Below are positions 1 through 64,000 of a stretch of DNA of 64,000 nucleotides, piece after piece. The stretch comes from Streptomyces pristinaespiralis (GTDB lineage Bacteria > Actinomycetota > Actinomycetes > Streptomycetales > Streptomycetaceae). Position 1 is the stretch's first letter. Each line of letters begins with the position of its first letter. A program made the position numbers and the translations under genes. Under the pieces are notes generated by a model. The model saw only the letters and a program-made list of their open reading frames with translations. It searched no databases and was not told the DNA's origin. The stretch covers positions 3,472,001 through 3,536,000 of the forward strand of contig NZ_CP011340.1 in NCBI RefSeq assembly GCF_001278075.1. The letters are read 5' to 3'.

Positions 1-837
<837 letters not shown>

Positions 838-868
838 GGGCTCCGAGGCACGAGGAAGGGACGCGACG

Positions 869-1075
869 ATGATCAGGGTCGTACGAGGAAACCCGACTCC
901 CGAGGAGCTGGCCGCCGCACTCGCGGTGGTCCAGGCCCGCGCCGCGGCGAGCGCCGGAGCCGCGGCCGGGGAACCCCGGACGCCGGAGGGCTGGTCGGAT
1001 CCGGCGCGCATCGCCCGCAGCAGCCGGCCGCTGCCCGGCCCGCGGGCGTGGGCCCGCAGCTACTGGCCCGTGTGA
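869..1075 (+). CDS. accE: Acyl-CoA carboxylase epsilon subunit
   Basis: 68-residue protein matching the actinobacterial epsilon subunit, which binds and stabilises the alpha-beta carboxylase complex. It begins IRVVRGNPTPEELAAALAVV, the hallmark VxGxPxxEELAAL motif, has an alanine-rich middle, and ends in the conserved W-P tail (RAWARSYWPV). The ATG follows a GGAAGGGACGCGACG leader with a purine-rich ribosome site. It is cotranscribed with pccB (31-base gap) and followed by a strong hairpin, so the pair forms one transcript end. Also called pccE in Streptomyces. Confidence 0.93.
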   Translation: MIRVVRGNPTPEELAAALAVVQARAAASAGAAAGEPRTPEGWSDPARIARSSRPLPGPRAWARSYWPV

Positions 1076-1089
1076 CAGCGCTGTGAGCG

Positions 1090-1124
1090 GAGGAGGCCGG
1101 GCCCTGTGCGGGCCCGGCCTCCTC
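1090..1124. terminator. Bidirectional hairpin terminator
   Basis: Perfect 15-bp inverted repeat (1090-1104 with 1110-1124) around a 5-base loop, between the convergent ends of accE (1075) and the SGNH hydrolase gene (1130). There is no long T tract, as usual in Streptomyces. Confidence 0.85.
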
Positions 1125-1129
1125 GCTGT

Positions 1130-2266
1130 TCACAGCACGTCGGCCAGCAGCTCGGCCATGACCTGATAGCCCTTGTCGCCGGGGTGGAGGTGGTCGCCGA
1201 AGTCGTAGGCGGGGTGCAGACGCGCCGGGTCCGCGGGGTCGGCGAGGGCCCGGTCGAAGTCGACGACGGCGTCGTACTCGCCACCCGTGCGGATCCAGTG
1301 GTTGACCTCGGGGACGACGCGCGCCGAGTGCGTGCCCCAGTGGTCGGACCCGGCCAGCGGCAGCAGCGTCGCGCCGACGATCCGCACGCCCGCGGCGCGT
1401 GCCTGCCGGATCAGCTCCCGGTGGCCCGCGACGACCTCCGCGGAGCCGACGACCGGAGCGGGCTTGTAGGTCGGCTCGTCGGGGGCCTCGCTGAAGCCGA
1501 TGTCGTTGAGTCCTTCGAGGACGACGACGGTGGAGACGCCGGGCTGCGAGAGGGCGTCGCGGCGGAACCGCGCGGTTCCCCTCTCCCCGTACCAGGCCGA
1601 GTCGTTGAGCAGGAGGTTGCCGCCGATGCCGGCGTTGAGGACGGGCCGGCCGGTGAGTTCGGCGAGCGCGTCGGACCAGCGGCGGTCCGCTCCGGGCGTC
1701 GACCCGAAGCCGTCCGTGACGGAGTCCCCGAACAGGACGATCCCGTCCGTGCGTCCGGCGGCGACCTCCACACCGGCCAGGTGGTACCAGGACGCGGTGA
1801 CGTCGGTGAACGCCGCTCCGGACAGGTCGGCACGGCGGTCACCGCCGGCCCGGTAGGAGTCCGTCCACGCCTGCGAGTGGAACGTCACGGGGCCGGTCGT
1901 GCCGGCGAAGTACAGCGTGACCGTCACGGAGCCGAGCCGCTCGACGGCCAGGTCCGCCGGGTCGCTGCGCAGTTCGGCCCGCGCGGGAACCACGGCGGAC
2001 CGCGCCCCGCCGAAGGTGAGCTCCCGGACGGACCCCTCCTCGATCGCGGCGCCGCCGGCGGAGCGGGCGACGGTGGCCCCGGTCAGGTGCAGCGGGGACG
2101 TGCCGTAGGCGTTGGAGAGCCGTATGCGCAGGCGCTCGCCGCCCGCTGTGACGCGCACGATCTGGCGGACGGTCCCGTCCGAGAAGCCTTCCTGGGACCA
2201 GTTCGGGGTGAAGCCGGTGCTGGGCATCTGGGGAGAGGCGGCCCAGGCCGCGGTCCATTCGCTCAT
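1130..2266 (-). CDS. SGNH/GDSL-type hydrolase
   Basis: 378 residues. The C-terminal half is an SGNH esterase/lipase fold with all four blocks visible: FGDSVTDGFG near residue 180 (nucleophile Ser), NAGIGGN (Gly), EGLNDIG (Asn) and the catalytic DxxH in FGDHLHPGDKG near the C terminus. The first 160 residues form the beta-rich accessory domain seen in secreted Streptomyces relatives, but here there is no signal peptide (the protein starts MSEWTAAWAASP), so a cytoplasmic carbohydrate esterase or deacylase is more likely. Divergently paired with a TetR gene whose putative operator lies between them, so the TetR protein probably controls this gene. Substrate unknown. Confidence 0.85.
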   Translation of the reverse strand: MSEWTAAWAASPQMPSTGFTPNWSQEGFSDGTVRQIVRVTAGGERLRIRLSNAYGTSPLHLTGATVARSAGGAAIEEGSVRELTFGGARSAVVPARAELRSDPADLAVERLGSVTVTLYFAGTTGPVTFHSQAWTDSYRAGGDRRADLSGAAFTDVTASWYHLAGVEVAAGRTDGIVLFGDSVTDGFGSTPGADRRWSDALAELTGRPVLNAGIGGNLLLNDSAWYGERGTARFRRDALSQPGVSTVVVLEGLNDIGFSEAPDEPTYKPAPVVGSAEVVAGHRELIRQARAAGVRIVGATLLPLAGSDHWGTHSARVVPEVNHWIRTGGEYDAVVDFDRALADPADPARLHPAYDFGDHLHPGDKGYQVMAELLADVL

Positions 2267-2298
2267 GACGTACCCCTTCCGCCACTAATGGGCGGTGA

Positions 2299-2348
2299 GT
2301 TCCATTAGGATGGGAGCACGCTAACAGAGTTCTCGTCGCTAATGGAAC
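2299..2348. promoter_or_regulatory. Inverted-repeat operator in the TetR/SGNH divergent promoter
   Basis: Ten-base arms GTTCCATTAG (2299-2308) and CTAATGGAAC (2339-2348) are perfect inverted complements. A further CTAATGG lies at 2285-2291. A TAGGAT -10-like hexamer at 2306-2311 overlaps the left arm, so binding would block TetR-gene transcription. The right arm precedes the AGGAG ribosome site of the TetR gene, so these arms probably bound the operator region. Confidence 0.55.
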
Positions 2349-2359
2349 AGGAGACCCGT

Positions 2360-2962
2360 TTGGACGCCACACCGGGTACGGTCCGCCCCGGCGGCCGCAC
2401 CGCGAAAGTCCGTGCCGCCGTGCTCGCCGCCACCCAGGAAGCACTGGTCGACGGCGGGTTCCACGCCCTGACGCCGGACCGGGTCGCGGCAGTCGCGGGA
2501 GTCGGCAAGACCACCGTCTACCGGCGCTGGCGGTCGTCGGCCGGGCTGGTCGCGGACCTGCTGCGCGACATGGCCGAGCAGTCCCTGCCCGCCGCGGACA
2601 CCGGATCGCTGGAAGGGGACCTGCGCGCCAACGCGGCGCTCGTACGGGACACCCTCACCGACCCGCGCATGGGGCCGGTCTTCGCCGCCGTCATCGCGGC
2701 CGCCGCGTGCGACGAGGAGTGCGCAAAGGCCCTCCACGGCTTCTACGCGACCCGGCTCGCCGAGTGGACCCCGGCGGTCGAACGCGGCCTCTCCCGCGGG
2801 GAGATCCCGGCCGGCACCGACCCGCTGGACGTCCTGCGGGCCGTCTCCGCACCCCTGTACTACCGCTTCGCCGTCAGTCGCGAGCCCCTGACGGCCGACG
2901 TCGCACAGCGAGCGGCGGCGGCGGCGCTGGCCGCCGCGCGGGCGGGTGCGTTCGTGGTTTGA
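2360..2962 (+). CDS. TetR-family transcriptional regulator
   Basis: About 200 residues with an N-terminal TetR helix-turn-helix (VAAVAGVGKTTVYRRWRS, residues about 35-55) and a variable C-terminal ligand domain. I prefer the TTG at 2360, which has AGGAG at 2349-2353, over the in-frame ATG at 2342, because that ATG lies inside the operator arm and has no ribosome site. The divergent SGNH hydrolase gene is the likely target along with the regulator itself. Effector unknown. Confidence 0.85.
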   Translation: MDATPGTVRPGGRTAKVRAAVLAATQEALVDGGFHALTPDRVAAVAGVGKTTVYRRWRSSAGLVADLLRDMAEQSLPAADTGSLEGDLRANAALVRDTLTDPRMGPVFAAVIAAAACDEECAKALHGFYATRLAEWTPAVERGLSRGEIPAGTDPLDVLRAVSAPLYYRFAVSREPLTADVAQRAAAAALAAARAGAFVV

Positions 2963-2974
2963 GTACGCATACTC
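2961..2974. promoter_or_regulatory. Near-perfect palindrome upstream of mmpB
   Basis: GAGTACGCATACTC overlaps the stop codon of the TetR gene and lies 37 bases before the mmpB start. Six of seven base pairs are symmetric. It may be an operator for the small gene; no factor is assigned. Confidence 0.35.
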
Positions 2975-3010
2975 AGGCGCGAGGCCACCCGCACCAGCAC
3001 CATCGAAGGC

Positions 3011-3139
3011 ATGCTGTGGTCCGACCCGGAGAACGAACCGCCCAAGGAACTCCGCGACATGCAGACGATGCTGCGTCGCGCGGGGCTGGTGCTGGCGCTG
3101 GCGATGGTGGTGGCGATGTTCGCGGCGGGCCTGCGGTGA
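3011..3139 (+). CDS. mmpB: Small single-pass membrane protein, MmpB-like
   Basis: 42-codon gene starting MLWSDPENEPPKELRDMQ. A charged cytoplasmic-type N-terminal half of about 23 residues is followed by one hydrophobic helix (AGLVLALAMVVAMFAAGL) and a final Arg. Length and sequence match what I recall of the Streptomyces morphogenic membrane protein MmpB, linked to development; the name is from memory. A GAAGG sequence directly precedes the ATG with very short spacing. It lies between the TetR and maf genes. Confidence 0.65.
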   Translation: MLWSDPENEPPKELRDMQTMLRRAGLVLALAMVVAMFAAGLR

Positions 3140-3257
3140 GCAAGGCCTGACAAAAGCGCGCGCCGCCTGTCCCGCTGCGGCCCGGGGGCCGCACCCCGGA
3201 GCCGGGACGGGCCCAGGGCCCCGGCCGGACTCCGCCCAGCACCCCCGCGCCGCCGCC

Positions 3258-3263
3258 TACGAT
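3258..3263 (+). promoter_or_regulatory. Leaderless -10 hexamer for maf
   Basis: TACGAT followed by seven bases and then the ATG at 3271. This spacing puts the transcript 5' end on the start codon, so maf is probably translated from a leaderless mRNA. It also argues against the upstream in-frame ATG at 3262, which overlaps the hexamer. Confidence 0.6.
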
Positions 3264-3270
3264 GGCCCCC

Positions 3271-3888
3271 ATGACCAGCCCGTCACCCCACCGCACCCGT
3301 CTTGTCCTCGCCTCCGCCTCCCCCGCACGGCTGAATCTGCTGCGGCAGGCCGGCCTCGCGCCGGACGTGATCGTCAGCGGCGTCGACGAGGACGCACTCA
3401 CCGCGCCCACCCCCGCCGAGCTCGCGCTCGTGCTGGCCGAGGCGAAGGCCGCGGCCGTCGCCGCCCGGCCGGAGGCCGCCGGGGCGCTGCTGATCGGGTG
3501 CGACTCGGTCCTGGAGCTCGACGGCGAGGCGCTCGGCAAGCCCGCCGACGCCGAGGAGGCGACCGCCCGCTGGAAGGCGATGCGCGGCAGGGCGGGCGTC
3601 CTTCGGACAGGGCACTGCGTGATCGACACGGTGACCGGCCGCCGCGCTTCCGCGACCGCGTCGACGACGGTGCGCTTCGGCGAGCCGACGGACGCCGAGA
3701 TCGCCGCCTACGTCGCGAGCGGCGAACCGCTGTACGTCGCGGGGGCGTTCACGCTGGACGGCCGCTCGGCCCCGTTCATCGACAGCATCGAGGGAGACCC
3801 GGGCAACGTCATCGGACTGTCGCTGCCGTTGCTCCGCCGGCTCCTGGCGGAGCTGGGCTTCTCGATCACGGATCTCTGGACCGCCTGA
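3271..3888 (+). CDS. maf: Maf-family nucleoside triphosphate pyrophosphatase
   Basis: 205 residues. It hydrolyses non-canonical or modified NTPs to the monophosphate, a house-cleaning role also tied to septation control in other bacteria. Diagnostic features: the N-terminal [19 protein letters not shown] motif, [16 protein letters not shown] in the middle, and [19 protein letters not shown] near the C terminus. The start at 3271 is chosen from the leaderless promoter. It ends 12 bases from the convergent gene at 3901. Its place beside acyl-CoA carboxylase genes is conserved in Streptomyces as I recall it. Confidence 0.93.
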
Positions 3889-3900
3889 GCCGACGACGGG

Positions 3901-4359
3901 TCAGGCGGGCGCCGGGCCGCTGACGGGCGCCGCCTGGTCGTCGCCCTCGGCAGGCCCGGCCGGGGACCGGTCGTTGCCGTACACGATCAGGGACGCGACC
4001 AGCAGGCCGAGCACCACCATCAGGAACACGAAGGCGCTCCAGCCGACCAGGCCCACCGCCACCGCGCCGAGCACCCCGTGCACGACGGCAAGGGTGATGA
4101 GGGCGATGCGGGCGAAGCGGCCGGGCGCCCGGTCGCGTATGCCCGCCACGAGGAGCAGCACGCCGCACAGGGCGAGGAAGAGGCCGGACCCTATCCCCAG
4201 CCCCCACGTCGCGGTGACCATCACGTCCGGGTCCATGCCGTCCAGCGACATTCGCTGGGCCCCGACGAACGTGGCCATGACACCGTTGAGCACCACGATG
4301 CCGACGGCCTCCATCAGCAGGACAAGCGCAGCCACCACGGCCACCGGTCTGCGCACCAC
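3901..4359 (-). CDS. Conserved four-helix membrane protein
   Basis: About 152 residues with four predicted transmembrane segments (VAVVAALVLLMEAVGIVVL; LGIGSGLFLALCGVLLLVAG; IALITLAVVHGVLGAVAVGLV; FVFLMVVLGLLVASLIVYG) and a polar Pro/Ala-rich cytoplasmic tail. The open frame extends to 4542, but the extra 61 residues look non-coding. One of the tandem GTG codons at 4359 or 4356, preceded by a G-rich ribosome site, is the better start. No function is recognised. It is convergent with maf. Confidence 0.72.
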   Translation of the reverse strand: MVRRPVAVVAALVLLMEAVGIVVLNGVMATFVGAQRMSLDGMDPDVMVTATWGLGIGSGLFLALCGVLLLVAGIRDRAPGRFARIALITLAVVHGVLGAVAVGLVGWSAFVFLMVVLGLLVASLIVYGNDRSPAGPAEGDDQAAPVSGPAPA

Positions 4360-4715
4360 GGCGCCCCCAACCCTCTGTGTACCGGAAGTACGTACGACAG
4401 CCGCGAGGCTACTGACCGGTAAACGCGGGGACAAGGGTTGCGGCACGCTCGGTCCCCAGGCAAAGAATCGTTGGGCCATTCGTAGGGACTCCACAAAGAA
4501 ACGTGTCGCGCCGCTGCCGCCACAGACAGAGACCTTGACCACACCAGAGGGCTACTGTGCTCGGGAGGAACCCGTCGTACCGTGGTGCGACAAGGGATTT
4601 CGCGATCGAGCGAGCCTCGAATCACGCTCCGTGTGGGCAAGCTCACCATTGGGGACGGGTCGAAAGGCCGTGTCGGCAGTCCCTAAACTCAGCTTGTTTC
4701 AAGGAGGGAGCCATC

Positions 4716-6467
4716 GTGCGCAAGGTGCTCATCGCCAACCGTGGCGAAATCGCTGTCCGCGTTGCCCGTGCCTGCCGGGACGCCGGGATCGCGAGCGTAG
4801 CCGTCTACGCCGATCCGGACCGGGACGCATTGCATGTCCGCGCGGCCGACGAGGCGTTCGCCCTGGGCGGTGACACCCCGGCCGCCAGTTACCTGGACAT
4901 GGCCAAGGTGCTTCAGGCCGCGGCCGATTCGGGGGCGGACGCCATCCACCCCGGGTACGGCTTCCTGTCCGAGAACGCGGAGTTCGCCCAGGCGGTCATC
5001 GACGCCGGCCTGACCTGGATCGGCCCGCCGCCGCAGGCCATCCGCGACCTCGGTGACAAGGTCGCCGCCCGTCACATCGCCCAGCGCGCCGGCGCCCCGC
5101 TGGTCGCGGGCACGCCCGACCCGGTCTCGGGGGCCGACGAGGTCGTCGCGTTCGCCAAGGAGCACGGCCTGCCGATCGCGATCAAGGCCGCCTTCGGCGG
5201 TGGCGGTCGTGGCCTGAAGGTCGCCCGCACGCTCGAAGAGGTGCCGGAGCTGTACGACTCCGCAGTGCGCGAGGCCGTCGCCGCCTTCGGCCGCGGCGAA
5301 TGCTTCGTCGAGCGTTACCTCGACAAGCCGCGCCACGTCGAGACCCAGTGCCTGGCCGACACCCACGGCAACGTGGTCGTCGTCTCCACCCGTGACTGCT
5401 CGCTCCAGCGCCGCCACCAGAAGCTGGTCGAGGAGGCCCCGGCGCCGTTCCTGTCCGAGGCCCAGAACGCGGAGCTGTACCGGGCCTCCAAGGCCATCCT
5501 CAAGGAAGCCGGCTACGTCGGCGCCGGCACCGTCGAGTTCCTCGTCGGCACCGACGGCACCATCTCCTTCCTCGAGGTCAACACCCGCCTCCAGGTCGAG
5601 CACCCGGTCACCGAAGAAGTCACCGGCATCGACCTCGTCCGCGAGATGTTCCGCATCGCCGACGGCGAGGAACTGGGCTACGACGACCCCGCCGTGCGCG
5701 GCCACTCCTTCGAGTTCCGCATCAACGGCGAGGACCCGGGCCGGGGCTTCCTCCCCGCCCCCGGCACCGTCACCGCCTTCAACGCGCCCACCGGGCCCGG
5801 CGTCCGCCTCGACGCCGGCGTCGAGTCCGGCTCGGTCATCGGCCCGGCCTGGGACTCCCTCCTCGCCAAGCTGATCGTCACCGGCGCCACCCGCGAGCAG
5901 GCACTGCAGCGCGCGGCCCGCGCGCTGGCGGAGTTCGAGGTCGAGGGCATGGCCACCGCCATCCCCTTCCACCGTGCCGTCGTCGCCGACCCGGCGTTCA
6001 CCGCGGACCCCTTCCGGGTCCATACCCGGTGGATCGAGACCGAGTTCGTCAACGACATCAAGCCGTTCACCGTCCCCGGGGACACCGAGGAGGACGAGGC
6101 CGGCCGCGAGACCATCGTGGTCGAGGTCGGCGGCAAGCGCCTCGAGGTGTCGCTGCCGTCCTCGCTCGGCATGACCCTGGCGCGCACCGGCCTGGCCGCC
6201 GGCGCCAAGCCCAAGCGCCGCGCGGCGAAGAAGTCGTCGTCGGCCGCGTCCGGCGACACCCTCGCCTCCCCGATGCAGGGCACCATCGTCAAGGTCGCCG
6301 TCGAGGAGGGCCAGGAGGTCAAGGAGGGCGACCTCATCGTCGTCCTGGAGGCCATGAAGATGGAGCAGCCGCTCAACGCGCACCGCTCCGGCACCGTCAA
6401 GGGCCTCGCGGCCGAGGTCGGCGCCTCCCTCACCTCCGGCGCCACCATCTGCGAGATCAAGGACTGA
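4716..6467 (+). CDS. accA2: Acyl-CoA carboxylase alpha subunit (biotin carboxylase plus biotin carrier)
   Basis: 583 residues. It carboxylates biotin with ATP and bicarbonate for the PccB- and AccB-type beta subunits. It opens with the biotin carboxylase start [20 protein letters not shown]. The ATP-grasp domain shows [13 protein letters not shown] and the catalytic [20 protein letters not shown] stretch. A Lys/Ala-rich linker (about 490-510) leads to the biotinyl domain with EAMKMEQP carrying the biotinylated lysine. The GTG at 4716 has an AAGGAGGGAG ribosome site; upstream in-frame codons look non-coding. Bases 4360-4715 contain no other gene and probably hold the promoter. A strong terminator follows. 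Confidence 0.95.
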
Positions 6468-6485
6468 CACGTCCGACCGTCTGCT

Positions 6486-6519
6486 GAAGGGCCCCCGGCA
6501 TCCGTGCCGGGGGCCCTTC
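6486..6519 (+). terminator. Terminator of accA2
   Basis: Perfect 15-bp stem (6486-6500 with 6505-6519) and a TCCG tetraloop, 18 bases after the accA2 stop. Confidence 0.88.
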
Positions 6520-6661
6520 GTCGTGGGCGCGTCCTGTGCTGCTCGTGACGCGGACGTCCCGGCGCCGACGCCCCCTCGTCCCTGCCGGGCCGCGCCCGGC
6601 AGGACGGGCCGCTGCCGCCCTCCGCCGCCGCCCGTACCCGGCGTCCGGCATCCTTGGCGGT

Positions 6662-7240
6662 GTGACGGACACCAGGACCAAGCGCGCCGACGCGCGCCGC
6701 AACTACGACCGGCTGCTGACCGAGGCGCGGGCCGCGTTCGCCGAGCGCGGCACCGACGCCTCGCTCGAGGAGATCGCCCGCAGCGCGGGCGTCGGGATCG
6801 GCACGCTGTACCGCCACTTCCCCAACCGTCACGCCATGATGAACGCCGTCTTCCAGGAGTCCCTCGCCGCCCTGCTGGAGCGCTCACGCGAACTGGCCGG
6901 TGCGGAGCAGCCGTGTACGGCGCTCGTGGAGTGGCTGCGCGCCCTCATCACCCATGCGGGTGAATACCGAGGTCTCGCCCGTGCGCTTCTGTCGGCGTCC
7001 CACGACAGGAACTCCGCCCTGTCGGCGTGCAGCGTCCCCCTGCGCGACGCCGGTGAGCGCCTGCTGTCCCGGGCCCAGGAGACCGGGTCGGTCCGTGCGG
7101 ACGTCTCGATCGACGACCTGATGCAACTGACGAACGCGATCGCGCTCGCGGCGGAACAGGACCCCAAGGACCCGGAGTTGGCGGACCGCCTGCTGACGCT
7201 GACCCTGCGGGGCCTGCGGTCGGAGAACCGCCCCTGCTGA
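6662..7240 (+). CDS. TetR-family transcriptional regulator
   Basis: 192 residues. The N-terminal helix-turn-helix is IARSAGVGIGTLYRHFPNRHAM (interrupted here: IARSAGVG then IGTLYRHFPN). The C-terminal domain resembles the Streptomyces regulators with a TetR_C SbtR-like fold (leucine-rich, ELAGAEQPCTALVEWLRALI). The GTG at 6662 is preceded by CATCCT with seven bases between, suggesting a leaderless transcript; the longer reading from 6536 is rejected as an Arg/Pro-rich extension. No divergent partner gene lies next to it, so its target is not evident. Confidence 0.83.
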   Translation: MTDTRTKRADARRNYDRLLTEARAAFAERGTDASLEEIARSAGVGIGTLYRHFPNRHAMMNAVFQESLAALLERSRELAGAEQPCTALVEWLRALITHAGEYRGLARALLSASHDRNSALSACSVPLRDAGERLLSRAQETGSVRADVSIDDLMQLTNAIALAAEQDPKDPELADRLLTLTLRGLRSENRPC

Positions 7241-7364
7241 CGGCGCCGCCGGGGATGCCCGGCGCGGCTGTTCTGCCGTTGAGGACCTGCACCGAGCCGT
7301 CCCGACCCTCACGCCGTGCGGCCGCCGGGCCCTCGTGCCGCTCGCGGCACCGGAGCCCGGCGGC

Positions 7365-8288
7365 TCAGCGACGGCGCAGGTCGGCGACGCGTGCCGACCG
7401 GTCCGGAAGGGGCTCCGGGGCCAGCGCGCCCGTCGCGCTGCGCAGTCCCGCCCGGGTGCGGCGCTGACCGGGCAGCGGTACCTCGGGGCGCGGCGCGGGC
7501 GCCGCCCCCGCCCCGGCGACCGCGATCTGCACACCCTGGTCCGCGAGCGCCTGGAGCTCCGTCGCCGCCCGGTCGTCGTGCACCGGCGGCTCGTCCGTCA
7601 CCAGGCGGGTGATCACATCCGTCGGCACGGTCTGGAACATCGTGTCCGTACCGAGCTTGGTGTGGTCCGCCAGGACCACGACCTCCGACGCGGCCTGGAC
7701 GAGCGCCCTGTCGACGCTCGCGGAGAGCATGTTGGACGTGGACAGTCCGCGCTCGGCCGTCAGCCCGCTCCCGGACAGGAACGCGCGGGAGACCCGCAGC
7801 CCTTGGAGGGACTGCTCCGCGCCGCTCCCGACCAGCGCGTAGTTGGAGCCGCGCAACGTGCCGCCGGTCATGACGACTTCGACCCGGTTGGCATGGGCGA
7901 GCGCCTGGGCGACCAGGAGGGAGTTCGTGACCACGGTCAGTCCGGGAACGCGCGCGAGCCGGCGGGCCAGCTCCTGCGTCGTGGTACCGGCGCCGACCAC
8001 GATGGCCTCGCCCTCTTCCACGAGGGCGGCCGCGAGGTCGGCGATGGCCGTCTTCTCCGCGGTGGCGGACAGGGATTTCTGCGGGAAGCCGGACTCGCGG
8101 GTGAATCCGCCCGGCAGTACCGCACCGCCGTGCCGGCGGTCGAGGAGTCCTTCTGCCTCCAGTGCCCGCACGTCTCGCCGTACGGTCACTTCGGAGGTCT
8201 GGACGACGCGGGCGAGCTCACGGAGCGACACGGCACCGTTGGCACGCACCATTTCGAGGATCAACTGACGACGTTCTGCAGCGAACAC
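7365..8288 (-). CDS. DeoR-family transcriptional regulator
   Basis: 307 residues. N-terminal DeoR helix-turn-helix (FAAERRQLILEMVRANGAVS; VVQTSEVTVRRDVRALEAEG) followed by the DeoRC sugar-phosphate sensor fold with VVGAGTTTQELARRL, SNMLSASVDRALVQAA and VVLADHTKLG. The C-terminal 60 residues are Ala/Pro/Arg-rich and look extra to the family. It starts with GTG, and an inverted repeat directly in front of the gene suggests autoregulation. DeoR proteins usually sense sugar phosphates, so its position next to nucleoside-sugar catabolism is suggestive, but its putative operator differs from the palindrome shared by those genes. Confidence 0.88.
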   Translation of the reverse strand: MFAAERRQLILEMVRANGAVSLRELARVVQTSEVTVRRDVRALEAEGLLDRRHGGAVLPGGFTRESGFPQKSLSATAEKTAIADLAAALVEEGEAIVVGAGTTTQELARRLARVPGLTVVTNSLLVAQALAHANRVEVVMTGGTLRGSNYALVGSGAEQSLQGLRVSRAFLSGSGLTAERGLSTSNMLSASVDRALVQAASEVVVLADHTKLGTDTMFQTVPTDVITRLVTDEPPVHDDRAATELQALADQGVQIAVAGAGAAPAPRPEVPLPGQRRTRAGLRSATGALAPEPLPDRSARVADLRRR

Positions 8289-8323
8289 GAAACTGACAGT
8301 AACCCCACCGCCCGTCAGTTTTC
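8289..8323. promoter_or_regulatory. Probable autoregulatory operator of the DeoR gene
   Basis: GAAACTGAC (8289-8297) and GTCAGTTTTC (8314-8323) form an inverted repeat (one extra T in the right arm) that touches the GTG start of the DeoR-family gene. Arms rich in GAAA/CTGA resemble DeoR-family operators in general. Confidence 0.5.
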
Positions 8324-8362
8324 AGCTCTATGCGCCGGATACCGGAAATTGCGCACTTAAGA

Positions 8363-8386
8363 GGCCGCCAAGTGATATAGGCGGCC
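8363..8386 (-). terminator. Weak hairpin between lpdA and the DeoR gene
   Basis: GGCCGCC (8363-8369) pairs with GGCGGCC (8380-8386) around a 10-base AT-rich loop, 67 bases past the lpdA stop. Seven base pairs only, so termination is tentative. Confidence 0.35.
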
Positions 8387-8453
8387 CCCAAGTTGCTCAC
8401 GCGACGAGTGAAGTGCCCGGGGTTCGCCGGGTTTCTTCCGTGCGCGGGTGCGA

Positions 8454-9893
8454 TCAGCCCTCGCCCGCCGTCTTCCGGGTGTGCAACTGGCGTGCCACCT
8501 CCGCGATCGACCCGGACAGAGACGGGTACACGGTGAAAGCGTTTGCGATCTGTTCGACCGTCAGGTTGTTGTCGACCGCGATCGAGATGGGGTGGATCAG
8601 TTCCGAGGCGCGCGGCGAGACGACCACACCGCCGACCACGATCCCGGTCCCCGGGCGGCAGAAGATCTTGACGAAGCCGTCCCTGATGCCCTGCATCTTG
8701 GCGCGGGGGTTGCGCAGCAGCGGCAGCTTGACCACGCGGGCGTCGATCTTGCCGGCGTCGACGTCGGCCTGGCTGTAGCCGACGGTCGCGATCTCGGGGT
8801 CGGTGAAGACGTTGGAGGAGACGGTCTTCAGGTTCAGCGGGGCGACCGCGTCACCGAGGAAGTGGTACATCGCGATCCGGCCCTGCATGGCGGCGACGGA
8901 CGCGAGGGCGAAGATGCCGGTGACGTCACCGGCCGCGTACACGCCGGGCGCCGACGTACGGGACACCTTGTCGGTCCAGATGTGACCGGAGTCCTTGAGC
9001 CGGACACCGGCCTCCTCGAGGCCCATCCCCGCCGTGTTGGGGATGGCGCCGACGGCCATCAGGCAGTGCGAGCCGGTGATCACGCGACCGTCGGAGAGCG
9101 TGACCTCGACCCGGTCGCCGACGCGCTTGGCGGACTCGGCGCGGGAGCGGGCCATGACGTTCATGCCGCGGCGGCGGAAGACGTCCTCGAGGACCCCTGC
9201 GGCGTCCGGGTCCTCGCCGGGCAGCACGCGGTCACGGGAGGAGACGAGGGTGACGCGTGAGCCGAGCGCCTGGTAAGCGCCCGCGAACTCGGCGCCCGTG
9301 ACACCGGAACCGACGACGATGAGCTCCTCGGGGAGCTCGTCCAGGTCGTACACCTGCGTCCAGTTGAGGATGCGCTCGCCGTCGGGCTTGGCGTCGGGGA
9401 TCTCGCGCGGGTGACCGCCGGTGGCGATCAGCACGGCGTCCGCGGTGAGCGTCTCCTCCGTGCGGTCCGCCGCGCGGACGACGACCTTGCGGGAGCCGTC
9501 CATCGCCTGCTGCCCGTCGAGCCGGCCGCGGCCGCGCATGACGCGCGCACCGGCCCGGGTGACGGAGGCCGTGATGTCGTGGGACTGGGCGAGCGCGAGG
9601 CGCTTGACACGCCGGTTGACCTTGCCGAGGTCGACACCGACGACGCGGGCGGCCTGCTCGATGTGCGGGGTGTCGTCGGCCACGATGATGCCGAGCTCCT
9701 CGTAGGAGGAGTCGAAGGTCGTCATGACTTCGGCGGTGGCGATCAGGGTCTTCGACGGTACGCAGTCGGTCAGCACCGACGCCCCGCCCAGACCGTCGCA
9801 GTCGACGACGGTCACCTCCGCGCCGAGCTGAGCGCCGACCAGGGCCGCCTCATATCCGCCGGGTCCGCCACCGATGATCACGATCCGGGTCAC
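8454..9893 (-). CDS. lpdA: NAD(P)H-quinone dehydrogenase, LpdA type (flavoprotein disulfide reductase family)
   Basis: 479 residues. FAD-binding Rossmann start TRIVIIGGGPGGYEAALVGA, NAD(P)-binding VVGSGVTGAEFAGAYQALGS near residue 185, and the second FAD motif APGVYAAGDVTGIFALASVA. The family's redox-active CxxxxC is lost: the position reads GGASVLTDCVPSK, so only the second Cys remains. The C-terminal His-Glu acid/base pair of lipoamide dehydrogenases is also not visible. This matches mycobacterial LpdA (Rv3303c type), which reduces quinones rather than lipoamide. The GTG at 9893 has an AGGCGGAC ribosome site. Confidence 0.9.
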   Translation of the reverse strand: MTRIVIIGGGPGGYEAALVGAQLGAEVTVVDCDGLGGASVLTDCVPSKTLIATAEVMTTFDSSYEELGIIVADDTPHIEQAARVVGVDLGKVNRRVKRLALAQSHDITASVTRAGARVMRGRGRLDGQQAMDGSRKVVVRAADRTEETLTADAVLIATGGHPREIPDAKPDGERILNWTQVYDLDELPEELIVVGSGVTGAEFAGAYQALGSRVTLVSSRDRVLPGEDPDAAGVLEDVFRRRGMNVMARSRAESAKRVGDRVEVTLSDGRVITGSHCLMAVGAIPNTAGMGLEEAGVRLKDSGHIWTDKVSRTSAPGVYAAGDVTGIFALASVAAMQGRIAMYHFLGDAVAPLNLKTVSSNVFTDPEIATVGYSQADVDAGKIDARVVKLPLLRNPRAKMQGIRDGFVKIFCRPGTGIVVGGVVVSPRASELIHPISIAVDNNLTVEQIANAFTVYPSLSGSIAEVARQLHTRKTAGEG

Positions 9894-10115
9894 GAAAAAG
9901 TCCGCCTCGCATTGTCGTTCCCGGCCCGCCTGCCCGCTCTGCCGGGGTCCGGGGTGCCCCCGGTGGAATGCAGTACGTACTTCATTGTCCCGCATCGTTC
10001 AGGCGTTCTCCCCCCGGGGCCTCCATACGGCCACGACCACCACGGCCCTCCCGCCCGACCGCCGGGCGGGCCGCGCCGTGGCCCTCGGCAGGGGCGCCCG
10101 CTCGTTCGCCTCCCG

Positions 10116-10121
10116 TACCCT
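10116..10121 (+). promoter_or_regulatory. Leaderless -10 hexamer for the gamma-glutamylcyclotransferase gene
   Basis: TACCCT, seven bases, then ATG at 10129. It defines the start codon and implies a leaderless transcript. Confidence 0.6.
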
Positions 10122-10128
10122 CGACCCC

Positions 10129-10566
10129 ATGTCGCTCTACGCCGCGTACGCCGGCAACCTCGACGCGCGGCTGATGACGCGCCGCGCACCGCACTCACCG
10201 CTGCGCGGCACCGGCTGGCTCAACGGCTGGCGGTTGACCTTCGGCGGCGAGCAGATGGGCTGGGAAGGGGCGCTGGCCACGATCGTGGAGGCCCCGCGCT
10301 CCCAGGTCTTCGTCGCGCTGTACGACATCGCCCCCATGGACGAGGACTCCATGGACCGCTGGGAGGGTGTCGGCCTCGACATATACCGGCGCATGCGGGT
10401 CCGTGTGGACACCCTGGACGGCGAGGAGCCGGCCTGGGTGTACGTCCTGAACGGCTACGAGGGCGGCCTGCCGTCCGCCCGCTACCTGGGCGAACTCGCG
10501 GACGCGGCGGAGTCGGCGGGCGCGCCCCACGACTATGTGATGGAGCTGCGCAAGCGCCCCTGCTGA
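10129..10566 (+). CDS. Gamma-glutamylcyclotransferase-like protein
   Basis: 145 residues of the GGCT-like fold. The N-terminal substrate loop is [10 protein letters not shown] (YGSN-type motif with Ala-Gly replacing Gly-Ser), followed by a beta-barrel with [18 protein letters not shown] and the conserved acidic region [19 protein letters not shown], where a Glu acts as general base in the family. The usual reaction would be cleavage of gamma-glutamyl amino acids to 5-oxoproline; the true substrate is unknown. It lies just upstream of the nucleoside phosphorylase gene but is separated by a strong hairpin, so it is not part of that operon. Confidence 0.82.
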
Positions 10567-10621
10567 CGGACGCGTGCGGCCGGCCGCTCCGGGCGGTGCG
10601 GCCGCCGGCCACACGCGTCCG
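10567..10621 (+). terminator. Terminator after the gamma-glutamylcyclotransferase gene
   Basis: Long hairpin: CGGACGCGTG (10567-10576) pairs with CACGCGTCCG (10612-10621), and inside it GGCCGGC pairs with GCCGGCC. Confidence 0.75.
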
Positions 10622-10677
10622 CGCGTGATTCGTCGGAAACGACAAGACAACGATCCGAAGACCGTCGGCTGCGTCAT

Positions 10678-10689
10678 CTACGCGCGTAG
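10678..10689. promoter_or_regulatory. Nucleoside-regulon palindrome at the purine nucleoside phosphorylase promoter
   Basis: CTACGCGCGTAG, perfect 12-bp palindrome. The -10 hexamer TACCCT is at 10702-10707 and the GTG start at 10715, so the palindrome sits over the -35 position. Binding here would compete with RNA polymerase. Confidence 0.75.
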
Positions 10690-10714
10690 GAATTCCCGGG
10701 TTACCCTCATCCGC

Positions 10715-11545
10715 GTGAACGCATCTGTGAATCCGGACCTCGTCGGCGCTCTCGCCGACCCCCACGCCGCGGCCGACGCCGCCGCCGCCCGCCTGCGCGA
10801 GCTGACCGGCACCGAGACCCACGACGTCGCACTGGTGATGGGTTCCGGCTGGGCTCCGGCCGTCGACGCGCTCGGTACCCCCGAGGCCGAGTTCCCCGTC
10901 ACCGAACTGCCCGGCTTCCCGCCCCCGGCGGTCGAGGGCCACGGCGGCAAGGTCCGCTCGTACCGCATCGGCCAGAAGCGCGCGCTGGTCTTCCTCGGCC
11001 GTACGCACTTCTACGAGGGCCGCGGCGTCTCGGCCGTCGCCCACGGCGTGCGCACCGCGGTCGCGGCCGGCTGCAAGACCGTGGTGCTGACCAACGGCTG
11101 CGGCGGCCTGCGCGACGGCATGCGTCCCGGGCAGCCGGTGCTGATCAGCGACCACATCAACCTGACGGCGGCGTCGCCGATCATCGGCGCGAACTTCGTG
11201 GACCTGACCGACCTCTACTCGCCGCGGCTGCGGGCGCTGTGCAAGGAGGTGGACGCGACGCTCGAGGAGGGCGTGTACGTCCAGTTCCCCGGCCCCCACT
11301 ACGAGACCCCGGCCGAGATCAACATGGTCCGCGTGCTCGGCGGCGACCTGGTGGGCATGTCCACCGTCCTCGAGGCCATCGCGGCACGCGAGGCCGGCGC
11401 GGAGGTGCTGGGCATCTCGCTGGTCACGAACCTGGCGGCGGGGCTCTCGGGCGAGCCGCTGAACCACGAGGAAGTGCTGCAGGCGGGCCGTGATTCCGCG
11501 GCGCGGATGGGTGAACTGCTGACGAGGGTGCTGGAACGCATCTGA
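10715..11545 (+). CDS. punA: Purine nucleoside phosphorylase
   Basis: 276 residues, trimeric PNP/MTAP family. It splits purine (deoxy)nucleosides with phosphate into base and (deoxy)ribose-1-phosphate. Visible motifs: the phosphate-binding [36 protein letters not shown], and the substrate region [27 protein letters not shown], ending SLVTNLAAG. The GTG at 10715 lies seven bases after TACCCT (leaderless). It is controlled by the palindrome shared with deoC, add, deoA and the nucleoside transporter. Confidence 0.93.
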
Positions 11546-11639
11546 GACGGCGTGGGCGGGGCGTGGGCGTGTCCCCTCCCCGCCCCTTCCCGAACCCGGG
11601 GCACGCCCGCTCCCGGGAGCGACGTCTCCCGCCCCTGCC

Positions 11640-12720
11640 GGCGCGCGGGCGCCCGAGGGGCGGGGTCGGTCCGGGAAGCCGAGCCCGGCCGGAGCGGGGA
11701 GCCCAGGTCCGGGATGCCGCGTCCCGGCAGAGCCGGGCTCCACGAGGCCGGTCCGGGGAGAGTCCGAAGCCGGAAAACGGACCCGACTCTCGGAACGCCG
11801 GGCCCGGACCGAGCCGGCGAAGCCCGGGCCCGGAAGCCAGGACGGACGGAGCCCGGCTCGAAACCGGCTCCAGGCACAGCACAGCCGATGCCGGGCAACC
11901 GGGCCCGGACCGAACCGGCGGATCCGGCGGATCCGGCGGATCCGGACCAGCCGAAGCCCTGGTCCGGGAACCCGGGACCGGCCGAGCCGACGACCTGGGG
12001 CCGGGCGGTCCGGCAAGGGCCGAGCCCGGGCCGGGGAAGCCAGGCCGAACCGGCGGATCTGGTCCGGTCGAAGCCCGGTCCCGAAAACCGGGACCGGACC
12101 GAGCCGGCGAAGCCCGGGGCCGGGAACCCCGATTCAGGCAGAACCCGGTGCCGGACAGCCGGGACCGGGCCGGGACACGGGTCGGGCGAAGCCCGAGCCG
12201 GGAAAGCCAGGGCCGGGCCGAGCCGGGGTACCGGAAAGGCCGGCCGGGCCGGGCAAAGTTCCGGAACGCCGGCCCAGGTAAAGCTGGTACCGGAAGCCGG
12301 GACCGGACCGAGCCGGGGTACCGGGAAAGCCGGCCGGGCCGGGCGCAGTTCCGGCCCAGCCGAAGCCCTGGTCCGGGAACCCGGGACCGGCCGAGCCGAC
12401 GGCCCTGGGTCCGGGCGGAGCCCGGCCCGGCAAGGGCCGGACGGAGCCCGGCTCGAAACCGGACCAGGCACAGCCCGATACCGGGCAGCCGGACCCGGAC
12501 CGAACCGGCGATCTGGTCCGGTCGAAGCCTGGTCCCGAAAACCGGGACCGGACCGGGACACGGGTCGGGCGAAGCCCCGGCCGGGCAAAGTTCCGGAACG
12601 CCGGCCCAAGCAAAGCCCGGTGCCGGACAGCTGGGACCGGACCGGGACACGGGGTCGGGCGAAGCCCGAGCCGGGACCAGGCCGAGCCGGCGGCCATGGG
12701 TCCGGGCGGGCCGGGAGGCA
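11640..12720. repeat. 1.1-kb GC-rich mosaic repeat between punA and the phosphomutase gene
   Basis: Intergenic block built from short CCGGGACCGGACCGAGCC-like words and longer dispersed copies. A 45-base segment at 11947-11991 recurs exactly at 12356-12400. A 43-base segment around 12058 recurs around 12511 with one change. A roughly 50-base segment around 12155 recurs around 12623. A three-copy 9-bp unit (GATCCGGCG) sits near 11930. Several frames stay open through it only because stop codons are avoided by base composition; the encoded text is Pro/Gly/Arg-rich and family-less. No gene is supported in 11546-12859. Confidence 0.85.
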
Positions 12721-12859
12721 GGACCGGCGGTGGGGGTCCCCGCGGCCGCCGGGCCGTAGGGGAGGGTCGGGGAAACAACGCCCCCGCGGGCGTTGCGACT
12801 CGCGGGCCGCGGCCCGCCCCGCGCAGACTCGAGACAGCGAAGACGAGAGGCGGACAACC

Positions 12860-14515
12860 GTGCAGCAGGAGCAGGACCTGATCGCCCGGGCCGAGGCATG
12901 GCTCGCGGAGGACCCGGACTCTGAGACCCGGGAGGAGCTCGCGAGGCTCATCGAGGCGCGCGATCTCGGTGAGCTGGCCGACCGGTTCGGCGGGACGCTC
13001 CAGTTCGGTACCGCCGGGCTCCGGGGGGAGCTCGGGGCCGGGCCGATGCGGATGAACCGGGCCGTCGTGATCCGGGCGGCGGCCGGCCTCGCGGCCTACC
13101 TGAAGAGCAAGGGGCAGACCGACGGCCCCGTCGTCGTGGGCTACGACGCCCGCTACAAGTCCGCCGACTTCGCGCGCGACACCGCCGCGGTGATGGTCGC
13201 CGCGGGCCTGCGCGCCGCCGTGCTGCCGCGCCCGCTCCCGACGCCCGTCCTGGCCTTCGCCATAAGGCACCTGGGTGCCGTCGCGGGCGTCGAGGTGACG
13301 GCGAGCCACAATCCTCCGCGGGACAACGGCTACAAGGTCTACCTGGGCGACGGTTCGCAGATCGTGCCGCCCGCCGACGCGGAGATCGCCGCCGAGATCG
13401 ACGCGATCCGCGCCCTCGCCGACGTGCCGCGCGCCGACGAGGGCTGGGAGACGCTCGGTGACGAGGTGCTCGACGCCTATCTCGCGCGTACGGACGCCGT
13501 GCTGACGGCCGGCTCCCCCCGTACCGCCCAGGTCGTCTACACGGCCATGCACGGCGTCGGCAAGGACGTCGTGACGGCCGCCTTCGCGCGCGCCGGTTTC
13601 CCGGACCCGGTCCTGGTGGCGGAGCAGGCGGAGCCCGATCCCGCGTTCCCGACGGTCGCGTTCCCGAACCCGGAGGAGCCGGGGGCGATGGACCTCGCCT
13701 TCGAGACCGCTCGCCGGGCCGGGCCCGACGTGGTCATCGCCAACGACCCGGACGCGGACCGCTGCGCCGTCGCCGTCCCGGACGACACCGCGGACGGCGG
13801 CTGGCGGATGCTGCGCGGTGACGAGGTCGGCGCCCTGCTCGCCGAGCACCTCGTCCACAAGGGCGCCACCGGCGTCTTCGCCGAGTCGATCGTGTCGTCG
13901 TCGCTGCTGGGCCGGATCGCGGCCGCCGCCGGGGTCGGGTACGAGGAGACGCTGACCGGGTTCAAGTGGATCGCCCGCGTCGAGGGCCTTCGCTACGGCT
14001 ACGAGGAGGCGCTCGGCTACTGCGTCGACCCGGAGGGCGTACGCGACAAGGACGGCATCACGGCGGCGCTGCTGGTGGCCGAGCTGGTCTCGGAGCTGAA
14101 GGAGCAGGGCCGTACGCTCGGCGACCTGCTGGACGACCTCGCCGTCGAGCACGGTCTGCACGCCACCGACCAGCTGTCGGTGCGGGTGAAGGACCTGGGC
14201 ATCATCGCGAACGCCATGCGGGCGCTGCGCGAGCAGCCGCCGGCCGCCCTGGCGGGCCTGCGCGTCACGGCGGCGGAGGATCTGGCCGTCGGGACGGACA
14301 GGCTCCCGCCGACCGACGGTCTGCGCTACTACCTCGACGGCGAGTTCAAGGCCCGTGTCATCGTCCGCCCGAGCGGTACGGAGCCGAAGCTGAAGTGCTA
14401 CCTGGAGGTCGTCGTCCCGGTCGCCGACGCGAGCGCGCTCGCATCGGCCAGGGCGCGCGCCTCGCAGGTGCTCGACGGCATCAAGCGGGACCTGTCCGCC
14501 GCCGCCGGCATCTGA
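12860..14515 (+). CDS. Phospho-sugar mutase (alpha-D-phosphohexomutase family), probable phosphopentomutase role
   Basis: 551 residues. Active-site phosphoserine loop GVEVTASHNPPRDNGYKVY, metal loop IANDPDADRCAV, sugar-specificity loop GYEEALGYCV and phosphate-binding RPSGTEPKLKCYLE are all present in order. By family it interconverts sugar 1- and 6- (or 5-) phosphates. It lies between purine nucleoside phosphorylase and deoC, and its length and QFGTAGLRGELGAGPMRMN start resemble the PGM2-like branch that includes phosphopentomutases. I infer (deoxy)ribose-1-P to -5-P conversion, feeding DeoC. GTG start with a GAGAGG ribosome site. The long upstream repeat separates it from punA, and no palindrome precedes it. 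Confidence 0.9.
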   Translation: MQQEQDLIARAEAWLAEDPDSETREELARLIEARDLGELADRFGGTLQFGTAGLRGELGAGPMRMNRAVVIRAAAGLAAYLKSKGQTDGPVVVGYDARYKSADFARDTAAVMVAAGLRAAVLPRPLPTPVLAFAIRHLGAVAGVEVTASHNPPRDNGYKVYLGDGSQIVPPADAEIAAEIDAIRALADVPRADEGWETLGDEVLDAYLARTDAVLTAGSPRTAQVVYTAMHGVGKDVVTAAFARAGFPDPVLVAEQAEPDPAFPTVAFPNPEEPGAMDLAFETARRAGPDVVIANDPDADRCAVAVPDDTADGGWRMLRGDEVGALLAEHLVHKGATGVFAESIVSSSLLGRIAAAAGVGYEETLTGFKWIARVEGLRYGYEEALGYCVDPEGVRDKDGITAALLVAELVSELKEQGRTLGDLLDDLAVEHGLHATDQLSVRVKDLGIIANAMRALREQPPAALAGLRVTAAEDLAVGTDRLPPTDGLRYYLDGEFKARVIVRPSGTEPKLKCYLEVVVPVADASALASARARASQVLDGIKRDLSAAAGI

Positions 14516-14530
14516 CCGCGAACGGCGTCC

Positions 14531-14569
14531 GGCGCTCGCCGCGGTCCGGTCCGGGCCGCGGCGGGCGCC
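14531..14569. terminator. Terminator of the phosphomutase gene
   Basis: 14-bp stem with one G-T wobble (14531-14544 with 14556-14569), between the mutase stop and the convergent PH-domain gene. Confidence 0.75.
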
Positions 14570-14625
14570 GTCCCGTGAAGTCCGTGCTCCCGCTCGCAGC
14601 CCGCCCGGTGACGGGCAGCGGCGGG

Positions 14626-15261
14626 TCAGCCGGTCGCGAGGAGCACCGCGAGGAGAACCGCGCCCGCGACCGCAGGCGCCAGCACCTCGTACGCCCAGCG
14701 GATCTGCGGCGCGCCCTGGGCCTCGGCGGCGGAGGACCGGCGTTCCGCCAGTTCCCGCAGGTCGGCGATGGTCTGGTCGGCCGGGGCGATCCGGGACTTC
14801 GCGTCGCTCACGTCGGCGTGCACCGACGTCGTGCCGTGCGGGTCGTCGTAGGCGGCCTGGGCCTGCCGCCGGGCCGCGGCCTTGCGCTTGCGCAGCGAGA
14901 CGGGGATGGCCCAGAGCTGGTACTTCGAGCCGTCCTGCGTGAAGATCTCGCTGGAGTAGGAGGCCCGCACGTCAGCCACGCTGCCCCACGGCAGGACGAT
15001 GGTGCGGAACGGGTTCCTGATCCGGATGCGGTCCTCGCCCGCGAAGACGGCCGGGCGGAAGGTGAACGCGACGACGACCGGCACAGCGAGCAGCGCGCCG
15101 GCGAGGGCGAGCCACGGCGTGCGGCCCTCACCGCGGACGACGGCGTCGACGACGATCCAGGCGATGAGCCCGAGCAGCACGGCACCACCCGCCATTCCGG
15201 CGGGCGAACGGAAGACCCGGTCGCTGTCGGTGGAGGGCTCGGGCTGCTGGGGGCTCGTCAT
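14626..15261 (-). CDS. PH-domain-containing membrane protein
   Basis: 211 residues. Two N-terminal transmembrane helices (AGGAVLLGLIAWIVVDAVV and PWLALAGALLAVPVVVAF) precede a bacterial PH-like domain (about 70-125: FAGEDRIRIRNPFRTIVLPW, YSSEIFTQDGSKYQLWAIPV), a charged helical segment, and a C-terminal helix (EVLAPAVAGAVLLAVLLATG). Function unknown. The ATG at 15261 follows CAGAAT by seven bases, a leaderless arrangement; the longer frame to 15360 is not supported. Confidence 0.8.
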   Translation of the reverse strand: MTSPQQPEPSTDSDRVFRSPAGMAGGAVLLGLIAWIVVDAVVRGEGRTPWLALAGALLAVPVVVAFTFRPAVFAGEDRIRIRNPFRTIVLPWGSVADVRASYSSEIFTQDGSKYQLWAIPVSLRKRKAAARRQAQAAYDDPHGTTSVHADVSDAKSRIAPADQTIADLRELAERRSSAAEAQGAPQIRWAYEVLAPAVAGAVLLAVLLATG

Positions 15262-15375
15262 GGCTCCGATTCTGCCGCACGCGGTTTCCGGGACCCCGGT
15301 TCGGGGTGGCGCTGCGCGGGCCGCGGCTTCTGCCCTGTTTCGGGCAGAGTTTGCGCGCACCCCCTGTACAGGTCG

Positions 15376-15387
15376 CTACGCGCGTAG
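15376..15387. promoter_or_regulatory. Nucleoside-regulon palindrome at the deoC promoter
   Basis: Perfect CTACGCGCGTAG directly before a TATGCT -10 hexamer (15389-15394), which precedes the GTG start at 15401 by six bases. The site therefore occupies the -10/-35 spacer. Confidence 0.75.
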
Positions 15388-15400
15388 ATATGCTCATCTG

Positions 15401-16354
15401 GTGACCATGCCCACCACCGCACCTGCATTCGCCGACGTGACCGCGTCCGACAGCACTCTGCGCCGCTTCCTGCACGGGCTGCCCGGCGTCGACGCCGTCG
15501 GCCTCGAAGGCCGCGCAGCGTCCCTCGGCACGCGTTCCATCAAGACCACGGCCAAGGCGTACGCCATCGATCTGGCCATCTCCATGATCGACCTGACGAC
15601 GCTCGAAGGCGCGGACACCCCGGGCAAGGTCCGGGCGCTCGCCGCCAAGGCCGTCAACCCCGACCCGACCGACCGCACCACGCCGACGACCGCCGCGGTC
15701 TGCGTCTACCCCGACATGGTGGCGACCGCCAAGGAGGCCCTGAAGGGCTCCCAGGTCAAGGTCGCCTCCGTGGCGACCGCCTTCCCGGCCGGCCGCGCCG
15801 CCCTCCCCGTGAAGATCGCTGACGTCCGTGACGCGGTCGCCGCCGGGGCGGACGAGATCGACATGGTGATCGACCGCGGCGCCTTCCTGGCCGGCGACTA
15901 CATGAAGGTGTACGAGGAGATCCTCGCCGTGAAGGAGGCCTCGGGCAGCGCCCGGCTCAAGGTCATCTTCGAGACCGGCGAGCTCTCCACGTACGACAAC
16001 ATCCGCCGCGCCTCGTGGCTCGGCATGATCGCCGGCGCCGACTTCATCAAGACGTCGACCGGCAAGGTCGCCGTGAACGCCACCCCGGCGAACACCCTGC
16101 TGATGCTCCAGGCCGTGCGCGACTTCAAGGAGCAGACTGGGGTACAGGTGGGCGTGAAGCCCGCCGGCGGTATCCGTACGTCCAAGGACGCGATCAAGTT
16201 CCTCGTCCTGGTCAACGAGACCGCGGGCGAGGACTGGCTGGACAGTCACTGGTTCCGCTTCGGCGCGTCGAGCCTGCTCAACGACCTGCTGATGCAGCGG
16301 CAGAAGCTGGCGACCGGCCGCTACTCCGGCCCTGACTACGTGACGGTGGACTGA
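15401..16354 (+). CDS. deoC: Deoxyribose-phosphate aldolase
   Basis: 317 residues, class I aldolase cleaving 2-deoxyribose-5-phosphate to glyceraldehyde-3-phosphate and acetaldehyde. Key pieces: MIDLTTLEGADTPGKVRAL, CVYPDMV, ADEIDMVIDRGAFLAGDY, the segment KVIFETGEL, and the Schiff-base lysine region ADFIKTSTGKVAVNATP, followed by VGVKPAGGIRTSKDA. GTG 15401 suits a leaderless transcript, and ATG 15407 is the alternative. The first aldehyde dehydrogenase gene starts 5 bases after the stop, so acetaldehyde producer and remover are cotranscribed. Confidence 0.94.
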   Translation: MTMPTTAPAFADVTASDSTLRRFLHGLPGVDAVGLEGRAASLGTRSIKTTAKAYAIDLAISMIDLTTLEGADTPGKVRALAAKAVNPDPTDRTTPTTAAVCVYPDMVATAKEALKGSQVKVASVATAFPAGRAALPVKIADVRDAVAAGADEIDMVIDRGAFLAGDYMKVYEEILAVKEASGSARLKVIFETGELSTYDNIRRASWLGMIAGADFIKTSTGKVAVNATPANTLLMLQAVRDFKEQTGVQVGVKPAGGIRTSKDAIKFLVLVNETAGEDWLDSHWFRFGASSLLNDLLMQRQKLATGRYSGPDYVTVD

Positions 16355-16359
16355 TCATC

Positions 16360-17796
16360 ATGGCTTCCGTATTCGAATACGCACCCGCGCCCGAGTCGCG
16401 GTCGATCGTCGACATCGCCCCGTCCTACGGGCTGTTCATCGACGGCGAGTTCTCCGACGCCGCGGACGGCAAGGTCTTCAAGACCGTCTCGCCGTCGAGC
16501 GAGGAGGTTCTGGCCGAGGTCGCCCGGGCGGGCGCCGAGGACGTGGACCGTGCGGTGAAGGCCGCCCGTAAGGCGTTCGGGAAGTGGTCGGCCCTGCCCG
16601 GCGCGGAGCGCGCCAAGTACCTCTTCCGTATCGCGCGGATCATCCAGGAGCGCAGCCGAGAGCTGGCCGTCCTGGAGACCCTGGACAACGGCAAGCCGAT
16701 CAAGGAGACCCGCGACGCGGACCTCCCGCTGGTCGCCGCGCACTTCTTCTACTACGCGGGCTGGGCCGACAAGCTCGACCACGCCGGCTACGGCGCGAAC
16801 CCGCGCCCGCTGGGTGTCGCGGGCCAGGTCATCCCGTGGAACTTCCCGCTCCTGATGCTCGCGTGGAAGATCGCCCCGGCGCTCGCCACCGGCAACACGG
16901 TGGTCCTGAAGCCCGCGGAGACGACGCCGCTGTCCGCGCTGTTCTTCGCGGACATCTGCCGCCAGGCCGGCCTGCCGAACGGCGTGGTCAACATCCTTCC
17001 CGGCTACGGGGACACCGGTGCGGCCCTGGTCGAGCACCCGGACGTGAACAAGGTCGCCTTCACCGGCTCGACCGCGGTCGGCAAGGCCATCGCCCGCCAG
17101 GTCGCCGGGACGAGGAAGAAGGTCACCCTCGAGCTCGGCGGCAAGGGCGCCAACATCGTCTTCGACGACGCCCCCATCGACCAGGCCGTCGAGGGCATCG
17201 TCAACGGCATCTTCTTCAACCAGGGGCAGGTCTGCTGCGCGGGCTCGCGCCTGCTGGTCCAGGAGTCGATCCAGGACGAGCTGCTGGACTCCCTCAAGCG
17301 CCGCCTGTCCACGCTGCGCCTCGGCGACCCGCTGGACAAGAACACCGACATCGGGGCGATCAACTCCGAGGAGCAGCTGTCCCGGATCACGACCCTGGTC
17401 GAGGCGGGCGAGGCGGAGGGCGCCGAGCGCTGGTCGCCCGCGTGCGAGCTGCCGTCCTCCGGCTACTGGTTCGCGCCGACGCTGTTCACGAATGTCACGC
17501 AGGCGCACACCATCGCCCGCGACGAGATCTTCGGCCCGGTGCTCTCCGTGCTGACGTTCCGCACGCCGGACGAGGCCGTCGCCAAGGCGAACAACAGCCA
17601 GTACGGCCTGTCCGCCGGCATCTGGACGGAGAAGGGCTCCCGCATCCTCGCGGTGGCCAACAAGCTCCGCGCGGGTGTGGTGTGGGCCAACACGTTCAAC
17701 AAGTTCGACCCGACCTCGCCGTTCGGCGGCTACAAGGAGTCGGGCTTCGGCCGCGAGGGCGGCCGTCACGGTCTGGAGGCCTACCTCGATGTCTGA
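16360..17796 (+). CDS. Aldehyde dehydrogenase (full-length, catalytic)
   Basis: 478 residues. It oxidises an aldehyde with NAD(P). Motifs: PWNFPLLMLAWKIAPALATG, GSTAVGKAIARQVAG (cofactor loop), general-base Glu in LELGGKGANIVFDD, nucleophile in FFNQGQVCCAGSR, and EIFGPVLSVLTFRTPDEAV. It follows deoC by 5 bases and overlaps the next gene. Acetaldehyde from DeoC is the natural candidate substrate. Together with the next gene it corresponds to the two halves of ALDH16-type proteins. Confidence 0.93.
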   Translation: MASVFEYAPAPESRSIVDIAPSYGLFIDGEFSDAADGKVFKTVSPSSEEVLAEVARAGAEDVDRAVKAARKAFGKWSALPGAERAKYLFRIARIIQERSRELAVLETLDNGKPIKETRDADLPLVAAHFFYYAGWADKLDHAGYGANPRPLGVAGQVIPWNFPLLMLAWKIAPALATGNTVVLKPAETTPLSALFFADICRQAGLPNGVVNILPGYGDTGAALVEHPDVNKVAFTGSTAVGKAIARQVAGTRKKVTLELGGKGANIVFDDAPIDQAVEGIVNGIFFNQGQVCCAGSRLLVQESIQDELLDSLKRRLSTLRLGDPLDKNTDIGAINSEEQLSRITTLVEAGEAEGAERWSPACELPSSGYWFAPTLFTNVTQAHTIARDEIFGPVLSVLTFRTPDEAVAKANNSQYGLSAGIWTEKGSRILAVANKLRAGVVWANTFNKFDPTSPFGGYKESGFGREGGRHGLEAYLDV

Positions 17797-18676
17797 CGGG
17801 CGACTCAGCGTCTTCAAGACCTACAAGCTGTACGTCGGGGGCAAGTTCCCCCGCTCCGAGAGCGGCCGGGTGTACGAGGTGACGGACTCCAAGGGCAAGT
17901 GGCTGGCCAACGTGCCGCTCTCGTCCCGCAAGGACGCGCGTGACGCGGTCGTCGCCGCGCGCAAGGCGTTCGGCGGCTGGTCGGGCGCGACCGCGTACAA
18001 CCGCGGGCAGATCCTCTACCGCATCGCCGAGATGCTGGAGGGCCGCAAGGACCAGTTCGTCCGCGAAGTCGCGCAGTCGGAGGGCCTGTCCAGGTCCAAG
18101 GCGGCGGACGTCGTCGACGCGGCGATCGACCGCTGGGTCTGGTACGCGGGCTGGACGGACAAGATCGCCCAGGTCGTGGGCGGGGCGAACCCGGTGGCGG
18201 GCCCGTTCTTCAACCTCTCCACCCCGGAGCCGACGGGTGTCGTGACGATCGTCGCGCCGCAGGAGTCGTCGTTCCTCGGCCTGGTCTCCGTGGTCGCGCC
18301 GGTGATCGCCGCCGGCAACACCGTCGTCGTCGTGGCGTCCGAGCGGGCCCCGCTCCCCGCTCTCTCCCTCGGCGAGGTGCTCGCCACCTCCGACCTGCCG
18401 GGCGGCGTGGTCAACGTGCTCTCCGGCCGTACGGCGGAGATCGCCGCCCCGCTCGCCGCGCACCAGGACGTCAACGGCATCGACCTGACCGGCGCGGACG
18501 AGGTCCTGGCGAAGGAGCTCGAGGTCGCGGCCGCGGACAACCTGAAGCGGGTCTTCCGTCCACAGGCTGTGGATTACTCCGCGGACCCCGGCACGCACCG
18601 CCTGACGGCGTTCCTCGAGACCAAGACGGTCTGGCACCCGACCGGTTCGCTGGGCGCCTCCGGTTCGGCGTACTGA
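17789..18676 (+). CDS. Truncated aldehyde dehydrogenase-like protein lacking the catalytic domain
   Basis: 295 residues. The sequence follows ALDH from KTYKLYVGGKFPRSESGRVY through the cofactor fold (APQESSFLGLVSVVAPVIAAG) but has no nucleophile Cys motif and no ELGGK base. After IDLTGADEVLAKELEVAAAD it ends in a short Trp/Pro-containing tail. It is intact, not frameshifted, and starts inside the stop region of the preceding ALDH gene (8-base overlap), so the two are translationally coupled. It resembles the noncatalytic second domain of ALDH16 and is probably a structural partner of the first protein. Confidence 0.88.
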   Translation: MSDGRLSVFKTYKLYVGGKFPRSESGRVYEVTDSKGKWLANVPLSSRKDARDAVVAARKAFGGWSGATAYNRGQILYRIAEMLEGRKDQFVREVAQSEGLSRSKAADVVDAAIDRWVWYAGWTDKIAQVVGGANPVAGPFFNLSTPEPTGVVTIVAPQESSFLGLVSVVAPVIAAGNTVVVVASERAPLPALSLGEVLATSDLPGGVVNVLSGRTAEIAAPLAAHQDVNGIDLTGADEVLAKELEVAAADNLKRVFRPQAVDYSADPGTHRLTAFLETKTVWHPTGSLGASGSAY

Positions 18677-18693
18677 CGCCGCCGGCACAGGCC

Positions 18694-18729
18694 GAAGCCC
18701 CCGCCTCTCCGTCCGGAGGCGGGGGCTTC
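18694..18729. terminator. Terminator of the deoC-ALDH operon
   Basis: Perfect 14-bp stem (18694-18707 with 18716-18729), 8-base loop, 17 bases after the stop. Confidence 0.85.
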
Positions 18730-18762
18730 CCCATGAGCACGTCCCGATCCGGGCGCGAGGCG

Positions 18763-19119
18763 CTACGGCAGCAGCGACGCGGCGACCGGCCCGGCCACCG
18801 GGAGGTCCTCGAGCGCCTGGCCCTTGGTGATGTTGTCCGTCGCCATCGCCGTGCTGACCGGCTTGAAGTCGGCGACCTGCGTGCCGACCGCGTTGTCGAG
18901 CGGGTCCACACCGGTGTTGGCCAGCGGGTGGAGCTGAAGACTCTTGAGCTCGCCCACGCCGCTCACCGAGTTGGTGACGAGCCCGGTGGCCGTCCCCACC
19001 GGCACGGCCGCGTTGGCCGTCGCCCCGCCCGCGCCGAGCGCGGCTCCCGCCGCCGCGACGGTGAGTCCGGCGCGCAGCAGTGTGCGCCGGTTGTTCTTGG
19101 AAGCTGCGTGACGAGCCAT
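18763..19119 (-). CDS. Small secreted protein with Tat-like signal peptide
   Basis: 118 residues. The N terminus has KNNRRTLLRAG followed by a hydrophobic Ala/Gly-rich stretch and an Ala-rich cleavage region (GGATANAAV), consistent with a Tat or Sec signal peptide. The mature part (about 80 residues) is rich in Gly, Val and Thr with no recognisable domain. Start taken at the ATG at 19119; another in-frame ATG lies at 19128. Family unknown to me beyond similar small exported Streptomyces proteins. Confidence 0.7.
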   Translation of the reverse strand: MARHAASKNNRRTLLRAGLTVAAAGAALGAGGATANAAVPVGTATGLVTNSVSGVGELKSLQLHPLANTGVDPLDNAVGTQVADFKPVSTAMATDNITKGQALEDLPVAGPVAASLLP

Positions 19120-19237
19120 GGATTCCATCCCATCAAGTGATCGTGCGCGTACGGAAAGTGGTCGGCGGTGTGATGCTCGTACCAACCGGACCTCCGGGGG
19201 GTTCCGGGAGCCGCTCGATGCGTCACACTTGTCTCCC

Positions 19238-19876
19238 GTGAGTTCCCAACCGATCCCGACCCGCGTCGTGCTGCTCGCGGGCCCCTCCGGCTCCGGAAAG
19301 TCCTCTCTCGCCGCCCGTACCGGCCTGCCGGTCCTGCGCCTGGACGACTTCTACAAAGAGGCCAACGACCCGACGCTTCCCCTGGTGACGGGCAGCACCG
19401 ACATCGACTGGGACTCGCCCTCCTCCTGGGACGCGGACGCCGCGCTCGCGGCGATAGCGGAGCTGTGCCGCAGCGGCCGCGCCACCGTGCCGGTGTACGA
19501 CATCGCCACGAGCTCCCGCGTGGACGTGGAGACCCTCGACACGGCCCGCACGCCGCTGTTCGTGGCCGAGGGCATCTTCGCGGCCGACCTCGTCGGGCGC
19601 TGCCAGGAGATGGGGGTGCTCGCCGACGCGCTCTGTCTGCGCGGCCGGCCGTCCACGACGTTCCGCCGCCGTCTTGCGCGCGATCTGCGCGAGGGCCGCA
19701 AGTCGCTCCCGATGCTGCTGCGCCGCGGCTGGCGCCTGATGCGCGCGGAGCGCGGCATCGTGGCCCGGCAGGCCGGGCTGGGCGCCCACCCGTGCGGAAA
19801 GGCGGAGGCGCTCGGCCGTGTCGCGGCCGCGGCGGCCGGCCACTGCCGCCTGCCCGTGGCGCGGCAGCCGGCCTAG
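19238..19876 (+). CDS. Uridine kinase-like P-loop protein
   Basis: 212 residues. Walker A GPSGSGKSSLAAR follows strand VVLLAG, then LRLDDFYKEANDPTLP, the uridine-kinase/phosphoribulokinase-type substrate loop, and a Walker B-like FVAEGIFAADLV. Phosphorylation of uridine or cytidine would fit the salvage context, but the specificity is inferred. The GTG at 19238 is preceded by CACACT 8 bases upstream, suggesting a leaderless message. No nucleoside palindrome is seen in front of it. Two hairpins follow. Confidence 0.82.
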   Translation: MSSQPIPTRVVLLAGPSGSGKSSLAARTGLPVLRLDDFYKEANDPTLPLVTGSTDIDWDSPSSWDADAALAAIAELCRSGRATVPVYDIATSSRVDVETLDTARTPLFVAEGIFAADLVGRCQEMGVLADALCLRGRPSTTFRRRLARDLREGRKSLPMLLRRGWRLMRAERGIVARQAGLGAHPCGKAEALGRVAAAAAGHCRLPVARQPA

Positions 19877-19883
19877 GGCCTCT

Positions 19884-19989
19884 CGTTCGGATCCTGCCGG
19901 GCTCGCGCCTGATCCGAACGACGGACCCCGGCCGCCCGGACATGGGAGTGGGGCCGGACAGAACCCCCCGGCCTGTCCGGCCCCACTCC
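19884..19989. terminator. Tandem terminators between the kinase gene and sigQ
   Basis: A 10-bp stem (19884-19893 with 19911-19920) followed by a perfect 17-bp stem (19945-19961 with 19973-19989) and a TTTT run. It serves both convergent genes. Bases 20000-20105 hold C-rich direct repeats containing CCGTCTCCCCCGAAAC twice. Confidence 0.85.
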
Positions 19990-20112
19990 GTTTTCCCCCG
20001 TGGATCCCCGTGTCCCCCGTGGATCCTTCCGCCGTCTCCCCCGAAACAGCGGTCCTGCCGTCTCCCCCGAAACGGCAGCCCCCGTACTTCCCCCGTGTTT
20101 CCCCCGTTGCCT

Positions 20113-20853
20113 TCAGGCCACCAGCTCGCCGAAGGACTCTTCCTCGTCACGGCCGAAGCTGAGGACCTCGTCCTCGCGCAGCCGGCGGAGCGACCGCCAG
20201 ATGCTCGACTTCACCGTGCCGACGCTGATGTCCAGGATCTCCGCGATCTCCGGGTCGGTGCGGCCCTCGTAGTAACGAAGGACCAGCATCGTCCGCTGGA
20301 GTTCGGGAAGCCTGGCGAGCGCCTGCCACAGGACGGCGCGCAGCTCGGTACCCCGCATCGCGTCGGTGTCGCCCGCCGTCTCCGGCAGCTCCTCCGTCGG
20401 GTACTCGTTGAGCTTGCGCCGGCGCCAGGCGCTGATGTGCAGATTGGTCATCGTGCGGCGCAGGTAGCCGCCGACCGCCGCCTTGTCGCTGATCCGCTCC
20501 CAGGCCCGGTACGTCGAGAACAGCGCGCTCTGGAGCAGGTCCTCGGCCTCGTAGCGGTCACCGGTCAGGTGGTAGGCGGTCGCGTACAGGGAGGCCCTGC
20601 GCTCCTGGACGTAGGCCGTGAACTCGGCCTCCGAGCAGGACGCCCGCTCCCCCGCCGGCTTCGGCTCCCCGTACGCGGCGCCGCTTCCCCCCGTGGGTGC
20701 GTCAACCACCGCCATGAACGGCGGCTTGTGCTGACGCCCGGCGCCGCGAACGCACCCCCGCCCGTTCACGGCGCCGGACTTCTCGGTGCTCCGCGCGACG
20801 TCGTGGAGACGCGTCACAACTGCGCTTGAGGTGGTGCTGTGCAGTGCGTTCAT
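20113..20853 (-). CDS. sigQ: ECF sigma factor SigQ
   Basis: 246 residues, an extracytoplasmic-function (SigE-type) sigma factor. Region 2 reads LYATAYHLTGDRYEAEDLLQ ... FSTYRAWERI with GYLRRTMTNLHISAWRR (2.4), and region 4 reads LPELQRTMLVLRYYEGRTDPEIAEILDISVGTVKSSI. It has a 70-residue polar N-terminal extension. It is divergent from afsQ1 exactly as sigQ is in S. coelicolor, where AfsQ1 activates it. An AfsQ1-type box sits in the shared upstream region. ATG at 20853 chosen with a G-rich ribosome site; the frame continues upstream but crosses the regulatory region. No anti-sigma gene is adjacent. Confidence 0.92.
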   Translation of the reverse strand: MNALHSTTSSAVVTRLHDVARSTEKSGAVNGRGCVRGAGRQHKPPFMAVVDAPTGGSGAAYGEPKPAGERASCSEAEFTAYVQERRASLYATAYHLTGDRYEAEDLLQSALFSTYRAWERISDKAAVGGYLRRTMTNLHISAWRRRKLNEYPTEELPETAGDTDAMRGTELRAVLWQALARLPELQRTMLVLRYYEGRTDPEIAEILDISVGTVKSSIWRSLRRLREDEVLSFGRDEEESFGELVA

Positions 20854-20938
20854 CTCGCGCCCCCCGTCGAGTGGAGTCTTGTTCCGTTCGTGTGAGTAGA
20901 AGCTTGCCCGGGCTCTTTCATCGCGGTGTCCGCCGACT

Positions 20939-20954
20939 GTCACAGGCGCGTCAC
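20939..20954. promoter_or_regulatory. AfsQ1-type binding box in the sigQ-afsQ1 intergenic region
   Basis: GTCAC, six bases (AGGCGC), GTCAC: an exact fit to the direct-repeat consensus GTnAC-n6-GTnAC that I recall for AfsQ1. It lies 86 bases upstream of the sigQ start and 80 bases from the afsQ1 start. Confidence 0.75.
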
Positions 20955-21034
20955 AAGGGCAGAAGTGGTGTGAGTACGGGCCTGCGGGGTACGGGGAGTC
21001 GAACTGGGGCTCCCCATGGGCCAGAATGGCCCCC

Positions 21035-21712
21035 GTGCCTTTCCTGTTGCTGATCGAGGACGACGACGCCATCCGCACGGCCCTCGAACTCTCGCTGTCA
21101 CGCCAGGGCCACCGAGTGGCCACCGCGGCGACGGGCGAGGACGGCCTGAAACTGCTGCGTGAGCAGCGGCCCGACCTGATCGTGCTGGACGTGATGCTGC
21201 CGGGGATCGACGGTTTCGAGGTCTGTCGCCGTATCCGGCGCACCGACCAGTTGCCGATCATCCTGCTGACCGCCCGCAGCGACGACATCGACGTCGTCGT
21301 CGGGCTCGAGTCCGGCGCCGACGACTATGTCGTCAAGCCGGTGCAGGGCCGGGTCCTCGACGCCCGCATCCGCGCCGTACTGCGCCGCGGCGAGCGGGAG
21401 TCCACCGACTCGGCGACGTTCGGCTCGCTGGTGATCGACCGTTCCGCGATGACGGTCACCAAGAACGGGGAGGATCTCCAGCTCACGCCGACCGAGCTGC
21501 GTCTCCTCCTGGAGCTGAGCCGGCGCCCGGGACAGGCCCTGTCCCGCCAGCAGTTGCTGCGGCTGGTGTGGGAGCACGACTACCTCGGCGACTCGCGCCT
21601 GGTGGACGCGTGCGTGCAGCGGCTGCGGGCGAAGGTGGAGGACGTGCCGTCCTCACCGACCCTGATCCGTACGGTGCGTGGCGTCGGCTACCGGCTGGAC
21701 GTCCCGCAGTGA
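21035..21712 (+). CDS. afsQ1: Response regulator AfsQ1
   Basis: 225 residues, OmpR-type. Receiver domain 1-115 has the acidic pocket EDDD (8-11), phosphoacceptor Asp52 in LIVLDVMLPG, Thr in LLTARS and Lys in DYVVKP. The winged-helix domain spans about 130-225 (LTPTELRLLLELSRRPGQAL ... RTVRGVGYRLDV). The GTG at 21035 follows CAGAAT by seven bases (leaderless), giving the same length as S. coelicolor AfsQ1. Known there as a pleiotropic activator of antibiotic synthesis and sigQ, with links to nitrogen metabolism. Followed by its kinase 31 bases on. Confidence 0.96.
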   Translation: MPFLLLIEDDDAIRTALELSLSRQGHRVATAATGEDGLKLLREQRPDLIVLDVMLPGIDGFEVCRRIRRTDQLPIILLTARSDDIDVVVGLESGADDYVVKPVQGRVLDARIRAVLRRGERESTDSATFGSLVIDRSAMTVTKNGEDLQLTPTELRLLLELSRRPGQALSRQQLLRLVWEHDYLGDSRLVDACVQRLRAKVEDVPSSPTLIRTVRGVGYRLDVPQ

Positions 21713-21743
21713 CCGTGACGCACCGGGTGGGCGGGACCGTTCG

Positions 21744-23351
21744 GTGAGCGACGGCACGAACGGCGGCGGCGCTCCACGGCGCGGCATACTCACCGGAATC
21801 CGCCTGACCAGCCTGCGGCTGCGCCTGGTGGTGGTGTTCGCGCTGGTCGCGCTCACGGCGGCCGTGTCCGCGTCCGGCATCGCGTACTGGCTCAACCGCG
21901 AGGCGGTGCTCACGCGCACGCAGGACGCGGCCCTGGAGGACTTCCGGCAGGACATGCAGAACCGTGCCGCGGCGCTGCCGCTGCGGCCCACCCAGGACGA
22001 GCTCCAGCGCGTCGCCGAGCAGATGGGGAACGACGGCAACGGTTACAGCGTGCTCCTCATCGGCGAACGCGCCGAGGGCAAGCCGATCGTCGGCGCGTCC
22101 GACCCCGACGAGTTCACCAAGAAGGACGTCCCGCAGTCGCTCCAGGACGCGGTGAACGAGCGGCAGGAGATCGGCGCGGGCAACACGGTGCCCTACCACC
22201 TCTACTGGCAGCGGACCGAACGCGGCGGCACGCCGTATCTGGTCGGTGGCACCAGGATCGTGGGCGGCGGGCCGACCGGTTACCTGTTCAAGTCCCTCGA
22301 CCAGGAGCGGCAGGACCTCAACTCGCTCGCCTGGTCGCTCGGCATCGCGACGCTGCTCGCCCTGGTCGGCTCCGCGCTGCTCGCGCAGGCGGCCGCGACG
22401 ACCGTGCTGCGGCCGGTGCACCGGCTGGGCGAGGCGGCCAGGCAGCTCGGCGAGGGCAAGCTCGACACCCGGCTGCGCGTCTCCGGCACGGACGAACTGG
22501 CGGAGCTGGCACGGACGTTCAACAAGACCGCGGCGTCGCTGGAGAAGAAGGTCGCCGACATGAGCGCCCGCGACGAGTCCAGCCGCCGCTTCGTCGCCGA
22601 CATGTCGCACGAACTGCGCACGCCGCTGACCGCGCTCACCGCCGTCACCGAGGTGCTCGAGGACGAGGCGGACAGCCTCGACCCGATGATCGCCCCCGCC
22701 GTGAACCTCGTGGTCAGCGAGACCCGGCGGCTGTACGACCTGGTGGAGAACCTGATGGAGGTCACCCGCTTCGACGCGGGCACCGCGAGACTCGTGATGG
22801 ACACGGTGGACGTCGCCGACCAGGTCACCGCCTGCATCGACGCCCGAGCCTGGCTGGACGCGGTGGAGCTGGACGCGGAGCGGGGCATCATGGCGCGCCT
22901 CGACCCGCGCCGGCTCGACGTGATCCTGGCCAACCTGATCGGCAACGCGCTCAAGCACGGCGGCTCGCCGGTGCGGGTCTCGGTCCGGCCCGTCGACGGC
23001 GAGTTGGTCATCGAGGTACGGGACCACGGACCCGGCATCCCCGAGGAGGTCCTGCCGCACGTGTTCGACCGTTTCTACAAGGCGAGCGCGTCACGTCCTC
23101 GTTCCGAGGGCAGCGGACTCGGCCTGTCCATCGCCATGGAGAACGCGCATATCCACGGTGGTGACATCACCGCGGCCAACTCGCCGGAGGGCGGCGCGGT
23201 CTTCGTGCTGACGCTGCCGCGCGACGGGTCCTCGCTCCAGGACTGCGAGGCGGTCGGGACGGGCGACGCGGACGCCCCTGGGGCAGCGGGCGCCGGCGGC
23301 CGCACGGCGGCGGACGACAGCCGCCCGCAGGGAGAGGGGGACGCGCTGTGA
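21744..23351 (+). CDS. afsQ2: Sensor histidine kinase AfsQ2
   Basis: 535 residues. Two membrane helices (about 28-50 and 193-215) flank an extracellular sensor loop of about 140 residues, followed by a HAMP domain. The H-box is DMSHELRTPLTAL and the ATPase has NLIGNALKHG, VRDHGPGIPEEVLPHVFDRF and GSGLGLSIA. The C-terminal 40 residues are Ala/Gly-rich. It phosphorylates AfsQ1. GTG start at 21744. It overlaps the lipoprotein gene by 4 bases (GTGA). Confidence 0.96.
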   Translation: MSDGTNGGGAPRRGILTGIRLTSLRLRLVVVFALVALTAAVSASGIAYWLNREAVLTRTQDAALEDFRQDMQNRAAALPLRPTQDELQRVAEQMGNDGNGYSVLLIGERAEGKPIVGASDPDEFTKKDVPQSLQDAVNERQEIGAGNTVPYHLYWQRTERGGTPYLVGGTRIVGGGPTGYLFKSLDQERQDLNSLAWSLGIATLLALVGSALLAQAAATTVLRPVHRLGEAARQLGEGKLDTRLRVSGTDELAELARTFNKTAASLEKKVADMSARDESSRRFVADMSHELRTPLTALTAVTEVLEDEADSLDPMIAPAVNLVVSETRRLYDLVENLMEVTRFDAGTARLVMDTVDVADQVTACIDARAWLDAVELDAERGIMARLDPRRLDVILANLIGNALKHGGSPVRVSVRPVDGELVIEVRDHGPGIPEEVLPHVFDRFYKASASRPRSEGSGLGLSIAMENAHIHGGDITAANSPEGGAVFVLTLPRDGSSLQDCEAVGTGDADAPGAAGAGGRTAADDSRPQGEGDAL

Positions 23352-24070
23352 CAGCGGTCGGCGGTGCAGCGGAACGCGTCACGGCACGGAGGGGAAGCAC
23401 GGAAGGCGGCCGGAACGACGCGCGTCCGGCGCCCGGCAAGGCCACGGGCGCCCGAAGGGCCCTCGCGGCGCTCGTCGTGCTCGCCGGCGCCCTTGCCCTC
23501 GCGGGCTGCGGCATCAGGACCACCCAGGTGCCCGTCGACGCGGGGGCCGCGCCCTCGCGGGTGCCGTGCGAGGTGTCCGGCGACAGCATCGCCCCGCAGG
23601 CGGAGGAGCAGGGCGTGCCGGTCCGCGTCTACCTGGTGTGCGCCTCGCAGCTGGAGTCCGTGGACCGTACGGCGAGGATCTCCGAGAGCAAGGCGGCCGA
23701 CAGCGCGCCCGAGTTCGCCCAGGCCCTGCTGGACGAGCTGCTGAGGGAGCCGTCCACCCCGGAGCGGGAGGCGGGCTTCGTCTCGTACGTGCGGGGGCCG
23801 CTGCTGGTGAACGGCGCCAGGGACGGCGATCCCGAGGGCACCCTGCGGCTGAGTCGTCAGCCGGAGGACCTGCCGACACCGGCTCTGGCCCAGATCGTGT
23901 GCACCCTGGCCGAGAGCAGGGCCGCGGCGGCCGGCGGCGCGGTGGTGCTCGGCGGTCCCGGGGACTACGCGCCGCACGCCTACGTGTGCTCCGCGCGGAC
24001 CAAGGAGCGGCCGGAGGGCGCGGTGCCCACGCTCGAGGCGCTGCCTTCGCCGGGTCCGGCCGCCAGGTAG
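23348..24070 (+). CDS. afsQ3: AfsQ-operon lipoprotein
   Basis: 240 residues. A long basic N-region (about 37 residues) precedes a hydrophobic core and lipobox LALAGCG, with Cys near residue 54. The mature part shows the GerMN-like/sporulation-type beta fold (VRVYLVCASQLESVDR ... ALLDELLREPSTPEREAGF). It overlaps afsQ2 by 4 bases, so the lipoprotein belongs to the two-component operon and may modulate the extracellular sensor of AfsQ2. The name follows the operon position in S. coelicolor. Confidence 0.85.
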   Translation: MTAVGGAAERVTARRGSTEGGRNDARPAPGKATGARRALAALVVLAGALALAGCGIRTTQVPVDAGAAPSRVPCEVSGDSIAPQAEEQGVPVRVYLVCASQLESVDRTARISESKAADSAPEFAQALLDELLREPSTPEREAGFVSYVRGPLLVNGARDGDPEGTLRLSRQPEDLPTPALAQIVCTLAESRAAAAGGAVVLGGPGDYAPHAYVCSARTKERPEGAVPTLEALPSPGPAAR

Positions 24071-24236
24071 GAATCCCGCCGTAGGCGGATCCGGGAAGCC
24101 GTCCGCGCGGACGCTCCCCCAAAAGCCCGCCGCGGAATGCCGGCCGGCGGGGCGGAGCCGGCCCGGCGGAAGGGCAGGGTCACCCTCCCGGAACAACGGC
24201 GGAACCGATTCCCGCCGGGCGTGCGTCTTGGGGTGC

Positions 24237-24824
24237 GTGCAGCGTCATGGTTCGGGCGGCAGTGCCGCCATTCGCTTCCGCGTGGCGGGCGTCGTCCTCG
24301 TCCTCGCCCATCTGCTGCTCGTCTCCTGGCTGACGCTGCGACCACTCGACGTGATGTGGGTGACGGCGGCGAACCTGGAACCCCTCGCGGGCATCAAGGC
24401 CCATCTGGAGCTCGGACCCGTCGAAGCCGCACGGCACATCGGCGGCGGACTGCTCCTGCTGGCACCGCTCGGGGTCCTGCTGCCGATGGCGAGCGGCCGT
24501 CTCGCCGTGTCCCCGTGGGCGTCCCTCGCCCGTACGGTCGCGGCCGGCGCCCTGCTGTCGCTCGGCATCGAGCTGCTGCAGACCGGGGTGCCCGGTCAGG
24601 TCGTCGACATCGACTCGCTCCTGCTGAACACCACAGGCGTGGCACTCGCCCACCTCGCGGTCGTGCCCGCGGGCCGTGCCCGGCTGCGCCGCAGACTGCT
24701 GCGTACGCGCGGCGGGACCGCGCTGCGCGGCCAGGGTCGCGAGGTACGGCGCGGGGCCATGCTCAGGGACGAGGGTTCTCAGGGGGCGACCCCGACGATT
24801 CCCAGGGTCGGGATCGCCCCGTAG
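24237..24824 (+). CDS. VanZ-family membrane protein
   Basis: About 195 residues with four hydrophobic helices (VLVLAHLLLVSWLTLRPLD; HIGGGLLLLAPLGVLLPM; ARTVAAGALLSLGIELLQTG; LLLNTTGVALAHLAVVPAG) and the VanZ-like signature pattern IDIDSLLLNTTG near the C terminus (here VVDIDSLLLNTTG). VanZ proteins confer slight glycopeptide tolerance in some bacteria, but most actinobacterial members are uncharacterised. GTG 24237 is preferred, with TTG 24228 as the alternative. Confidence 0.78.
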   Translation: MQRHGSGGSAAIRFRVAGVVLVLAHLLLVSWLTLRPLDVMWVTAANLEPLAGIKAHLELGPVEAARHIGGGLLLLAPLGVLLPMASGRLAVSPWASLARTVAAGALLSLGIELLQTGVPGQVVDIDSLLLNTTGVALAHLAVVPAGRARLRRRLLRTRGGTALRGQGREVRRGAMLRDEGSQGATPTIPRVGIAP

Positions 24825-24917
24825 AGCGACGCTTCGTCCCCCTTCGCGAAGCCACCATGGAGTCATCGGGAGCACACCGAGAGGCTCCCGGCGACAGCTC
24901 TCGTGAAGGAGCCCACC

Positions 24918-25118
24918 ATGGCCGCAATTGCCCGCCCCCGTGACGGACGCATGATCGGCGGAGTGTGCGCAGCGCTGGCCAGGCGCTTCGGTACGTCCGC
25001 CACCACGATGCGCGTCATCTTCGTGGCCTCCTGCCTGCTGCCGGGCCCGCAGTTCCTGCTCTACCTGGCGCTGTGGATGCTGCTGCCCGCCGAGAAGCCG
25101 GCCGCCGGCGCCTGGTGA
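24918..25118 (+). CDS. PspC-domain small membrane protein
   Basis: 66 residues, nearly all PspC domain: ARPRDGRMIGGVCAALARRF then SATTMRVIFVASCLLPGPQFLLYLALWMLLP with one membrane helix. AAGGAG at 24906-24911 sets the ATG. PspC proteins take part in envelope-stress signalling; this is one of the short stand-alone actinobacterial forms. Intergenic 24825-24917 shows nothing further. Confidence 0.85.
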   Translation: MAAIARPRDGRMIGGVCAALARRFGTSATTMRVIFVASCLLPGPQFLLYLALWMLLPAEKPAAGAW

Positions 25119-25137
25119 CCCGGCTTCCCGGGCCGTC

Positions 25138-25550
25138 AGCCGGCGAGCACCTGCGCGGCCTTCGCCGGCTGCTCGTCCACGACGGCCCAGGGGGACCGGC
25201 GGCGGATCGCGACCCACGAGGCCGGACGCCACGAAGCAGGAACCGGGCGACGACGAGACCGCGAGGCCGAGGTCGTCGAGCGACCCGAGACCGCGGCCGC
25301 CGGTGTGCCGGGCACGCCCGTCGGGATCGTCGCCCATGGCGTCGGCCCGCGGCCGGCACGGGGCCTCGTCGGGGGTGGGCTGCCCCGAGGGGGCGGGCGC
25401 GCTCTTCCCGGCGGAGACGTGGAACCCGGTCAGGTCCCTGGTGGTGAGGGCCGCACGCTCGAGCTCCGGCGCCGTGAGCGGTACGGAGGCGTCACCGCGT
25501 GGCTCGCACGGGCGGCGGCGATCCTGGCACGGACACCGCGGGGCGCACAC
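25138..25550 (-). pseudogene. Decayed lipoprotein-type gene remnant
   Basis: One frame reads like the mature N-terminal part of Streptomyces lipoproteins (LTAPELERAALTTRDLTGF; RADAMGDDPDGRARHT; RGLGSLDDLGLAVS) but lacks a signal peptide, start codon and ribosome site. It then dissolves into low-quality sequence. A different frame supplies a plausible ending (WVAIRRRSPWAVVDEQPAKA, stop at 25138). This fits internal deletion plus frameshift. Similarity is judged by eye. Confidence 0.4.
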
Positions 25551-25604
25551 CCGGTTCGGGAGTGCGCCCCACAGGCGTGTGCCGGCCTGTGGCCGGCGTG
25601 TGCG

Positions 25605-25964
25605 TCAGACGCCGGTCGGCAGACCGCCGGTGAGACCGCCGAGCGGGCCGCCGGTGAGACCGCCCAGGGGACCGCCGGTGAGACCGCCGGCCACCGGGAG
25701 GCCGCCGAGCAGACCGCTGACGGGGTCGGTCGCGCCCGAGGGAACGGCCTGTCCGACGGCACCCTGCGCGGTGGCGGGCACCGCGGCCGCGCCCGCCGGC
25801 AGCTTTTCTGTCACCTCGTTGAGCGGCAGCGTCGTGGAGAGGTTGCCGAGCGCACCCGTCGGGTCGGGTACGGCGGGGGCCGCGGAGGCGGTACCCGCGG
25901 CGGCAGCGGCGAAGGCGGCACCGAGAGCGGCGACACCGAGGGTCTTTGCAGCAGACTGCTTCAT
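25605..25964 (-). CDS. Secreted Gly-rich protein with C-terminal tandem repeats
   Basis: 119 residues. Clear Sec signal peptide (MKQSAAKTLGVAALGAAFAA ... GTASA|AP, about 28 residues). The mature chain has a 45-residue middle (ALGNLSTTLPLNEVTEKLPA) and ends in repeats of GGLTGGPL, three copies, finishing GGLPTGV. No Cys residues and no sorting signal, so it is probably released or wall-associated. Function unknown; this class of small exported protein is common in Streptomyces. Confidence 0.82.
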   Translation of the reverse strand: MKQSAAKTLGVAALGAAFAAAAAGTASAAPAVPDPTGALGNLSTTLPLNEVTEKLPAGAAAVPATAQGAVGQAVPSGATDPVSGLLGGLPVAGGLTGGPLGGLTGGPLGGLTGGLPTGV

Positions 25965-26041
25965 CAGGAACGAATCCTTGGGGACGGGAACATGAGCGGC
26001 TCTGCAAGCTAGTCAGGCTTGCACATGCCCCGCAAACACCG

Positions 26042-26077
26042 CGAAGCGGCCGGAAATTGACGGCTCCGGCCGCTTCG
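26042..26077 (-). terminator. Terminator of add
   Basis: Perfect 13-bp stem (26042-26054 with 26065-26077), 10-base loop, just past the add stop at 26109. Confidence 0.8.
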
Positions 26078-26108
26078 GTGTAGGTGCCGTCCGGGTGACG
26101 GCGAGGGG

Positions 26109-27245
26109 TCAGTGCCCGCCTGTGGCGGTCTGCCGGAAGAGCCATTCGGACTTGAGTTCGGCGTAGCCCGGCTTGATGACGTCGCTGATCATCGCCAGTC
26201 GTTCATCGAAAGGGATGAACGCGGACTTCATCGCGTTGACGGTGAACCACTGCATGTCGTCGAGCGTGTATCCGAACGCCTCGGTCAGCAGCTCGAACTC
26301 GCGGCTCATGCTGGTGCCGCTCATCAGCCGGTTGTCGGTGTTGACCGTGGTCCTGAAGTGCAGCTTCCGCAGCAGCCCGATGGGATGGGCCGCGATGGAG
26401 TCGGCGGCCCCCGTCTGCAGGTTGGAGGTGGGGCACATCTCCAGCGGGATGCGCTTGTCCCGTACGTACGCGGCGAGCCTGCCCAGCTTCACCGTGCCGT
26501 CCTCCGCCACCTCGATGTCGTCGATGATCCGCACGCCGTGCCCGAGCCGGTCGGCGCCGCACCACTGGAGCGCCTGCCAGATCGAGGGCAGCCCGAACGC
26601 CTCGCCCGCGTGGATGGTGAAGTGGTTGTTCTCGCGCTTCAGGTACTCGAAGGCGTCGAGGTGCCGGGTGGGCGGGAAACCCGCCTCCGCGCCGGCGATG
26701 TCGAACCCGACGACGCCGCTGTCGCGGTAGCGGTTGGCGAGCTCGGCGATCTCCAGCGCGCGGGCGGCGTGCCGCATCGCGGTGAGCAGCGCGCCGACCC
26801 GGATGCGGTGACCGCTCTCGCGTGCCAGCCGCTCCCCCTCGCGGAAGCCCTCGTTGACCGCCTCGACGACCTCCTCGAGGCTCAGGCCGCCCTCGAGGTG
26901 CTGCTCGGGGGCGTAGCGGACCTCGGCGTAGACGACCCCGTCCTCCGCCAGGTCCTGTGCGCACTCCGCGGCCACGCGGAAGAGCGCGTCACGGGACTGC
27001 ATCACGGCGCAGGTGTGCGCGAAGGTCTCCAGGTAGCGTTCCAGCGAGCCCGAGTCCGCGGCCTCCCGGAACCAGATGCCGAGCTTGTCGGGTTCGGCCT
27101 CCGGAAGGGCCTCGTACCCGGCGTCGCGGGCGAGTTCGATGATCGTGCCCGGCCGCAGACCGCCGTCCAGGTGGTCGTGGAGCAGCACCTTCGGGGCGCG
27201 GCGGATCTGGTCCGCGGTGGGCGAATTGAGGGTCTGGCTCGTCAT
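26109..27245 (-). CDS. add: Adenosine deaminase
   Basis: 378 residues. It deaminates (deoxy)adenosine to (deoxy)inosine, the substrate of purine nucleoside phosphorylase. Zinc ligands and catalytic residues are visible: LHDHLDGG (HxH), [15 protein letters not shown] (His and catalytic Glu), [18 protein letters not shown], and [10 protein letters not shown], where Asp-Asn replaces the usual Asp-Asp as in other actinobacterial members. The ATG at 27245 lies six bases after a TAGAGT -10 hexamer (leaderless) and just downstream of the nucleoside palindrome. Confidence 0.94.
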
Positions 27246-27261
27246 CTGCGCACTCTAGCCC

Positions 27262-27273
27262 CTACGCGCGTAG
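27262..27273. promoter_or_regulatory. Nucleoside-regulon palindrome at the add promoter
   Basis: Perfect CTACGCGCGTAG, 17 bases before the add start codon. The TAGAGT -10 hexamer (minus strand, 27257-27252) lies between it and the ATG, so the site covers the -10 to -35 interval. Confidence 0.75.
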
Positions 27274-27360
27274 AGCGCGCCCCCTCGGATCGCCTGTCGA
27301 TACGTAACAGTGACCGTGCGTACGGGTGGAGTACACCTCGGCTTCTGAGACTGTTCTGCC

Positions 27361-28227
27361 ATGGCACACCACGCACTGCCCCGGTGGTGGGGGCGTCCGG
27401 CCGCTGCGGCCGGAGGGGCGAACGCCCTCGGTGAGACGACCGTCGTACGGGCGGAACAGGGGGGCCGGACACCGCGGGCGAGGCTCGGCGGCCTGCCGGG
27501 GCGTTTCGGCGTCCGGAACGACGGCAGGGACCCGGCGGTGGCGGGGGCGGTGCTGCTGCTGCCGGACGGCGAGCCGGAGTCGGCGCGCCGGGCGTCCGCG
27601 TGGTCGTACGCCGCCGTCGTGCCGCTCGGCCGCGCGCTCGCGAGGGCGGGGCGCGACGACGGGCTGGTCGTGCACAGCGTCCGCTACCGGGGCCGCGGCT
27701 GGAACGGGGCGGACGCCCGGCTCGCCGCCGACGCGACCTGGGCGGTGGAGGAGGTCGTACGCCGCTACGGGGACGTGCCCGTGTGCCTGGCGGGTCACGG
27801 CATGGGCGGGCGGGCGGCGCTGCGCGCGGCCGGGCACCCGGCCGTCAACTCCGTGCTGGCGCTGGCTCCTTGGCTGCCCGAGGAGGACCGGGCGGCGGAC
27901 CCGGAGCCGGTACGGCAGCTCGCCGGCCGCCAGGTGCTGATCGTGCACGGCACCAATGACGCGCGCACGGACCCGGAGCTCTCCTACCGGCTCGCCGAGC
28001 GCGCCAAGAAGGCCCATCGCGACATCTGCCGCTTCGAGGTCCACTCCGACGGGCACGCGCTGCGCCAGTACCAGAACGAGGTGCAGGCGCTGGCCGTGGA
28101 CTTCGTGCGCGGCTCCCTCTTCACCGGCACCTACGCCCGCCCGGTGGCCGACGCCCTCGCGGCGCCGCCGCCGCTCGGACTGCGGATGCCGCTGGCGGCG
28201 GGATTCGGGCGGTCGCTGCGGGCCTGA
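27361..28227 (+). CDS. Alpha/beta hydrolase-fold protein without the usual nucleophile
   Basis: 288 residues. The fold is recognisable from GAVLLLPDGEPESARRASAW, the nucleophile-elbow position CLAGHGMGGRAALRAAG, the acid region LIVHGTNDARTDPE and the histidine region SDGHALRQY. At the elbow, GxSxG reads G-H-G-M-G: the catalytic Ser is Gly, so ordinary serine hydrolase chemistry is not expected. Codon GGC is one base from AGC. It is divergent from add, with 115 bases between. Function unknown. Confidence 0.8.
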   Translation: MAHHALPRWWGRPAAAAGGANALGETTVVRAEQGGRTPRARLGGLPGRFGVRNDGRDPAVAGAVLLLPDGEPESARRASAWSYAAVVPLGRALARAGRDDGLVVHSVRYRGRGWNGADARLAADATWAVEEVVRRYGDVPVCLAGHGMGGRAALRAAGHPAVNSVLALAPWLPEEDRAADPEPVRQLAGRQVLIVHGTNDARTDPELSYRLAERAKKAHRDICRFEVHSDGHALRQYQNEVQALAVDFVRGSLFTGTYARPVADALAAPPPLGLRMPLAAGFGRSLRA

Positions 28228-28232
28228 CGGGC

Positions 28233-28263
28233 TTGACTTGAAGTGCGCTCCAAAATCCAGACT
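28233..28263 (+). promoter_or_regulatory. MerR-type promoter in front of the aldo/keto reductase gene
   Basis: -35 TTGACT (28233-28238) and -10 CAGACT (28258-28263) are separated by 19 bp instead of 17-18, and the spacer holds a CTTGAAGTGCGCTCCAA partial dyad. This is the architecture used by MerR-family activators. Confidence 0.55.
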
Positions 28264-28309
28264 CCCTTGTGAGCCCGGGGACTTCGGGCCTGAAGGGGAG
28301 GGATCCACC

Positions 28310-29293
28310 ATGAAGTACCGCACCATCGGCACCGGCGCGGGCGCGCGCAGGGTCAGCGTCCTGGCGCTGGGCGCCATGCTGTTCGGCACCCTGACCGACG
28401 AGAAGACCTCGTTCGCCGTCCTGGACCGCTACGTCGAGGCCGGTGGCAATTTCATCGACACGTCCGACAACTACGCGTTCTGGGTCGGCGGTGACGTCGG
28501 CGGACAGAGCGAGGCGCTGCTCGGCCGCTGGCGCCGGAGCCGCGGAGTCGGGGACGAGGTGGTCATCGCCACCAAGCTGGGCGCCGCGCCGCTCGCCCCC
28601 GGCACCGGTTACGTGGACAACGCGGAGGGCCTGTCGGCCAAGGCGGTCCGCGAGGCCGCGGAGCGCAGCCGGGAGCGCCTCGGGGTCGACCGTCTCGACC
28701 TGCTCTACGCGCACATCGAGGACCGGACCGTCCCGCTCGCGGAGACGGTGGAGGCCTTCGGCACGCTGGTGGCGGAGGGCACGGTCGGACTGCTCGGGGC
28801 GAGCAACCACGCGATCTGGCGCGTCGAGCGGGCACGCGCGCTCGCCGCTGCCGCCGGTGTGCCCGGCTACGAGGTCCTCCAGTACCAGCACAGCCATCTG
28901 CGGCCGCGCTTCGACATGCCGTCCGATCTCTTCGAGGACGGCAGTCTCGGGCACGCCGGTGCGGAGTTGCTGAGCTATCTGCGGGCCGAGCCCGGTCTGA
29001 CCCTGGTCGCGTACTCGCCGCTGCTGGCCGGGGCGTACACCCGCGAGGACAAGCCGCTGCCGCCGGACTACGACCACCCGGGGACGCCCGCCCGGCTCGC
29101 GGCGCTGCGCGAGGTCGCGAAGGAGACCGGCGCCAGCGTGAACCAGGTGGTGCTCGCCTGGCAGATCGGCGGCGCCCTGCCGGTGATCCCGCTGGCGGGG
29201 GCGTCCTCGGTGGCCCAACTGGAGGAGAATCTGGCCGCGGTGGACCTGGACCTGACGGAGGACCAGCGCGCCAGGCTCGACGCGGCCCACTGA
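28310..29293 (+). CDS. Aldo/keto reductase
   Basis: 327 residues, TIM-barrel NADPH-dependent oxidoreductase. It starts MKYRTIGTGAGARRVSVLAL. Catalytic Asp and Tyr are in FIDTSDNYAF (Asp and Tyr spaced as in the family), followed by VVIATKLG (Lys), LDLLYAHIED where the usual His after the strand is present, and VNQVVLAWQIGGALPVIPLAG for cofactor binding. GGGGAGGG ribosome site before the ATG. The MerR-type promoter suggests induction by a small molecule or aldehyde. Substrate unknown. Confidence 0.9.
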   Translation: MKYRTIGTGAGARRVSVLALGAMLFGTLTDEKTSFAVLDRYVEAGGNFIDTSDNYAFWVGGDVGGQSEALLGRWRRSRGVGDEVVIATKLGAAPLAPGTGYVDNAEGLSAKAVREAAERSRERLGVDRLDLLYAHIEDRTVPLAETVEAFGTLVAEGTVGLLGASNHAIWRVERARALAAAAGVPGYEVLQYQHSHLRPRFDMPSDLFEDGSLGHAGAELLSYLRAEPGLTLVAYSPLLAGAYTREDKPLPPDYDHPGTPARLAALREVAKETGASVNQVVLAWQIGGALPVIPLAGASSVAQLEENLAAVDLDLTEDQRARLDAAH

Positions 29294-29317
29294 CGGCCGG
29301 CCCGACGTCCCGGCGGG

Positions 29318-30271
29318 CTACTGCGGCAGCAGCCGGCCGCGCCGGGACAGCAGGAAACGTTTGAACTCCGCCACCGGCGGGGTTTCCGGGTGGCCGTCGA
29401 GCCAGGCGACGCCGATCTCGCGTGCCGCTCTGGGCGCGGTCACCGTCAGCTCCACAACTCCCGGGCGGGCGACGGCCGGTGGCGGCAGGAGGGCGACGCC
29501 GAGGCCGGCCGCCACCAGTCCGCGCAGCGTCTCCGCCTCCTCACCCTCGAAGGCGACGCGCGGGGCGAACCCGGCCTCGGCGCACAGGTCGTCGGTGATG
29601 CGCCGCAGCCCGTAACCGGGTTCGAGGGTCACGAAGCTCTCGTCGGCCGCCTCCGCGAGCCGGACGCGCTTGCGGCCGGCCAGCCGGTGGTCGTCGGGGA
29701 CCACGAGCCGCAGCCGCTGCTCGTCGAGGCGGCGGGCGACGAGGTCGGGGGCGTCGGGCACGGGCGAGGTGAGGCACAGGTCCAGCTCGCCCGCCCGGAG
29801 CCGTTCGAGCATGGCCTCGCCGTAGTTCTGGACGAGGGTGAAGCGGATGCGCGGGTGGTCCGCGCGGAAGGCGCGGATCAGACCCGGCACCGTCTCCGAC
29901 CCCATGGTGTGCAGGAAGCCGAAGGCGACCTTGCCCGACCGTGGGTCGGTGTCGGCGCGGACGGACTCCGCGGCCCGTTCCACCTCGGCCAGTGCCCGCT
30001 CGACGGAGGCGAGGAACGTGCGGCCGGCCGGGGTGAGCGAGACCGTGCGGCCTTTGCGGGCGAACAGGGTGACGCCCAGGTCCGCTTCCAGGCGGACCAT
30101 CGCCCGCGACAGCGTCGACTGAGGGACGCCCATGTCCTGTGCGGCGCGCGTCACATGCTCGTGCCGGGCGACGCCGGCGAAGTACGCGAGGCGGGGAGCA
30201 AGCTCCAGCGTGATGTCTTCTTCGTAACTACTGGGTGACAGGCGGGGCCCTGAGCTGCGTTCATGCACCAT
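29318..30271 (-). CDS. LysR-family transcriptional regulator
   Basis: 317 residues. N-terminal winged helix (LAPRLAYFAGVARHEHVTRA, AAQDMGVPQSTLSRAMVRLE) and a C-terminal periplasmic-binding-like effector domain (VRADTDPRSGKVAFGFLHTM ... GLVAAGLGVALLPPPAV). It is divergent from the MFS transporter gene with 62 bases between and TTCATGC repeats in that gap, so it very probably controls the exporter. Start at ATG 30271; ATGs at 30307 and 30298 are possible but overlap the operator. Confidence 0.9.
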   Translation of the reverse strand: MVHERSSGPRLSPSSYEEDITLELAPRLAYFAGVARHEHVTRAAQDMGVPQSTLSRAMVRLEADLGVTLFARKGRTVSLTPAGRTFLASVERALAEVERAAESVRADTDPRSGKVAFGFLHTMGSETVPGLIRAFRADHPRIRFTLVQNYGEAMLERLRAGELDLCLTSPVPDAPDLVARRLDEQRLRLVVPDDHRLAGRKRVRLAEAADESFVTLEPGYGLRRITDDLCAEAGFAPRVAFEGEEAETLRGLVAAGLGVALLPPPAVARPGVVELTVTAPRAAREIGVAWLDGHPETPPVAEFKRFLLSRRGRLLPQ

Positions 30272-30311
30272 GGGAACGATTATCGCCGTTTCATGCATTG
30301 GACGCATGAAA
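30260..30311. promoter_or_regulatory. LysR operator between the regulator and the MFS gene
   Basis: TTTCATGC (30289-30296) and GCATGAAA (30304-30311) form an 8-bp inverted repeat with a 7-base spacer, fitting the LTTR T-N11-A rule. A third TTCATGC half-site is at 30260-30266 inside the 5' end of the regulator region. Confidence 0.65.
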
Positions 30312-30321
30312 AATCGGAGCC

Positions 30322-30327
30322 TACCTT
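30322..30327 (+). promoter_or_regulatory. Leaderless -10 hexamer for the MFS gene
   Basis: TACCTT, six bases, then the ATG at 30334. The LysR palindrome ends 10 bases upstream, placing the regulator next to RNA polymerase. Confidence 0.55.
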
Positions 30328-30333
30328 CGACGT

Positions 30334-31605
30334 ATGCCTCCTGCCAGTACCAAGGCGCCCACCACCGTGGGCGCCGCCCCGTCGTCCCCCGACCTTCTCT
30401 CCCCCGGCGTGGCCGGCTACCGCCGCATGAGCTTCGCGCTCTTCGCCGCCGGGATGGCGACCTTCGCCCTCCTCTACTCCACGCAGGCGCTGCTGCCCGC
30501 CGTCTCCGCCGACTTCGGCGTCACCGCGTCGGCCGCCAGTTGGACCGTGTCCGCCGCGACCGGCGCGCTGGCCCTGTGCGTCCTGCCGATGAGCGCGCTG
30601 TCCGAGCGCTACGGGCGGACCGCCGTGATGAAGGTGTCCCTCGCGGTCGCGGTCGTGGTCGGCCTGCTGGTGCCGTTCGCGCCGAACGTCGAGTGGCTGG
30701 TGGCGCTGCGCGCCGTGCAGGGCGCGGCGCTCGCCGGTCTGCCCGCCTCCGCGATGGCGTTCCTGGCGGAAGAGGTCAGGCCGAAGGCGCTGGTCGGCGC
30801 GATCGGACTGTTCGTGGCGGGCAACAGCATCGGTGGCATGAGCGGCCGGATCCTCACCGGCTGGGTGGCACAGGCCTTCGACTGGCGCGTCGCGCTCGGC
30901 GCGGTCGGCGTGATGGCGCTGGCCTGCGCGCTGGTCTTCCGCGCGCTGCTGCCGAAGGCCCGGCACTTCACGCCCGGGACGCTCGACCCCCGCACCCTCG
31001 CGAGGACCGTCCGCACTCACCTCGCCGATCCGCTGCTGCTGCGCCTGTACGCGATCGGCGCGCTGTTCATGACGGTCTTCGGCGCCGTCTACACGGTGAT
31101 CGGCTACCGGCTCGTCGCGGAGCCCTTCGGCCTTCCGCAGGGCGTGATCGGCTCGATCTTCCTGGTCTACCTGGTGGGCACGGTCTCGTCGGCCGCTGCC
31201 GGACAGCTCGTCGCCCGGCTCGGACGCCGCGGCGCGCTGTACCTCGCGGTCGCCACGACCGCCGCGGGTCTGCTGCTGTCCCTCTCGGACACCCTCGCCG
31301 CGGTGCTCCTCGGCCTCGTCCTGATCACCGCCGGCTTCTTCGCCGGCCACGCGGTGGCCTCGTCCTCCGTGAGCCGTACCGCCAAGACGGGCCGCGCCCA
31401 GGCGTCCGCGCTCTACCAGTCGGCCTACTACCTGGGCAGCAGCGCGGGGGGCACGCTCGGCGCGGTCGCCTTCCGCACCGGCGGCTGGGGCGGCACGGTG
31501 CTGCTCGGACTGCTCGCGGTCCTCGGCGTCGTGTCGATCACCCTCTACGGGACGCACGCGGCGCGGGCCGAGGCGCGGCTCGTACCGGCGGGCGCGCGCC
31601 ACTGA
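30334..31605 (+). CDS. MFS transporter (YnfM-like efflux family)
   Basis: 423 residues with about 12 hydrophobic helices. The start MSFALFAAGMATFALLYSTQ and the loop motif SERYGRTAVMKVSL (MFS motif A variant) after the second helix resemble the YnfM/arabinose-efflux type. A small-molecule exporter is likely; the substrate is unknown. Its divergent LysR gene and operator imply inducible expression. The stop is followed by about 100 bases holding the promoter of the sigma-factor gene. Confidence 0.9.
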   Translation: MPPASTKAPTTVGAAPSSPDLLSPGVAGYRRMSFALFAAGMATFALLYSTQALLPAVSADFGVTASAASWTVSAATGALALCVLPMSALSERYGRTAVMKVSLAVAVVVGLLVPFAPNVEWLVALRAVQGAALAGLPASAMAFLAEEVRPKALVGAIGLFVAGNSIGGMSGRILTGWVAQAFDWRVALGAVGVMALACALVFRALLPKARHFTPGTLDPRTLARTVRTHLADPLLLRLYAIGALFMTVFGAVYTVIGYRLVAEPFGLPQGVIGSIFLVYLVGTVSSAAAGQLVARLGRRGALYLAVATTAAGLLLSLSDTLAAVLLGLVLITAGFFAGHAVASSSVSRTAKTGRAQASALYQSAYYLGSSAGGTLGAVAFRTGGWGGTVLLGLLAVLGVVSITLYGTHAARAEARLVPAGARH

Positions 31606-31709
31606 AACACTCCCGGTCCCACCCCTGATTCTCCCGTCCGGCGGTGAGTGTCAGTGGCCTGCGGTAGCTTTCGAAGCGGTGGTACCGATGGGTGACAGGG
31701 GTGGACCCG

Positions 31710-32723
31710 ATGAGTGACCTGGCAGCGACGCAGGACCTGGATTCGCGGCTGGAGCAGCACCGCAGAGAGCTGACCGGCTACTGCTACCGCATGCTCGGCT
31801 CGTCCTTCGAGGCGGAGGACGCCGTCCAGGACACGATGGTCCGGGCGTGGCGAAGTTTCGACAAGTTCGAGGGCCGGTCCTCCCTGCGCTCATGGCTGTA
31901 CCGCATCGCGACGAATGTGTGCCTCGACATGCTGAACGCCGGTAACCGCCGCGCCCGCCCGATGGACCTCTCCGGTCCCACACCGGTCGCGCAGGCCCAG
32001 CTCAACGCCCGCCCCGAGATCACCTGGCTCGAGCCCGTTCCCGACGGGCGGGTGCTGCCCTCGGTGGTGGACCCGGCCGAGACGGCCGTGGAGCGGGAGA
32101 CGATCCGCCTCGCGTTCGTCGCGGCCCTCCAGCATCTGCCGCCCAAGCAGCGGGCGGTCCTGATCCTGCGCGAGGTGCTGGCCTGGAAGGCGAGCGAGGT
32201 CGCCGAGCTCCTCGGCACGACGGTCGCCTCGGTCAACAGCGCGCTCCAGCGCGCCCGCGCCACGCTCAGCGAGCAGAGCCCGGCCTCTTCCGACGCGGCG
32301 GACCCGCTCGACGAGGAGCAGCAGCAGCTGCTGGAGCGCTATGTCGCGGCCTTCGAGGGGTACGACATGAAGGCGCTGACAGCGCTGCTCCACGAGGACG
32401 CCACGATGTCCATGCCCCCTTACGATCTGTGGCTGCGCGGCCACGACGACATCGTGGGCTGGATGCTCGGCGTCGGCGACGTCTGCCGTGGCTCGCGCCT
32501 GGTCCCGACCGTGGCCAACGGCGCCCCCGCGTTCGCCCACTACCACCCGTCGGCGGACGGCGAGGGGTACGAGCCGTGGGCGCTCATCGTCCTCGAGCTG
32601 TCGGAGGGCAAGGTGGGCGGGATGGACTTCTTCCTGGACACCAAGCGCTGGTTCCCGCTGTTCGACCTGCCGGCACGGCTGGACAAGACGGGTGCCCCGG
32701 TGGCGGAGGAGGAGCCCGCCTAG
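31710..32723 (+). CDS. ECF sigma factor with SnoaL-like C-terminal domain
   Basis: 337 residues, longer than a standard ECF sigma. Region 2: GYCYRMLGSSFEAEDAVQDT, FEGRSSLRSWLYRIATNVCL. Region 4: LPPKQRAVLILREVLAWKAS, LLGTTVASVNSALQRARATL. A C-terminal SnoaL/NTF2-like domain of about 130 residues follows (QQQLLERYVAAFEGYDMKAL onward), as in SigG/SigJ-type (ECF41/56-like) factors, where the domain replaces an anti-sigma factor. ATG 31710 preferred, with upstream GTG/ATG at 31701/31692 possible. It overlaps the convergent STAS gene by 4 bases. Confidence 0.9.
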   Translation: MSDLAATQDLDSRLEQHRRELTGYCYRMLGSSFEAEDAVQDTMVRAWRSFDKFEGRSSLRSWLYRIATNVCLDMLNAGNRRARPMDLSGPTPVAQAQLNARPEITWLEPVPDGRVLPSVVDPAETAVERETIRLAFVAALQHLPPKQRAVLILREVLAWKASEVAELLGTTVASVNSALQRARATLSEQSPASSDAADPLDEEQQQLLERYVAAFEGYDMKALTALLHEDATMSMPPYDLWLRGHDDIVGWMLGVGDVCRGSRLVPTVANGAPAFAHYHPSADGEGYEPWALIVLELSEGKVGGMDFFLDTKRWFPLFDLPARLDKTGAPVAEEEPA

Positions 32724-33025
32724 GCGGCGTCGGCCAGTTCCGGCAGGCCCACCAGGTCCAGCAGGGTGAGCAGGTCGGGTCCGGCGTTCCTCAGCCGGAG
32801 CCGGCTGCCGTGCCGCCGCGCCGTGAGGTGCAGGCGCGCGAGGGCGTCGACGGCGGCGAGGTTCACCTGGGCCAGCCCGCCGACGTCGCAGAACACCTCA
32901 CAGGGAGCTCCGCCGCCTGTCCCGTCGTCGCGGAGCAGGTGGCGGAGTTCCTCACACAGGCGCGGCACATCGGCCGGGGTGATCCTCCCGGTGATGTGCA
33001 TGACGGCAGGCTTTATGGCGTCCAC
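32720..33025 (-). CDS. STAS-domain protein (anti-anti-sigma-like)
   Basis: 101 residues covering one STAS domain: ITGRITPADVPRLCEELRHL ... CEVFCDVGGLAQVNLAAVDALARLHL. In classical anti-anti-sigma factors the loop is DSSGL with a phosphorylatable Ser. Here it reads VNLAAV, so no kinase target is present and the protein would act, if at all, without a phosphorylation switch. It is tail-to-tail with the ECF sigma gene. Intergenic 33026-33159 shows nothing clear. Confidence 0.8.
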   Translation of the reverse strand: MDAIKPAVMHITGRITPADVPRLCEELRHLLRDDGTGGGAPCEVFCDVGGLAQVNLAAVDALARLHLTARRHGSRLRLRNAGPDLLTLLDLVGLPELADAA

Positions 33026-33159
33026 ACCGGAAGAGACCGGCGCCGCGACGGGAACTCATCGCAGCGCTCCGGACGGGGCCGGTGACAAATACCGGCCCCG
33101 GTCCCTCCCCCGCGGTCGCGGGATGCCGTCGCACCGGGGCGGGCACGCTTCCGCGCGGG

Positions 33160-34437
<1,278 letters not shown>

Positions 34438-34466
34438 GGCATTCCTCCAGGTTGGTCTGCCGCGCT

Positions 34467-34478
34467 CTACGCGCATAG
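34467..34478. promoter_or_regulatory. Nucleoside-regulon palindrome (one mismatch) upstream of deoA
   Basis: CTACGCGCATAG, 11 of 12 consensus bases. On the deoA strand a TACCCT hexamer (34488-34483) precedes it, so the site would overlap the transcription start of a deoA-proximal promoter between cdd and deoA. Confidence 0.68.
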
Positions 34479-34555
34479 AGAGAGGGTAAGGGAGCGGCCC
34501 CTCCACCGAAGCGGAAGGGCCGCGGGGTGCCGGGCCGGAAGCCCGGCCGGGCTTC

Positions 34556-34954
34556 CTAGTCGAGGTGCCCGGGGCCGAAGGCCTGCGGGAGCATCTCGGC
34601 GAGCGGCAGGACCCCGCCTGGGGTGTCCAGCAGCAGCTCCGGGCCGCCGAACTCGTACAGCAGCTGACGGCAGCGGCCGCACGGCACCAGCAGCTCGCCC
34701 CGGCCGTCCACACAGGTGAAGTGCGTCAGGCGGCCGCCACCGGTCGCCTGGAGCTGCGAGACCAGGCCGCACTCGGCGCACAGGCCGAGCCCGTACGAGG
34801 CGTTCTCGACGTTGCAGCCGGTCACCGTGCGGCCGTCGTCGACGAGGGCGGCGACACCGACCGGGAAGCCCGAGTAGGGGGCGTACGCGTGCGACATCGC
34901 CTCACGCGCACGTACCCGCAGGGCCTCCCAGTCGAAGCCGGCTTCCGCGCTCAC
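34556..34954 (-). CDS. cdd: Cytidine deaminase
   Basis: 132 residues, tetrameric zinc enzyme converting (deoxy)cytidine to (deoxy)uridine. Zinc and catalytic motif GCNVENASYGLGLCAECGLV (Cys-Ala-Glu) and PCGRCRQLLYEFGG. The GTG start overlaps the stop of the upstream permease gene by 4 bases (GTGA), so translation is coupled to the transporter. Its product feeds DeoA or uridine phosphorolysis. Confidence 0.94.
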   Translation of the reverse strand: MSAEAGFDWEALRVRAREAMSHAYAPYSGFPVGVAALVDDGRTVTGCNVENASYGLGLCAECGLVSQLQATGGGRLTHFTCVDGRGELLVPCGRCRQLLYEFGGPELLLDTPGGVLPLAEMLPQAFGPGHLD

Positions 34955-36219
34955 TTGCCCTGGCCCCTGAAGTACGGCTGTCCGTTGGCCTTCGGCATGC
35001 GCAGCCGCTGTGCGGACACGGCGAGTACGAGCAGCGTGGCCACGTACGGTGCCGCGTCGACGAACTGGCTCGGGAGCTCGTCCGTGAGCGCGTACCAGGT
35101 GAACAGCAGCGCCGAGAAGGCGGCCGAGATCACGGCCCCGACGTACTTCTTCCGGTACAGCTGCCAGACCACCGCGATCAGCAGCAGGATGGCGAGCAGC
35201 AGCAGCATCGCGTGGACGTTCACGGCGCCGCCGCGCAGCTTGAGGCTGTCGGTGAAGCCGAACAGGCCGGCTCCCAGCGCCATACCGCCGGGCATCCAGT
35301 TACCGAAGATCATGGCGGCGAGACCGATGTAGCCGCGGCCGCCGGTCTGGCCCTCCTGGTAGATGCCGGTGATGATCGCGAGGAACGCGCCACCGAGGCC
35401 GGCCAGTCCGCCGGAGACGATGACGGCGATGTACTTGTACTTGTAGACGTTGACACCGAGCGACTCGGCGGCGATCGGGTTCTCACCGCAGGACCGCAGG
35501 CGCAGGCCGAACGACGTCCGCCACAGCAGCCACCAGGTGCCGGGGACCAGCAGCAGGGCGACGACGGTGAGCAGCGACAGGTTGGTGACCAGACCGCCCA
35601 GCACACCGGCCAGGTCGGAGACGAAGAACCAGTGCTTGGCCTGGAGGTCGCCCAGCCAGTCGGAGAGCCCGGGGATCGTGATCCGCTCGATGGCGTCGAT
35701 ACGCGGCGACTGCTTGGAGGAGCCGCCCTCGGTCTCCGCGAAGGTGAAGTTCGACATGTACCGGGTGAGGCCGGTGGCCAGGATGGTGATGGCCACACCG
35801 GAGACGATGTGGTTGACCTTGAACGTCACCGTCATCACCGCGTGCAGCAGACCGCCGAGCGCGCCGCCGGCGATGCCGAGCAGCACACCGGTCCACGGGC
35901 CCCACTGGTAGCCCGCCCAGGCGCCGAACCAGGTGCCGAGGATCATCATGCCCTCGAGGCCGATGTTGATCACACCGGCCCGCTCGGCCCACAGACCGCC
36001 GAGGCCGGCGAGGCCGATCGGCACGGCCAGCTGGAGCGCGCCGGAGACCTGGCCGACGGAGGTGAGGTCGTCCGCGCCGCTGATCACCCGCACGAGGGAG
36101 AACAGCGCCAGGCCGCCCGCGACGATCAGCAGGATCACGGGCAGGGACAGCTTGCGGCGGCCGCCGCCCTTCTTGGGCGCGGTGCTCGCCATGGAGACAG
36201 TGCTCGTGGACTCGCTCAT
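34951..36219 (-). CDS. Nucleoside ABC transporter permease (second)
   Basis: 422 residues, BPD_transp_2 family with about 9-10 helices. Characteristic AVPIGLAGLGGLWAERAGVINIGLEGMM (split here: AVPIGLAGLGGLWAER and GVINIGLEGMM) and LRSCGENPIAAESLGVNVYK near the coupling region. It pairs with the adjacent permease and BMP lipoprotein in the YufN/O/P/Q-type purine nucleoside importer. Overlaps both neighbours by 4 bases (ATGA and GTGA), one polycistron. Confidence 0.92.
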   Translation of the reverse strand: MSESTSTVSMASTAPKKGGGRRKLSLPVILLIVAGGLALFSLVRVISGADDLTSVGQVSGALQLAVPIGLAGLGGLWAERAGVINIGLEGMMILGTWFGAWAGYQWGPWTGVLLGIAGGALGGLLHAVMTVTFKVNHIVSGVAITILATGLTRYMSNFTFAETEGGSSKQSPRIDAIERITIPGLSDWLGDLQAKHWFFVSDLAGVLGGLVTNLSLLTVVALLLVPGTWWLLWRTSFGLRLRSCGENPIAAESLGVNVYKYKYIAVIVSGGLAGLGGAFLAIITGIYQEGQTGGRGYIGLAAMIFGNWMPGGMALGAGLFGFTDSLKLRGGAVNVHAMLLLLAILLLIAVVWQLYRKKYVGAVISAAFSALLFTWYALTDELPSQFVDAAPYVATLLVLAVSAQRLRMPKANGQPYFRGQGK

Positions 36220-37321
36220 GCCGCCGCCACCTCCTTGTTCTTGCGGGCCTGGGCGGCAAGCTCCTCGCCGACCTTCTGCTGCTGGCGGCGGAGCCCGTAC
36301 TGACGGACCAGCTCGTAGGACACGACGACCGCGATCACGATCAGGCCCTGCATGATCAGCGCCAGTTCCTTCGGGTAACCCTCGAGCCCGATGCCTTCGG
36401 CCGTCTTGTCGAGGAAGGCGAAGAGCAGCGAGGCGAAGAGGATGCCGATCGGGTTGTTGCGGCCGAGCAGGGCGATGCCGATGGCGGTGAAGCCGACGCC
36501 GACCGGGAAGCTCAGGCTGTAGGTGTGGGTCTGGCCGAGCAGCATCGGCATACCGGCGAGGCCGGCCATGGCGCCGGAGATCAGCATGGCCGTGAGGACC
36601 ATCTTCTTGGCGTCGACACCGCTCGCCTGGGCGGCGGACTCGCTGGCGCCGGTGGCGCGCAGGTCGAAGCCGAAGCGGGTGCGTCCGAGGACGAACCAGT
36701 AGACGATGCCCAGCGCGAAGGCCACGAAGGTGAAGCCGTAGATGGTGCCGCCGTCCAGCGCCAGACCGGGGAACCAGCCGGACTCGGCGATCTCACCGGT
36801 GGTCAGGTCGTTGGAACCCTCGGGCCGCACGCCGAGGTTCGCGGGCAGGATCATCCAGGCGATCAGGCTGGTCGCGATGGCGTTGAGCATGATCGTGGAG
36901 ACGACCTCGCTCACGCCGCGGGTGGTCTTGAGGACTCCCGCGATACCGGCCCAGAAGGCTCCGACGGCCATGGCGACGACCACGATGAGCAGGATGTGCA
37001 GCGGGCCGGGCAGCTCCACCGCGGCACCGACGACGGCGGCGAGCATGACCGCGAGGCGGTACTGGCCGTCGACGCCGATGTTGAACAGGTTCATCCGGAA
37101 GCCGATGGCGACGGCCAGAGCCGCCAGGTAGTAGATGCCCGTCTGGTTGATGACCAGCACCTGCACATCGGTGAACTCGATCTGCTCCACCATCAGCCGG
37201 TACGGCTCGACCGGGCTGAGGTCCGAGAGCAGCAGCACCACCGAGCTGAGCAGGAAGGCCACGACCAGGGCGAGCGCCGGGCCCGCCAGGCCGAGGATCA
37301 GCCGGTCCTTGTCGAACTTCT

Positions 37322-37325
<4 letters not shown>
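36216..37325 (-). CDS. Nucleoside ABC transporter permease (first)
   Basis: 369 residues, BPD_transp_2 family. Helices run through RLILGLAGPALALVVAFLLS, TGIYYLAALAVAIGFRMNLF, NIGVDGQYRLAVMLAAVVGA and GVGFTAIGIALLGRNNPIG. LRATGASESAAQASGVDAKK is the coupling loop. The ATG overlaps the ATPase stop by 4 bases. It works with the next permease as a heterodimeric channel. Confidence 0.92.
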
Positions 37326-38884
<1,559 letters not shown>

Positions 38885-38982
38885 GACGCACTCTCCTTGG
38901 CGGGAGGAGCAGGGAGGGCAGGCGGAAGGGGCGGGCTGTGAGTGGCAGGGGGCGGGGCGAAGTTATCGCGCCTGAGCGCCTT

Positions 38983-38994
38983 CTACGCGCGTAG
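38983..38994. promoter_or_regulatory. Nucleoside-regulon palindrome upstream of the transporter operon
   Basis: Perfect CTACGCGCGTAG, 99 bases before the proposed ATPase start, in the gap after the BMP gene. It implies a separate regulated promoter for the ATPase-permease-permease-cdd series. Confidence 0.72.
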
Positions 38995-39029
38995 CGCTCC
39001 CGAATACCAAAAACCCGGGGCCGGAAACG

Positions 39030-39069
39030 GTCCGCGGGCCTTGGGGCTTGCGCCCCGGGGCCCGCGGAC
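39030..39069 (-). terminator. Terminator after the BMP lipoprotein gene
   Basis: GTCCGCGGGCC (39030-39040) pairs with GGCCCGCGGAC (39059-39069), with an inner GGGGC/GCCCC stem. It limits, but may not block, readthrough from the BMP gene into the transporter operon. Confidence 0.8.
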
Positions 39070-39088
39070 TGCGGTTCCGGCCGCTCGG

Positions 39089-40141
39089 TTACGGAGCGGT
39101 CTGGACCTTGACCGTGCCGGCGATGATGTCGGCCTTGGCCTTGTCCACCGCGGCGATGACGTCCGTCATCTTGGTGAAGGCCGGGTTGGAGGTCGACAGG
39201 CCCACGCCGTTGTCCTGGAGGCCGTAGCGGACCTCACCGGTCTGCGGCTTGCCGTCCTTGACCGACTTGATCAGGTTGAACACGGCACCCGAGACGTTCT
39301 TGGTGACCGAGGTCAGGATCTGGTCCTTGTAGGCGGCCAGACCCTTCTGGTTGTACTGGTCGGAGTCGACGCCGATGGCCCACTTGCCGGCCTTGGCGGT
39401 CGCCTCGATCGAGCCGGAGCCCGCGAGACCGGCGGCCGCGTAGATCACGTCGGCGCCCGCGTCGAGCTGGCCCTGCGCGGCGGCCTTGCCGAGGTCCGGC
39501 TTCGAGAAGCCACCGAAGTCCGGCGGCTGCGTCAGGTACTGGACCTTGACGTTGACGCCCTGCTTGGTGTCCTTGACGCCCTGGACGAAGCCCGCCTCGA
39601 ACTTCTTGATCAGCGGGGTCTCCACACCGCCGATGAAGCCGACGGTGTTCGTCTTCGTCACCTTGGCGGCGGCGACACCGGCGAGGTAGGAGCCCTGCTC
39701 CTCGTTGAACACCAGGTTGGCGATGTTCGGGCCGGTCTTGGAGGTGTCGTCGATGAGACCGAAGGTCGTCTTCGGGAACTTCGGGGCGACCTCGGCGATG
39801 GCGGGCGCGTAGGCGAAACCGACACCGATCACCGGGTTGTTGCCGGCGCGGGCCAGCGCGGTGAGGCGCTGGATCTTGTCCGGGTCACCCTCGCCCTCGC
39901 TGGGCTCGGCCTCGCTGCCCGTGATGTCGAGTTCCTTCTCGGCCTTCTCCAGGCCCGCGAAGGCGGCGTCGTTGAACGACTGGTCGCCACGGCCACCGAT
40001 GTCGTACGCGATGGCGGCCTTGCCGCCGTTGTCTTCCGAGCCGCCCGACTCGGAAGACTTGTTGCCGCCACACGCGGTGGCAGACAGTGCGAGAGCCGCG
40101 GACGCGATGCCCACGGTGGCGATCCTGGTGATCCGGCGCAC
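39089..40141 (-). CDS. BMP-family nucleoside-binding lipoprotein
   Basis: 350 residues. Lipoprotein signal peptide MRRITRIATVGIASAALALS with Cys in SATACGGN (about residue 24), then a Bmp/Med domain: AIAYDIGGRGDQSFNDAAFA, NPVIGVGFAYAPAIAEVAPK, VGFIGGVETPLIKKFEAGFV, GADVIYAAAGLAGSGSIEA, GVDSDQYNQKGL. Substrate-binding component of the importer encoded next. GTG start with AAAGGAG. Promoter TACGAT (minus strand 40204-40199) abuts a two-mismatch copy of the regulon palindrome. High expression of the binding protein from its own promoter is typical. Confidence 0.94.
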   Translation of the reverse strand: MRRITRIATVGIASAALALSATACGGNKSSESGGSEDNGGKAAIAYDIGGRGDQSFNDAAFAGLEKAEKELDITGSEAEPSEGEGDPDKIQRLTALARAGNNPVIGVGFAYAPAIAEVAPKFPKTTFGLIDDTSKTGPNIANLVFNEEQGSYLAGVAAAKVTKTNTVGFIGGVETPLIKKFEAGFVQGVKDTKQGVNVKVQYLTQPPDFGGFSKPDLGKAAAQGQLDAGADVIYAAAGLAGSGSIEATAKAGKWAIGVDSDQYNQKGLAAYKDQILTSVTKNVSGAVFNLIKSVKDGKPQTGEVRYGLQDNGVGLSTSNPAFTKMTDVIAAVDKAKADIIAGTVKVQTAP

Positions 40142-40202
40142 TGGGGGGCTCCTTTAAACCTGACCGAAAGCGCCACTTCCGGCGCTGGGTTCGCGGCGAT
40201 CG

Positions 40203-40214
40203 TAACGCGCGTAG
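40203..40214. promoter_or_regulatory. Nucleoside-regulon palindrome variant at the BMP promoter
   Basis: TAACGCGCGTAG on the plus strand (CTACGCGCGTTA on the gene strand), two mismatches to consensus and touching the TACGAT -10 hexamer. Confidence 0.6.
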
Positions 40215-40375
40215 ATGTCAGTTAAAGACCCGTTCATCAGTCGTTATCGGATCGTCGCGAACAGGCCACGCACCACGGTAGGCCGGGACGGGGGGCGCCG
40301 GTCCCCGTGGGGGCTCGGCGTGTCGCGCCATTTCCCGTCCCGGGGGCTTTTCCCCCACCCCGCCCCTTCCCGAAA

Positions 40376-40441
40376 CCGGGGGCTCCGCCCCCGGGCCCCT
40401 CCAGTGGAGAGGAAGGTTTCCGTGGGGGCTGACGCCCCCAC
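40376..40441. repeat. Pair of REP-like GC hairpins
   Basis: CCGGGGGC-TCC-GCCCCCGG (40376-40394) and GTGGGGGC-TGAC-GCCCCCAC (40422-40441). Short palindromes of this GGGGGCtccGCCCCC type are scattered between Streptomyces genes. They may terminate transcripts from either side. Confidence 0.6.
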
Positions 40442-40518
40442 ACCCCCGGCACGGCAGCTTCGCGCCGCGATGCGCTGACGCCCGTTCCCTCCGTGCGTCA
40501 GCTCGCACCGCGAGGAGG

Positions 40519-40990
40519 CGCTGCACGCGCGCCGCGCCACGCGGACCGGGCCGGACCCGACCGAGGTAGGCGCACCACGAGACCGCCGCGCCCTGGGCCG
40601 GGCCGGACCCGAACCGGGCCAGGTGCACCACGAGACCGCCGCGCCCAGGGCCGGGCCGTCCCCGAACCGGGCACGGCGCACCACGAGACCGCCGCAGCCA
40701 CGGACCGGACCCCACCGAAACCGGCGCAGCACGATGGCGCCGCGCCACGCGGGCCGGACCGGACACCTCACCGGAACCGGCGCTGCACGCGCGCGCGCCA
40801 CGCGGACCGGGCCAGGTGCACCACGCGCCCCGCGGAACCGGGCCGTGCCCGAACCGGACCAGGTGCACCACGAGACCGCCGCGCCCTGGGCCGGGCCGCC
40901 CCCAAAACGGGCGCGGCGCACTACGAGACCGCCGCGCCCCGCGGAACCGGGCCGGATCCGATCGGGTCGGGCGCAGTGCGAGGGCGCAGC
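40519..40990. repeat. 53-bp tandem repeat array
   Basis: The word GCACCACGAGACCGCCGC recurs with a 53-base period at 40572, 40625 and 40678, then at 40865 and 40918, with a diverged copy at 40818. Partial units with CGCGCCACGCGGACCGGGCC flank them. The array fills the gap between the M20 gene stop and the REP-like hairpins. No gene is supported in 40215-40993. Confidence 0.82.
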
Positions 40991-40993
40991 GGG

Positions 40994-42241
40994 TCAGAGG
41001 GCGATGCGGGCGTCCAGGAGGGCCGCCGCCGTGAAGAGTTCCACGCCCACCGTGATCGCCGACTCGTCCACGTCGAAGTCGCCCCGGTGGAGGTCCCGCC
41101 TGACCGTGTCGCCCGGTACCCGCACGCCCAGGCGTGCCATCGCGCCCGGGACGTGCTCCAGGTACCAGGAGAAGTCCTCGCCGCCGAGACTCTGTTCGGT
41201 GTCCTCGATCGCATACGTTCCGCGCCGCGCCGTCTGCGCGTCGCGCAGCAGTTCGGTGACGACCGGGTCGTTGACGACGGGCGGCACACCGCGGACGTAG
41301 TCGATCTGGGACTTCGCCCGGTGCAGCGTCGCGATCTCGTCGATCGCCGCGTGCACCAGGTCGGGGGCCTCGCGCCAGCCCTCCAGGTCCAGGCACCGCA
41401 CGGTCCCGGAGAGTTCGGCGTGCTGCGGGATGACGTTGCAGGCGTGGCCGGATTCGATGCGTCCCCAGGTCACGGCGAGACCGGACCGCGCGTCGACGCG
41501 GCGCGCGAGCAGCGCGGGCACCTCGGTGACGATCTTCGCCGCCGCCGTGACCAGGTCGGTGGTCAGGTGCGGGCGGGCGGTGTGGCCGCCGGGGCCGTCG
41601 AGGGTCACCTCGAGGCGGTCGCAGGCGGAGGTGATGGGTCCGGGCCGGAGCCCGACCGAGCCGGCGTCGACCTTGGGGTCGCAGTGCACGGCGATGATCT
41701 TGTTGACACCCTCGAGCACGCCGGATTCGATCGCGTCGGCCGCTCCCCCGGGCAGCACTTCCTCCGCGGGCTGGAAGATCAGCCGGACGGGCTGGGGCAG
41801 CAGCCCCTGCCGGTCGAGATCGGCGAGCACGAGCCCTGCTCCGAGCGCGACGGTGGTGTGCACGTCGTGGCCGCAGGCGTGGGCGCGGTCGGGCACGGTG
41901 GAGCGGTAGGGGACGCCGGTCTTGGTGTCGGGGATGGGGAGTGCGTCGATGTCGGCGCGGATGGCGAAGAAGGGCCGTACGGTGCCCGGAGCCGGCGTAC
42001 CGATGTCGCAGATCAGGCCGGTGCCGGCGGCGAGGACCCGGGGCTCGAGCCCGGCCTGCTCGAGGCGTGCCTTGATCACGGCGGTGGTGCGGAACTCCTG
42101 GTTGCCGAGCTCCGGATGCATGTGCAAGTCGCGCCGGAACGCGATCAGTTCGGCACGCAGCGACTCGGACAGCGTGCCGGGCAGTGCGACTGCGCCGGGC
42201 CGTTCGACTTCTTCGGACTCGCGGGACATCAACTGGTTCAC
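40994..42241 (-). CDS. M20-family amidohydrolase (N-acyl-amino-acid hydrolase type)
   Basis: About 415 residues. Metal-binding and catalytic motifs: RRDLHMHPELGNQEFRTT, RADIDALPI, HACGHDVHTT (metal Cys/His), FQPAEEVLPGGA (catalytic Glu pair), and SLGGEDFSWY near the C terminus. The family cleaves N-acyl or indole-acetyl amino acids or aminobenzoyl-glutamate; the substrate is not predictable. The GTG at 42241 is seven bases after TACCCT, implying a leaderless transcript; ATGs at 42265 and 42229 are alternatives. Bases 42242-42435 show no gene. Confidence 0.9.
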   Translation of the reverse strand: MNQLMSRESEEVERPGAVALPGTLSESLRAELIAFRRDLHMHPELGNQEFRTTAVIKARLEQAGLEPRVLAAGTGLICDIGTPAPGTVRPFFAIRADIDALPIPDTKTGVPYRSTVPDRAHACGHDVHTTVALGAGLVLADLDRQGLLPQPVRLIFQPAEEVLPGGAADAIESGVLEGVNKIIAVHCDPKVDAGSVGLRPGPITSACDRLEVTLDGPGGHTARPHLTTDLVTAAAKIVTEVPALLARRVDARSGLAVTWGRIESGHACNVIPQHAELSGTVRCLDLEGWREAPDLVHAAIDEIATLHRAKSQIDYVRGVPPVVNDPVVTELLRDAQTARRGTYAIEDTEQSLGGEDFSWYLEHVPGAMARLGVRVPGDTVRRDLHRGDFDVDESAITVGVELFTAAALLDARIAL

Positions 42242-42435
42242 CCAGTGAAGGGTATGCCCCTTCATGCCTCAACTGCCGTGCGATCAACAAAACATCAGCC
42301 ACACAGGGGACAGAATTCTGCGCTCACGGCGGTTCGCCGCTCGCGGCAGTGGGTAAACTCACGCGGCTCGCTCTTGAGTCGATCTTTCCTTTCCGGACGG
42401 TGCTCGTCCGCTCACTGCCGCTCCTCCTCGGCTCT

Positions 42436-43470
42436 TCAAGCCGGCGCCGGCAGCCGCCGCACATCGCGGGCGGTGCCGGTGACGCCTGCCAGGAAGCCCT
42501 GCGCGCGCGGTGAGGCGTTCTCCCTGAGCCATTCGGGTGCGATGTCGCAGACCGCCACCTGGATCCCCGTGCCCGCCAGGGCCAACGGCAGCGTGTGGAC
42601 GACGGTGGAGGGAAAGCTCAGGACCGTTGCTCCGATCGGGCCGCGCCGGGCGATCAGCTCGAGGGGAAGTTCCGGGCGGACCACCTCCAGGCCGGTCTCG
42701 ACCGCGAGCCGGTGCAGTTTGTCCGCGCTCTCCCTGCGGTGCGCGAAGTAGCGGGTCGCGCCGTGGGCGCGGGCGAGGGCGGAGACCGCCTCCAGGTACT
42801 GCCCGAGGTCGACGACGCCGGTCTCCACCAGGGAGGTGCCGACCATGTCCGCGCCGCGGGTGATCGTCGGCGGGCCGAAACGCGCCCGGGTCCAGGCGAA
42901 GTCGTTCCGCGTGACCGTGATCCCCGGCGGCGGCTCGACGGGCATCGAGGTGAACACCTCGACCGACCGGGTCCTCGACGGGGCGAGCCGGCGCCGGGCC
43001 AGGAAGGTGACCGGGGCGAGCACCAGCTCGCGCGGCCCGCGGCGGCTGCCGCGCCGGTGCCAGCGCACCAGCTGCTCCCCGCGTGAGACCTGTGCGACGA
43101 ACTCCATGGTCGCCGTGCCGTCGTCCACGACGGTGACGTCCTTCCTGCCGACCAGCGTCAGCAGGAGCTGTACGTAGCGGGAGAACGGGTCGCCTATGAC
43201 GATCCGCTCCGCGCGGCGCAGTATCGGGCCGAGCTCGCGCACGGTGCGCAGCGGGGCGCCCATGCCGCCGCGCGCCTCCTGCCAGCGGACGGCGAAGCCC
43301 GCGTCCCGGGCCAGTTCCGCCATCCGGCGGAGCTGGCCGCGCGACATGGGGTCCGTGGGCGAGAGCACGACCACGGTGAGATCGCCGGGACCGGGTACGG
43401 CCGGCGTGGCGTGGGCCCACTCCAGGACGTTCAGGAGCTGGACCGGACTCTCGACGAAGGCGAGATTCAC
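42436..43470 (-). CDS. Putative GT52/polysialyltransferase-like glycosyltransferase
   Basis: 344 residues. The start MNLAFVESPVQLLNVLEW matches the N-terminal pattern of GT52-like sialyltransferases (ESPxQLLN). An acidic VVDDGTATMEF motif sits near residue 120, an HRRES motif near 245, and a C-terminal LSFPSTVVHTLPLAL segment has the HP/Ser-Thr character of nucleotide-sugar binding in sialyltransferases. It lies downstream of neuB and neuA on the same strand across a repeat block, so transfer of a nonulosonic acid from its CMP form is likely. Family assignment is by eye. Confidence 0.65.
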   Translation of the reverse strand: MNLAFVESPVQLLNVLEWAHATPAVPGPGDLTVVVLSPTDPMSRGQLRRMAELARDAGFAVRWQEARGGMGAPLRTVRELGPILRRAERIVIGDPFSRYVQLLLTLVGRKDVTVVDDGTATMEFVAQVSRGEQLVRWHRRGSRRGPRELVLAPVTFLARRRLAPSRTRSVEVFTSMPVEPPPGITVTRNDFAWTRARFGPPTITRGADMVGTSLVETGVVDLGQYLEAVSALARAHGATRYFAHRRESADKLHRLAVETGLEVVRPELPLELIARRGPIGATVLSFPSTVVHTLPLALAGTGIQVAVCDIAPEWLRENASPRAQGFLAGVTGTARDVRRLPAPA

Positions 43471-43599
43471 TGGTTGTCACCTCGTGATGCCGGGCCGGCC
43501 TTCAGCCGGGTCCGTGGCTGACCACCCCGCAGGGCGCTGGTGGATTGCTGCGCGCGGCCGCCGGCCACGACGCGGATGTCGACGGCCGGGACGCCCCCG

Positions 43600-44110
43600 A
43601 CCGGAACCGGCCCCGCCGGAACCCGTCCGCCAGGACCGTGTCCGACAGAACCGTGTCCGACAGGACCGGCTACGCCAGGACGGGATACGCCAGGACCGGG
43701 TACGTCAGAACCGTGTCCGTCAGAACCGGCTACGCCAGGACGGGATGCGCCAGGACCGGGTACGCCCGGTCCCGCCAGGACCCGACCACCCGGAAGCGGT
43801 CCGACCAGGGACGCCAGGGCCCGTCCGTCAGGGCCGGGCCCATCAGGACCCGCGTGGCCCTGGACGCCGGCCCCGGGTCCGACCGAGAACATCGGGGCTC
43901 CGCCCCGGACAGACCCGTCCGGGAACACAGGAGCCCCGCCGCCGGTCACGGCTCCGGTCGAGGACACGGGAACCCATCCGCCGGAACGGGATCCACCCGG
44001 AAGCGGTCCGACCAGGGACACCTGGGCCTGTCCGTCAGGGCCGGCCCCATCAGGGCCCGCGTGGCCCTGGCCGCCAGGACCGGGTCCGTCCGGGAGCACC
44101 CCGACCCGGT
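43600..44110. repeat. 15-bp tandem repeats and a long direct repeat between neuB and the glycosyltransferase gene
   Basis: From about 43620 to 43790 the sequence steps in 15-base units such as GCCAGGACCGGGTAC and GTCAGAACCGTGTCC, more than ten copies. Next to it an imperfect roughly 85-base segment starting CCGGAAGCGGTCCGACCAGG at about 43791 recurs at about 43999. All three plus frames and one minus frame stay open and would encode 5-residue (RTGYA-like) or collagen-like Gly-Pro repeats. None has a convincing start or ribosome site. No gene is supported in 43471-44238. Confidence 0.75.
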
Positions 44111-44238
44111 CGCCCCGAAGGGGGCCGGCCTGGAGAGCCGGGCGGCGGTGCGCGGCGGCGGCCGTGCCGGGTCCGGCGGCGGCCGTGCCGGGTCCGGCGG
44201 CGGGCGGACGGGGTCCGCCCGCCGCGGACGCCCGGTGG

Positions 44239-45162
44239 TCAGACCGCGGCCGGCTCACGGTCGCCCGCCTCGGCGACGACACCGGCGACGCGGCGCAGCT
44301 TCTTCATCGGCGCGAGCTCGGAGTCGTAGACCTTCTTGACGCCGTCGCCGAGCGCGGCCTCGATGGTGCGGATGTCGCGGACCAGGCGGGTGAGGCCCTG
44401 CGGCTCGACGGAGGCGGCCTGGTCGGAGCCCCACATGGCGCGGTCGAGGGTGATGTGGCGCTCGACGAACGCGGCGCCGAGGGCGACGGCGGCGAGGGTG
44501 GTCTGCAGACCGGTCTCGTGGCCGGAGTAGCCGATCGGGACGTTCGGGTACTCGTCCTTGAGGGTGTTGATGACCCGCAGGTTCAGCTCCTCCGCCTTGG
44601 CCGGGTAGGTGGAGGTGGCGTGGCAGAGCAGGATGTTGTCGCTGCCGAGGACCTCGACGGCGTGGCGGATCTGCTTCGGCGTCGACATGCCGGTGGAGAG
44701 GATGACGGTCTTGCCGGTGGCGCGCAGGGCGCGCAGCAGCTCGTCGTCGGTGAGCGACGCGGAGGCCACCTTGTGGGCGGGGACGTCGAACTTCTCGAGG
44801 AAGGCGACGGCCTCGGTGTCCCACGGGGAGGCGAACCAGTCGATGCCGCGCTCCTTGCAGTGCTCGTCGATCCGGCGGTACTCGTCCTCGCCGAACTCCA
44901 CGCGGTGGCGGTAGTCGATGTACGTCATCCGGCCCCAGGGGGTGTCGCGCTCGATGTCCCACTGGTCGCGCGGGGTGCAGATCTCGGGGGTGCGCTTCTG
45001 GAACTTGACGGCGTCGCAGCCGGCCTCGGCCGCGGCGTCGATCAGGGCGAAGGCGTTGTCCAGGTCGCCGTTGTGGTTGATGCCGATCTCGCCGGTGACG
45101 TAGACGGGGTGGCCGGGGCCCGCGATCTTGTTGCCGAGGGCGCGCAGACGGGACGTGCTCAT
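44239..45162 (-). CDS. neuB: Nonulosonic-acid (sialic acid/Kdn) synthase
   Basis: 307 residues, NeuB family. It condenses phosphoenolpyruvate with a hexose or N-acetylhexosamine (or its phosphate) to a nine-carbon keto acid. TIM-barrel motifs: VYVTGEIGINHNGDLDNAF, DAVKFQKRTPE, VASASLTDDELLRAL, STGMSTPKQI, GYSGHETGLQ, ERHITLDRAMWGSD. It ends after the barrel: the C-terminal antifreeze/SAF domain of typical 340-350-residue NeuB proteins is missing. With the neighbouring CMP-transferase/phosphatase fusion this suggests a Kdn-9-phosphate-type route. Confidence 0.92.
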   Translation of the reverse strand: MSTSRLRALGNKIAGPGHPVYVTGEIGINHNGDLDNAFALIDAAAEAGCDAVKFQKRTPEICTPRDQWDIERDTPWGRMTYIDYRHRVEFGEDEYRRIDEHCKERGIDWFASPWDTEAVAFLEKFDVPAHKVASASLTDDELLRALRATGKTVILSTGMSTPKQIRHAVEVLGSDNILLCHATSTYPAKAEELNLRVINTLKDEYPNVPIGYSGHETGLQTTLAAVALGAAFVERHITLDRAMWGSDQAASVEPQGLTRLVRDIRTIEAALGDGVKKVYDSELAPMKKLRRVAGVVAEAGDREPAAV

Positions 45163-45174
45163 GGGGGTGGTTCC

Positions 45175-46449
45175 TTACTTCTTCGGGGACATGGGGGCGG
45201 GTTCAGGGGTGTTGAGCGTCGGGCCGAGGAGCCAGGCGGCGATCTCACGGATCGCCCCCTCGCCGCCGGGCGTGGCAGTGACGGCACGGGCGGCGGCGCG
45301 TACGGAGTCGTGCGCACTCGCGACGGCCACGGGCCAGCCGACGAGGTGGAAGCACGGAAGGTCGTTGACGTCGTTGCCGACGTAGAGCACCCGCTCGGGT
45401 GCGAGGCCCCGCTCCTCGCACCACTGCTCGAGTGCGAGGTCCTTGCGGTCGATGCCGTGCAGGACGGGGACCTTGAGCTTGTGGGCGCGGGCGGCGACGA
45501 CCGGGTTCTGCTCGGTGGACAGGATCAGCAGTTCCAGGCCGGCCTTGCGCAGATGGGCGACGCCGAGGCCGTCTCCGCGGTGGACGGAGACGATCTCGCG
45601 GCCGTCCGCGTCGATGAGGACCCGGTCGTCGGTCTGGGTGCCGTCGAAGTCGAGGACGACGGCGTCGATGTCCTCGCGGCGGGGTACCGCGGCGGTGTCG
45701 AGCAGCGGCGCCAGCGCGCGGGCACGGGCGAGATCGTGCGGGTCGTCGACCTCGAGGACCCGCGCCGGATCGGTGTGCACCAGCGCGGTGCGGCCGAAGA
45801 ACCGGTGGCCCGCCTCGCGGAAGCCGGCCGCGGACATGGCGTACGCGGCTCCGGTCTCCAGGAAGTCCTGCGGGCGGTCCTGGCGGCGCGGCCGGAACGA
45901 GGAGTCGTGGTTGACGCCGTATCCGGAGCCGGTGGCCGTGGTGGTGTCGACGAGTACGGACCCGCCGCCCACCTGCTCCGCGCTGTTGCCGGCGGGGGCG
46001 GCCGCCTCGTCGGCCTCGCGCCACACGAAGCCGTGGAAGGGCGCGACGGTCACCGCGCTGTCGGCGCCGTCCAGGGCGACGGCGCGGGCGACGCCCTCGA
46101 TGTCCTCCCGGGAGATGAAGGGGCTGGTGCACTGCACGAGCAGCACCACGTCGACGGGTGCGCCGTGCACGGCCTCGTGCGCGTCCATGGCGTGCAGGAC
46201 GGCCGACTCGCTGGTGGCGGTGTCGCCCGCGATGGCCGCGGGCCGCAGCACGACCTCGGCGCCGGCTCCACGGGCGACGGCCGCGATGCCGGGGTCGTCG
46301 GTGGAGACCGCGACATGGGTGACCAGCGGGGCGTCGAGGCAGGCGCGGACGGCCCGCGCGACGAGCGGTACGCCGCCGACCGCGGCCAGGTTCTTGGCCG
46401 GGACGCCCTTCGATCCCCCTCGGGCGGGGATCACGGCGAGAACGGTCAT
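45175..46449 (-). CDS. neuA: CMP-nonulosonate cytidylyltransferase fused to a KdsC-like HAD phosphatase
   Basis: 424 residues. Residues about 1-250 are a NeuA cytidylyltransferase (TVLAVIPARGGSKGVPAKNL, VAVSTDDPGIA, LLVQCTSPFI, ARVLEVDDPHDLARA) that activates the nonulosonic acid as its CMP sugar. Residues about 265-424 are a HAD phosphatase of the KdsC type (nucleophile VVLDFDGTQTDD, LSTEQNPVVA, YVGNDVNDLPCFHLV). The fusion implies that the synthase product carries a 9-phosphate removed before activation. Start ATG 46449; 12 bases separate it from neuB. Confidence 0.92.
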   Translation of the reverse strand: MTVLAVIPARGGSKGVPAKNLAAVGGVPLVARAVRACLDAPLVTHVAVSTDDPGIAAVARGAGAEVVLRPAAIAGDTATSESAVLHAMDAHEAVHGAPVDVVLLVQCTSPFISREDIEGVARAVALDGADSAVTVAPFHGFVWREADEAAAPAGNSAEQVGGGSVLVDTTTATGSGYGVNHDSSFRPRRQDRPQDFLETGAAYAMSAAGFREAGHRFFGRTALVHTDPARVLEVDDPHDLARARALAPLLDTAAVPRREDIDAVVLDFDGTQTDDRVLIDADGREIVSVHRGDGLGVAHLRKAGLELLILSTEQNPVVAARAHKLKVPVLHGIDRKDLALEQWCEERGLAPERVLYVGNDVNDLPCFHLVGWPVAVASAHDSVRAAARAVTATPGGEGAIREIAAWLLGPTLNTPEPAPMSPKK

Positions 46450-46495
46450 CGGTGGCTCCTGACGCATCGGGACGGGAAGCGGGAAGGACGGGCGG

Positions 46496-47812
46496 TCACA
46501 GCTCGCCCATCCGTCGGATGACGGGGGCGACGCGCTGCACGCCGTGGCGGTACGCGCCGCGCGCCGCCCGGCGTACGGTGTCGCGCACCATCCGCCGTAC
46601 GCCGGTGGCCTCCGCCTTCGGGGCGGCGCCGGCCAGCGGTGTGCCGTCCGGGGCGAGGTGGTGGCGGGCGAGCAGACCGGGCAGGTATCCGGGCGCGGTG
46701 GCCGGCGTGTAGTACGGGGCGATCGCCGGGAGCCGGGGCAGGAGGAGCAGTTCGGCGACCCGCTTGCGGGCCTCGTCGAAGGCGCTCTCGTACGAGCTGT
46801 CCGCGGCGACGCCCTGCCGCGACAGCCATTCGGCGTCGGGGGTGGGGCGGTGGCCGCCGTCGAGCCGGTCCCAGGAGGCGAGCAGCCCGGAGCCGAGGAA
46901 GTGGTGGTTGCCGAGCGCCTCGCGCACTCCGAGGTCGGTCAGCACGGCGGTGGGGATGCGGCGGTGGAGCGCCTCGAGCGCGGCGGTGGACGACACGGTG
47001 ACCAGCAGGTCGGTGCGGTCCAGTACCTCGCCCATGTTCCCGTACACGGGGCGGAAGTTGGGCGGAAGTCCGCCGGGCAGCTTCTCCGCGAGCTTCTGGT
47101 ACGGGATCTCTTCGAGGTGGGTGGTGTGCTCGCCCGGCTTGGAGCGCAGCTTCAGCAGCACCTCGCGTTCCGGGTGCAGCCGGGCGTGCTCGACGAGCCT
47201 GCGCAGAAGGTAGGCACGGTCCGCGCGGGACTCCGGTACGGACGGCTGGACGGCGAACACGACGGTGTCGCGGCCTTCCTCCGGCCGGTACGGCGCCCCG
47301 CCGAGGAAGGGCAGCGCGGCCTCGGTGACGGAGCCGGCGTCGGCGCCCACTCCCTCGTAGACGGCGCGGAAACGCGCCGCGTCGTGGCGGGAGTTGGCCA
47401 GCACGACGTCTGCGCCGTGCCGCAGCAGCAGTCCGTCGGACAGCTTCTCGTAGACGACACCGACGTAGCCGGTGACGACGACGGGCCGCTGTTCCCGGCC
47501 GAGTGCGGCGAGGCCGTGCAGCATGGCCTGGACGCCGCCGCCGACGAGCGCGAGGACGACGATGTCGTAGGACCCGTCCCTCATCGCCCGCAGGAACTCG
47601 TTCCCCGTCACCTCGCGCAACTCGTCGGCGCTCACGCCGACCTCCGCGAGCTGGCGGGCGGTGGGTGTGGCCCGGCCGCGCAGCAGGAAGCCGCTCAGCT
47701 CGACGGAGGTGCTCGGCGCGATGCGGCGCGCGGTGAGCGCACCCCATTTCCACCGGGTGTCGGAATCGGCGAGTACGGCGACCCGTACGGCCTCGCTGGT
47801 ACTTGTTGGCAC
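46496..47812 (-). CDS. Putative glycosyltransferase (DUF6716-like)
   Basis: 438 residues with a GT-B-like layout. The N-terminal half starts VRVAVLADSDTRWKWGALTA and has VVVTGYVGVVYEKLSDGLLL. The C-terminal nucleotide-sugar half has VVFAVQPSVPESRADRAYLL, EVLLKLRSKPGEHTTHLEE and LLVTVSSTAALEALHRRIP. First gene of the neuA-neuB unit and divergent from the GT2 gene. The GTG at 47812 is seven bases after TAACGT (leaderless). A role in assembling the nonulosonic polymer is inferred from position. The DUF number is from memory. Confidence 0.75.
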   Translation of the reverse strand: MPTSTSEAVRVAVLADSDTRWKWGALTARRIAPSTSVELSGFLLRGRATPTARQLAEVGVSADELREVTGNEFLRAMRDGSYDIVVLALVGGGVQAMLHGLAALGREQRPVVVTGYVGVVYEKLSDGLLLRHGADVVLANSRHDAARFRAVYEGVGADAGSVTEAALPFLGGAPYRPEEGRDTVVFAVQPSVPESRADRAYLLRRLVEHARLHPEREVLLKLRSKPGEHTTHLEEIPYQKLAEKLPGGLPPNFRPVYGNMGEVLDRTDLLVTVSSTAALEALHRRIPTAVLTDLGVREALGNHHFLGSGLLASWDRLDGGHRPTPDAEWLSRQGVAADSSYESAFDEARKRVAELLLLPRLPAIAPYYTPATAPGYLPGLLARHHLAPDGTPLAGAAPKAEATGVRRMVRDTVRRAARGAYRHGVQRVAPVIRRMGEL

Positions 47813-47999
47813 GTCGAGGACGTTAGAAAGGCATGTGGTTTGACGGCCCAACTCGGCAGCAACAAAGGGTTAACAGGACACCTACGGACGGCGAAGCAGG
47901 CCGGGGAACGGGTCGGTTAACAAGCTCGTCGCCCTACGTTCACCTGACATCCTCGTATGCGTCGATGCGAATGCCGAGCGCACCCCTAGCGTCACGCGG
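47813..47999. promoter_or_regulatory. Divergent leaderless promoters of the nonulosonic-acid cluster
   Basis: 187 bases between two start codons. TAACGT (minus strand 47825-47820) serves the leftward gene and TAGCGT (47987-47992) the GT2 gene, each seven bases from its GTG. The word GGTTAACA occurs twice in direct orientation (47868-47875 and 47915-47922), a possible regulator site. Confidence 0.6.
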
Positions 48000-48983
48000 G
48001 TGGTTAAGCTCTCCGTCATCGTGCCGTTCTACAACGTGCAGACATATGCCCCCGACACACTGCGAAGCCTTCGCGCGAACGCCCGCGCCGACTTCGAGTT
48101 CGTGCTCGTCGACGACTGTTCGACGGACGGGACTCCGGAGATCCTGGAGCGCGCGGAACGTGAGCTGCCGGGCGCGGTTCTGATCAGACACGAACGCAAC
48201 GGTGGGCTCGCGACCGCCCGCAACACCGGTCTGGACGCGGCCGGCGGTCAGTACCTCACCTTCTTCGACGGCGACGACTGGCTGGCGCCCGGCCACTTCG
48301 AGCACCTGCTGGACGCCATGGAGCACCTGGGGTGCGACTTCGTCCGCACCGACCATGTGCAGTGCACGGGACGGTCCCGTTCCATCCACCGGGTGCCCGT
48401 CGGCCGGCGCGGGGAGGTGCTGCGTCCGCGGGACGTGATCCTGCCCGCCTCCCGCTCGACCGCCGTCGACTACCCGTACGCCTGGGCCGGGATGTACCAC
48501 CGGCGGCTCGTGGACCGCGGGCTGCTGCACTTCACGCACGGATTGCGCACCGCGGAGGACCGGCCGTGGATATGGCGGCTGCACCGGGAAGCGGATTCTT
48601 TCGCCGCGATCAGCCACCTGGGCATTTTCTACCGGCGCGGGATCGCTTCCTCGCTCACTCAGATCGGTGACATCAGGCAGCTCGATTTCATCAAGGCATT
48701 CGACCAGGTGATCGAGGAAACGGCCAAGGACGCCGACGCGGAAAGGCTGCTGCCCAAGGCGGTCCGCACCTATTGCGCGGTCATTTCCCATCACCTGGGA
48801 TCCATCGAAAGGTACGAACCGGCCGTGGCACGGAAATTGCGCACGATGAGCGCGGCCGCGCTGAAGCGCATGCCGCAGGACGTGCTGAACGAGGCCATCG
48901 ACTCCATGGACGCCGACCGCGCCTCGCGGCTGCGCAAGGTCCGCCGCCGGCCCGCCCCCCTCTCCGTGGAGGCGGCAGTCTGA
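48000..48983 (+). CDS. Family 2 glycosyltransferase
   Basis: 327 residues, GT-A fold. VVKLSVIVPFYNVQTYAPDT start, nucleotide-binding FVLVDDCSTDGTPEILE, GGLATARNTGLDAAGGQYLTF (shown in part), metal-binding DGDDWL, and a later AGMYHRRLVD/LRTAEDRPWIWRL region. Helical C-terminal tail, basic at the end. GTG start at 48000 is leaderless. Its stop overlaps the next ATG (TGATG), so the two are coupled. Probable role: adding a primer or backbone sugar of the cell-wall glycopolymer. Confidence 0.9.
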   Translation: MVKLSVIVPFYNVQTYAPDTLRSLRANARADFEFVLVDDCSTDGTPEILERAERELPGAVLIRHERNGGLATARNTGLDAAGGQYLTFFDGDDWLAPGHFEHLLDAMEHLGCDFVRTDHVQCTGRSRSIHRVPVGRRGEVLRPRDVILPASRSTAVDYPYAWAGMYHRRLVDRGLLHFTHGLRTAEDRPWIWRLHREADSFAAISHLGIFYRRGIASSLTQIGDIRQLDFIKAFDQVIEETAKDADAERLLPKAVRTYCAVISHHLGSIERYEPAVARKLRTMSAAALKRMPQDVLNEAIDSMDADRASRLRKVRRRPAPLSVEAAV

Positions 48984-50314
48984 TGGCCACGACCCAGATC
49001 TTCTTCGCCTCCTCCCTCTACGGCGCGGCGACGCTCGCCGCGGCGATCGACAGCGGCAGCTTCACCACCGCCGACCGCCGGCTGCTGCTGGTCTCCAACA
49101 ATGCGGCGATACCGGAGACGACACCGGCCCTCGACGAGATGGCCGGCTTCGAGCGGCTGCGCGACCGCTTCGACGATGTCCTCTCCTGGAACGCCACCAT
49201 CGCGCCCTTCCACCCCGGCGGTTGGGCGCCCCGCGGCGACGACCTGCCCCTGTGGGAGCGGTATCTGCGGCAGCTGTGGGACCTGGGCGACGACCGGATC
49301 GAGCTCGCCGTCGAATCCGTCCAGGTCAATCCGGCGCTGGCGGTCGCGCAGCTCTTCCCCGACGCGGCGCTGGACGTCTACGCGGACGGGCTGATGAGCT
49401 ACGGCCCCACCCGCAACAAGATCGACCCGCTGGTCGGCGAGCGGGTGCGGCGGCTGCTGCACCTCGACCTGGTGCCCGGCCTGAGGCCGCTGCTGCTCGC
49501 GGAGTTCGGCGTGGAGCCGCAGCTCGTGCCGACCGAGGCCTTCGTCAAGGTCGTCGGCGAGCTCTCCGACGCCGTGCCGGACGCCTGCGCCGGCGTACAG
49601 GAGGGTCCGGCACTGCTCCTCGGCCAGTACCTCGCGGCCCTGGGCATCCTGACGCCGGTGGAGGAGGAGGGCCTCCACGTCCGCATGCTGGCGGGCGCGG
49701 CCGCGCTCGGGCACCGCCGCATCGTCTTCAAGCCGCACCCGACGGCGCCGGCCGCGTGGACGCGGACGCTGGAGCGCCGGGCGGCGTCCCTCGGTGTCGA
49801 ACTGACCGTGCTGGAGCGGCCGGTGCTCGCGGAGGTGCTGTTCAAGCAGATGCGGCCGGCGCTGGTGGCGGGATGCTTCTCGACCGCCCTGTTCACGGCG
49901 GGCACCTTCTACGGCATCCCGGTCGCCCGGATCGGCACGGAGCCGCTCCTCGACCGGCTCAGCCCGTACCAGAACAGCAACCGGGTGCCGCTGACGATCG
50001 CCGACGCGCTGCTGCCGGACCTGGCGGCGGGCGGGACGGGCGCACCCGCCGCGGCGGACGGGCGATTCGCCGGTCTGCTCTCCGCGGTGGGCTTCGTGAT
50101 GCAGCCGAAGCTGCGGGCGGACCTGCGGCCGGCGGCCGAACGCCATCTGCGCGACCACCTCGACGCGGGCACGGCCCGCTACTTCAAACGCCGCCGTCTG
50201 ACGGTGCTCGGGCTGCCGGGGGGTGTGCCGCTGCCCCGCAACAGGGCGGTACGGAGGGTGGTGCGGGGGCGGCGGATGCGGAGGGTGCTGAAGCGGGTGG
50301 TGGCGTTGGGGTGA
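48983..50314 (+). CDS. Polysialyltransferase-family protein
   Basis: 443 residues resembling the bacterial alpha-2,8-polysialyltransferase (POLYST) family. It starts TTQIFFASSLYGAATLAAAI, has DVYADGLMSYGPTRNKIDPL (acidic DGxxxYG site), the HP motif in IVFKPHPTAPAAW, and the Ser-Thr motif in GCFSTALFTAGTFYGIPVARI, the pattern expected for CMP-nonulosonate binding. A very basic C-terminal tail of about 45 residues may contact the membrane. It is coupled to the GT2 gene with a GGAGG ribosome site at 48968. With neuB/neuA present it is the best candidate polymerase of a Kdn-type (teichulosonic acid) wall polymer. Confidence 0.82.
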   Translation: MATTQIFFASSLYGAATLAAAIDSGSFTTADRRLLLVSNNAAIPETTPALDEMAGFERLRDRFDDVLSWNATIAPFHPGGWAPRGDDLPLWERYLRQLWDLGDDRIELAVESVQVNPALAVAQLFPDAALDVYADGLMSYGPTRNKIDPLVGERVRRLLHLDLVPGLRPLLLAEFGVEPQLVPTEAFVKVVGELSDAVPDACAGVQEGPALLLGQYLAALGILTPVEEEGLHVRMLAGAAALGHRRIVFKPHPTAPAAWTRTLERRAASLGVELTVLERPVLAEVLFKQMRPALVAGCFSTALFTAGTFYGIPVARIGTEPLLDRLSPYQNSNRVPLTIADALLPDLAAGGTGAPAAADGRFAGLLSAVGFVMQPKLRADLRPAAERHLRDHLDAGTARYFKRRRLTVLGLPGGVPLPRNRAVRRVVRGRRMRRVLKRVVALG

Positions 50315-50378
50315 GGCCCCGGGCGCCCCGAGCCCCGAACGCCGGCGAGGCCGACGTGGGGCCCGGGGTGGGGGAAGG

Positions 50379-51029
50379 TCACGTGCCGCTGAGGGAGAGC
50401 TTCACCGCGAAGCCCAGGAACAGCGCTCCCGCCGCCGACGTCGCGCCCGCCGACAGGCGGCGCCTGCGGCGGAACGCGGCCGCGAGGTGGGTGCCGGTGA
50501 AGATCAGGACGCTCAGGTAGAGGACGCTCGCCAGCTGCGCCAGCGCGCCGAGCACCGTGAAGGAGAGCGCGGGGTACGCGTACGCCGGGTCGACGAACTG
50601 CACGAAGAAGGCGATGAAGAACAGGATCGCCTTCGGGTTGAGCAGACTGATCACGAACGCCTTGCGGAAGGGCCGCTCCGCCGCCGGGACGTCGGTGGTG
50701 ACCTCGTCGGCGGTCCGCTCGCCGCGGGTGCGCCACATCGACCAGGCCGCGCGCAGCATCCCGATCGCCAGCCAGGTCAGATAGCCGGCGCCGGCGTATT
50801 TCACGATCCCGAACAGCACCGCGTTGGCCTGGAGCAGCGAGGCCACGCCCGCGGCCGACAGCACCATCAGGACGGTGTCGCCGCACCACACACCGGCGGC
50901 GGCCTGGTAGCCCGTACGCACACCGCGGCGCGCGGCGACGGAGAGCACGTACAGAGAATTCGGTCCTGGCAGCAGGACGATCAGGACGAGTCCTGCGAGA
51001 TAGGTCGGAAGATCGGTGACACCCAGCAT
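50379..51029 (-). CDS. LysE/RhtB-family amino acid exporter
   Basis: 216 residues, six hydrophobic segments. Signature LPTYLAGLVLIVLLPGPNSL, where PGPNS is the family motif, then GYQAAAGVWCGDTVLMVLSA, GAGYLTWLAIGMLR, and FRKAFVISLLNPKAILFFIA with the conserved NPK. It resembles LeuE-type exporters. The ATG at 51029 lies seven bases after GACACT (leaderless); the longer start at 51059 is not favoured. Confidence 0.9.
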   Translation of the reverse strand: MLGVTDLPTYLAGLVLIVLLPGPNSLYVLSVAARRGVRTGYQAAAGVWCGDTVLMVLSAAGVASLLQANAVLFGIVKYAGAGYLTWLAIGMLRAAWSMWRTRGERTADEVTTDVPAAERPFRKAFVISLLNPKAILFFIAFFVQFVDPAYAYPALSFTVLGALAQLASVLYLSVLIFTGTHLAAAFRRRRRLSAGATSAAGALFLGFAVKLSLSGT

Positions 51030-51080
51030 GGGGCGGAGTGTCGCACATCGGTACGACACTCCGCCTTTGTGTTCCGTATG

Positions 51081-52661
51081 TCAGAAAGCGTCGGTGGGGA
51101 CGTACGTGCCCCACACCTCGCGCAGCGCGTTGCAGACCTCGCCGACGGTGGCACGCGCCTTCAGCGCGTCCTTCATCGGGTAGAGGACGTTGTCCGTGCC
51201 TTCCGCGGCCTTCTTCAGCTCCGCGAGCGCCGTGTCCACCGCCGCCTGGTCGCGCTCCGCGCGCAGCTTCGCCAGCCGCTGCGCCTGCTGGGCCTCGATC
51301 GCGGGGTCGACCCGCAGCGGCTCGTACGGCTCCTCGGTGTCCAGCGTGTAGCGGTTGACGCCGACGACGACGCGCTCGCCGGAGTCGGTCTCCTGGGCGA
51401 TGCGGTAGGCGCTGCGCTCGATCTCGTTCTTCTGGAAGCCCTGTTCGATGGCGTTGACCGCACCGCCGAGGTCCTCGACGCGTTCCATGAGGGCGAGCGC
51501 TGCGGCTTCGACGTCGTCCGTCATCTTCTCCACGACGTACGACCCGGCGAAGGGGTCGACGGTGGCGGTCACGTCGGTCTCGTACGCGAGGACCTGCTGG
51601 GTGCGCAGCGCGAGGCGGGCGGACTTGTCCGTCGGCAGGGCGATGGCCTCGTCGAAGGAGTTGGTGTGCAGGGACTGGGTGCCGCCGAGGACGGCCGCGA
51701 GGCCCTGGACGGCGACGCGCACCAGGTTCACCTCGGGCTGCTGCGCGGTGAGCTGCACACCCGCGGTCTGGGTGTGGAAGCGCAGCATCAGCGACTTCGG
51801 GTTCTTGGCGCCGAACTCCTCCTTCATCACCCGGGCCCAGATGCGGCGGGCCGCACGGAACTTGGCGACCTCTTCGAGGATGGTCGTCCGTGCGACGAAG
51901 AAGAAGGACAGCCGGGGGGCGAAGTCGTCGACGTCCATGCCGGCGGCGACGGCGGTGCGGACGTACTCGATGCCGTCGGCGAGCGTGAACGCGATCTCCT
52001 GCGCGGGCGAGGCGCCGGCCTCGGCCATGTGGTAGCCGGAGATCGAGATGGTGTTCCACTTCGGGATCTCGGCCTTGCAGTACTTGAAGATGTCCGCGAT
52101 GAGCCGCAGGGACGGCTTGGGCGGGAAGATGTAGGTGCCGCGGGCGATGTACTCCTTGAGCACGTCGTTCTGGATCGTGCCGGTGAGCTTGTCCGCGGGG
52201 ACGCCCTGCTCCTCGCCGACGAGTTGGTAGAGGAGGAGCAGCAGAGCGGCGGGCGCGTTGATCGTCATGGACGTGGAGACCTTGTCCAGCGGGATCCCGC
52301 CGAACAGCACCCGCATGTCGTCGATCGAGTCGATGGCGACGCCGACCTTGCCGACCTCGCCGTGGGCGATGGGCGCGTCGGAGTCGTGGCCCATCTGGGT
52401 CGGCAGGTCGAAGGCGACGGACAGGCCCATCGTGCCGTTGGCGATCAGCTGCTTGTAGCGGGCGTTGGACTCGACGGCCGTGCCGAAGCCGGCGTACTGG
52501 CGCATCGTCCAGGGCCGGCCGGTGTACATCGACGGATACACGCCACGGGTGAAGGGGTACTCACCGGGCCCGCCCAGCTTCTCCGCCGGGTCCCAGCCTT
52601 CCAGGTCCGCCGGTCCGTACACCGGCTCGATGGGCAGTCCCGACTCGGACTCGCGCGCCAT
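51081..52661 (-). CDS. Acyl-CoA mutase large (catalytic) subunit, methylmalonyl-CoA mutase family
   Basis: 526 residues. N terminus [40 protein letters not shown], substrate motifs [60 protein letters not shown]. Only the (beta/alpha)8 substrate domain is present; the C-terminal cobalamin domain is absent, so a separate B12-binding subunit must be encoded elsewhere. The reaction is carbon-skeleton rearrangement of an acyl-CoA (methylmalonyl, isobutyryl or related); the specificity is not decided here. Links to propionyl-CoA carboxylation at the left end are metabolic only. ATG 52661. Confidence 0.9.
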
Positions 52662-52911
52662 GTGACTGTGCCTCCCGCTGGGCTACTGACAGGTAACAAA
52701 CCTTTGCGACGGACTGTAGCGGCGGGCGTGCGAGGGATGGAGAGCCACGCCCTGGGACCTTGCTCACAGCCCGTACCGGCGAAGCCGCTCGTGGCCCGCT
52801 CGTCCCCGAACCGTTACCCCCATGATGCGCGGGATCGCGCAACCGGGCAGGACGGGAATTTGTCTCATCAGGCACAGACATACGTGGGGGACGAGACAAG
52901 TGGGGGGCGAC

Positions 52912-53790
52912 ATGCTCGGGAAATCAGTCGGGATGAGAACGCTGGCCGCGGCGGCCGCGATGGTCGTGGCCGCGGTGACGGCCGGCTGCAAGGCGGAGGC
53001 CGCGACCGACGCGCCGTCCGCCGGCACGCCGAGCGCGGCCCCGGCGACATCCGCTTCCACGCCGCCGGCCTCGCCGACGCCTTCGGCGTCGGAATCGGAG
53101 ACGGCCGAGCCGTCGAAGAAGCCCTCGCCGTCGCCCTCCACCCAAAAGCCCGCGCCCAAGGTCCTGATGGCGCCCGGCGCCAAGGGCGAGCAGGTGCGCG
53201 AGCTCCAGGCGCGGCTGGCGCAGATCGGCTGGTTCGACGACAAGCCGACAGGTACGTACGGGCCGGTCACCACCACCGCCGTGAAGGGCTTCCAGGGCAA
53301 GCGCGGACTTCTGGCGACGGGCAGCACCGACACCGTCACCTGGGATCGGCTGCTCGGCATGACGACGAAGCCGACGCGCGCCGAGCTGGACGGCAAGGAC
53401 GTCAAGAAGCCGCAGGCGAAGCTGGATCCGCGCTGCATGACCGGCCGGGTGATGTGCATCAGCAAGACCACCCGGACGCTGTCGTGGATGATCGACGGCA
53501 AGGTGCTGTCCACGATGGACGTGCGCTTCGGGTCGCAGTACACACCGACCCGCGAAGGCGTGTTCAAGGTGGGCTGGAAGTCCCGTGACCACGTCTCGAC
53601 CCTCTACGACACTCCCATGCCGTACGCCATGTTCTTCAGCGGCGGCCAGGCGGTGCACTACTCCTCGGACTTCGCCGCCCGCGGCTACAACGGCGCCTCG
53701 CACGGCTGCGTGAACGTCAGGGACAAGGCGGCCGTCGCGGCGCTCTTCGACCAGGTGCGGACCGGCGACAAGGTCGTCGTCTACTGGTGA
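52912..53790 (+). CDS. L,D-transpeptidase lipoprotein with peptidoglycan-binding domain
   Basis: 292 residues. Lipobox VTAGCKAE with Cys near 26, a Ser/Pro/Thr-rich linker to about 80, a PG_binding_1 domain (APGAKGEQVRELQARLAQIG, TYGPVTTTAVKGFQ) and a YkuD catalytic domain ending in ARGYNGASHGCVNVRDKAAV (His and nucleophile Cys). It forms 3-3 crosslinks in peptidoglycan outside the membrane. ATG 52912 has a G-rich ribosome site; the upstream frame is not signal-like. Bases 52662-52911 hold the promoters of this gene and the divergent mutase; no other gene seen. Confidence 0.9.
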   Translation: MLGKSVGMRTLAAAAAMVVAAVTAGCKAEAATDAPSAGTPSAAPATSASTPPASPTPSASESETAEPSKKPSPSPSTQKPAPKVLMAPGAKGEQVRELQARLAQIGWFDDKPTGTYGPVTTTAVKGFQGKRGLLATGSTDTVTWDRLLGMTTKPTRAELDGKDVKKPQAKLDPRCMTGRVMCISKTTRTLSWMIDGKVLSTMDVRFGSQYTPTREGVFKVGWKSRDHVSTLYDTPMPYAMFFSGGQAVHYSSDFAARGYNGASHGCVNVRDKAAVAALFDQVRTGDKVVVYW

Positions 53791-53819
53791 GGCGCGGGGC
53801 GCGGCAGCTGAGGAAGAAG

Positions 53820-53858
53820 GGCGCGGGCGGGACCGGGGGAACGTGTCCCGCCCGCGCC
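53820..53858. terminator. Bidirectional terminator
   Basis: Perfect 14-bp stem (53820-53833 with 53845-53858) between the L,D-transpeptidase gene and the convergent anti-sigma gene. Confidence 0.82.
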
Positions 53859-53988
53859 ATTGCGCTGAGCCGTAGGTACGGGGGGAACCCCGGCTCGTTG
53901 CGCCGCCGATGACCAGTCGGCTCACTATCTACTGCGCCGTAGCCCGGAAAAACGTCACACCCTGCGTTCCGCGCCGAAAAAGCGCAGG

Positions 53989-55026
53989 TCAGAGAGCTCG
54001 TGTGGTGGCGTCCGCGAGAGAGGCGAAGCCGGTCGGCGACGGCGGTGCGGCCGGGTCGAGGACGAGCGGGTAGGAGACCTGCGGGGTGTCGGGCACGAGC
54101 TGCGGGACGTCCTCGGAGCTGTCGGAGTCGCGGTCGCCGCCGGAGCCGCCGGAGTTCTTCCCGCCACCGGTGCCGTCGCCGTCCTCGCGCCCGTCACCTC
54201 CGTCGCCGTTCTCGCCGCCCGGGGTCCCGGCGTCGCCGGAGCCGTCGCCGAGCAGTTCGTCGCAGAACCGCTCGACCCGCTCGGCACCCTTGGCGGCCGC
54301 CTCGAGGCGGCGCTTGCGGTCCGGATCGATCCGGCCGCTGCGGTAGTCACGGCACGCCTCGACGGACTTGCGGTACACGTCGGTGTTCTTCGACGGGTCC
54401 TCGCCGCCCGGCGTGGCCGTGCCGTCCCCGGCCGGCAGGCCGGGCGTGCTCCCGCCCGCGTCGCCGGGGGCCGAGGGGGTCGTGCTGTCCGGCGCGGGCG
54501 GCAGACCGGGCGGGGTGCCGGTGGTGCCCGGGGGGCGTGCGGACGAGCCGGCGTCCCCGCCGCTCGACGACGGTGACGTGAGCGGTCCCGGTGTCGCAGC
54601 GGCCGACACGGAGGACGCGGGCGTAGGGCGCTCGTTGCCGAAGGTGGGCAGCACACCGCTGCCGGCGGCGACGGCTACGCCGCCGATGGCACAGCCCGCG
54701 AACGCCGCCGCGATCCCGAACCGGACGGGCCGGGCGAAGCCCACGCCGCGGGACGGCCGGGAACGGCCGACCCGCACGGACCCGAGAGAAGTCCCGGCCG
54801 CGGCCGACTCGGCCCTGGCCTTGCGGAACGCGGCCATCGCGGCCGCCTCACCGGGCAGTTCGCCGTCGTCGTAGCCGTGGCCTGGGTTGCGCGCCGCGCT
54901 GTCGAGGGCGGCGGCGAGTCGTGCGGCCTCGGTACGGGCGCGTTCGTCCGCGACCTCGACAGGCTCGCCACGCAGCAGTCGCTCTGCCGCGTCCCTGCCA
55001 AGCCACTCGTACCGCTCGTCGGCCAT
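53989..55026 (-). CDS. Membrane-anchored regulator of the adjacent ECF sigma factor (putative anti-sigma)
   Basis: 345 residues. A cytoplasmic N-terminal part of about 100 residues (DERYEWLGRDAAERLLRGEP ... AAAMAAFRKARAES) precedes one transmembrane helix (RFGIAAAFAGCAIGGVAVAA) and a long extracellular segment that is Pro/Ser/Gly/Asp-rich with a short folded core (VYRKSVEACRDYRSGRIDPD, GAERVERFCDELLG). No ZAS zinc motif is seen. The stop of the sigma gene and this ATG overlap (TGATG), the usual arrangement of a sigma/anti-sigma pair. Function inferred from coupling and topology. Confidence 0.78.
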   Translation of the reverse strand: MADERYEWLGRDAAERLLRGEPVEVADERARTEAARLAAALDSAARNPGHGYDDGELPGEAAAMAAFRKARAESAAAGTSLGSVRVGRSRPSRGVGFARPVRFGIAAAFAGCAIGGVAVAAGSGVLPTFGNERPTPASSVSAAATPGPLTSPSSSGGDAGSSARPPGTTGTPPGLPPAPDSTTPSAPGDAGGSTPGLPAGDGTATPGGEDPSKNTDVYRKSVEACRDYRSGRIDPDRKRRLEAAAKGAERVERFCDELLGDGSGDAGTPGGENGDGGDGREDGDGTGGGKNSGGSGGDRDSDSSEDVPQLVPDTPQVSYPLVLDPAAPPSPTGFASLADATTRAL

Positions 55027-55793
55027 CACATGTCCTTCTGCGTCCGCAGGCGTGAATGCGTCACACCGGCGGGCGCCGTCGCACCGGGGCGGGAGCCGCG
55101 CTGGGTGGGCAGTCCGCCCAGTTCCGAAGCGCTCTCCGCGGGGCCCTCCCCGCCCCGGCGAGTCACGTCCGAGGGGGGCCGGTCCCCGCTTTCGAAAGCG
55201 GCGCCGTCGGCTCCCAGCAGTTCCGCCAGCCGCTTCAGGCCACGGTGCGCTGCCGTCCGGACGGCGCCGGGGCGCTTGCCGAGGGTCTTGGCCGCGCTCT
55301 TGGCGTCGAGGCCGACCACGACCCGCAGGACGACCGCCTCGGCCTGATCCTGCGGCAGTTGGGCGATGAGCGCCATCGTGCTGCTGGTGGAGATGGACTC
55401 CAGCGCCTCGTCGACGGTGTCGGAGTCGGCGGGCCTGCCGGTCAGTTCGGTCTCGTCACCGCCGACGGCCGGCCGGCGGCCCCGCATCCGGATGTGATCC
55501 AGCGCACGGTTGCGGGCGATCCGCGCGGCCCAGCCGCGGAACCGGTCGGCGTCCCCGCTGAACCTGTCGAGGTCCCGGGAGATCTGCAGCCACGCCTCGG
55601 AGGCGACGTCCTCCGCGTCGGTGTCACCGACGAGCGTGCGCACATAGCCGATCAACCGCGGATGCACAGCGCGGTACACAGTCCGGAAGGCGCTCTCGTC
55701 CCCATCCTGAGCCGCGAGCACGGCGGCGGTCAGCTCCGCGTCGTCCCCCAGCACTACCTCAACCCGTCGTTCCGTACCGCAGCTGGTCACCAC
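55026..55793 (-). CDS. ECF-type RNA polymerase sigma factor
   Basis: 255 residues. Region 2: AFRTVYRAVHPRLIGYVRTL, DTDAEDVASEAWLQISRDLD, FRGWAARIARNRALDHIRMR. Region 4: LPQDQAEAVVLRVVVGLDAK, LGKRPGAVRTAAHRGLKRLA. The C-terminal 60 residues are a low-complexity polar tail. GTG 55793 is the first start; the GTG at 55754 is possible. It is coupled to the downstream membrane protein gene. Confidence 0.88.
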   Translation of the reverse strand: MVTSCGTERRVEVVLGDDAELTAAVLAAQDGDESAFRTVYRAVHPRLIGYVRTLVGDTDAEDVASEAWLQISRDLDRFSGDADRFRGWAARIARNRALDHIRMRGRRPAVGGDETELTGRPADSDTVDEALESISTSSTMALIAQLPQDQAEAVVLRVVVGLDAKSAAKTLGKRPGAVRTAAHRGLKRLAELLGADGAAFESGDRPPSDVTRRGGEGPAESASELGGLPTQRGSRPGATAPAGVTHSRLRTQKDM

Positions 55794-55955
55794 TGCCGCG
55801 CAGTCCTGCGCGAATCAGCACGCTACGTCCTTTTAAGTGCTCGCGTCCACGCCTCGTACAACTTGCAACAAGTTTGCGACTCAGCGGGGTGTGACAGAAA
55901 CAGCACTCTCGGCGCTGAGGTTAGTACGGGGCGCCCTCGGGTCCCCGCCACGAAC

Positions 55956-56006
55956 GACGACCGGGGCCTCTCCTGTGGGGGGTGGCGGCCCCGGTCGTCC
56001 TTTTTT
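55956..56006 (+). terminator. Plus-strand intrinsic terminator without an annotated upstream gene
   Basis: 13-bp GC stem (55956-55968 with 55987-55999) followed by C and six T (56000-56006). The T tract faces the plus strand, yet both flanking genes run on the minus strand. It may end a small RNA starting in 55860-55940, or it may act as an imperfect terminator for the minus-strand gene at 56056. Confidence 0.55.
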
Positions 56007-56055
56007 GGCCGGCGGCAGCCCAAGTTGGCCGGCGGACGCCCCCCGGCCGGACACG

Positions 56056-57012
56056 TCACCACAGCAGGCCCGTTCCCTCCGCGCCCTCCCCGGACGCCGG
56101 GTCGTCTCCCCGCCGGGCGGGAGCCGACACCACGGCCGTGGTCGGCAGGTCCGGCGCGTCGCGTGCGGTCAGCACGCTGAATCCGCCGTCGGGGAAGAAC
56201 AGCTCCGCCTCCCGTTCGACGATCCGCATCCGCCGGGCCAGGGCGTCCGCCCGCACGTCGCCCATCGGCCGCCCGAGCAGCGGCACACCGCCGTGGCCGA
56301 CCGACGCCGGCCGCGTGAACGCGATACGGACGACGGCCTCGTCGGCGTCGTACGTGAGCACGACCCCGGCCTCGAAGAAGTTGTCCTGAGCGGCGCCGCC
56401 GTACTCGGGGACGGACCCGATTCCGCCACCGAGCAGCCGCCGCATGTCCGCACGCGCCGATCCGAGGCGTACCGGGCCGATGCCGCGGTGCGCGACGACC
56501 TCGGCGGGCCCGGTGCCCGCCGGGCGGGAGCCGCCCGCCGGTTCGAAGAACTCGAACGCGTCGTCGCCGACGGGGGTCGCCCGCAGCCGCACGCTCTCGA
56601 AGCCGTCCGCGTCCTGCGCCGTGCCGCCGAGCACCACACCGAGGGCGGGCAGCGCCCACCCCTCCGCCTCCCTGGCGGCCTCCACCTCGTGCCCCAGACC
56701 ACGGAGTTCCGCGACCACCTCGGCCGCCGGCCGCCCGAGCAGCACGATCCCGTCCAGGGTGACGGGCGCGGGTGACGCCACCTCCACGGCGTGGAGGACG
56801 TCGGCGTCGTCGTACTCGAGGAACTCGAAGAAGCCGTCACCGCACCCTTCGCCACCCTCGTGCCCGCCCGGCGCCGTGACGTACATGTCCGTCAAGGTGG
56901 CGTCTGCGGCGCGCCGGAAGGCGGAGTCCGGCGCACCGCGGGCCGCCCGCACCGAGGCCCGCGTCCGGCCGAAGCGGGCACCGGGCACGCCGATGCGAGG
57001 GATTATCTCCAC
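56056..57012 (-). CDS. Conserved protein with an internally duplicated domain, function unknown
   Basis: 318 residues, no signal peptide or membrane segment. Two homologous halves of about 110 residues: the first has IGVPGARFGRTRASVRAARG ... EFLEYDDADVLHAVEVASP ... GIVLLGRPAAEVVAELRGLG, and the second has RGIGPVRLGSARADMRRLLG ... VLTYDADEAVVRIAFTRPA ... GVPLLGRPMGDVRADALARR. The shared pattern is a small beta-barrel with an LLGRP turn. It is followed by a short acidic tail. The gene starts with GTG. Intergenic 55794-56055 holds the sigma-gene promoter and the hairpin above. Confidence 0.75.
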   Translation of the reverse strand: MEIIPRIGVPGARFGRTRASVRAARGAPDSAFRRAADATLTDMYVTAPGGHEGGEGCGDGFFEFLEYDDADVLHAVEVASPAPVTLDGIVLLGRPAAEVVAELRGLGHEVEAAREAEGWALPALGVVLGGTAQDADGFESVRLRATPVGDDAFEFFEPAGGSRPAGTGPAEVVAHRGIGPVRLGSARADMRRLLGGGIGSVPEYGGAAQDNFFEAGVVLTYDADEAVVRIAFTRPASVGHGGVPLLGRPMGDVRADALARRMRIVEREAELFFPDGGFSVLTARDAPDLPTTAVVSAPARRGDDPASGEGAEGTGLLW

Positions 57013-57049
57013 GAACCGTCCAAATGCCCTCTATGTCGACTCTGTCCTG

Positions 57050-57994
57050 TCAGCCGATCGCGATGCGCGGGTTCGCGGACGGCTTGACCCAGCCCATGAA
57101 CTGCTCCATGGTCGCGCGCGGCACCGACACGCAGCCGGCGGTGGCGCCACTGCCGTTGACGTGCAGGAAGATCCCGGCGCCCCGGCCGGGGGTGGCCGGC
57201 CAGCGGTTGAAGTTGATGACCAGGGCCTTGGCGTACTGCGTCGGGTAGTTGATCAGGTGCTCGCTGCCGCGGTCGCCGGACTCGGTCAGCGGGAAGTCCG
57301 CGCCCGCCTCGGTGTGCATCGAGTTGTAGAACTTCGACTCCGGGTCCTGGACCCACCAGTGGCTGTCGTTGACCTTCGTGTACGGCATGGCGGTGCCGCT
57401 CGACTCGACGCCGAAGCCCTCGGTGATCGTGTAGGTGCCCGTGGGGGTGGTGTAGGTGTTCTGCCTGCGGGTGGCGCCGTCGGTCACCCCGTTCGACCCG
57501 ACGCGTCCGGCGCTCGTCGAGAACTGCGCCTTCCAGCCGGCGGAGCCCTTCTGCCAGGCGGTGACCGTGGCGTAGGACCCGCCCGCCTTGACCGTGATGA
57601 CCTGGGTGGCGTTGCCGACGTTCACGGGCACGGGGAAGTTCGGCGTGGAGGGCGCGGCGGGCTCGTCACCGGAACCGCTGCCCGGGCCCGCGTCGCCGCC
57701 GCTCGTGGCCGTGGATTTCGGGGCCGTGCTGCCGGACGCCTTGGCGGAGGCGGAGGCGGAGGCGGAGGGCGAGCCGGACGGCGAGGCGGACGCGCTCGGT
57801 GAGGCGGAGGCGGAGGCGGACGCGCTGGGCGACGCGGAACCGCCCGTCACCTCCTTGTCCCCCTGCGCCGCCGCGCCGGTCGGTGCGGCGGCGGCAGAGC
57901 CCGCCGGCTCCTCTCCCCCACCACAGGCCGACACCAGCGACATCACGCCGACCAGGGCGAGGGCGGACGGGAATTTACGTGAGGAGCGCAGCAC
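57050..57994 (-). CDS. Lipoprotein with L,D-transpeptidase (YkuD-like) catalytic domain
   Basis: 314 residues. Signal peptide with lipobox SLVSACGGG (Cys near 24), a 65-residue Ser/Ala/Pro low-complexity linker with SASASPSAS repeats, then a domain whose C terminus carries the catalytic motif FLHVNGSGATAGCVSVPRAT (His and Cys). It lacks the peptidoglycan-binding domain of the other transpeptidase at 52912. Acts on peptidoglycan or serves as an amidase-like wall enzyme at the cell surface. GCG/GAG-rich DNA of the linker may slip in replication. Intergenic 57995-58217 shows no gene. Confidence 0.87.
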   Translation of the reverse strand: MLRSSRKFPSALALVGVMSLVSACGGGEEPAGSAAAAPTGAAAQGDKEVTGGSASPSASASASASPSASASPSGSPSASASASAKASGSTAPKSTATSGGDAGPGSGSGDEPAAPSTPNFPVPVNVGNATQVITVKAGGSYATVTAWQKGSAGWKAQFSTSAGRVGSNGVTDGATRRQNTYTTPTGTYTITEGFGVESSGTAMPYTKVNDSHWWVQDPESKFYNSMHTEAGADFPLTESGDRGSEHLINYPTQYAKALVINFNRWPATPGRGAGIFLHVNGSGATAGCVSVPRATMEQFMGWVKPSANPRIAIG

Positions 57995-58217
57995 GGGGTG
58001 ATCCTTGGCTCGTCGGAACGGCGCGGCAGCACGTCGCCGCGCCTCAAGGCTGGCCGGTTATACATCGCCTCCCCGGCCGAAAACCAGGCGACAGACATTC
58101 CGGGCACCAGCGATCCGGGGAGCGCGGCCCGCTGTCGGTGGCCCGCGCTACGTTCCCTTCCGATCCGTTCCTTCTCCGCGGCCCGGGCATCGGGTCGCCC
58201 CGGCCCCGGGGAGACCC

Positions 58218-58712
58218 GTGTCGTTCTACATGCATCTGCGCGCCGTGCCGGAGTCCGAGGCCGGGGACGACCACAGCAGCCTGACCACGTTCATGCGGGC
58301 CGCCTGGGAGATACACGCCGAGGAGTACGAGGCCGGGCTCGCGGAGTCCGTCGACAAGGACTTCGCGATGGTCCACGAGTTCTACGAGACGGCCGCCGGC
58401 CGGCCACAGGGCGCGGACGGGGCCTGGGAGCTGCCCGTGTTCGGCGGCCGTGTCGTGCGCCATCCGTCGGAGGAGCAGCCACCGTTCGCGCTCCTCTGTC
58501 CGACAGGGGTGGCGCGGGCTGCCGCATTCCTCGACGGGCTGAGGTTCGACGCGTTCTGGGACCGCGCCGGCACGGCCTTCCGGGCGCCGTTCTCCGCCTG
58601 GGACGAGGCGGACGTCAAGAACGTCTTCTTCGAGCACCACTCGGGCCTGCTGGCCTTCTACCTGCGGGCGGCGGCGAGGGGCGACGCGGTGATCAAGGCG
58701 TTCTGGTACTGA
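58218..58712 (+). CDS. DUF1877-family protein
   Basis: 164 residues, soluble. It starts MSFYMHLRAVPESEAGDDHS, the usual beginning of Streptomyces DUF1877 proteins, and ends in the characteristic VFFEHHSGLLAFYLRAAARG with a C-terminal Trp-Tyr. Function unknown; the family often occurs as stand-alone small proteins and in toxin-immunity neighbourhoods. GTG start at 58218 with GGGGAGAC ribosome site. Confidence 0.82.
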   Translation: MSFYMHLRAVPESEAGDDHSSLTTFMRAAWEIHAEEYEAGLAESVDKDFAMVHEFYETAAGRPQGADGAWELPVFGGRVVRHPSEEQPPFALLCPTGVARAAAFLDGLRFDAFWDRAGTAFRAPFSAWDEADVKNVFFEHHSGLLAFYLRAAARGDAVIKAFWY

Positions 58713-58782
58713 GCCCGGTACGGGTGCGCTCGGCCGGGGGGCGAACGTCACACGGTCGCGGGCCCCGCCCCCGGCGGCCTGC

Positions 58783-59667
58783 TCAGCGGCGCAGGTCCGC
58801 GGGGAGCTCGATCCTGCCGTCGTACGGGCCCTGGTTCTCCATGGTCACCTGCTGCTCGAAGGCCATGTCCTGCCCGTTGTACGGAATCAGGAAGCCGAAG
58901 TCGAGGCGGTGGCTCCTGATCCGGTACGTCTTCGCGTCCAGGACCAGCACCTCCTGGAGCCCGGAGAGGGTCAGCCGCGCGTCGTCGACAGGGATGCCGG
59001 CCTTGCGGAGCTGCTCGGCCGTGGGCTCGAACTCGCGCTTCGCCTTCTTCGCCCAGGCACGCTGCCGGACGGCGCTCAGCTTCTGCTCGCCGCTCGTGAC
59101 GCGGAGTTCGACCGTGCCGCCGCCGTCCTTTTCGGTCACCTTGACGTCGCCGCCGGCGGCCTGCGCGTACATCCGGAACTCGTGGATGACCGCGATCGGG
59201 TCGTCGGCCTTGTTCCGCATCTCCGGATCGGCGGGTGACACGGCCTTCCACTCGGCCGAGTCCTCCTTCAGACGGCCCTCTTCGCCGACGACGTAGAGCT
59301 CCTCGGTCCTCTTCTTGCCCTTGCTGCTGGTGCTGACGCCCTGCGAGTGCAGCGCCGCCCGCCCGACGGCGCGCTGCACGGTGCCCTCGTAGGTCGCGGC
59401 GCTCTTCTGCCCCTGGGACGTGAGCCCTTCCTCCCCCTTCACGGAGAAGGACCAGGCCTGCTCCTCGGCCATCGCCTTCTCGGCGAGGTCGAGGAAGTCC
59501 TCCGCCGTCTCGGGCGCCTCGGCCTGCTCGGACGGGGCGGCCGACGGGGACGACGGCGTCTCCTGGCTCCCGGCCCCGGCCGGCTCCGCCTCGGCGCCGC
59601 ACGCTGCCAGCGTGAGCGCGAGCGGGAGGACGAACACGGCGGCACTCCGGATGGGGCGGATTCGCAT
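58783..59667 (-). CDS. Lipoprotein, LolA/LppX-like fold probable
   Basis: 294 residues. Signal peptide with lipobox LTLAACGAE (Cys near 23), a 35-residue Ser/Pro/Glu linker, then a domain of about 230 residues alternating beta-strands (WSFSVKGEEGLTSQG, YEGTVQRAVGRAALHS, ELYVVGEEGRLKEDSAEWKA, MAFEQQVTMENQG) typical of LolA/LppX-like half-barrels. It is exported and membrane-anchored; ligand unknown. Convergent with the DUF1877 gene. Confidence 0.83.
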   Translation of the reverse strand: MRIRPIRSAAVFVLPLALTLAACGAEAEPAGAGSQETPSSPSAAPSEQAEAPETAEDFLDLAEKAMAEEQAWSFSVKGEEGLTSQGQKSAATYEGTVQRAVGRAALHSQGVSTSSKGKKRTEELYVVGEEGRLKEDSAEWKAVSPADPEMRNKADDPIAVIHEFRMYAQAAGGDVKVTEKDGGGTVELRVTSGEQKLSAVRQRAWAKKAKREFEPTAEQLRKAGIPVDDARLTLSGLQEVLVLDAKTYRIRSHRLDFGFLIPYNGQDMAFEQQVTMENQGPYDGRIELPADLRR

Positions 59668-59761
59668 GGGGCGGCTTCCTTACGTCACGGCGGGGCGCGG
59701 ACTGTACAACAGCCCCCGCCCCTTGATCACCCCGCCGGACATTCCGGGCAACCCACTTCCG

Positions 59762-59827
59762 AGGACGTCACGCTTCGAGGGCGTCACGTCAGTGCGGGCG
59801 TCACGTCAGTGCGAGGACGTCACGTCA
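59762..59827. repeat. Short 17-bp direct repeats
   Basis: Core GCGTCACGTCAGTGCG appears twice in tandem (from about 59781 and 59798), flanked by two partial copies containing GACGTCACG. The array ends across the stop codon of the S1-like gene at 59820 and may be an operator for the lipoprotein gene or slippage product. Confidence 0.55.
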
Positions 59828-60083
59828 GGTGGATCTTCAACTGCTCGTTGTGATCCGAGTGCTCGACAACGACACCGGTGACCGGATCGCCCTCGCCGGG
59901 CCAGATCACCACCGAAGCGTCGGCTGCCTCCTTGCACATTCCGGCGACATCCGCGACCACACCGTAGGGCCGCACACCTTCGACGGAGACGAAGATGCCG
60001 AAGGGAGCGGCCTTCTCGACGGTGCCCCGGATCTCGGCTCCGATCGGAAACCTCCGTCTCGTGGCGGACCACAGGGGGGTCAC
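59820..60083 (-). CDS. S1-like RNA-binding-fold small protein
   Basis: 87 residues. SATRRRFPIGAEIRGTVEKA then PFGIFVSVEG with a beta-barrel of S1 (OB) type, although the usual final strand lacks the acidic-basic pattern of ribosomal S1 repeats. Its GTG overlaps the stop of the SMI1 gene by 4 bases, so both are coexpressed. This small S1-like family often follows SMI1/KNR4 genes in actinomycetes, and an immunity or modulating role is a guess. Confidence 0.75.
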   Translation of the reverse strand: MTPLWSATRRRFPIGAEIRGTVEKAAPFGIFVSVEGVRPYGVVADVAGMCKEAADASVVIWPGEGDPVTGVVVEHSDHNEQLKIHLT

Positions 60084-61033
60084 GGCTCCGACTCGCTCTC
60101 GTAGCTCTCGAACCAGTGGGTGTCGAAGTAGCGGGCCGTCGAGAAGGGATGCTCCCGCCGCGTGAGCATGCGGTGCACGAACTCGGCGGTCGTGCCGTCG
60201 AACCGGACCCACGAGTCGGGGAGGTCCTCGGTCACGAGGACGGGCCACCTGTCGGGGTCGGGGCCCTCGGTGAGCCAGTAGAACCCGTGCGCCTGCTCCG
60301 TGCTCCCCCACTGCAGCAGCCCGCCCGGCACCGGATACACGGCGTACGGCCGCCACAGCTCGCTCCCGCGCGTCCTGGCCCACTCGCCCAGCCACTCGGT
60401 GTGCCGGACGATGTCCGCGCTCGCGCAGGGCGCGTCGGGCGTCTGGAGTGCGAGGAAGCCGTCGAACGCGCCGTTGCCGAAGGTCTCGGCCAGTTGCTTG
60501 TAGTCGCTCGGCAGCGCCGTCCCGAGCCGGGTCTCGACCGCCGCCCAGTCGTACGTCCGCAGCCGGCTCGTGTCCCACCCCGTGACGGCGACGACGCCGT
60601 CCACCCAGGACGTCAGCTCCGCCGTATCCGCCTTTGGGGTCTCCCGTTCGGCCACCAGCACCACGAGCCGGACGTCGTCCCCTGCCCGCGCGCTGCCGCA
60701 CCCGATCCATCGGTCCGCGTACGCCCATCCGCGCATCTCCACGATCCGCTCGCCGAACGGGGCCAGCAGCGGCAGCCCGGTCCGCGCGGTCACCGTCGGG
60801 TCGGGGAACCCGCCCATGGCGAGGTTCCGCGGCCGGCCGTACCGCTCGCCGAGCGCCTCTTGGAGAGCGGGAAGGCCGATCACCTCCGAGGGCACCAGGC
60901 ATATGTGCCCCGAAGGATGCCCCGGTGTAGCGCAGTTGAGGTCGCCCGCCCCCGGGGCGGCCACCCGGTGCACCACCGAGAGGAGTTCGTCCAGCTGGTG
61001 CGCGGGCTCTTCCCGTTCGTCCATGGCGGACAT
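60080..61033 (-). CDS. SMI1/KNR4-domain protein
   Basis: 317 residues. The C-terminal half is an SMI1/KNR4 (SUKH) domain: YDWAAVETRLGTALPSDYKQ, LAETFGNGAFDGFLAL, ending with Glu/Phe-rich EHPFSTARYFDTHWF. The N-terminal 165 residues are another soluble domain (LVPSEVIGLPALQEALGERY, GWAYADRWIGCGSA). SUKH proteins are widespread immunity proteins against polymorphic toxins and also act in other complexes. The gene is divergent from a relic deaminase toxin, which supports an immunity role. Start at ATG 61033 or 61024. Confidence 0.82.
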   Translation of the reverse strand: MSAMDEREEPAHQLDELLSVVHRVAAPGAGDLNCATPGHPSGHICLVPSEVIGLPALQEALGERYGRPRNLAMGGFPDPTVTARTGLPLLAPFGERIVEMRGWAYADRWIGCGSARAGDDVRLVVLVAERETPKADTAELTSWVDGVVAVTGWDTSRLRTYDWAAVETRLGTALPSDYKQLAETFGNGAFDGFLALQTPDAPCASADIVRHTEWLGEWARTRGSELWRPYAVYPVPGGLLQWGSTEQAHGFYWLTEGPDPDRWPVLVTEDLPDSWVRFDGTTAEFVHRMLTRREHPFSTARYFDTHWFESYESESEP

Positions 61034-61123
61034 TCAAACGGATGCCGCTGACACCGGCCCCAGGCGGCCTCGCCCTGATGTCGCGCGTGCCGAACAGCGC
61101 GGCCCTCGCCCCCACCTGGATAC

Positions 61124-61375
61124 ATGGGCGTCCCGGGCGGGCACGCACAGCAGAACATCCTCCACTACCTCAGCCGCCTGCACAGCAAAGGCTCGGACGA
61201 CTGGCTGCCCACCCACGGCGCGGCCATGCGCAGCGTCTGCCCCGATTTCTGCGCCCCCATCATCCGCATCGAGGGCATGCTCGCGGGACCGACGTACGGT
61301 GACGACAAACCCACCCACCGGCGGCAGTTCTACTGGCCCAGCCGCTACACCCCGGACACGGACCAGGAAAAGCAC
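61124..61375 (+). pseudogene. C-terminal relic of a nucleic-acid deaminase toxin domain
   Basis: About 80 codons with GGHAQQNILHYLSRL ... SVCPDFCAPIIR ... GPTYGD ... RRQFYWPS. This is the end of a polymorphic-toxin deaminase: zinc His followed by Ala and then Gln where catalytic Glu belongs (HAE to HAQ), and a CxxxC metal pair. The frame upstream hits a stop at 61076-61078 before any N-terminal toxin sequence, and no stop separates it from the next gene. It therefore looks truncated and inactivated. Confidence 0.55.
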
Positions 61376-62386
61376 ATGAACCACCCCCATGCACCCGTAC
61401 GGCTGCTCGCGCATGAGTCCCTGCCCGGCATCACCGAGGCACTGGGCAACCTGGACGGCTGGCTCATGCGCGACGGCGCGCACTGGCTCGTGACCCGGCA
61501 CGAGGGCACGATCACCATCGGCAAGGTCGACGCCCATCCGTCCCGGGTGCTCGCCGACCGCGCAACGTGGACCGACCCGGATCCCTACACGTCCGGCACG
61601 TACTGCTCACCGCTGCCCGAGGGGGCCCTGGCCATCAGCAGCCGGCGGGCCGTCACTGTCTACGAGGCCGACGGAACCGTCCGCTGGGAGCACCGCCACC
61701 GGGACCGGCAGCATTCGCCCGGGGCCTCCGGCGCGTGCACGCCCGACCCGGCCGGCCGTGTCCTTCTGGCGACCATGGCCGGACCCCTCGGAGCCGACGG
61801 GCTCTCCACGGGCGACATCTGCCGCGCCCTCGATCTGGCCACCGGCGAGGTGCTCGCCGAGCACCTCCTGCCGTCCTTCTCAGCGGCGTACGCCTTCCAG
61901 CAGTTCCCGGACGCACGCCCAGAGGTTCTTCTCACCGCCTCCATGGGTCAGGACGGCACCCTGTGTCTCCTGGTCACCCGCACGGACAGCGGGCTCGGCG
62001 TGCGGGCGACCGGCACCGCCACGGAAGCCTGCGTCGGCGTCGGCCCGGAGGGCGCGCTGGTCATCCAGGACATCGGCGGCCGATACCTCACCCGCACGCA
62101 GGACGGCGCCGCCGAGGTGATCATCGAGGCCGGCGATGTCCTCCCGGACGAAAGGGTCTTCGTCGGCTGCACCCCGGGCTTCGTCGACGACAAGCGGATC
62201 CTGGTCGTGACGGCCGAGGAACAGTGGGCGGAGGAGGGCACCCACCTCCTCCTGGACGCCCACACACTCAGGCCCCTCGCCGAACTCACCTACCCGCGGA
62301 CGCCGGGGGTCACTGCTGTGCCGCTCGGCGACGGAACGTGGCTCGTCCGCGACGACGAGACGGTACAGCGCTGGACGACCGCCTGA
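61376..62386 (+). CDS. Putative beta-propeller-like protein, function unknown
   Basis: 336 residues, soluble. Repeated beta-rich units (GWLMRDGAHWLVTRHEGTIT, GALAISSRRAVTVYEADGTV, GRVLLATMAGPLGADGLSTG, ALVIQDIGGRYLTRTQDGAA, GTWLVRDDETVQRWTTA) resemble WD40/PQQ-type propeller blades. The ATG at 61376 has AGGA at about the right distance and starts MNHPHAPVRLLAHESLPG; the frame continues upstream into the deaminase relic without a stop. No catalytic motif is recognised. It may be an immunity or accessory protein of the lost toxin, or unrelated. Confidence 0.7.
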   Translation: MNHPHAPVRLLAHESLPGITEALGNLDGWLMRDGAHWLVTRHEGTITIGKVDAHPSRVLADRATWTDPDPYTSGTYCSPLPEGALAISSRRAVTVYEADGTVRWEHRHRDRQHSPGASGACTPDPAGRVLLATMAGPLGADGLSTGDICRALDLATGEVLAEHLLPSFSAAYAFQQFPDARPEVLLTASMGQDGTLCLLVTRTDSGLGVRATGTATEACVGVGPEGALVIQDIGGRYLTRTQDGAAEVIIEAGDVLPDERVFVGCTPGFVDDKRILVVTAEEQWAEEGTHLLLDAHTLRPLAELTYPRTPGVTAVPLGDGTWLVRDDETVQRWTTA

Positions 62387-62402
62387 TCCGGATCGCCTCC
62401 GA

Positions 62403-62867
62403 TCAAGGGTTCGTGCGAATTCCGCGCCGCAGCTCCTCGCCGTGGACGACGGGCACTTCATGGCTGCCGCCCTGTCCTGGCCGGAGCCGGTCGCAGCCCT
62501 CTGACCGCCACGCGGCGAGCTCGCACCAGACGGTCTTGCCGCCGGGCCGCTGCCCCACGCCCCACCGCAGGGTCAGCGCGTCGAGGAGAGCGAGGCCCCG
62601 GCCCGACTCGTCGTCGGCGGTGGCCGTCCCGCACAGGACGGGCAGGGCACGCGGGTCGGGGTCGGTGACCTCCAGTCGCGTACGGCCGCCGCCGCACGAC
62701 ACCCGGACCGTCACCGGCGTTCCCTCACCGACGTGACGGATCACGTTGGTGACGAGCTCGCTCGCGCAGAGCTGGAGATCGACGCCGTAGTCGCCCAGGG
62801 CGCGGCGTACGCCGGACACGGCGGCCGGGGTCGCGAGCAGGTCGAGCGTCAGGGGCGGCCGGCTCAT
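62403..62867 (-). CDS. ATP-binding (HATPase_c) anti-sigma/regulatory protein
   Basis: 154 residues, RsbW-like GHKL ATPase: N-box CASELVTNVIRH, G1 region LEVTDPDPRALPVL (here shortened), and GRGLALLDALTLRWGV. The C-terminal 30 residues are a polar tail. In Streptomyces such proteins are usually next to XRE/DUF397 sets and act as regulatory kinases or anti-sigma factors. Start overlaps the stop of the next upstream gene (ATG 62867 or GTG 62870), so they form one transcript. Confidence 0.85.
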   Translation of the reverse strand: MSRPPLTLDLLATPAAVSGVRRALGDYGVDLQLCASELVTNVIRHVGEGTPVTVRVSCGGGRTRLEVTDPDPRALPVLCGTATADDESGRGLALLDALTLRWGVGQRPGGKTVWCELAAWRSEGCDRLRPGQGGSHEVPVVHGEELRRGIRTNP

Positions 62868-63070
62868 CACGCGACTCCCTTGCGGAGGGCGGCGACCAGC
62901 GTCCGGGCGGTCAGCAGGTTGCAGTTGCCGAGGGAGATCAGCGGCCGGGCCGGGTAGCGGGCGGCGAAGGTCGGCAGGTCGACGCGGAGGGACGGGAGGG
63001 TGATGCCGTGCTCGGCGAGGACGGCCCGCAGTTCCTCGGCGCAGTCGTCGGCTTCGGAGTGGTCGTACAT
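62867..63070 (-). CDS. Small conserved protein of the XRE/ATPase module
   Basis: 67 residues starting MYDHSEADDCAEELRAVLAE, then HGITLPSLRVDLPTFAARYP and LISLGNCNLLTARTLVAALR. No signal peptide. It is translationally coupled to the HATPase gene and divergent from the XRE regulator, as in many Streptomyces XRE-ATPase modules, but is not the DUF397 protein commonly found there. Function unknown. Confidence 0.75.
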   Translation of the reverse strand: MYDHSEADDCAEELRAVLAEHGITLPSLRVDLPTFAARYPARPLISLGNCNLLTARTLVAALRKGVA

Positions 63071-63249
63071 GGGTGGGTTCACACCTTCCAGTGCGCTGAG
63101 TGACGAACTGCTCACAGCGTGGCGCCGGGCCGCGTAGCGTGAAAGAGGTTCGGGATCCCCGCCCTGAACTGCACGTACGCGCGCTGCAGTTGGTACGGGC
63201 CGGGGAACCCCGGGGAACGGGCGGTACACGGCACCAGGGACGGTGGGCG

Positions 63250-64000
63250 ATGGGGCAGCGCAAGGACATCGACGGCTCGGCGGGCGTCCCGACCTTCTAC
63301 GGCAGCGAGTTGCGGTGGAAACGGGAGGAGGCGGGCCTCACCCTCCAACAGTTGGTCGAGGGCAGCTTCTACGGCCCCAGCCACCTCAGCGAGATCGAAC
63401 GCGGCACGCGCCGGATGCCGGTGGAACTGGCCGAGCACGTGGACCGGGTGCTCGGCACGGACGGCTTCTTCCGCCGGCGCTGCGAGGACGTGCGACGGGC
63501 GAAACGGCGGGGCCATGCCAGCTACTTCGAGCGGGTGCTGGAGGCGGAGAAGCACGCGGAGACCATCGAGGAGTGGTGCCCGACGCTGATCCCGGGGTTG
63601 CTGCAGACCGACGCCTACGCGCGGGCGGTGGTGCGTTCGGCGCACCCGCTGGCGCCGGACGAGGAGGTGGAGGAGAAGGTCAGCGCCCGACTCGCACGGG
63701 CCCGCCTCTTCGAGGACAACCACAGGACCCCGGAGTACTGGGCGATCCTGCCCGAGTCGCTGCTGCGCCAGCCGATCCTCCCGCCGGAGCAGACGGCCGA
63801 GCAACTGGAGCGGATCGCGGCACTGGCCCGCCGCCACCGGATCCTTCCCCAGATCCTTCCGTGGAACTGCGGACCGCACCCTCTCATGCTGGGCACGGCC
63901 AAGGTCATGACCTTCCCCGACGCCCCTCCCCTGATCTACACGGAGGCGCAGTACAGCGGGGACACCATCGACGATCCGGCCCTCGTGAAGCAGTACCGCA
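63250..64000 (+). CDS. XRE-family regulator with DUF5753 domain, 3' truncated by window edge
   Basis: First 250 residues are inside the window and the frame is still open at the end. Helix-turn-helix of about residues 17-60 (LRWKREEAGLTLQQLVEGSF, GPSHLSEIERGTRRMP), then the C-terminal DUF5753 domain (ASYFERVLEAEKHAETIEEW, PTLIPGLLQTDAYARAVVRS, ILPESLLRQPILPPEQTAEQ, RHRILPQILPW). DUF5753 regulators pair with small DUF397-type partners and HATPase genes in Streptomyces. ATG at 63250 with AGGGA upstream. Bases 63071-63249 are the divergent promoter region. Confidence 0.9.
   Translation, partial: MGQRKDIDGSAGVPTFYGSELRWKREEAGLTLQQLVEGSFYGPSHLSEIERGTRRMPVELAEHVDRVLGTDGFFRRRCEDVRRAKRRGHASYFERVLEAEKHAETIEEWCPTLIPGLLQTDAYARAVVRSAHPLAPDEEVEEKVSARLARARLFEDNHRTPEYWAILPESLLRQPILPPEQTAEQLERIAALARRHRILPQILPWNCGPHPLMLGTAKVMTFPDAPPLIYTEAQYSGDTIDDPALVKQYR

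Follow-up and report, generated by a model that had tools for sequence, protein, structure and literature searches.

The 12-letter palindrome CTACGCGCGTAG, composed of CTACGC and GCGTAG halves around a central CG and located at core promoters, is probably the operator of a LacI-family repressor over a Streptomycetaceae-wide nucleoside and nucleobase regulon, and comparative sequence evidence points to a SCO4158-type protein as the most likely repressor. The window analyzed here is a 64,000-nucleotide stretch of the Streptomyces pristinaespiralis genome. The initial annotation had described one palindrome at six nucleoside-salvage promoters, and our motif scan reproduces it, with perfect copies at 10678, 15376, 27262, and 38983, a one-mismatch copy at 34467, and a two-mismatch copy at 40203. 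A seventh match, at 51255, has two mismatches and lies in coding-type sequence. The perfect copies belong to the purine nucleoside phosphorylase (PNP) gene, deoC, add, and the BMP-type ABC operon. All six sites are placed around −10-like TAnnnT hexamers, which agrees with the earlier statement that most of them overlap −35 or −10 positions. The features are listed below, with conservation taken from a site-by-site comparison with eight other Streptomycetaceae genomes.

7365–8288: DeoR-family gene; the best NCBIfam models are the sugar-type AgaR/GlpR ones, and the DeoR model is weaker and below its cut-off
10678..10689, plus strand: putative operator CTACGCGCGTAG of PNP, 12 bp upstream of TACCCT (10702–10707); perfect in 8/8 other genomes
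10715..11545, plus strand: purine nucleoside phosphorylase (TIGR01698 and NF006054 above cut-off)
15376..15387, plus strand: putative operator CTACGCGCGTAG of deoC, 1 bp upstream of TATGCT (15389–15394); perfect in 7/8 other genomes, with one mismatch in the remaining one
15407..16354, plus strand: deoC, deoxyribose-phosphate aldolase (TIGR00126 above cut-off)
26109..27245, minus strand: add, adenosine deaminase (NF006847 above cut-off)
27262..27273, minus strand: putative operator CTACGCGCGTAG of add, 4 bp upstream of TAGAGT (27252–27257); perfect in 8/8 other genomes
33160..34437, minus strand: deoA, thymidine/pyrimidine-nucleoside phosphorylase (NF004490 above cut-off)
34467..34478, minus strand: putative operator variant CTATGCGCGTAG of deoA, 4 bp downstream of TACCCT (34483–34488); matches the 8-base pattern CTANNCGNNTAG described below; site in 3/8 other genomes (two CTATGCGCGTAG, one TTACGCGCGTAG)
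34556..34954, minus strand: cdd, cytidine deaminase (NF004064 above cut-off), which ends the ABC gene run
34951..37325, minus strand: two ABC permease genes (34951–36219 and 36216–37325); the best NCBIfam models are BMP-type permeases, below cut-off
37322..38776, minus strand: ABC ATPase with two nucleotide-binding halves; the start is the first GTG, and conserved homology extends to about 38884
38983..38994, minus strand: putative operator CTACGCGCGTAG of the ABC ATPase gene, 17 bp upstream of TAACTT (38960–38965); site in 6/7 other genomes (five perfect, one with one mismatch)
39089..40141, minus strand: BMP-type substrate-binding lipoprotein of the transporter (NF047927, BMP family, E 3.1e-27, below cut-off)
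40203..40214, minus strand: putative operator variant CTACGCGCGTTA of the BMP gene, overlapping TACGAT (40199–40204); identical in 6/6 testable genomes among the seven with a BMP homolog, the upstream DNA of the seventh lying outside the fetched stretch

The two imperfect copies, at deoA and at the BMP gene, are genuine. In the same comparison, cdd carries no CTACGCGCGTAG-type site of its own. The ABC ATPases of the other genomes align from residue 1 of a longer reading of that gene.

The genome of 8,532,592 bases contains exactly four perfect copies of CTACGCGCGTAG, all within 28.3 kb of the window. About 0.06 copies would be expected from a CTA × CGCGCG × TAG frequency model based on window rates; the initial claim that four perfect copies would not arise by chance is thereby borne out. 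Relaxed matching is less discriminating. At up to two mismatches, the window holds seven matches against a shuffle mean of 4.46, and 21 of 100 shuffles reach seven. Since this count is not unusual, weight is placed on the perfect copies and on conservation. Likewise, the genome has 18 places with at most one mismatch against 26 for a reversed control, and the one-mismatch class is not enriched.

Weaker sites occur at purSQL, an NCS2 permease gene, two 5′-nucleotidase genes, an endonuclease I gene, and the pyrimidine-catabolic (dihydropyrimidinase) operon, so that the predicted regulon is wider than six promoters. The purSQL site is present in all five genomes inspected, being perfect in G174, CTACCCGCGTAG in S. 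pristinaespiralis, CTACTCGCGTAG in G013 and G108, and CTACGCGCGTTG in G316. A purN site is found in six genomes of genus g108, and an NCS2 permease site in three genomes. The initial annotation had placed the motif only at nucleoside salvage and had proposed a genome scan. In that scan the restriction holds for the perfect copies, which concentrate at nucleoside genes (4/4 in S. pristinaespiralis), and gives way at the weaker sites, which extend to purine synthesis, nucleobase uptake, nucleotidase, nuclease, and pyrimidine-base catabolism. Seven of the fourteen one-mismatch sites in the S. pristinaespiralis genome (L007, L008, L010, L011, L012, L104, and L105) were discarded as chance or coding matches. 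Autoregulation gave no lead to the regulator, since no transcription factor gene with a perfect site was found among the one-mismatch loci read (13 of 14; the deoA locus is within the window). One-mismatch matches inside genes or by unrelated genes outnumber those at regulon genes in G013 and G108, for which 20 of the 22 and 18 of the 37 listed places were fetched, respectively.

The sites at purSQL, purN, and the NCS2 permease gene favor a PurR-like variant, in which the LacI protein would bind with a purine base corepressor and the set would be switched on by purine shortage instead of nucleoside supply. The set resembles that of Escherichia coli PurR in its LacI-family protein, its even palindrome with a central CG, and its de novo purine genes. 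The NCBIfam PurR model is the second best for the candidate, at 179.8 bits against a cut-off of 501, but the RbsR model scores slightly higher. The set also differs from that of PurR in that its core is the uptake and catabolism of nucleosides. Catabolic functions are represented by deoC, deoA, cdd, and dihydropyrimidinase, and the same-helix relatives described below adjoin nucleoside hydrolases, a setting in which genes are usually induced by substrate. We consider this variant unlikely, albeit a serious competitor.

Conservation of the palindrome is nearly complete within the family. At least one perfect copy of CTACGCGCGTAG is present in 61/61 congeneric genomes and in 60/61 family genomes, as against 10 of the 222 genomes that a class-wide draw supplied from outside the genus. 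Of the ten perfect-copy genomes outside the family, seven had at least one locus read, and none of the loci read lies clearly at nucleoside salvage genes. G133 has three copies: the first is within coding sequence, the second within a CG tract that resembles a repeat, and the third between genes of a 7-deazapurine-like cluster, which also encodes the nearest LacI protein outside the family.

The regulator, left open by the initial annotation, can now be given a specific candidate. This single-copy gene (G000:C1:4678489-4679514) lies about 1.14 Mb from the window and directly downstream of glnR, where a Pfam check confirmed an encoded GlnR domain. Its product belongs to the LacI family, with PF00356 above cut-off (L154) and full-length matches to CcpA, RbsR, and PurR chains, and carries the recognition helix GTSTAVVSYV. 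SCO4158-type proteins are present in 61/61 family genomes, including G312, which has no perfect motif, and in 0/13 genomes of the order outside the genus; in those 13, single stray motif copies only were found, in three genomes, two of them inside guaB. Because nearly every family genome has both the motif and the protein, their co-occurrence there says little. In a tree, the SCO4158 type shares a branch with nucleoside-linked proteins of Nonomuraea and Leifsonia (support 98/98), nested in a VVSYV branch (99/99) and apart from the other LacI rows of S. pristinaespiralis.

The main evidence for the pairing comes from relatives with the same helix, drawn from the best 80 of at least 593 loci. 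STAVVSYV proteins of other actinobacteria mostly adjoin nucleoside hydrolase and adenosine deaminase genes; in 17 such loci, tblastn and Pfam checks revealed an IU nucleoside hydrolase in 13 and an adenosine deaminase in 9. A perfect CTANNCGNNTAG occurs at the own or operon promoter in 15/17 STAVVSYV homologs outside the SCO4158 type, 13 by script (about 0.06 expected by shuffling) and L184 and L195 by separate inspection; L169 and L175 have no such site. The pattern was found in 0/5 SPAVVSYV homologs and in 0/20 other LacI genes of S. pristinaespiralis (20 of 29 were placed by script). Learnt from the relatives, CTANNCGNNTAG matches only six places across the 8.53 Mb of the genome; purSQL accounts for one of them and the window for the other five. 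A GC-centered control has two matches, elsewhere.

That another protein binds CTACGCGCGTAG, with the match to the LacI relatives coincidental or the LacI gene regulating something else, appears improbable, because the 8-base pattern from the relatives picks exactly the regulon from 8.5 Mb. This reading is favored by the candidate gene being unlinked to the regulon and having no perfect operator of its own: 0/72 SCO4158-type genes, three of which the script had sorted into the wrong group, have a perfect CTANNCGNNTAG at their own promoter, and most of the promoters inspected retain no more than a GCGTAG half-site, located at a leaderless −10. The LacI start codon is overlapped by a two-mismatch copy, which first pointed to the candidate but, for want of conservation, is not counted as evidence. 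In S. coelicolor, SCO4158 reportedly affects antibiotic pigment, to go by the title of Meng et al. 2012. PMC9739823 places SCO4158, a LacI gene of the same type, directly downstream of glnR and suggests that it might regulate glnR, which would also suit a different role. Beyond these two proposed roles, the sources consulted gave no regulon or operator for SCO4158, and a search of open-access article text returned no paper with the motif CTACGCGCGTAG or TACGCGCGTA, a SCO4158 regulon, or the motif–protein pairing.

If the SCO4158-type protein is the repressor, its dimer would place one GTSTAVVSYV helix on each CTA/TAG end and straddle the central CG. By occupying the −35, the −10, or the transcription start, it would block RNA polymerase at PNP, deoC, add, deoA, and the ABC/BMP transporter genes. 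A weaker block would apply to purSQL, the NCS2 permease, the two 5′-nucleotidases, endonuclease I, and the dihydropyrimidinase operon. A nucleoside or breakdown product would probably trigger release, once an external source or the lysis of mycelium provides DNA or nucleosides. Simple induction by nucleosides is not easily squared with purSQL also being under this protein. Repression is favored since the placement of the site around the −10 varies. Activation, with the palindrome replacing a −35 element, is suggested by several promoters without a clear −35 and by sites at about −35 in PNP and purS, but is quite improbable: the distance to the −10 ranges from 17 bp upstream to 4 bp downstream, with an overlap, unlike an activator, and most members of the LacI family act as repressors. 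In E. coli, nucleoside catabolism is regulated by DeoR proteins, and the DeoR gene here adjoins the PNP end of the cluster, yet its product is a highly improbable regulator and was rejected on sites, repeat, and NCBIfam profile scores, having no CTACGCGCGTAG-type site upstream in S. pristinaespiralis or the eight other family genomes (0/8) and, as the initial annotation had observed, a different inverted repeat at its start (GAAACTGAC, found once, at 8289, facing GTCAGTTTTC), besides its sugar-type models.

LacI-family operators are even palindromes, usually with a central CG, near a promoter, and CTACGCGCGTAG has all of these properties. E. coli CytR, which works with CRP, is likewise a LacI-family protein that governs how nucleosides are taken up and catabolized (deo-type genes); the candidate scores 166.8 bits against its cut-off of 436, and the set here adds purSQL, 5′-nucleotidase, and nuclease genes and shows no sign of a CRP partner. 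UriR of corynebacteria, an actinobacterial LacI regulator of nucleoside use named in PMC4052901, is described as local, whereas the set here is spread over the genome; the candidate reaches 121.9 bits against a cut-off of 550.

A broader role is conceivable, though we put it forward only tentatively. One Streptomycetaceae-wide LacI repressor might couple the route from outside DNA to nucleotides (secreted nuclease, 5′-nucleotidases, nucleoside and base transporters, phosphorylases, deaminases, and deoxyribose and pyrimidine-base breakdown) with de novo purine synthesis (purSQL, purN), sense nucleosides from dismantled old mycelium, and thereby connect cell death with development and with the output of antibiotics. 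Such a link, if true, would explain why SCO4158 was found as an antibiotic-pigment gene. The repressor assignment, if right, would give the LacI protein of 61/61 Streptomycetaceae genomes a binding site, a regulon, and a testable function, and would show how nucleoside salvage and part of purine synthesis are controlled; such control of precursor supply is relevant to nucleoside antibiotics and to the growth of production strains.

From the same-helix relatives, we infer a helix-to-operator rule, by which STAVVSYV specifies CTANNCGNNTAG. By this rule, targets can also be predicted for the relatives from Nonomuraea, Jiangella, Microbacterium, Agromyces, and Leifsonia, with CTAATCGATTAG as the predicted site for the Nonomuraea or Leifsonia proteins. 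In L187 and L208, three CTANNCGNNTAG sites are not at the LacI promoter but immediately precede additional nucleoside hydrolase genes.

The initial annotation had described a 12-base palindrome, CTACGCGCGTAG, at six nucleoside-salvage promoters, and the window scan reproduced its four perfect copies (10678, 15376, 27262 and 38983), its one-mismatch copy (34467) and its two-mismatch copy (40203). The gene identities it had assigned were confirmed as well (purine nucleoside phosphorylase, deoC, deoA, add, cytidine deaminase and a BMP-type ABC transporter), the last being a predicted transporter whose BMP-type family assignment lies below curated cut-offs. A scan of the whole genome (8,532,592 bases, one contig) recovered exactly four perfect copies, all in the window. 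All six sites lie at core promoters, with variable spacing to the -10 element: four precede it (by 12, 1, 4 and 17 bp), one overlaps it and one follows it by 4 bp.

Perfect copies occur in 61/61 genomes of the genus, at 2 to 6 per genome, and in 60/61 genomes of the family, covering 16 of 17 genera. In a class-wide draw, at least one perfect copy was present in 24/24 genus genomes versus 10/222 others; nine of these ten carry a single copy, and G133 carries three. In the other families of the same order, 3 of 13 genomes have one copy, two of these inside guaB. Gene-by-gene mapping in eight other family genomes located a perfect site at the purine nucleoside phosphorylase gene and at add in 8/8 each, and at deoC in 7/8, with a variant in the remaining one. 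The ABC operon retains a site in 6/7 and deoA in 3/8, while the BMP gene carries an unusual variant, CTACGCGCGTTA, in all six genomes with upstream DNA in reach. The DeoR-family gene (7365-8288) has the site in 0/8; an inverted repeat at its start, GAAACTGAC ... GTCAGTTTTC (8289-8330), is a candidate site for the DeoR-family protein itself.

The central CG of the palindrome suggested a LacI-family regulator, of which the genome encodes 31. One of these genes stands out as the candidate:
G000:C1:4678489-4679514, LacI gene directly downstream of a GlnR gene (PF21695), with the first 5'-nucleotidase gene 9 kb away.
By name and place we take it to be the SCO4158 type, and its recognition helix reads GTSTAVVSYV. 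The SCO4158-type protein is found in 61/61 family genomes (68-100% identity), in 67/67 genus genomes when the order was sampled, one of them with a partial match, and in 0/13 genomes of the same order outside the family; G312 has the protein and lacks the perfect motif. NCBIfam places the candidate near RbsR, PurR and CytR, yet far under every curated cut-off. A perfect operator was found at 0 of 72 SCO4158-type promoters, and many retain a GCGTAG half-site at the leaderless -10. Most of the genes listed (L161-L168, L188-L256) start at or beside the expected transcription start, being leaderless with a -10 of TAGACT. Published work places SCO4158 downstream of glnR (PMC9739823), predicts an ArgR site at it (PMC5839063) and counts it, with SCO4920, among regulators responding to carbon source (PMC4848846). 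A comparative genomics study of LacI proteins names AdeR, HpxR, UriR and PurR, and its main text names SCO5692 and not SCO4158 (PMC4052901). The literature covered also took in PMC3878966 and PMC11538686, the latter mentioning a purine iModulon.

The link between protein and palindrome comes from its relatives, sampled as the 80 best matches among at least 593 homologs; several of these are closely related to one another (six from Nonomuraea or [Actinomadura] parvosata, two from Leifsonia). Homologs from other actinobacteria with the helix STAVVSYV have palindromes such as CTAATCGATTAG, CTAATCGTTTAG and CTACTCGAATAG, from which the looser pattern CTANNCGNNTAG was derived. Within this sample, and with the SCO4158 type not counted, 15 of 17 STAVVSYV homologs have a perfect CTANNCGNNTAG at their own or operon promoter: 13 by a scripted scan of 250 bp upstream, plus L184 and the following locus:
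L195, CTANNCGNNTAG in front of a ribokinase-hydrolase-deaminase-lacI run.
L169 and L175 have none at these promoters. The pattern was found at 0/20 of the own-genome LacI paralogs that could be placed and at 0/5 SPAVVSYV homologs. Two of the latter, L171 and L172, have another palindrome upstream, CAACACGA..TTGCGCAA..TCGTGTTG, suggesting that specificity may have altered along with this residue change. Across 175 kb of relatives' loci there are 27 matches versus 0.19 expected from trinucleotide rates, and the three lying away from the lacI side are directly upstream of further nucleoside hydrolase genes (L187, L208). By tblastn, with Pfam checks on a subset, an IU nucleoside hydrolase is present in 13/17 loci and adenosine deaminase in 9/17; the divergent neighbour in L173, L187 and L208 matches the hydrolase family weakly, below cut-off (tested for L187). 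In a tree of 45 sequences, the SCO4158 type joins Nonomuraea, Leifsonia and Agromyces proteins (98/98), inside a VVSYV branch (99/99) separate from the other LacI proteins of this genome.

Applied to S. pristinaespiralis, CTANNCGNNTAG occurs at six places, namely purSQL and the five window sites other than BMP, and a control with the same letters and a GC centre occurs at two, elsewhere in the genome. Naively multiplying trinucleotide rates of the window predicts 5.8 places, so their location is telling, rather than their number.

The genome holds 14 additional places one base off CTACGCGCGTAG, of which seven lie at promoters of functionally consistent genes, namely deoA (inside the window) and the following:
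purS-purQ-purL, site CTACCCGCGTAG (PurS PF02700)
NCS2-type permease (PF00860)
two secreted 5'-nucleotidases (PF02872)
secreted endonuclease I (PF04231)
carbon-nitrogen hydrolase (PF00795), in a run with a cytosine/purine/uracil permease (PF02133) and a dihydropyrimidinase that exceeds the TIGR02033 cut-off
The remaining seven, apart perhaps from the one at rpoB, appear to have arisen by chance or to fall in coding sequence; at rpoB, GTACGCGCGTAG / CTACGCGCGTAC lies upstream in 3/3 genomes where seen (L010, G000:C1:3750877; L302; L319). The one-mismatch set alone is not enriched over the reversed motif (18 versus 26; in other genomes 25 versus 33, 42 versus 42, 25 versus 19 and 16 versus 4), and what carries weight is recurrence at the same genes. 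The purSQL site recurs in 5/5 genomes looked at, that of the first 5'-nucleotidase in four, NCS2 in three and the second 5'-nucleotidase in two. The dihydropyrimidinase run has a site with an altered centre in two genomes, and the endonuclease I site was seen in this genome only. In the genus g108, a perfect site precedes purN in six genomes (PurN identity confirmed for one).

The predicted operators spread from upstream of the -35 element to the transcription start, an arrangement that would fit a repressor obstructing RNA polymerase. Because the LacI relatives adjoin nucleoside hydrolase genes, our first choice is that a nucleoside or its breakdown product would release the candidate repressor. 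The main rival is that a purine would act as corepressor, since the set includes purSQL and purN.

Further perfect copies were observed elsewhere. In five Streptomyces genomes (L027, L063, L124, L125, L127), the motif lies within codons 3-6 (MTATRV...) of an additional adenosine deaminase gene, located away from the cluster, representing either an operator over the gene start or a coding coincidence. In four g108 genomes (L111, L114, L117, L121), it lies about 40-55 bp upstream of a gene whose predicted secreted product carries an Ig-like domain (PF05345, checked in L111). The region G133:C1:2079000-2127000 (L102, L176, L103) contains, by eye, GTP cyclohydrolase I-, radical-SAM QueE-, guaB- and gyrB-like genes, possibly a 7-deazapurine product cluster; it encloses the gene for the SCO4158 type's nearest LacI relative, with a perfect motif 15 kb away from that gene.
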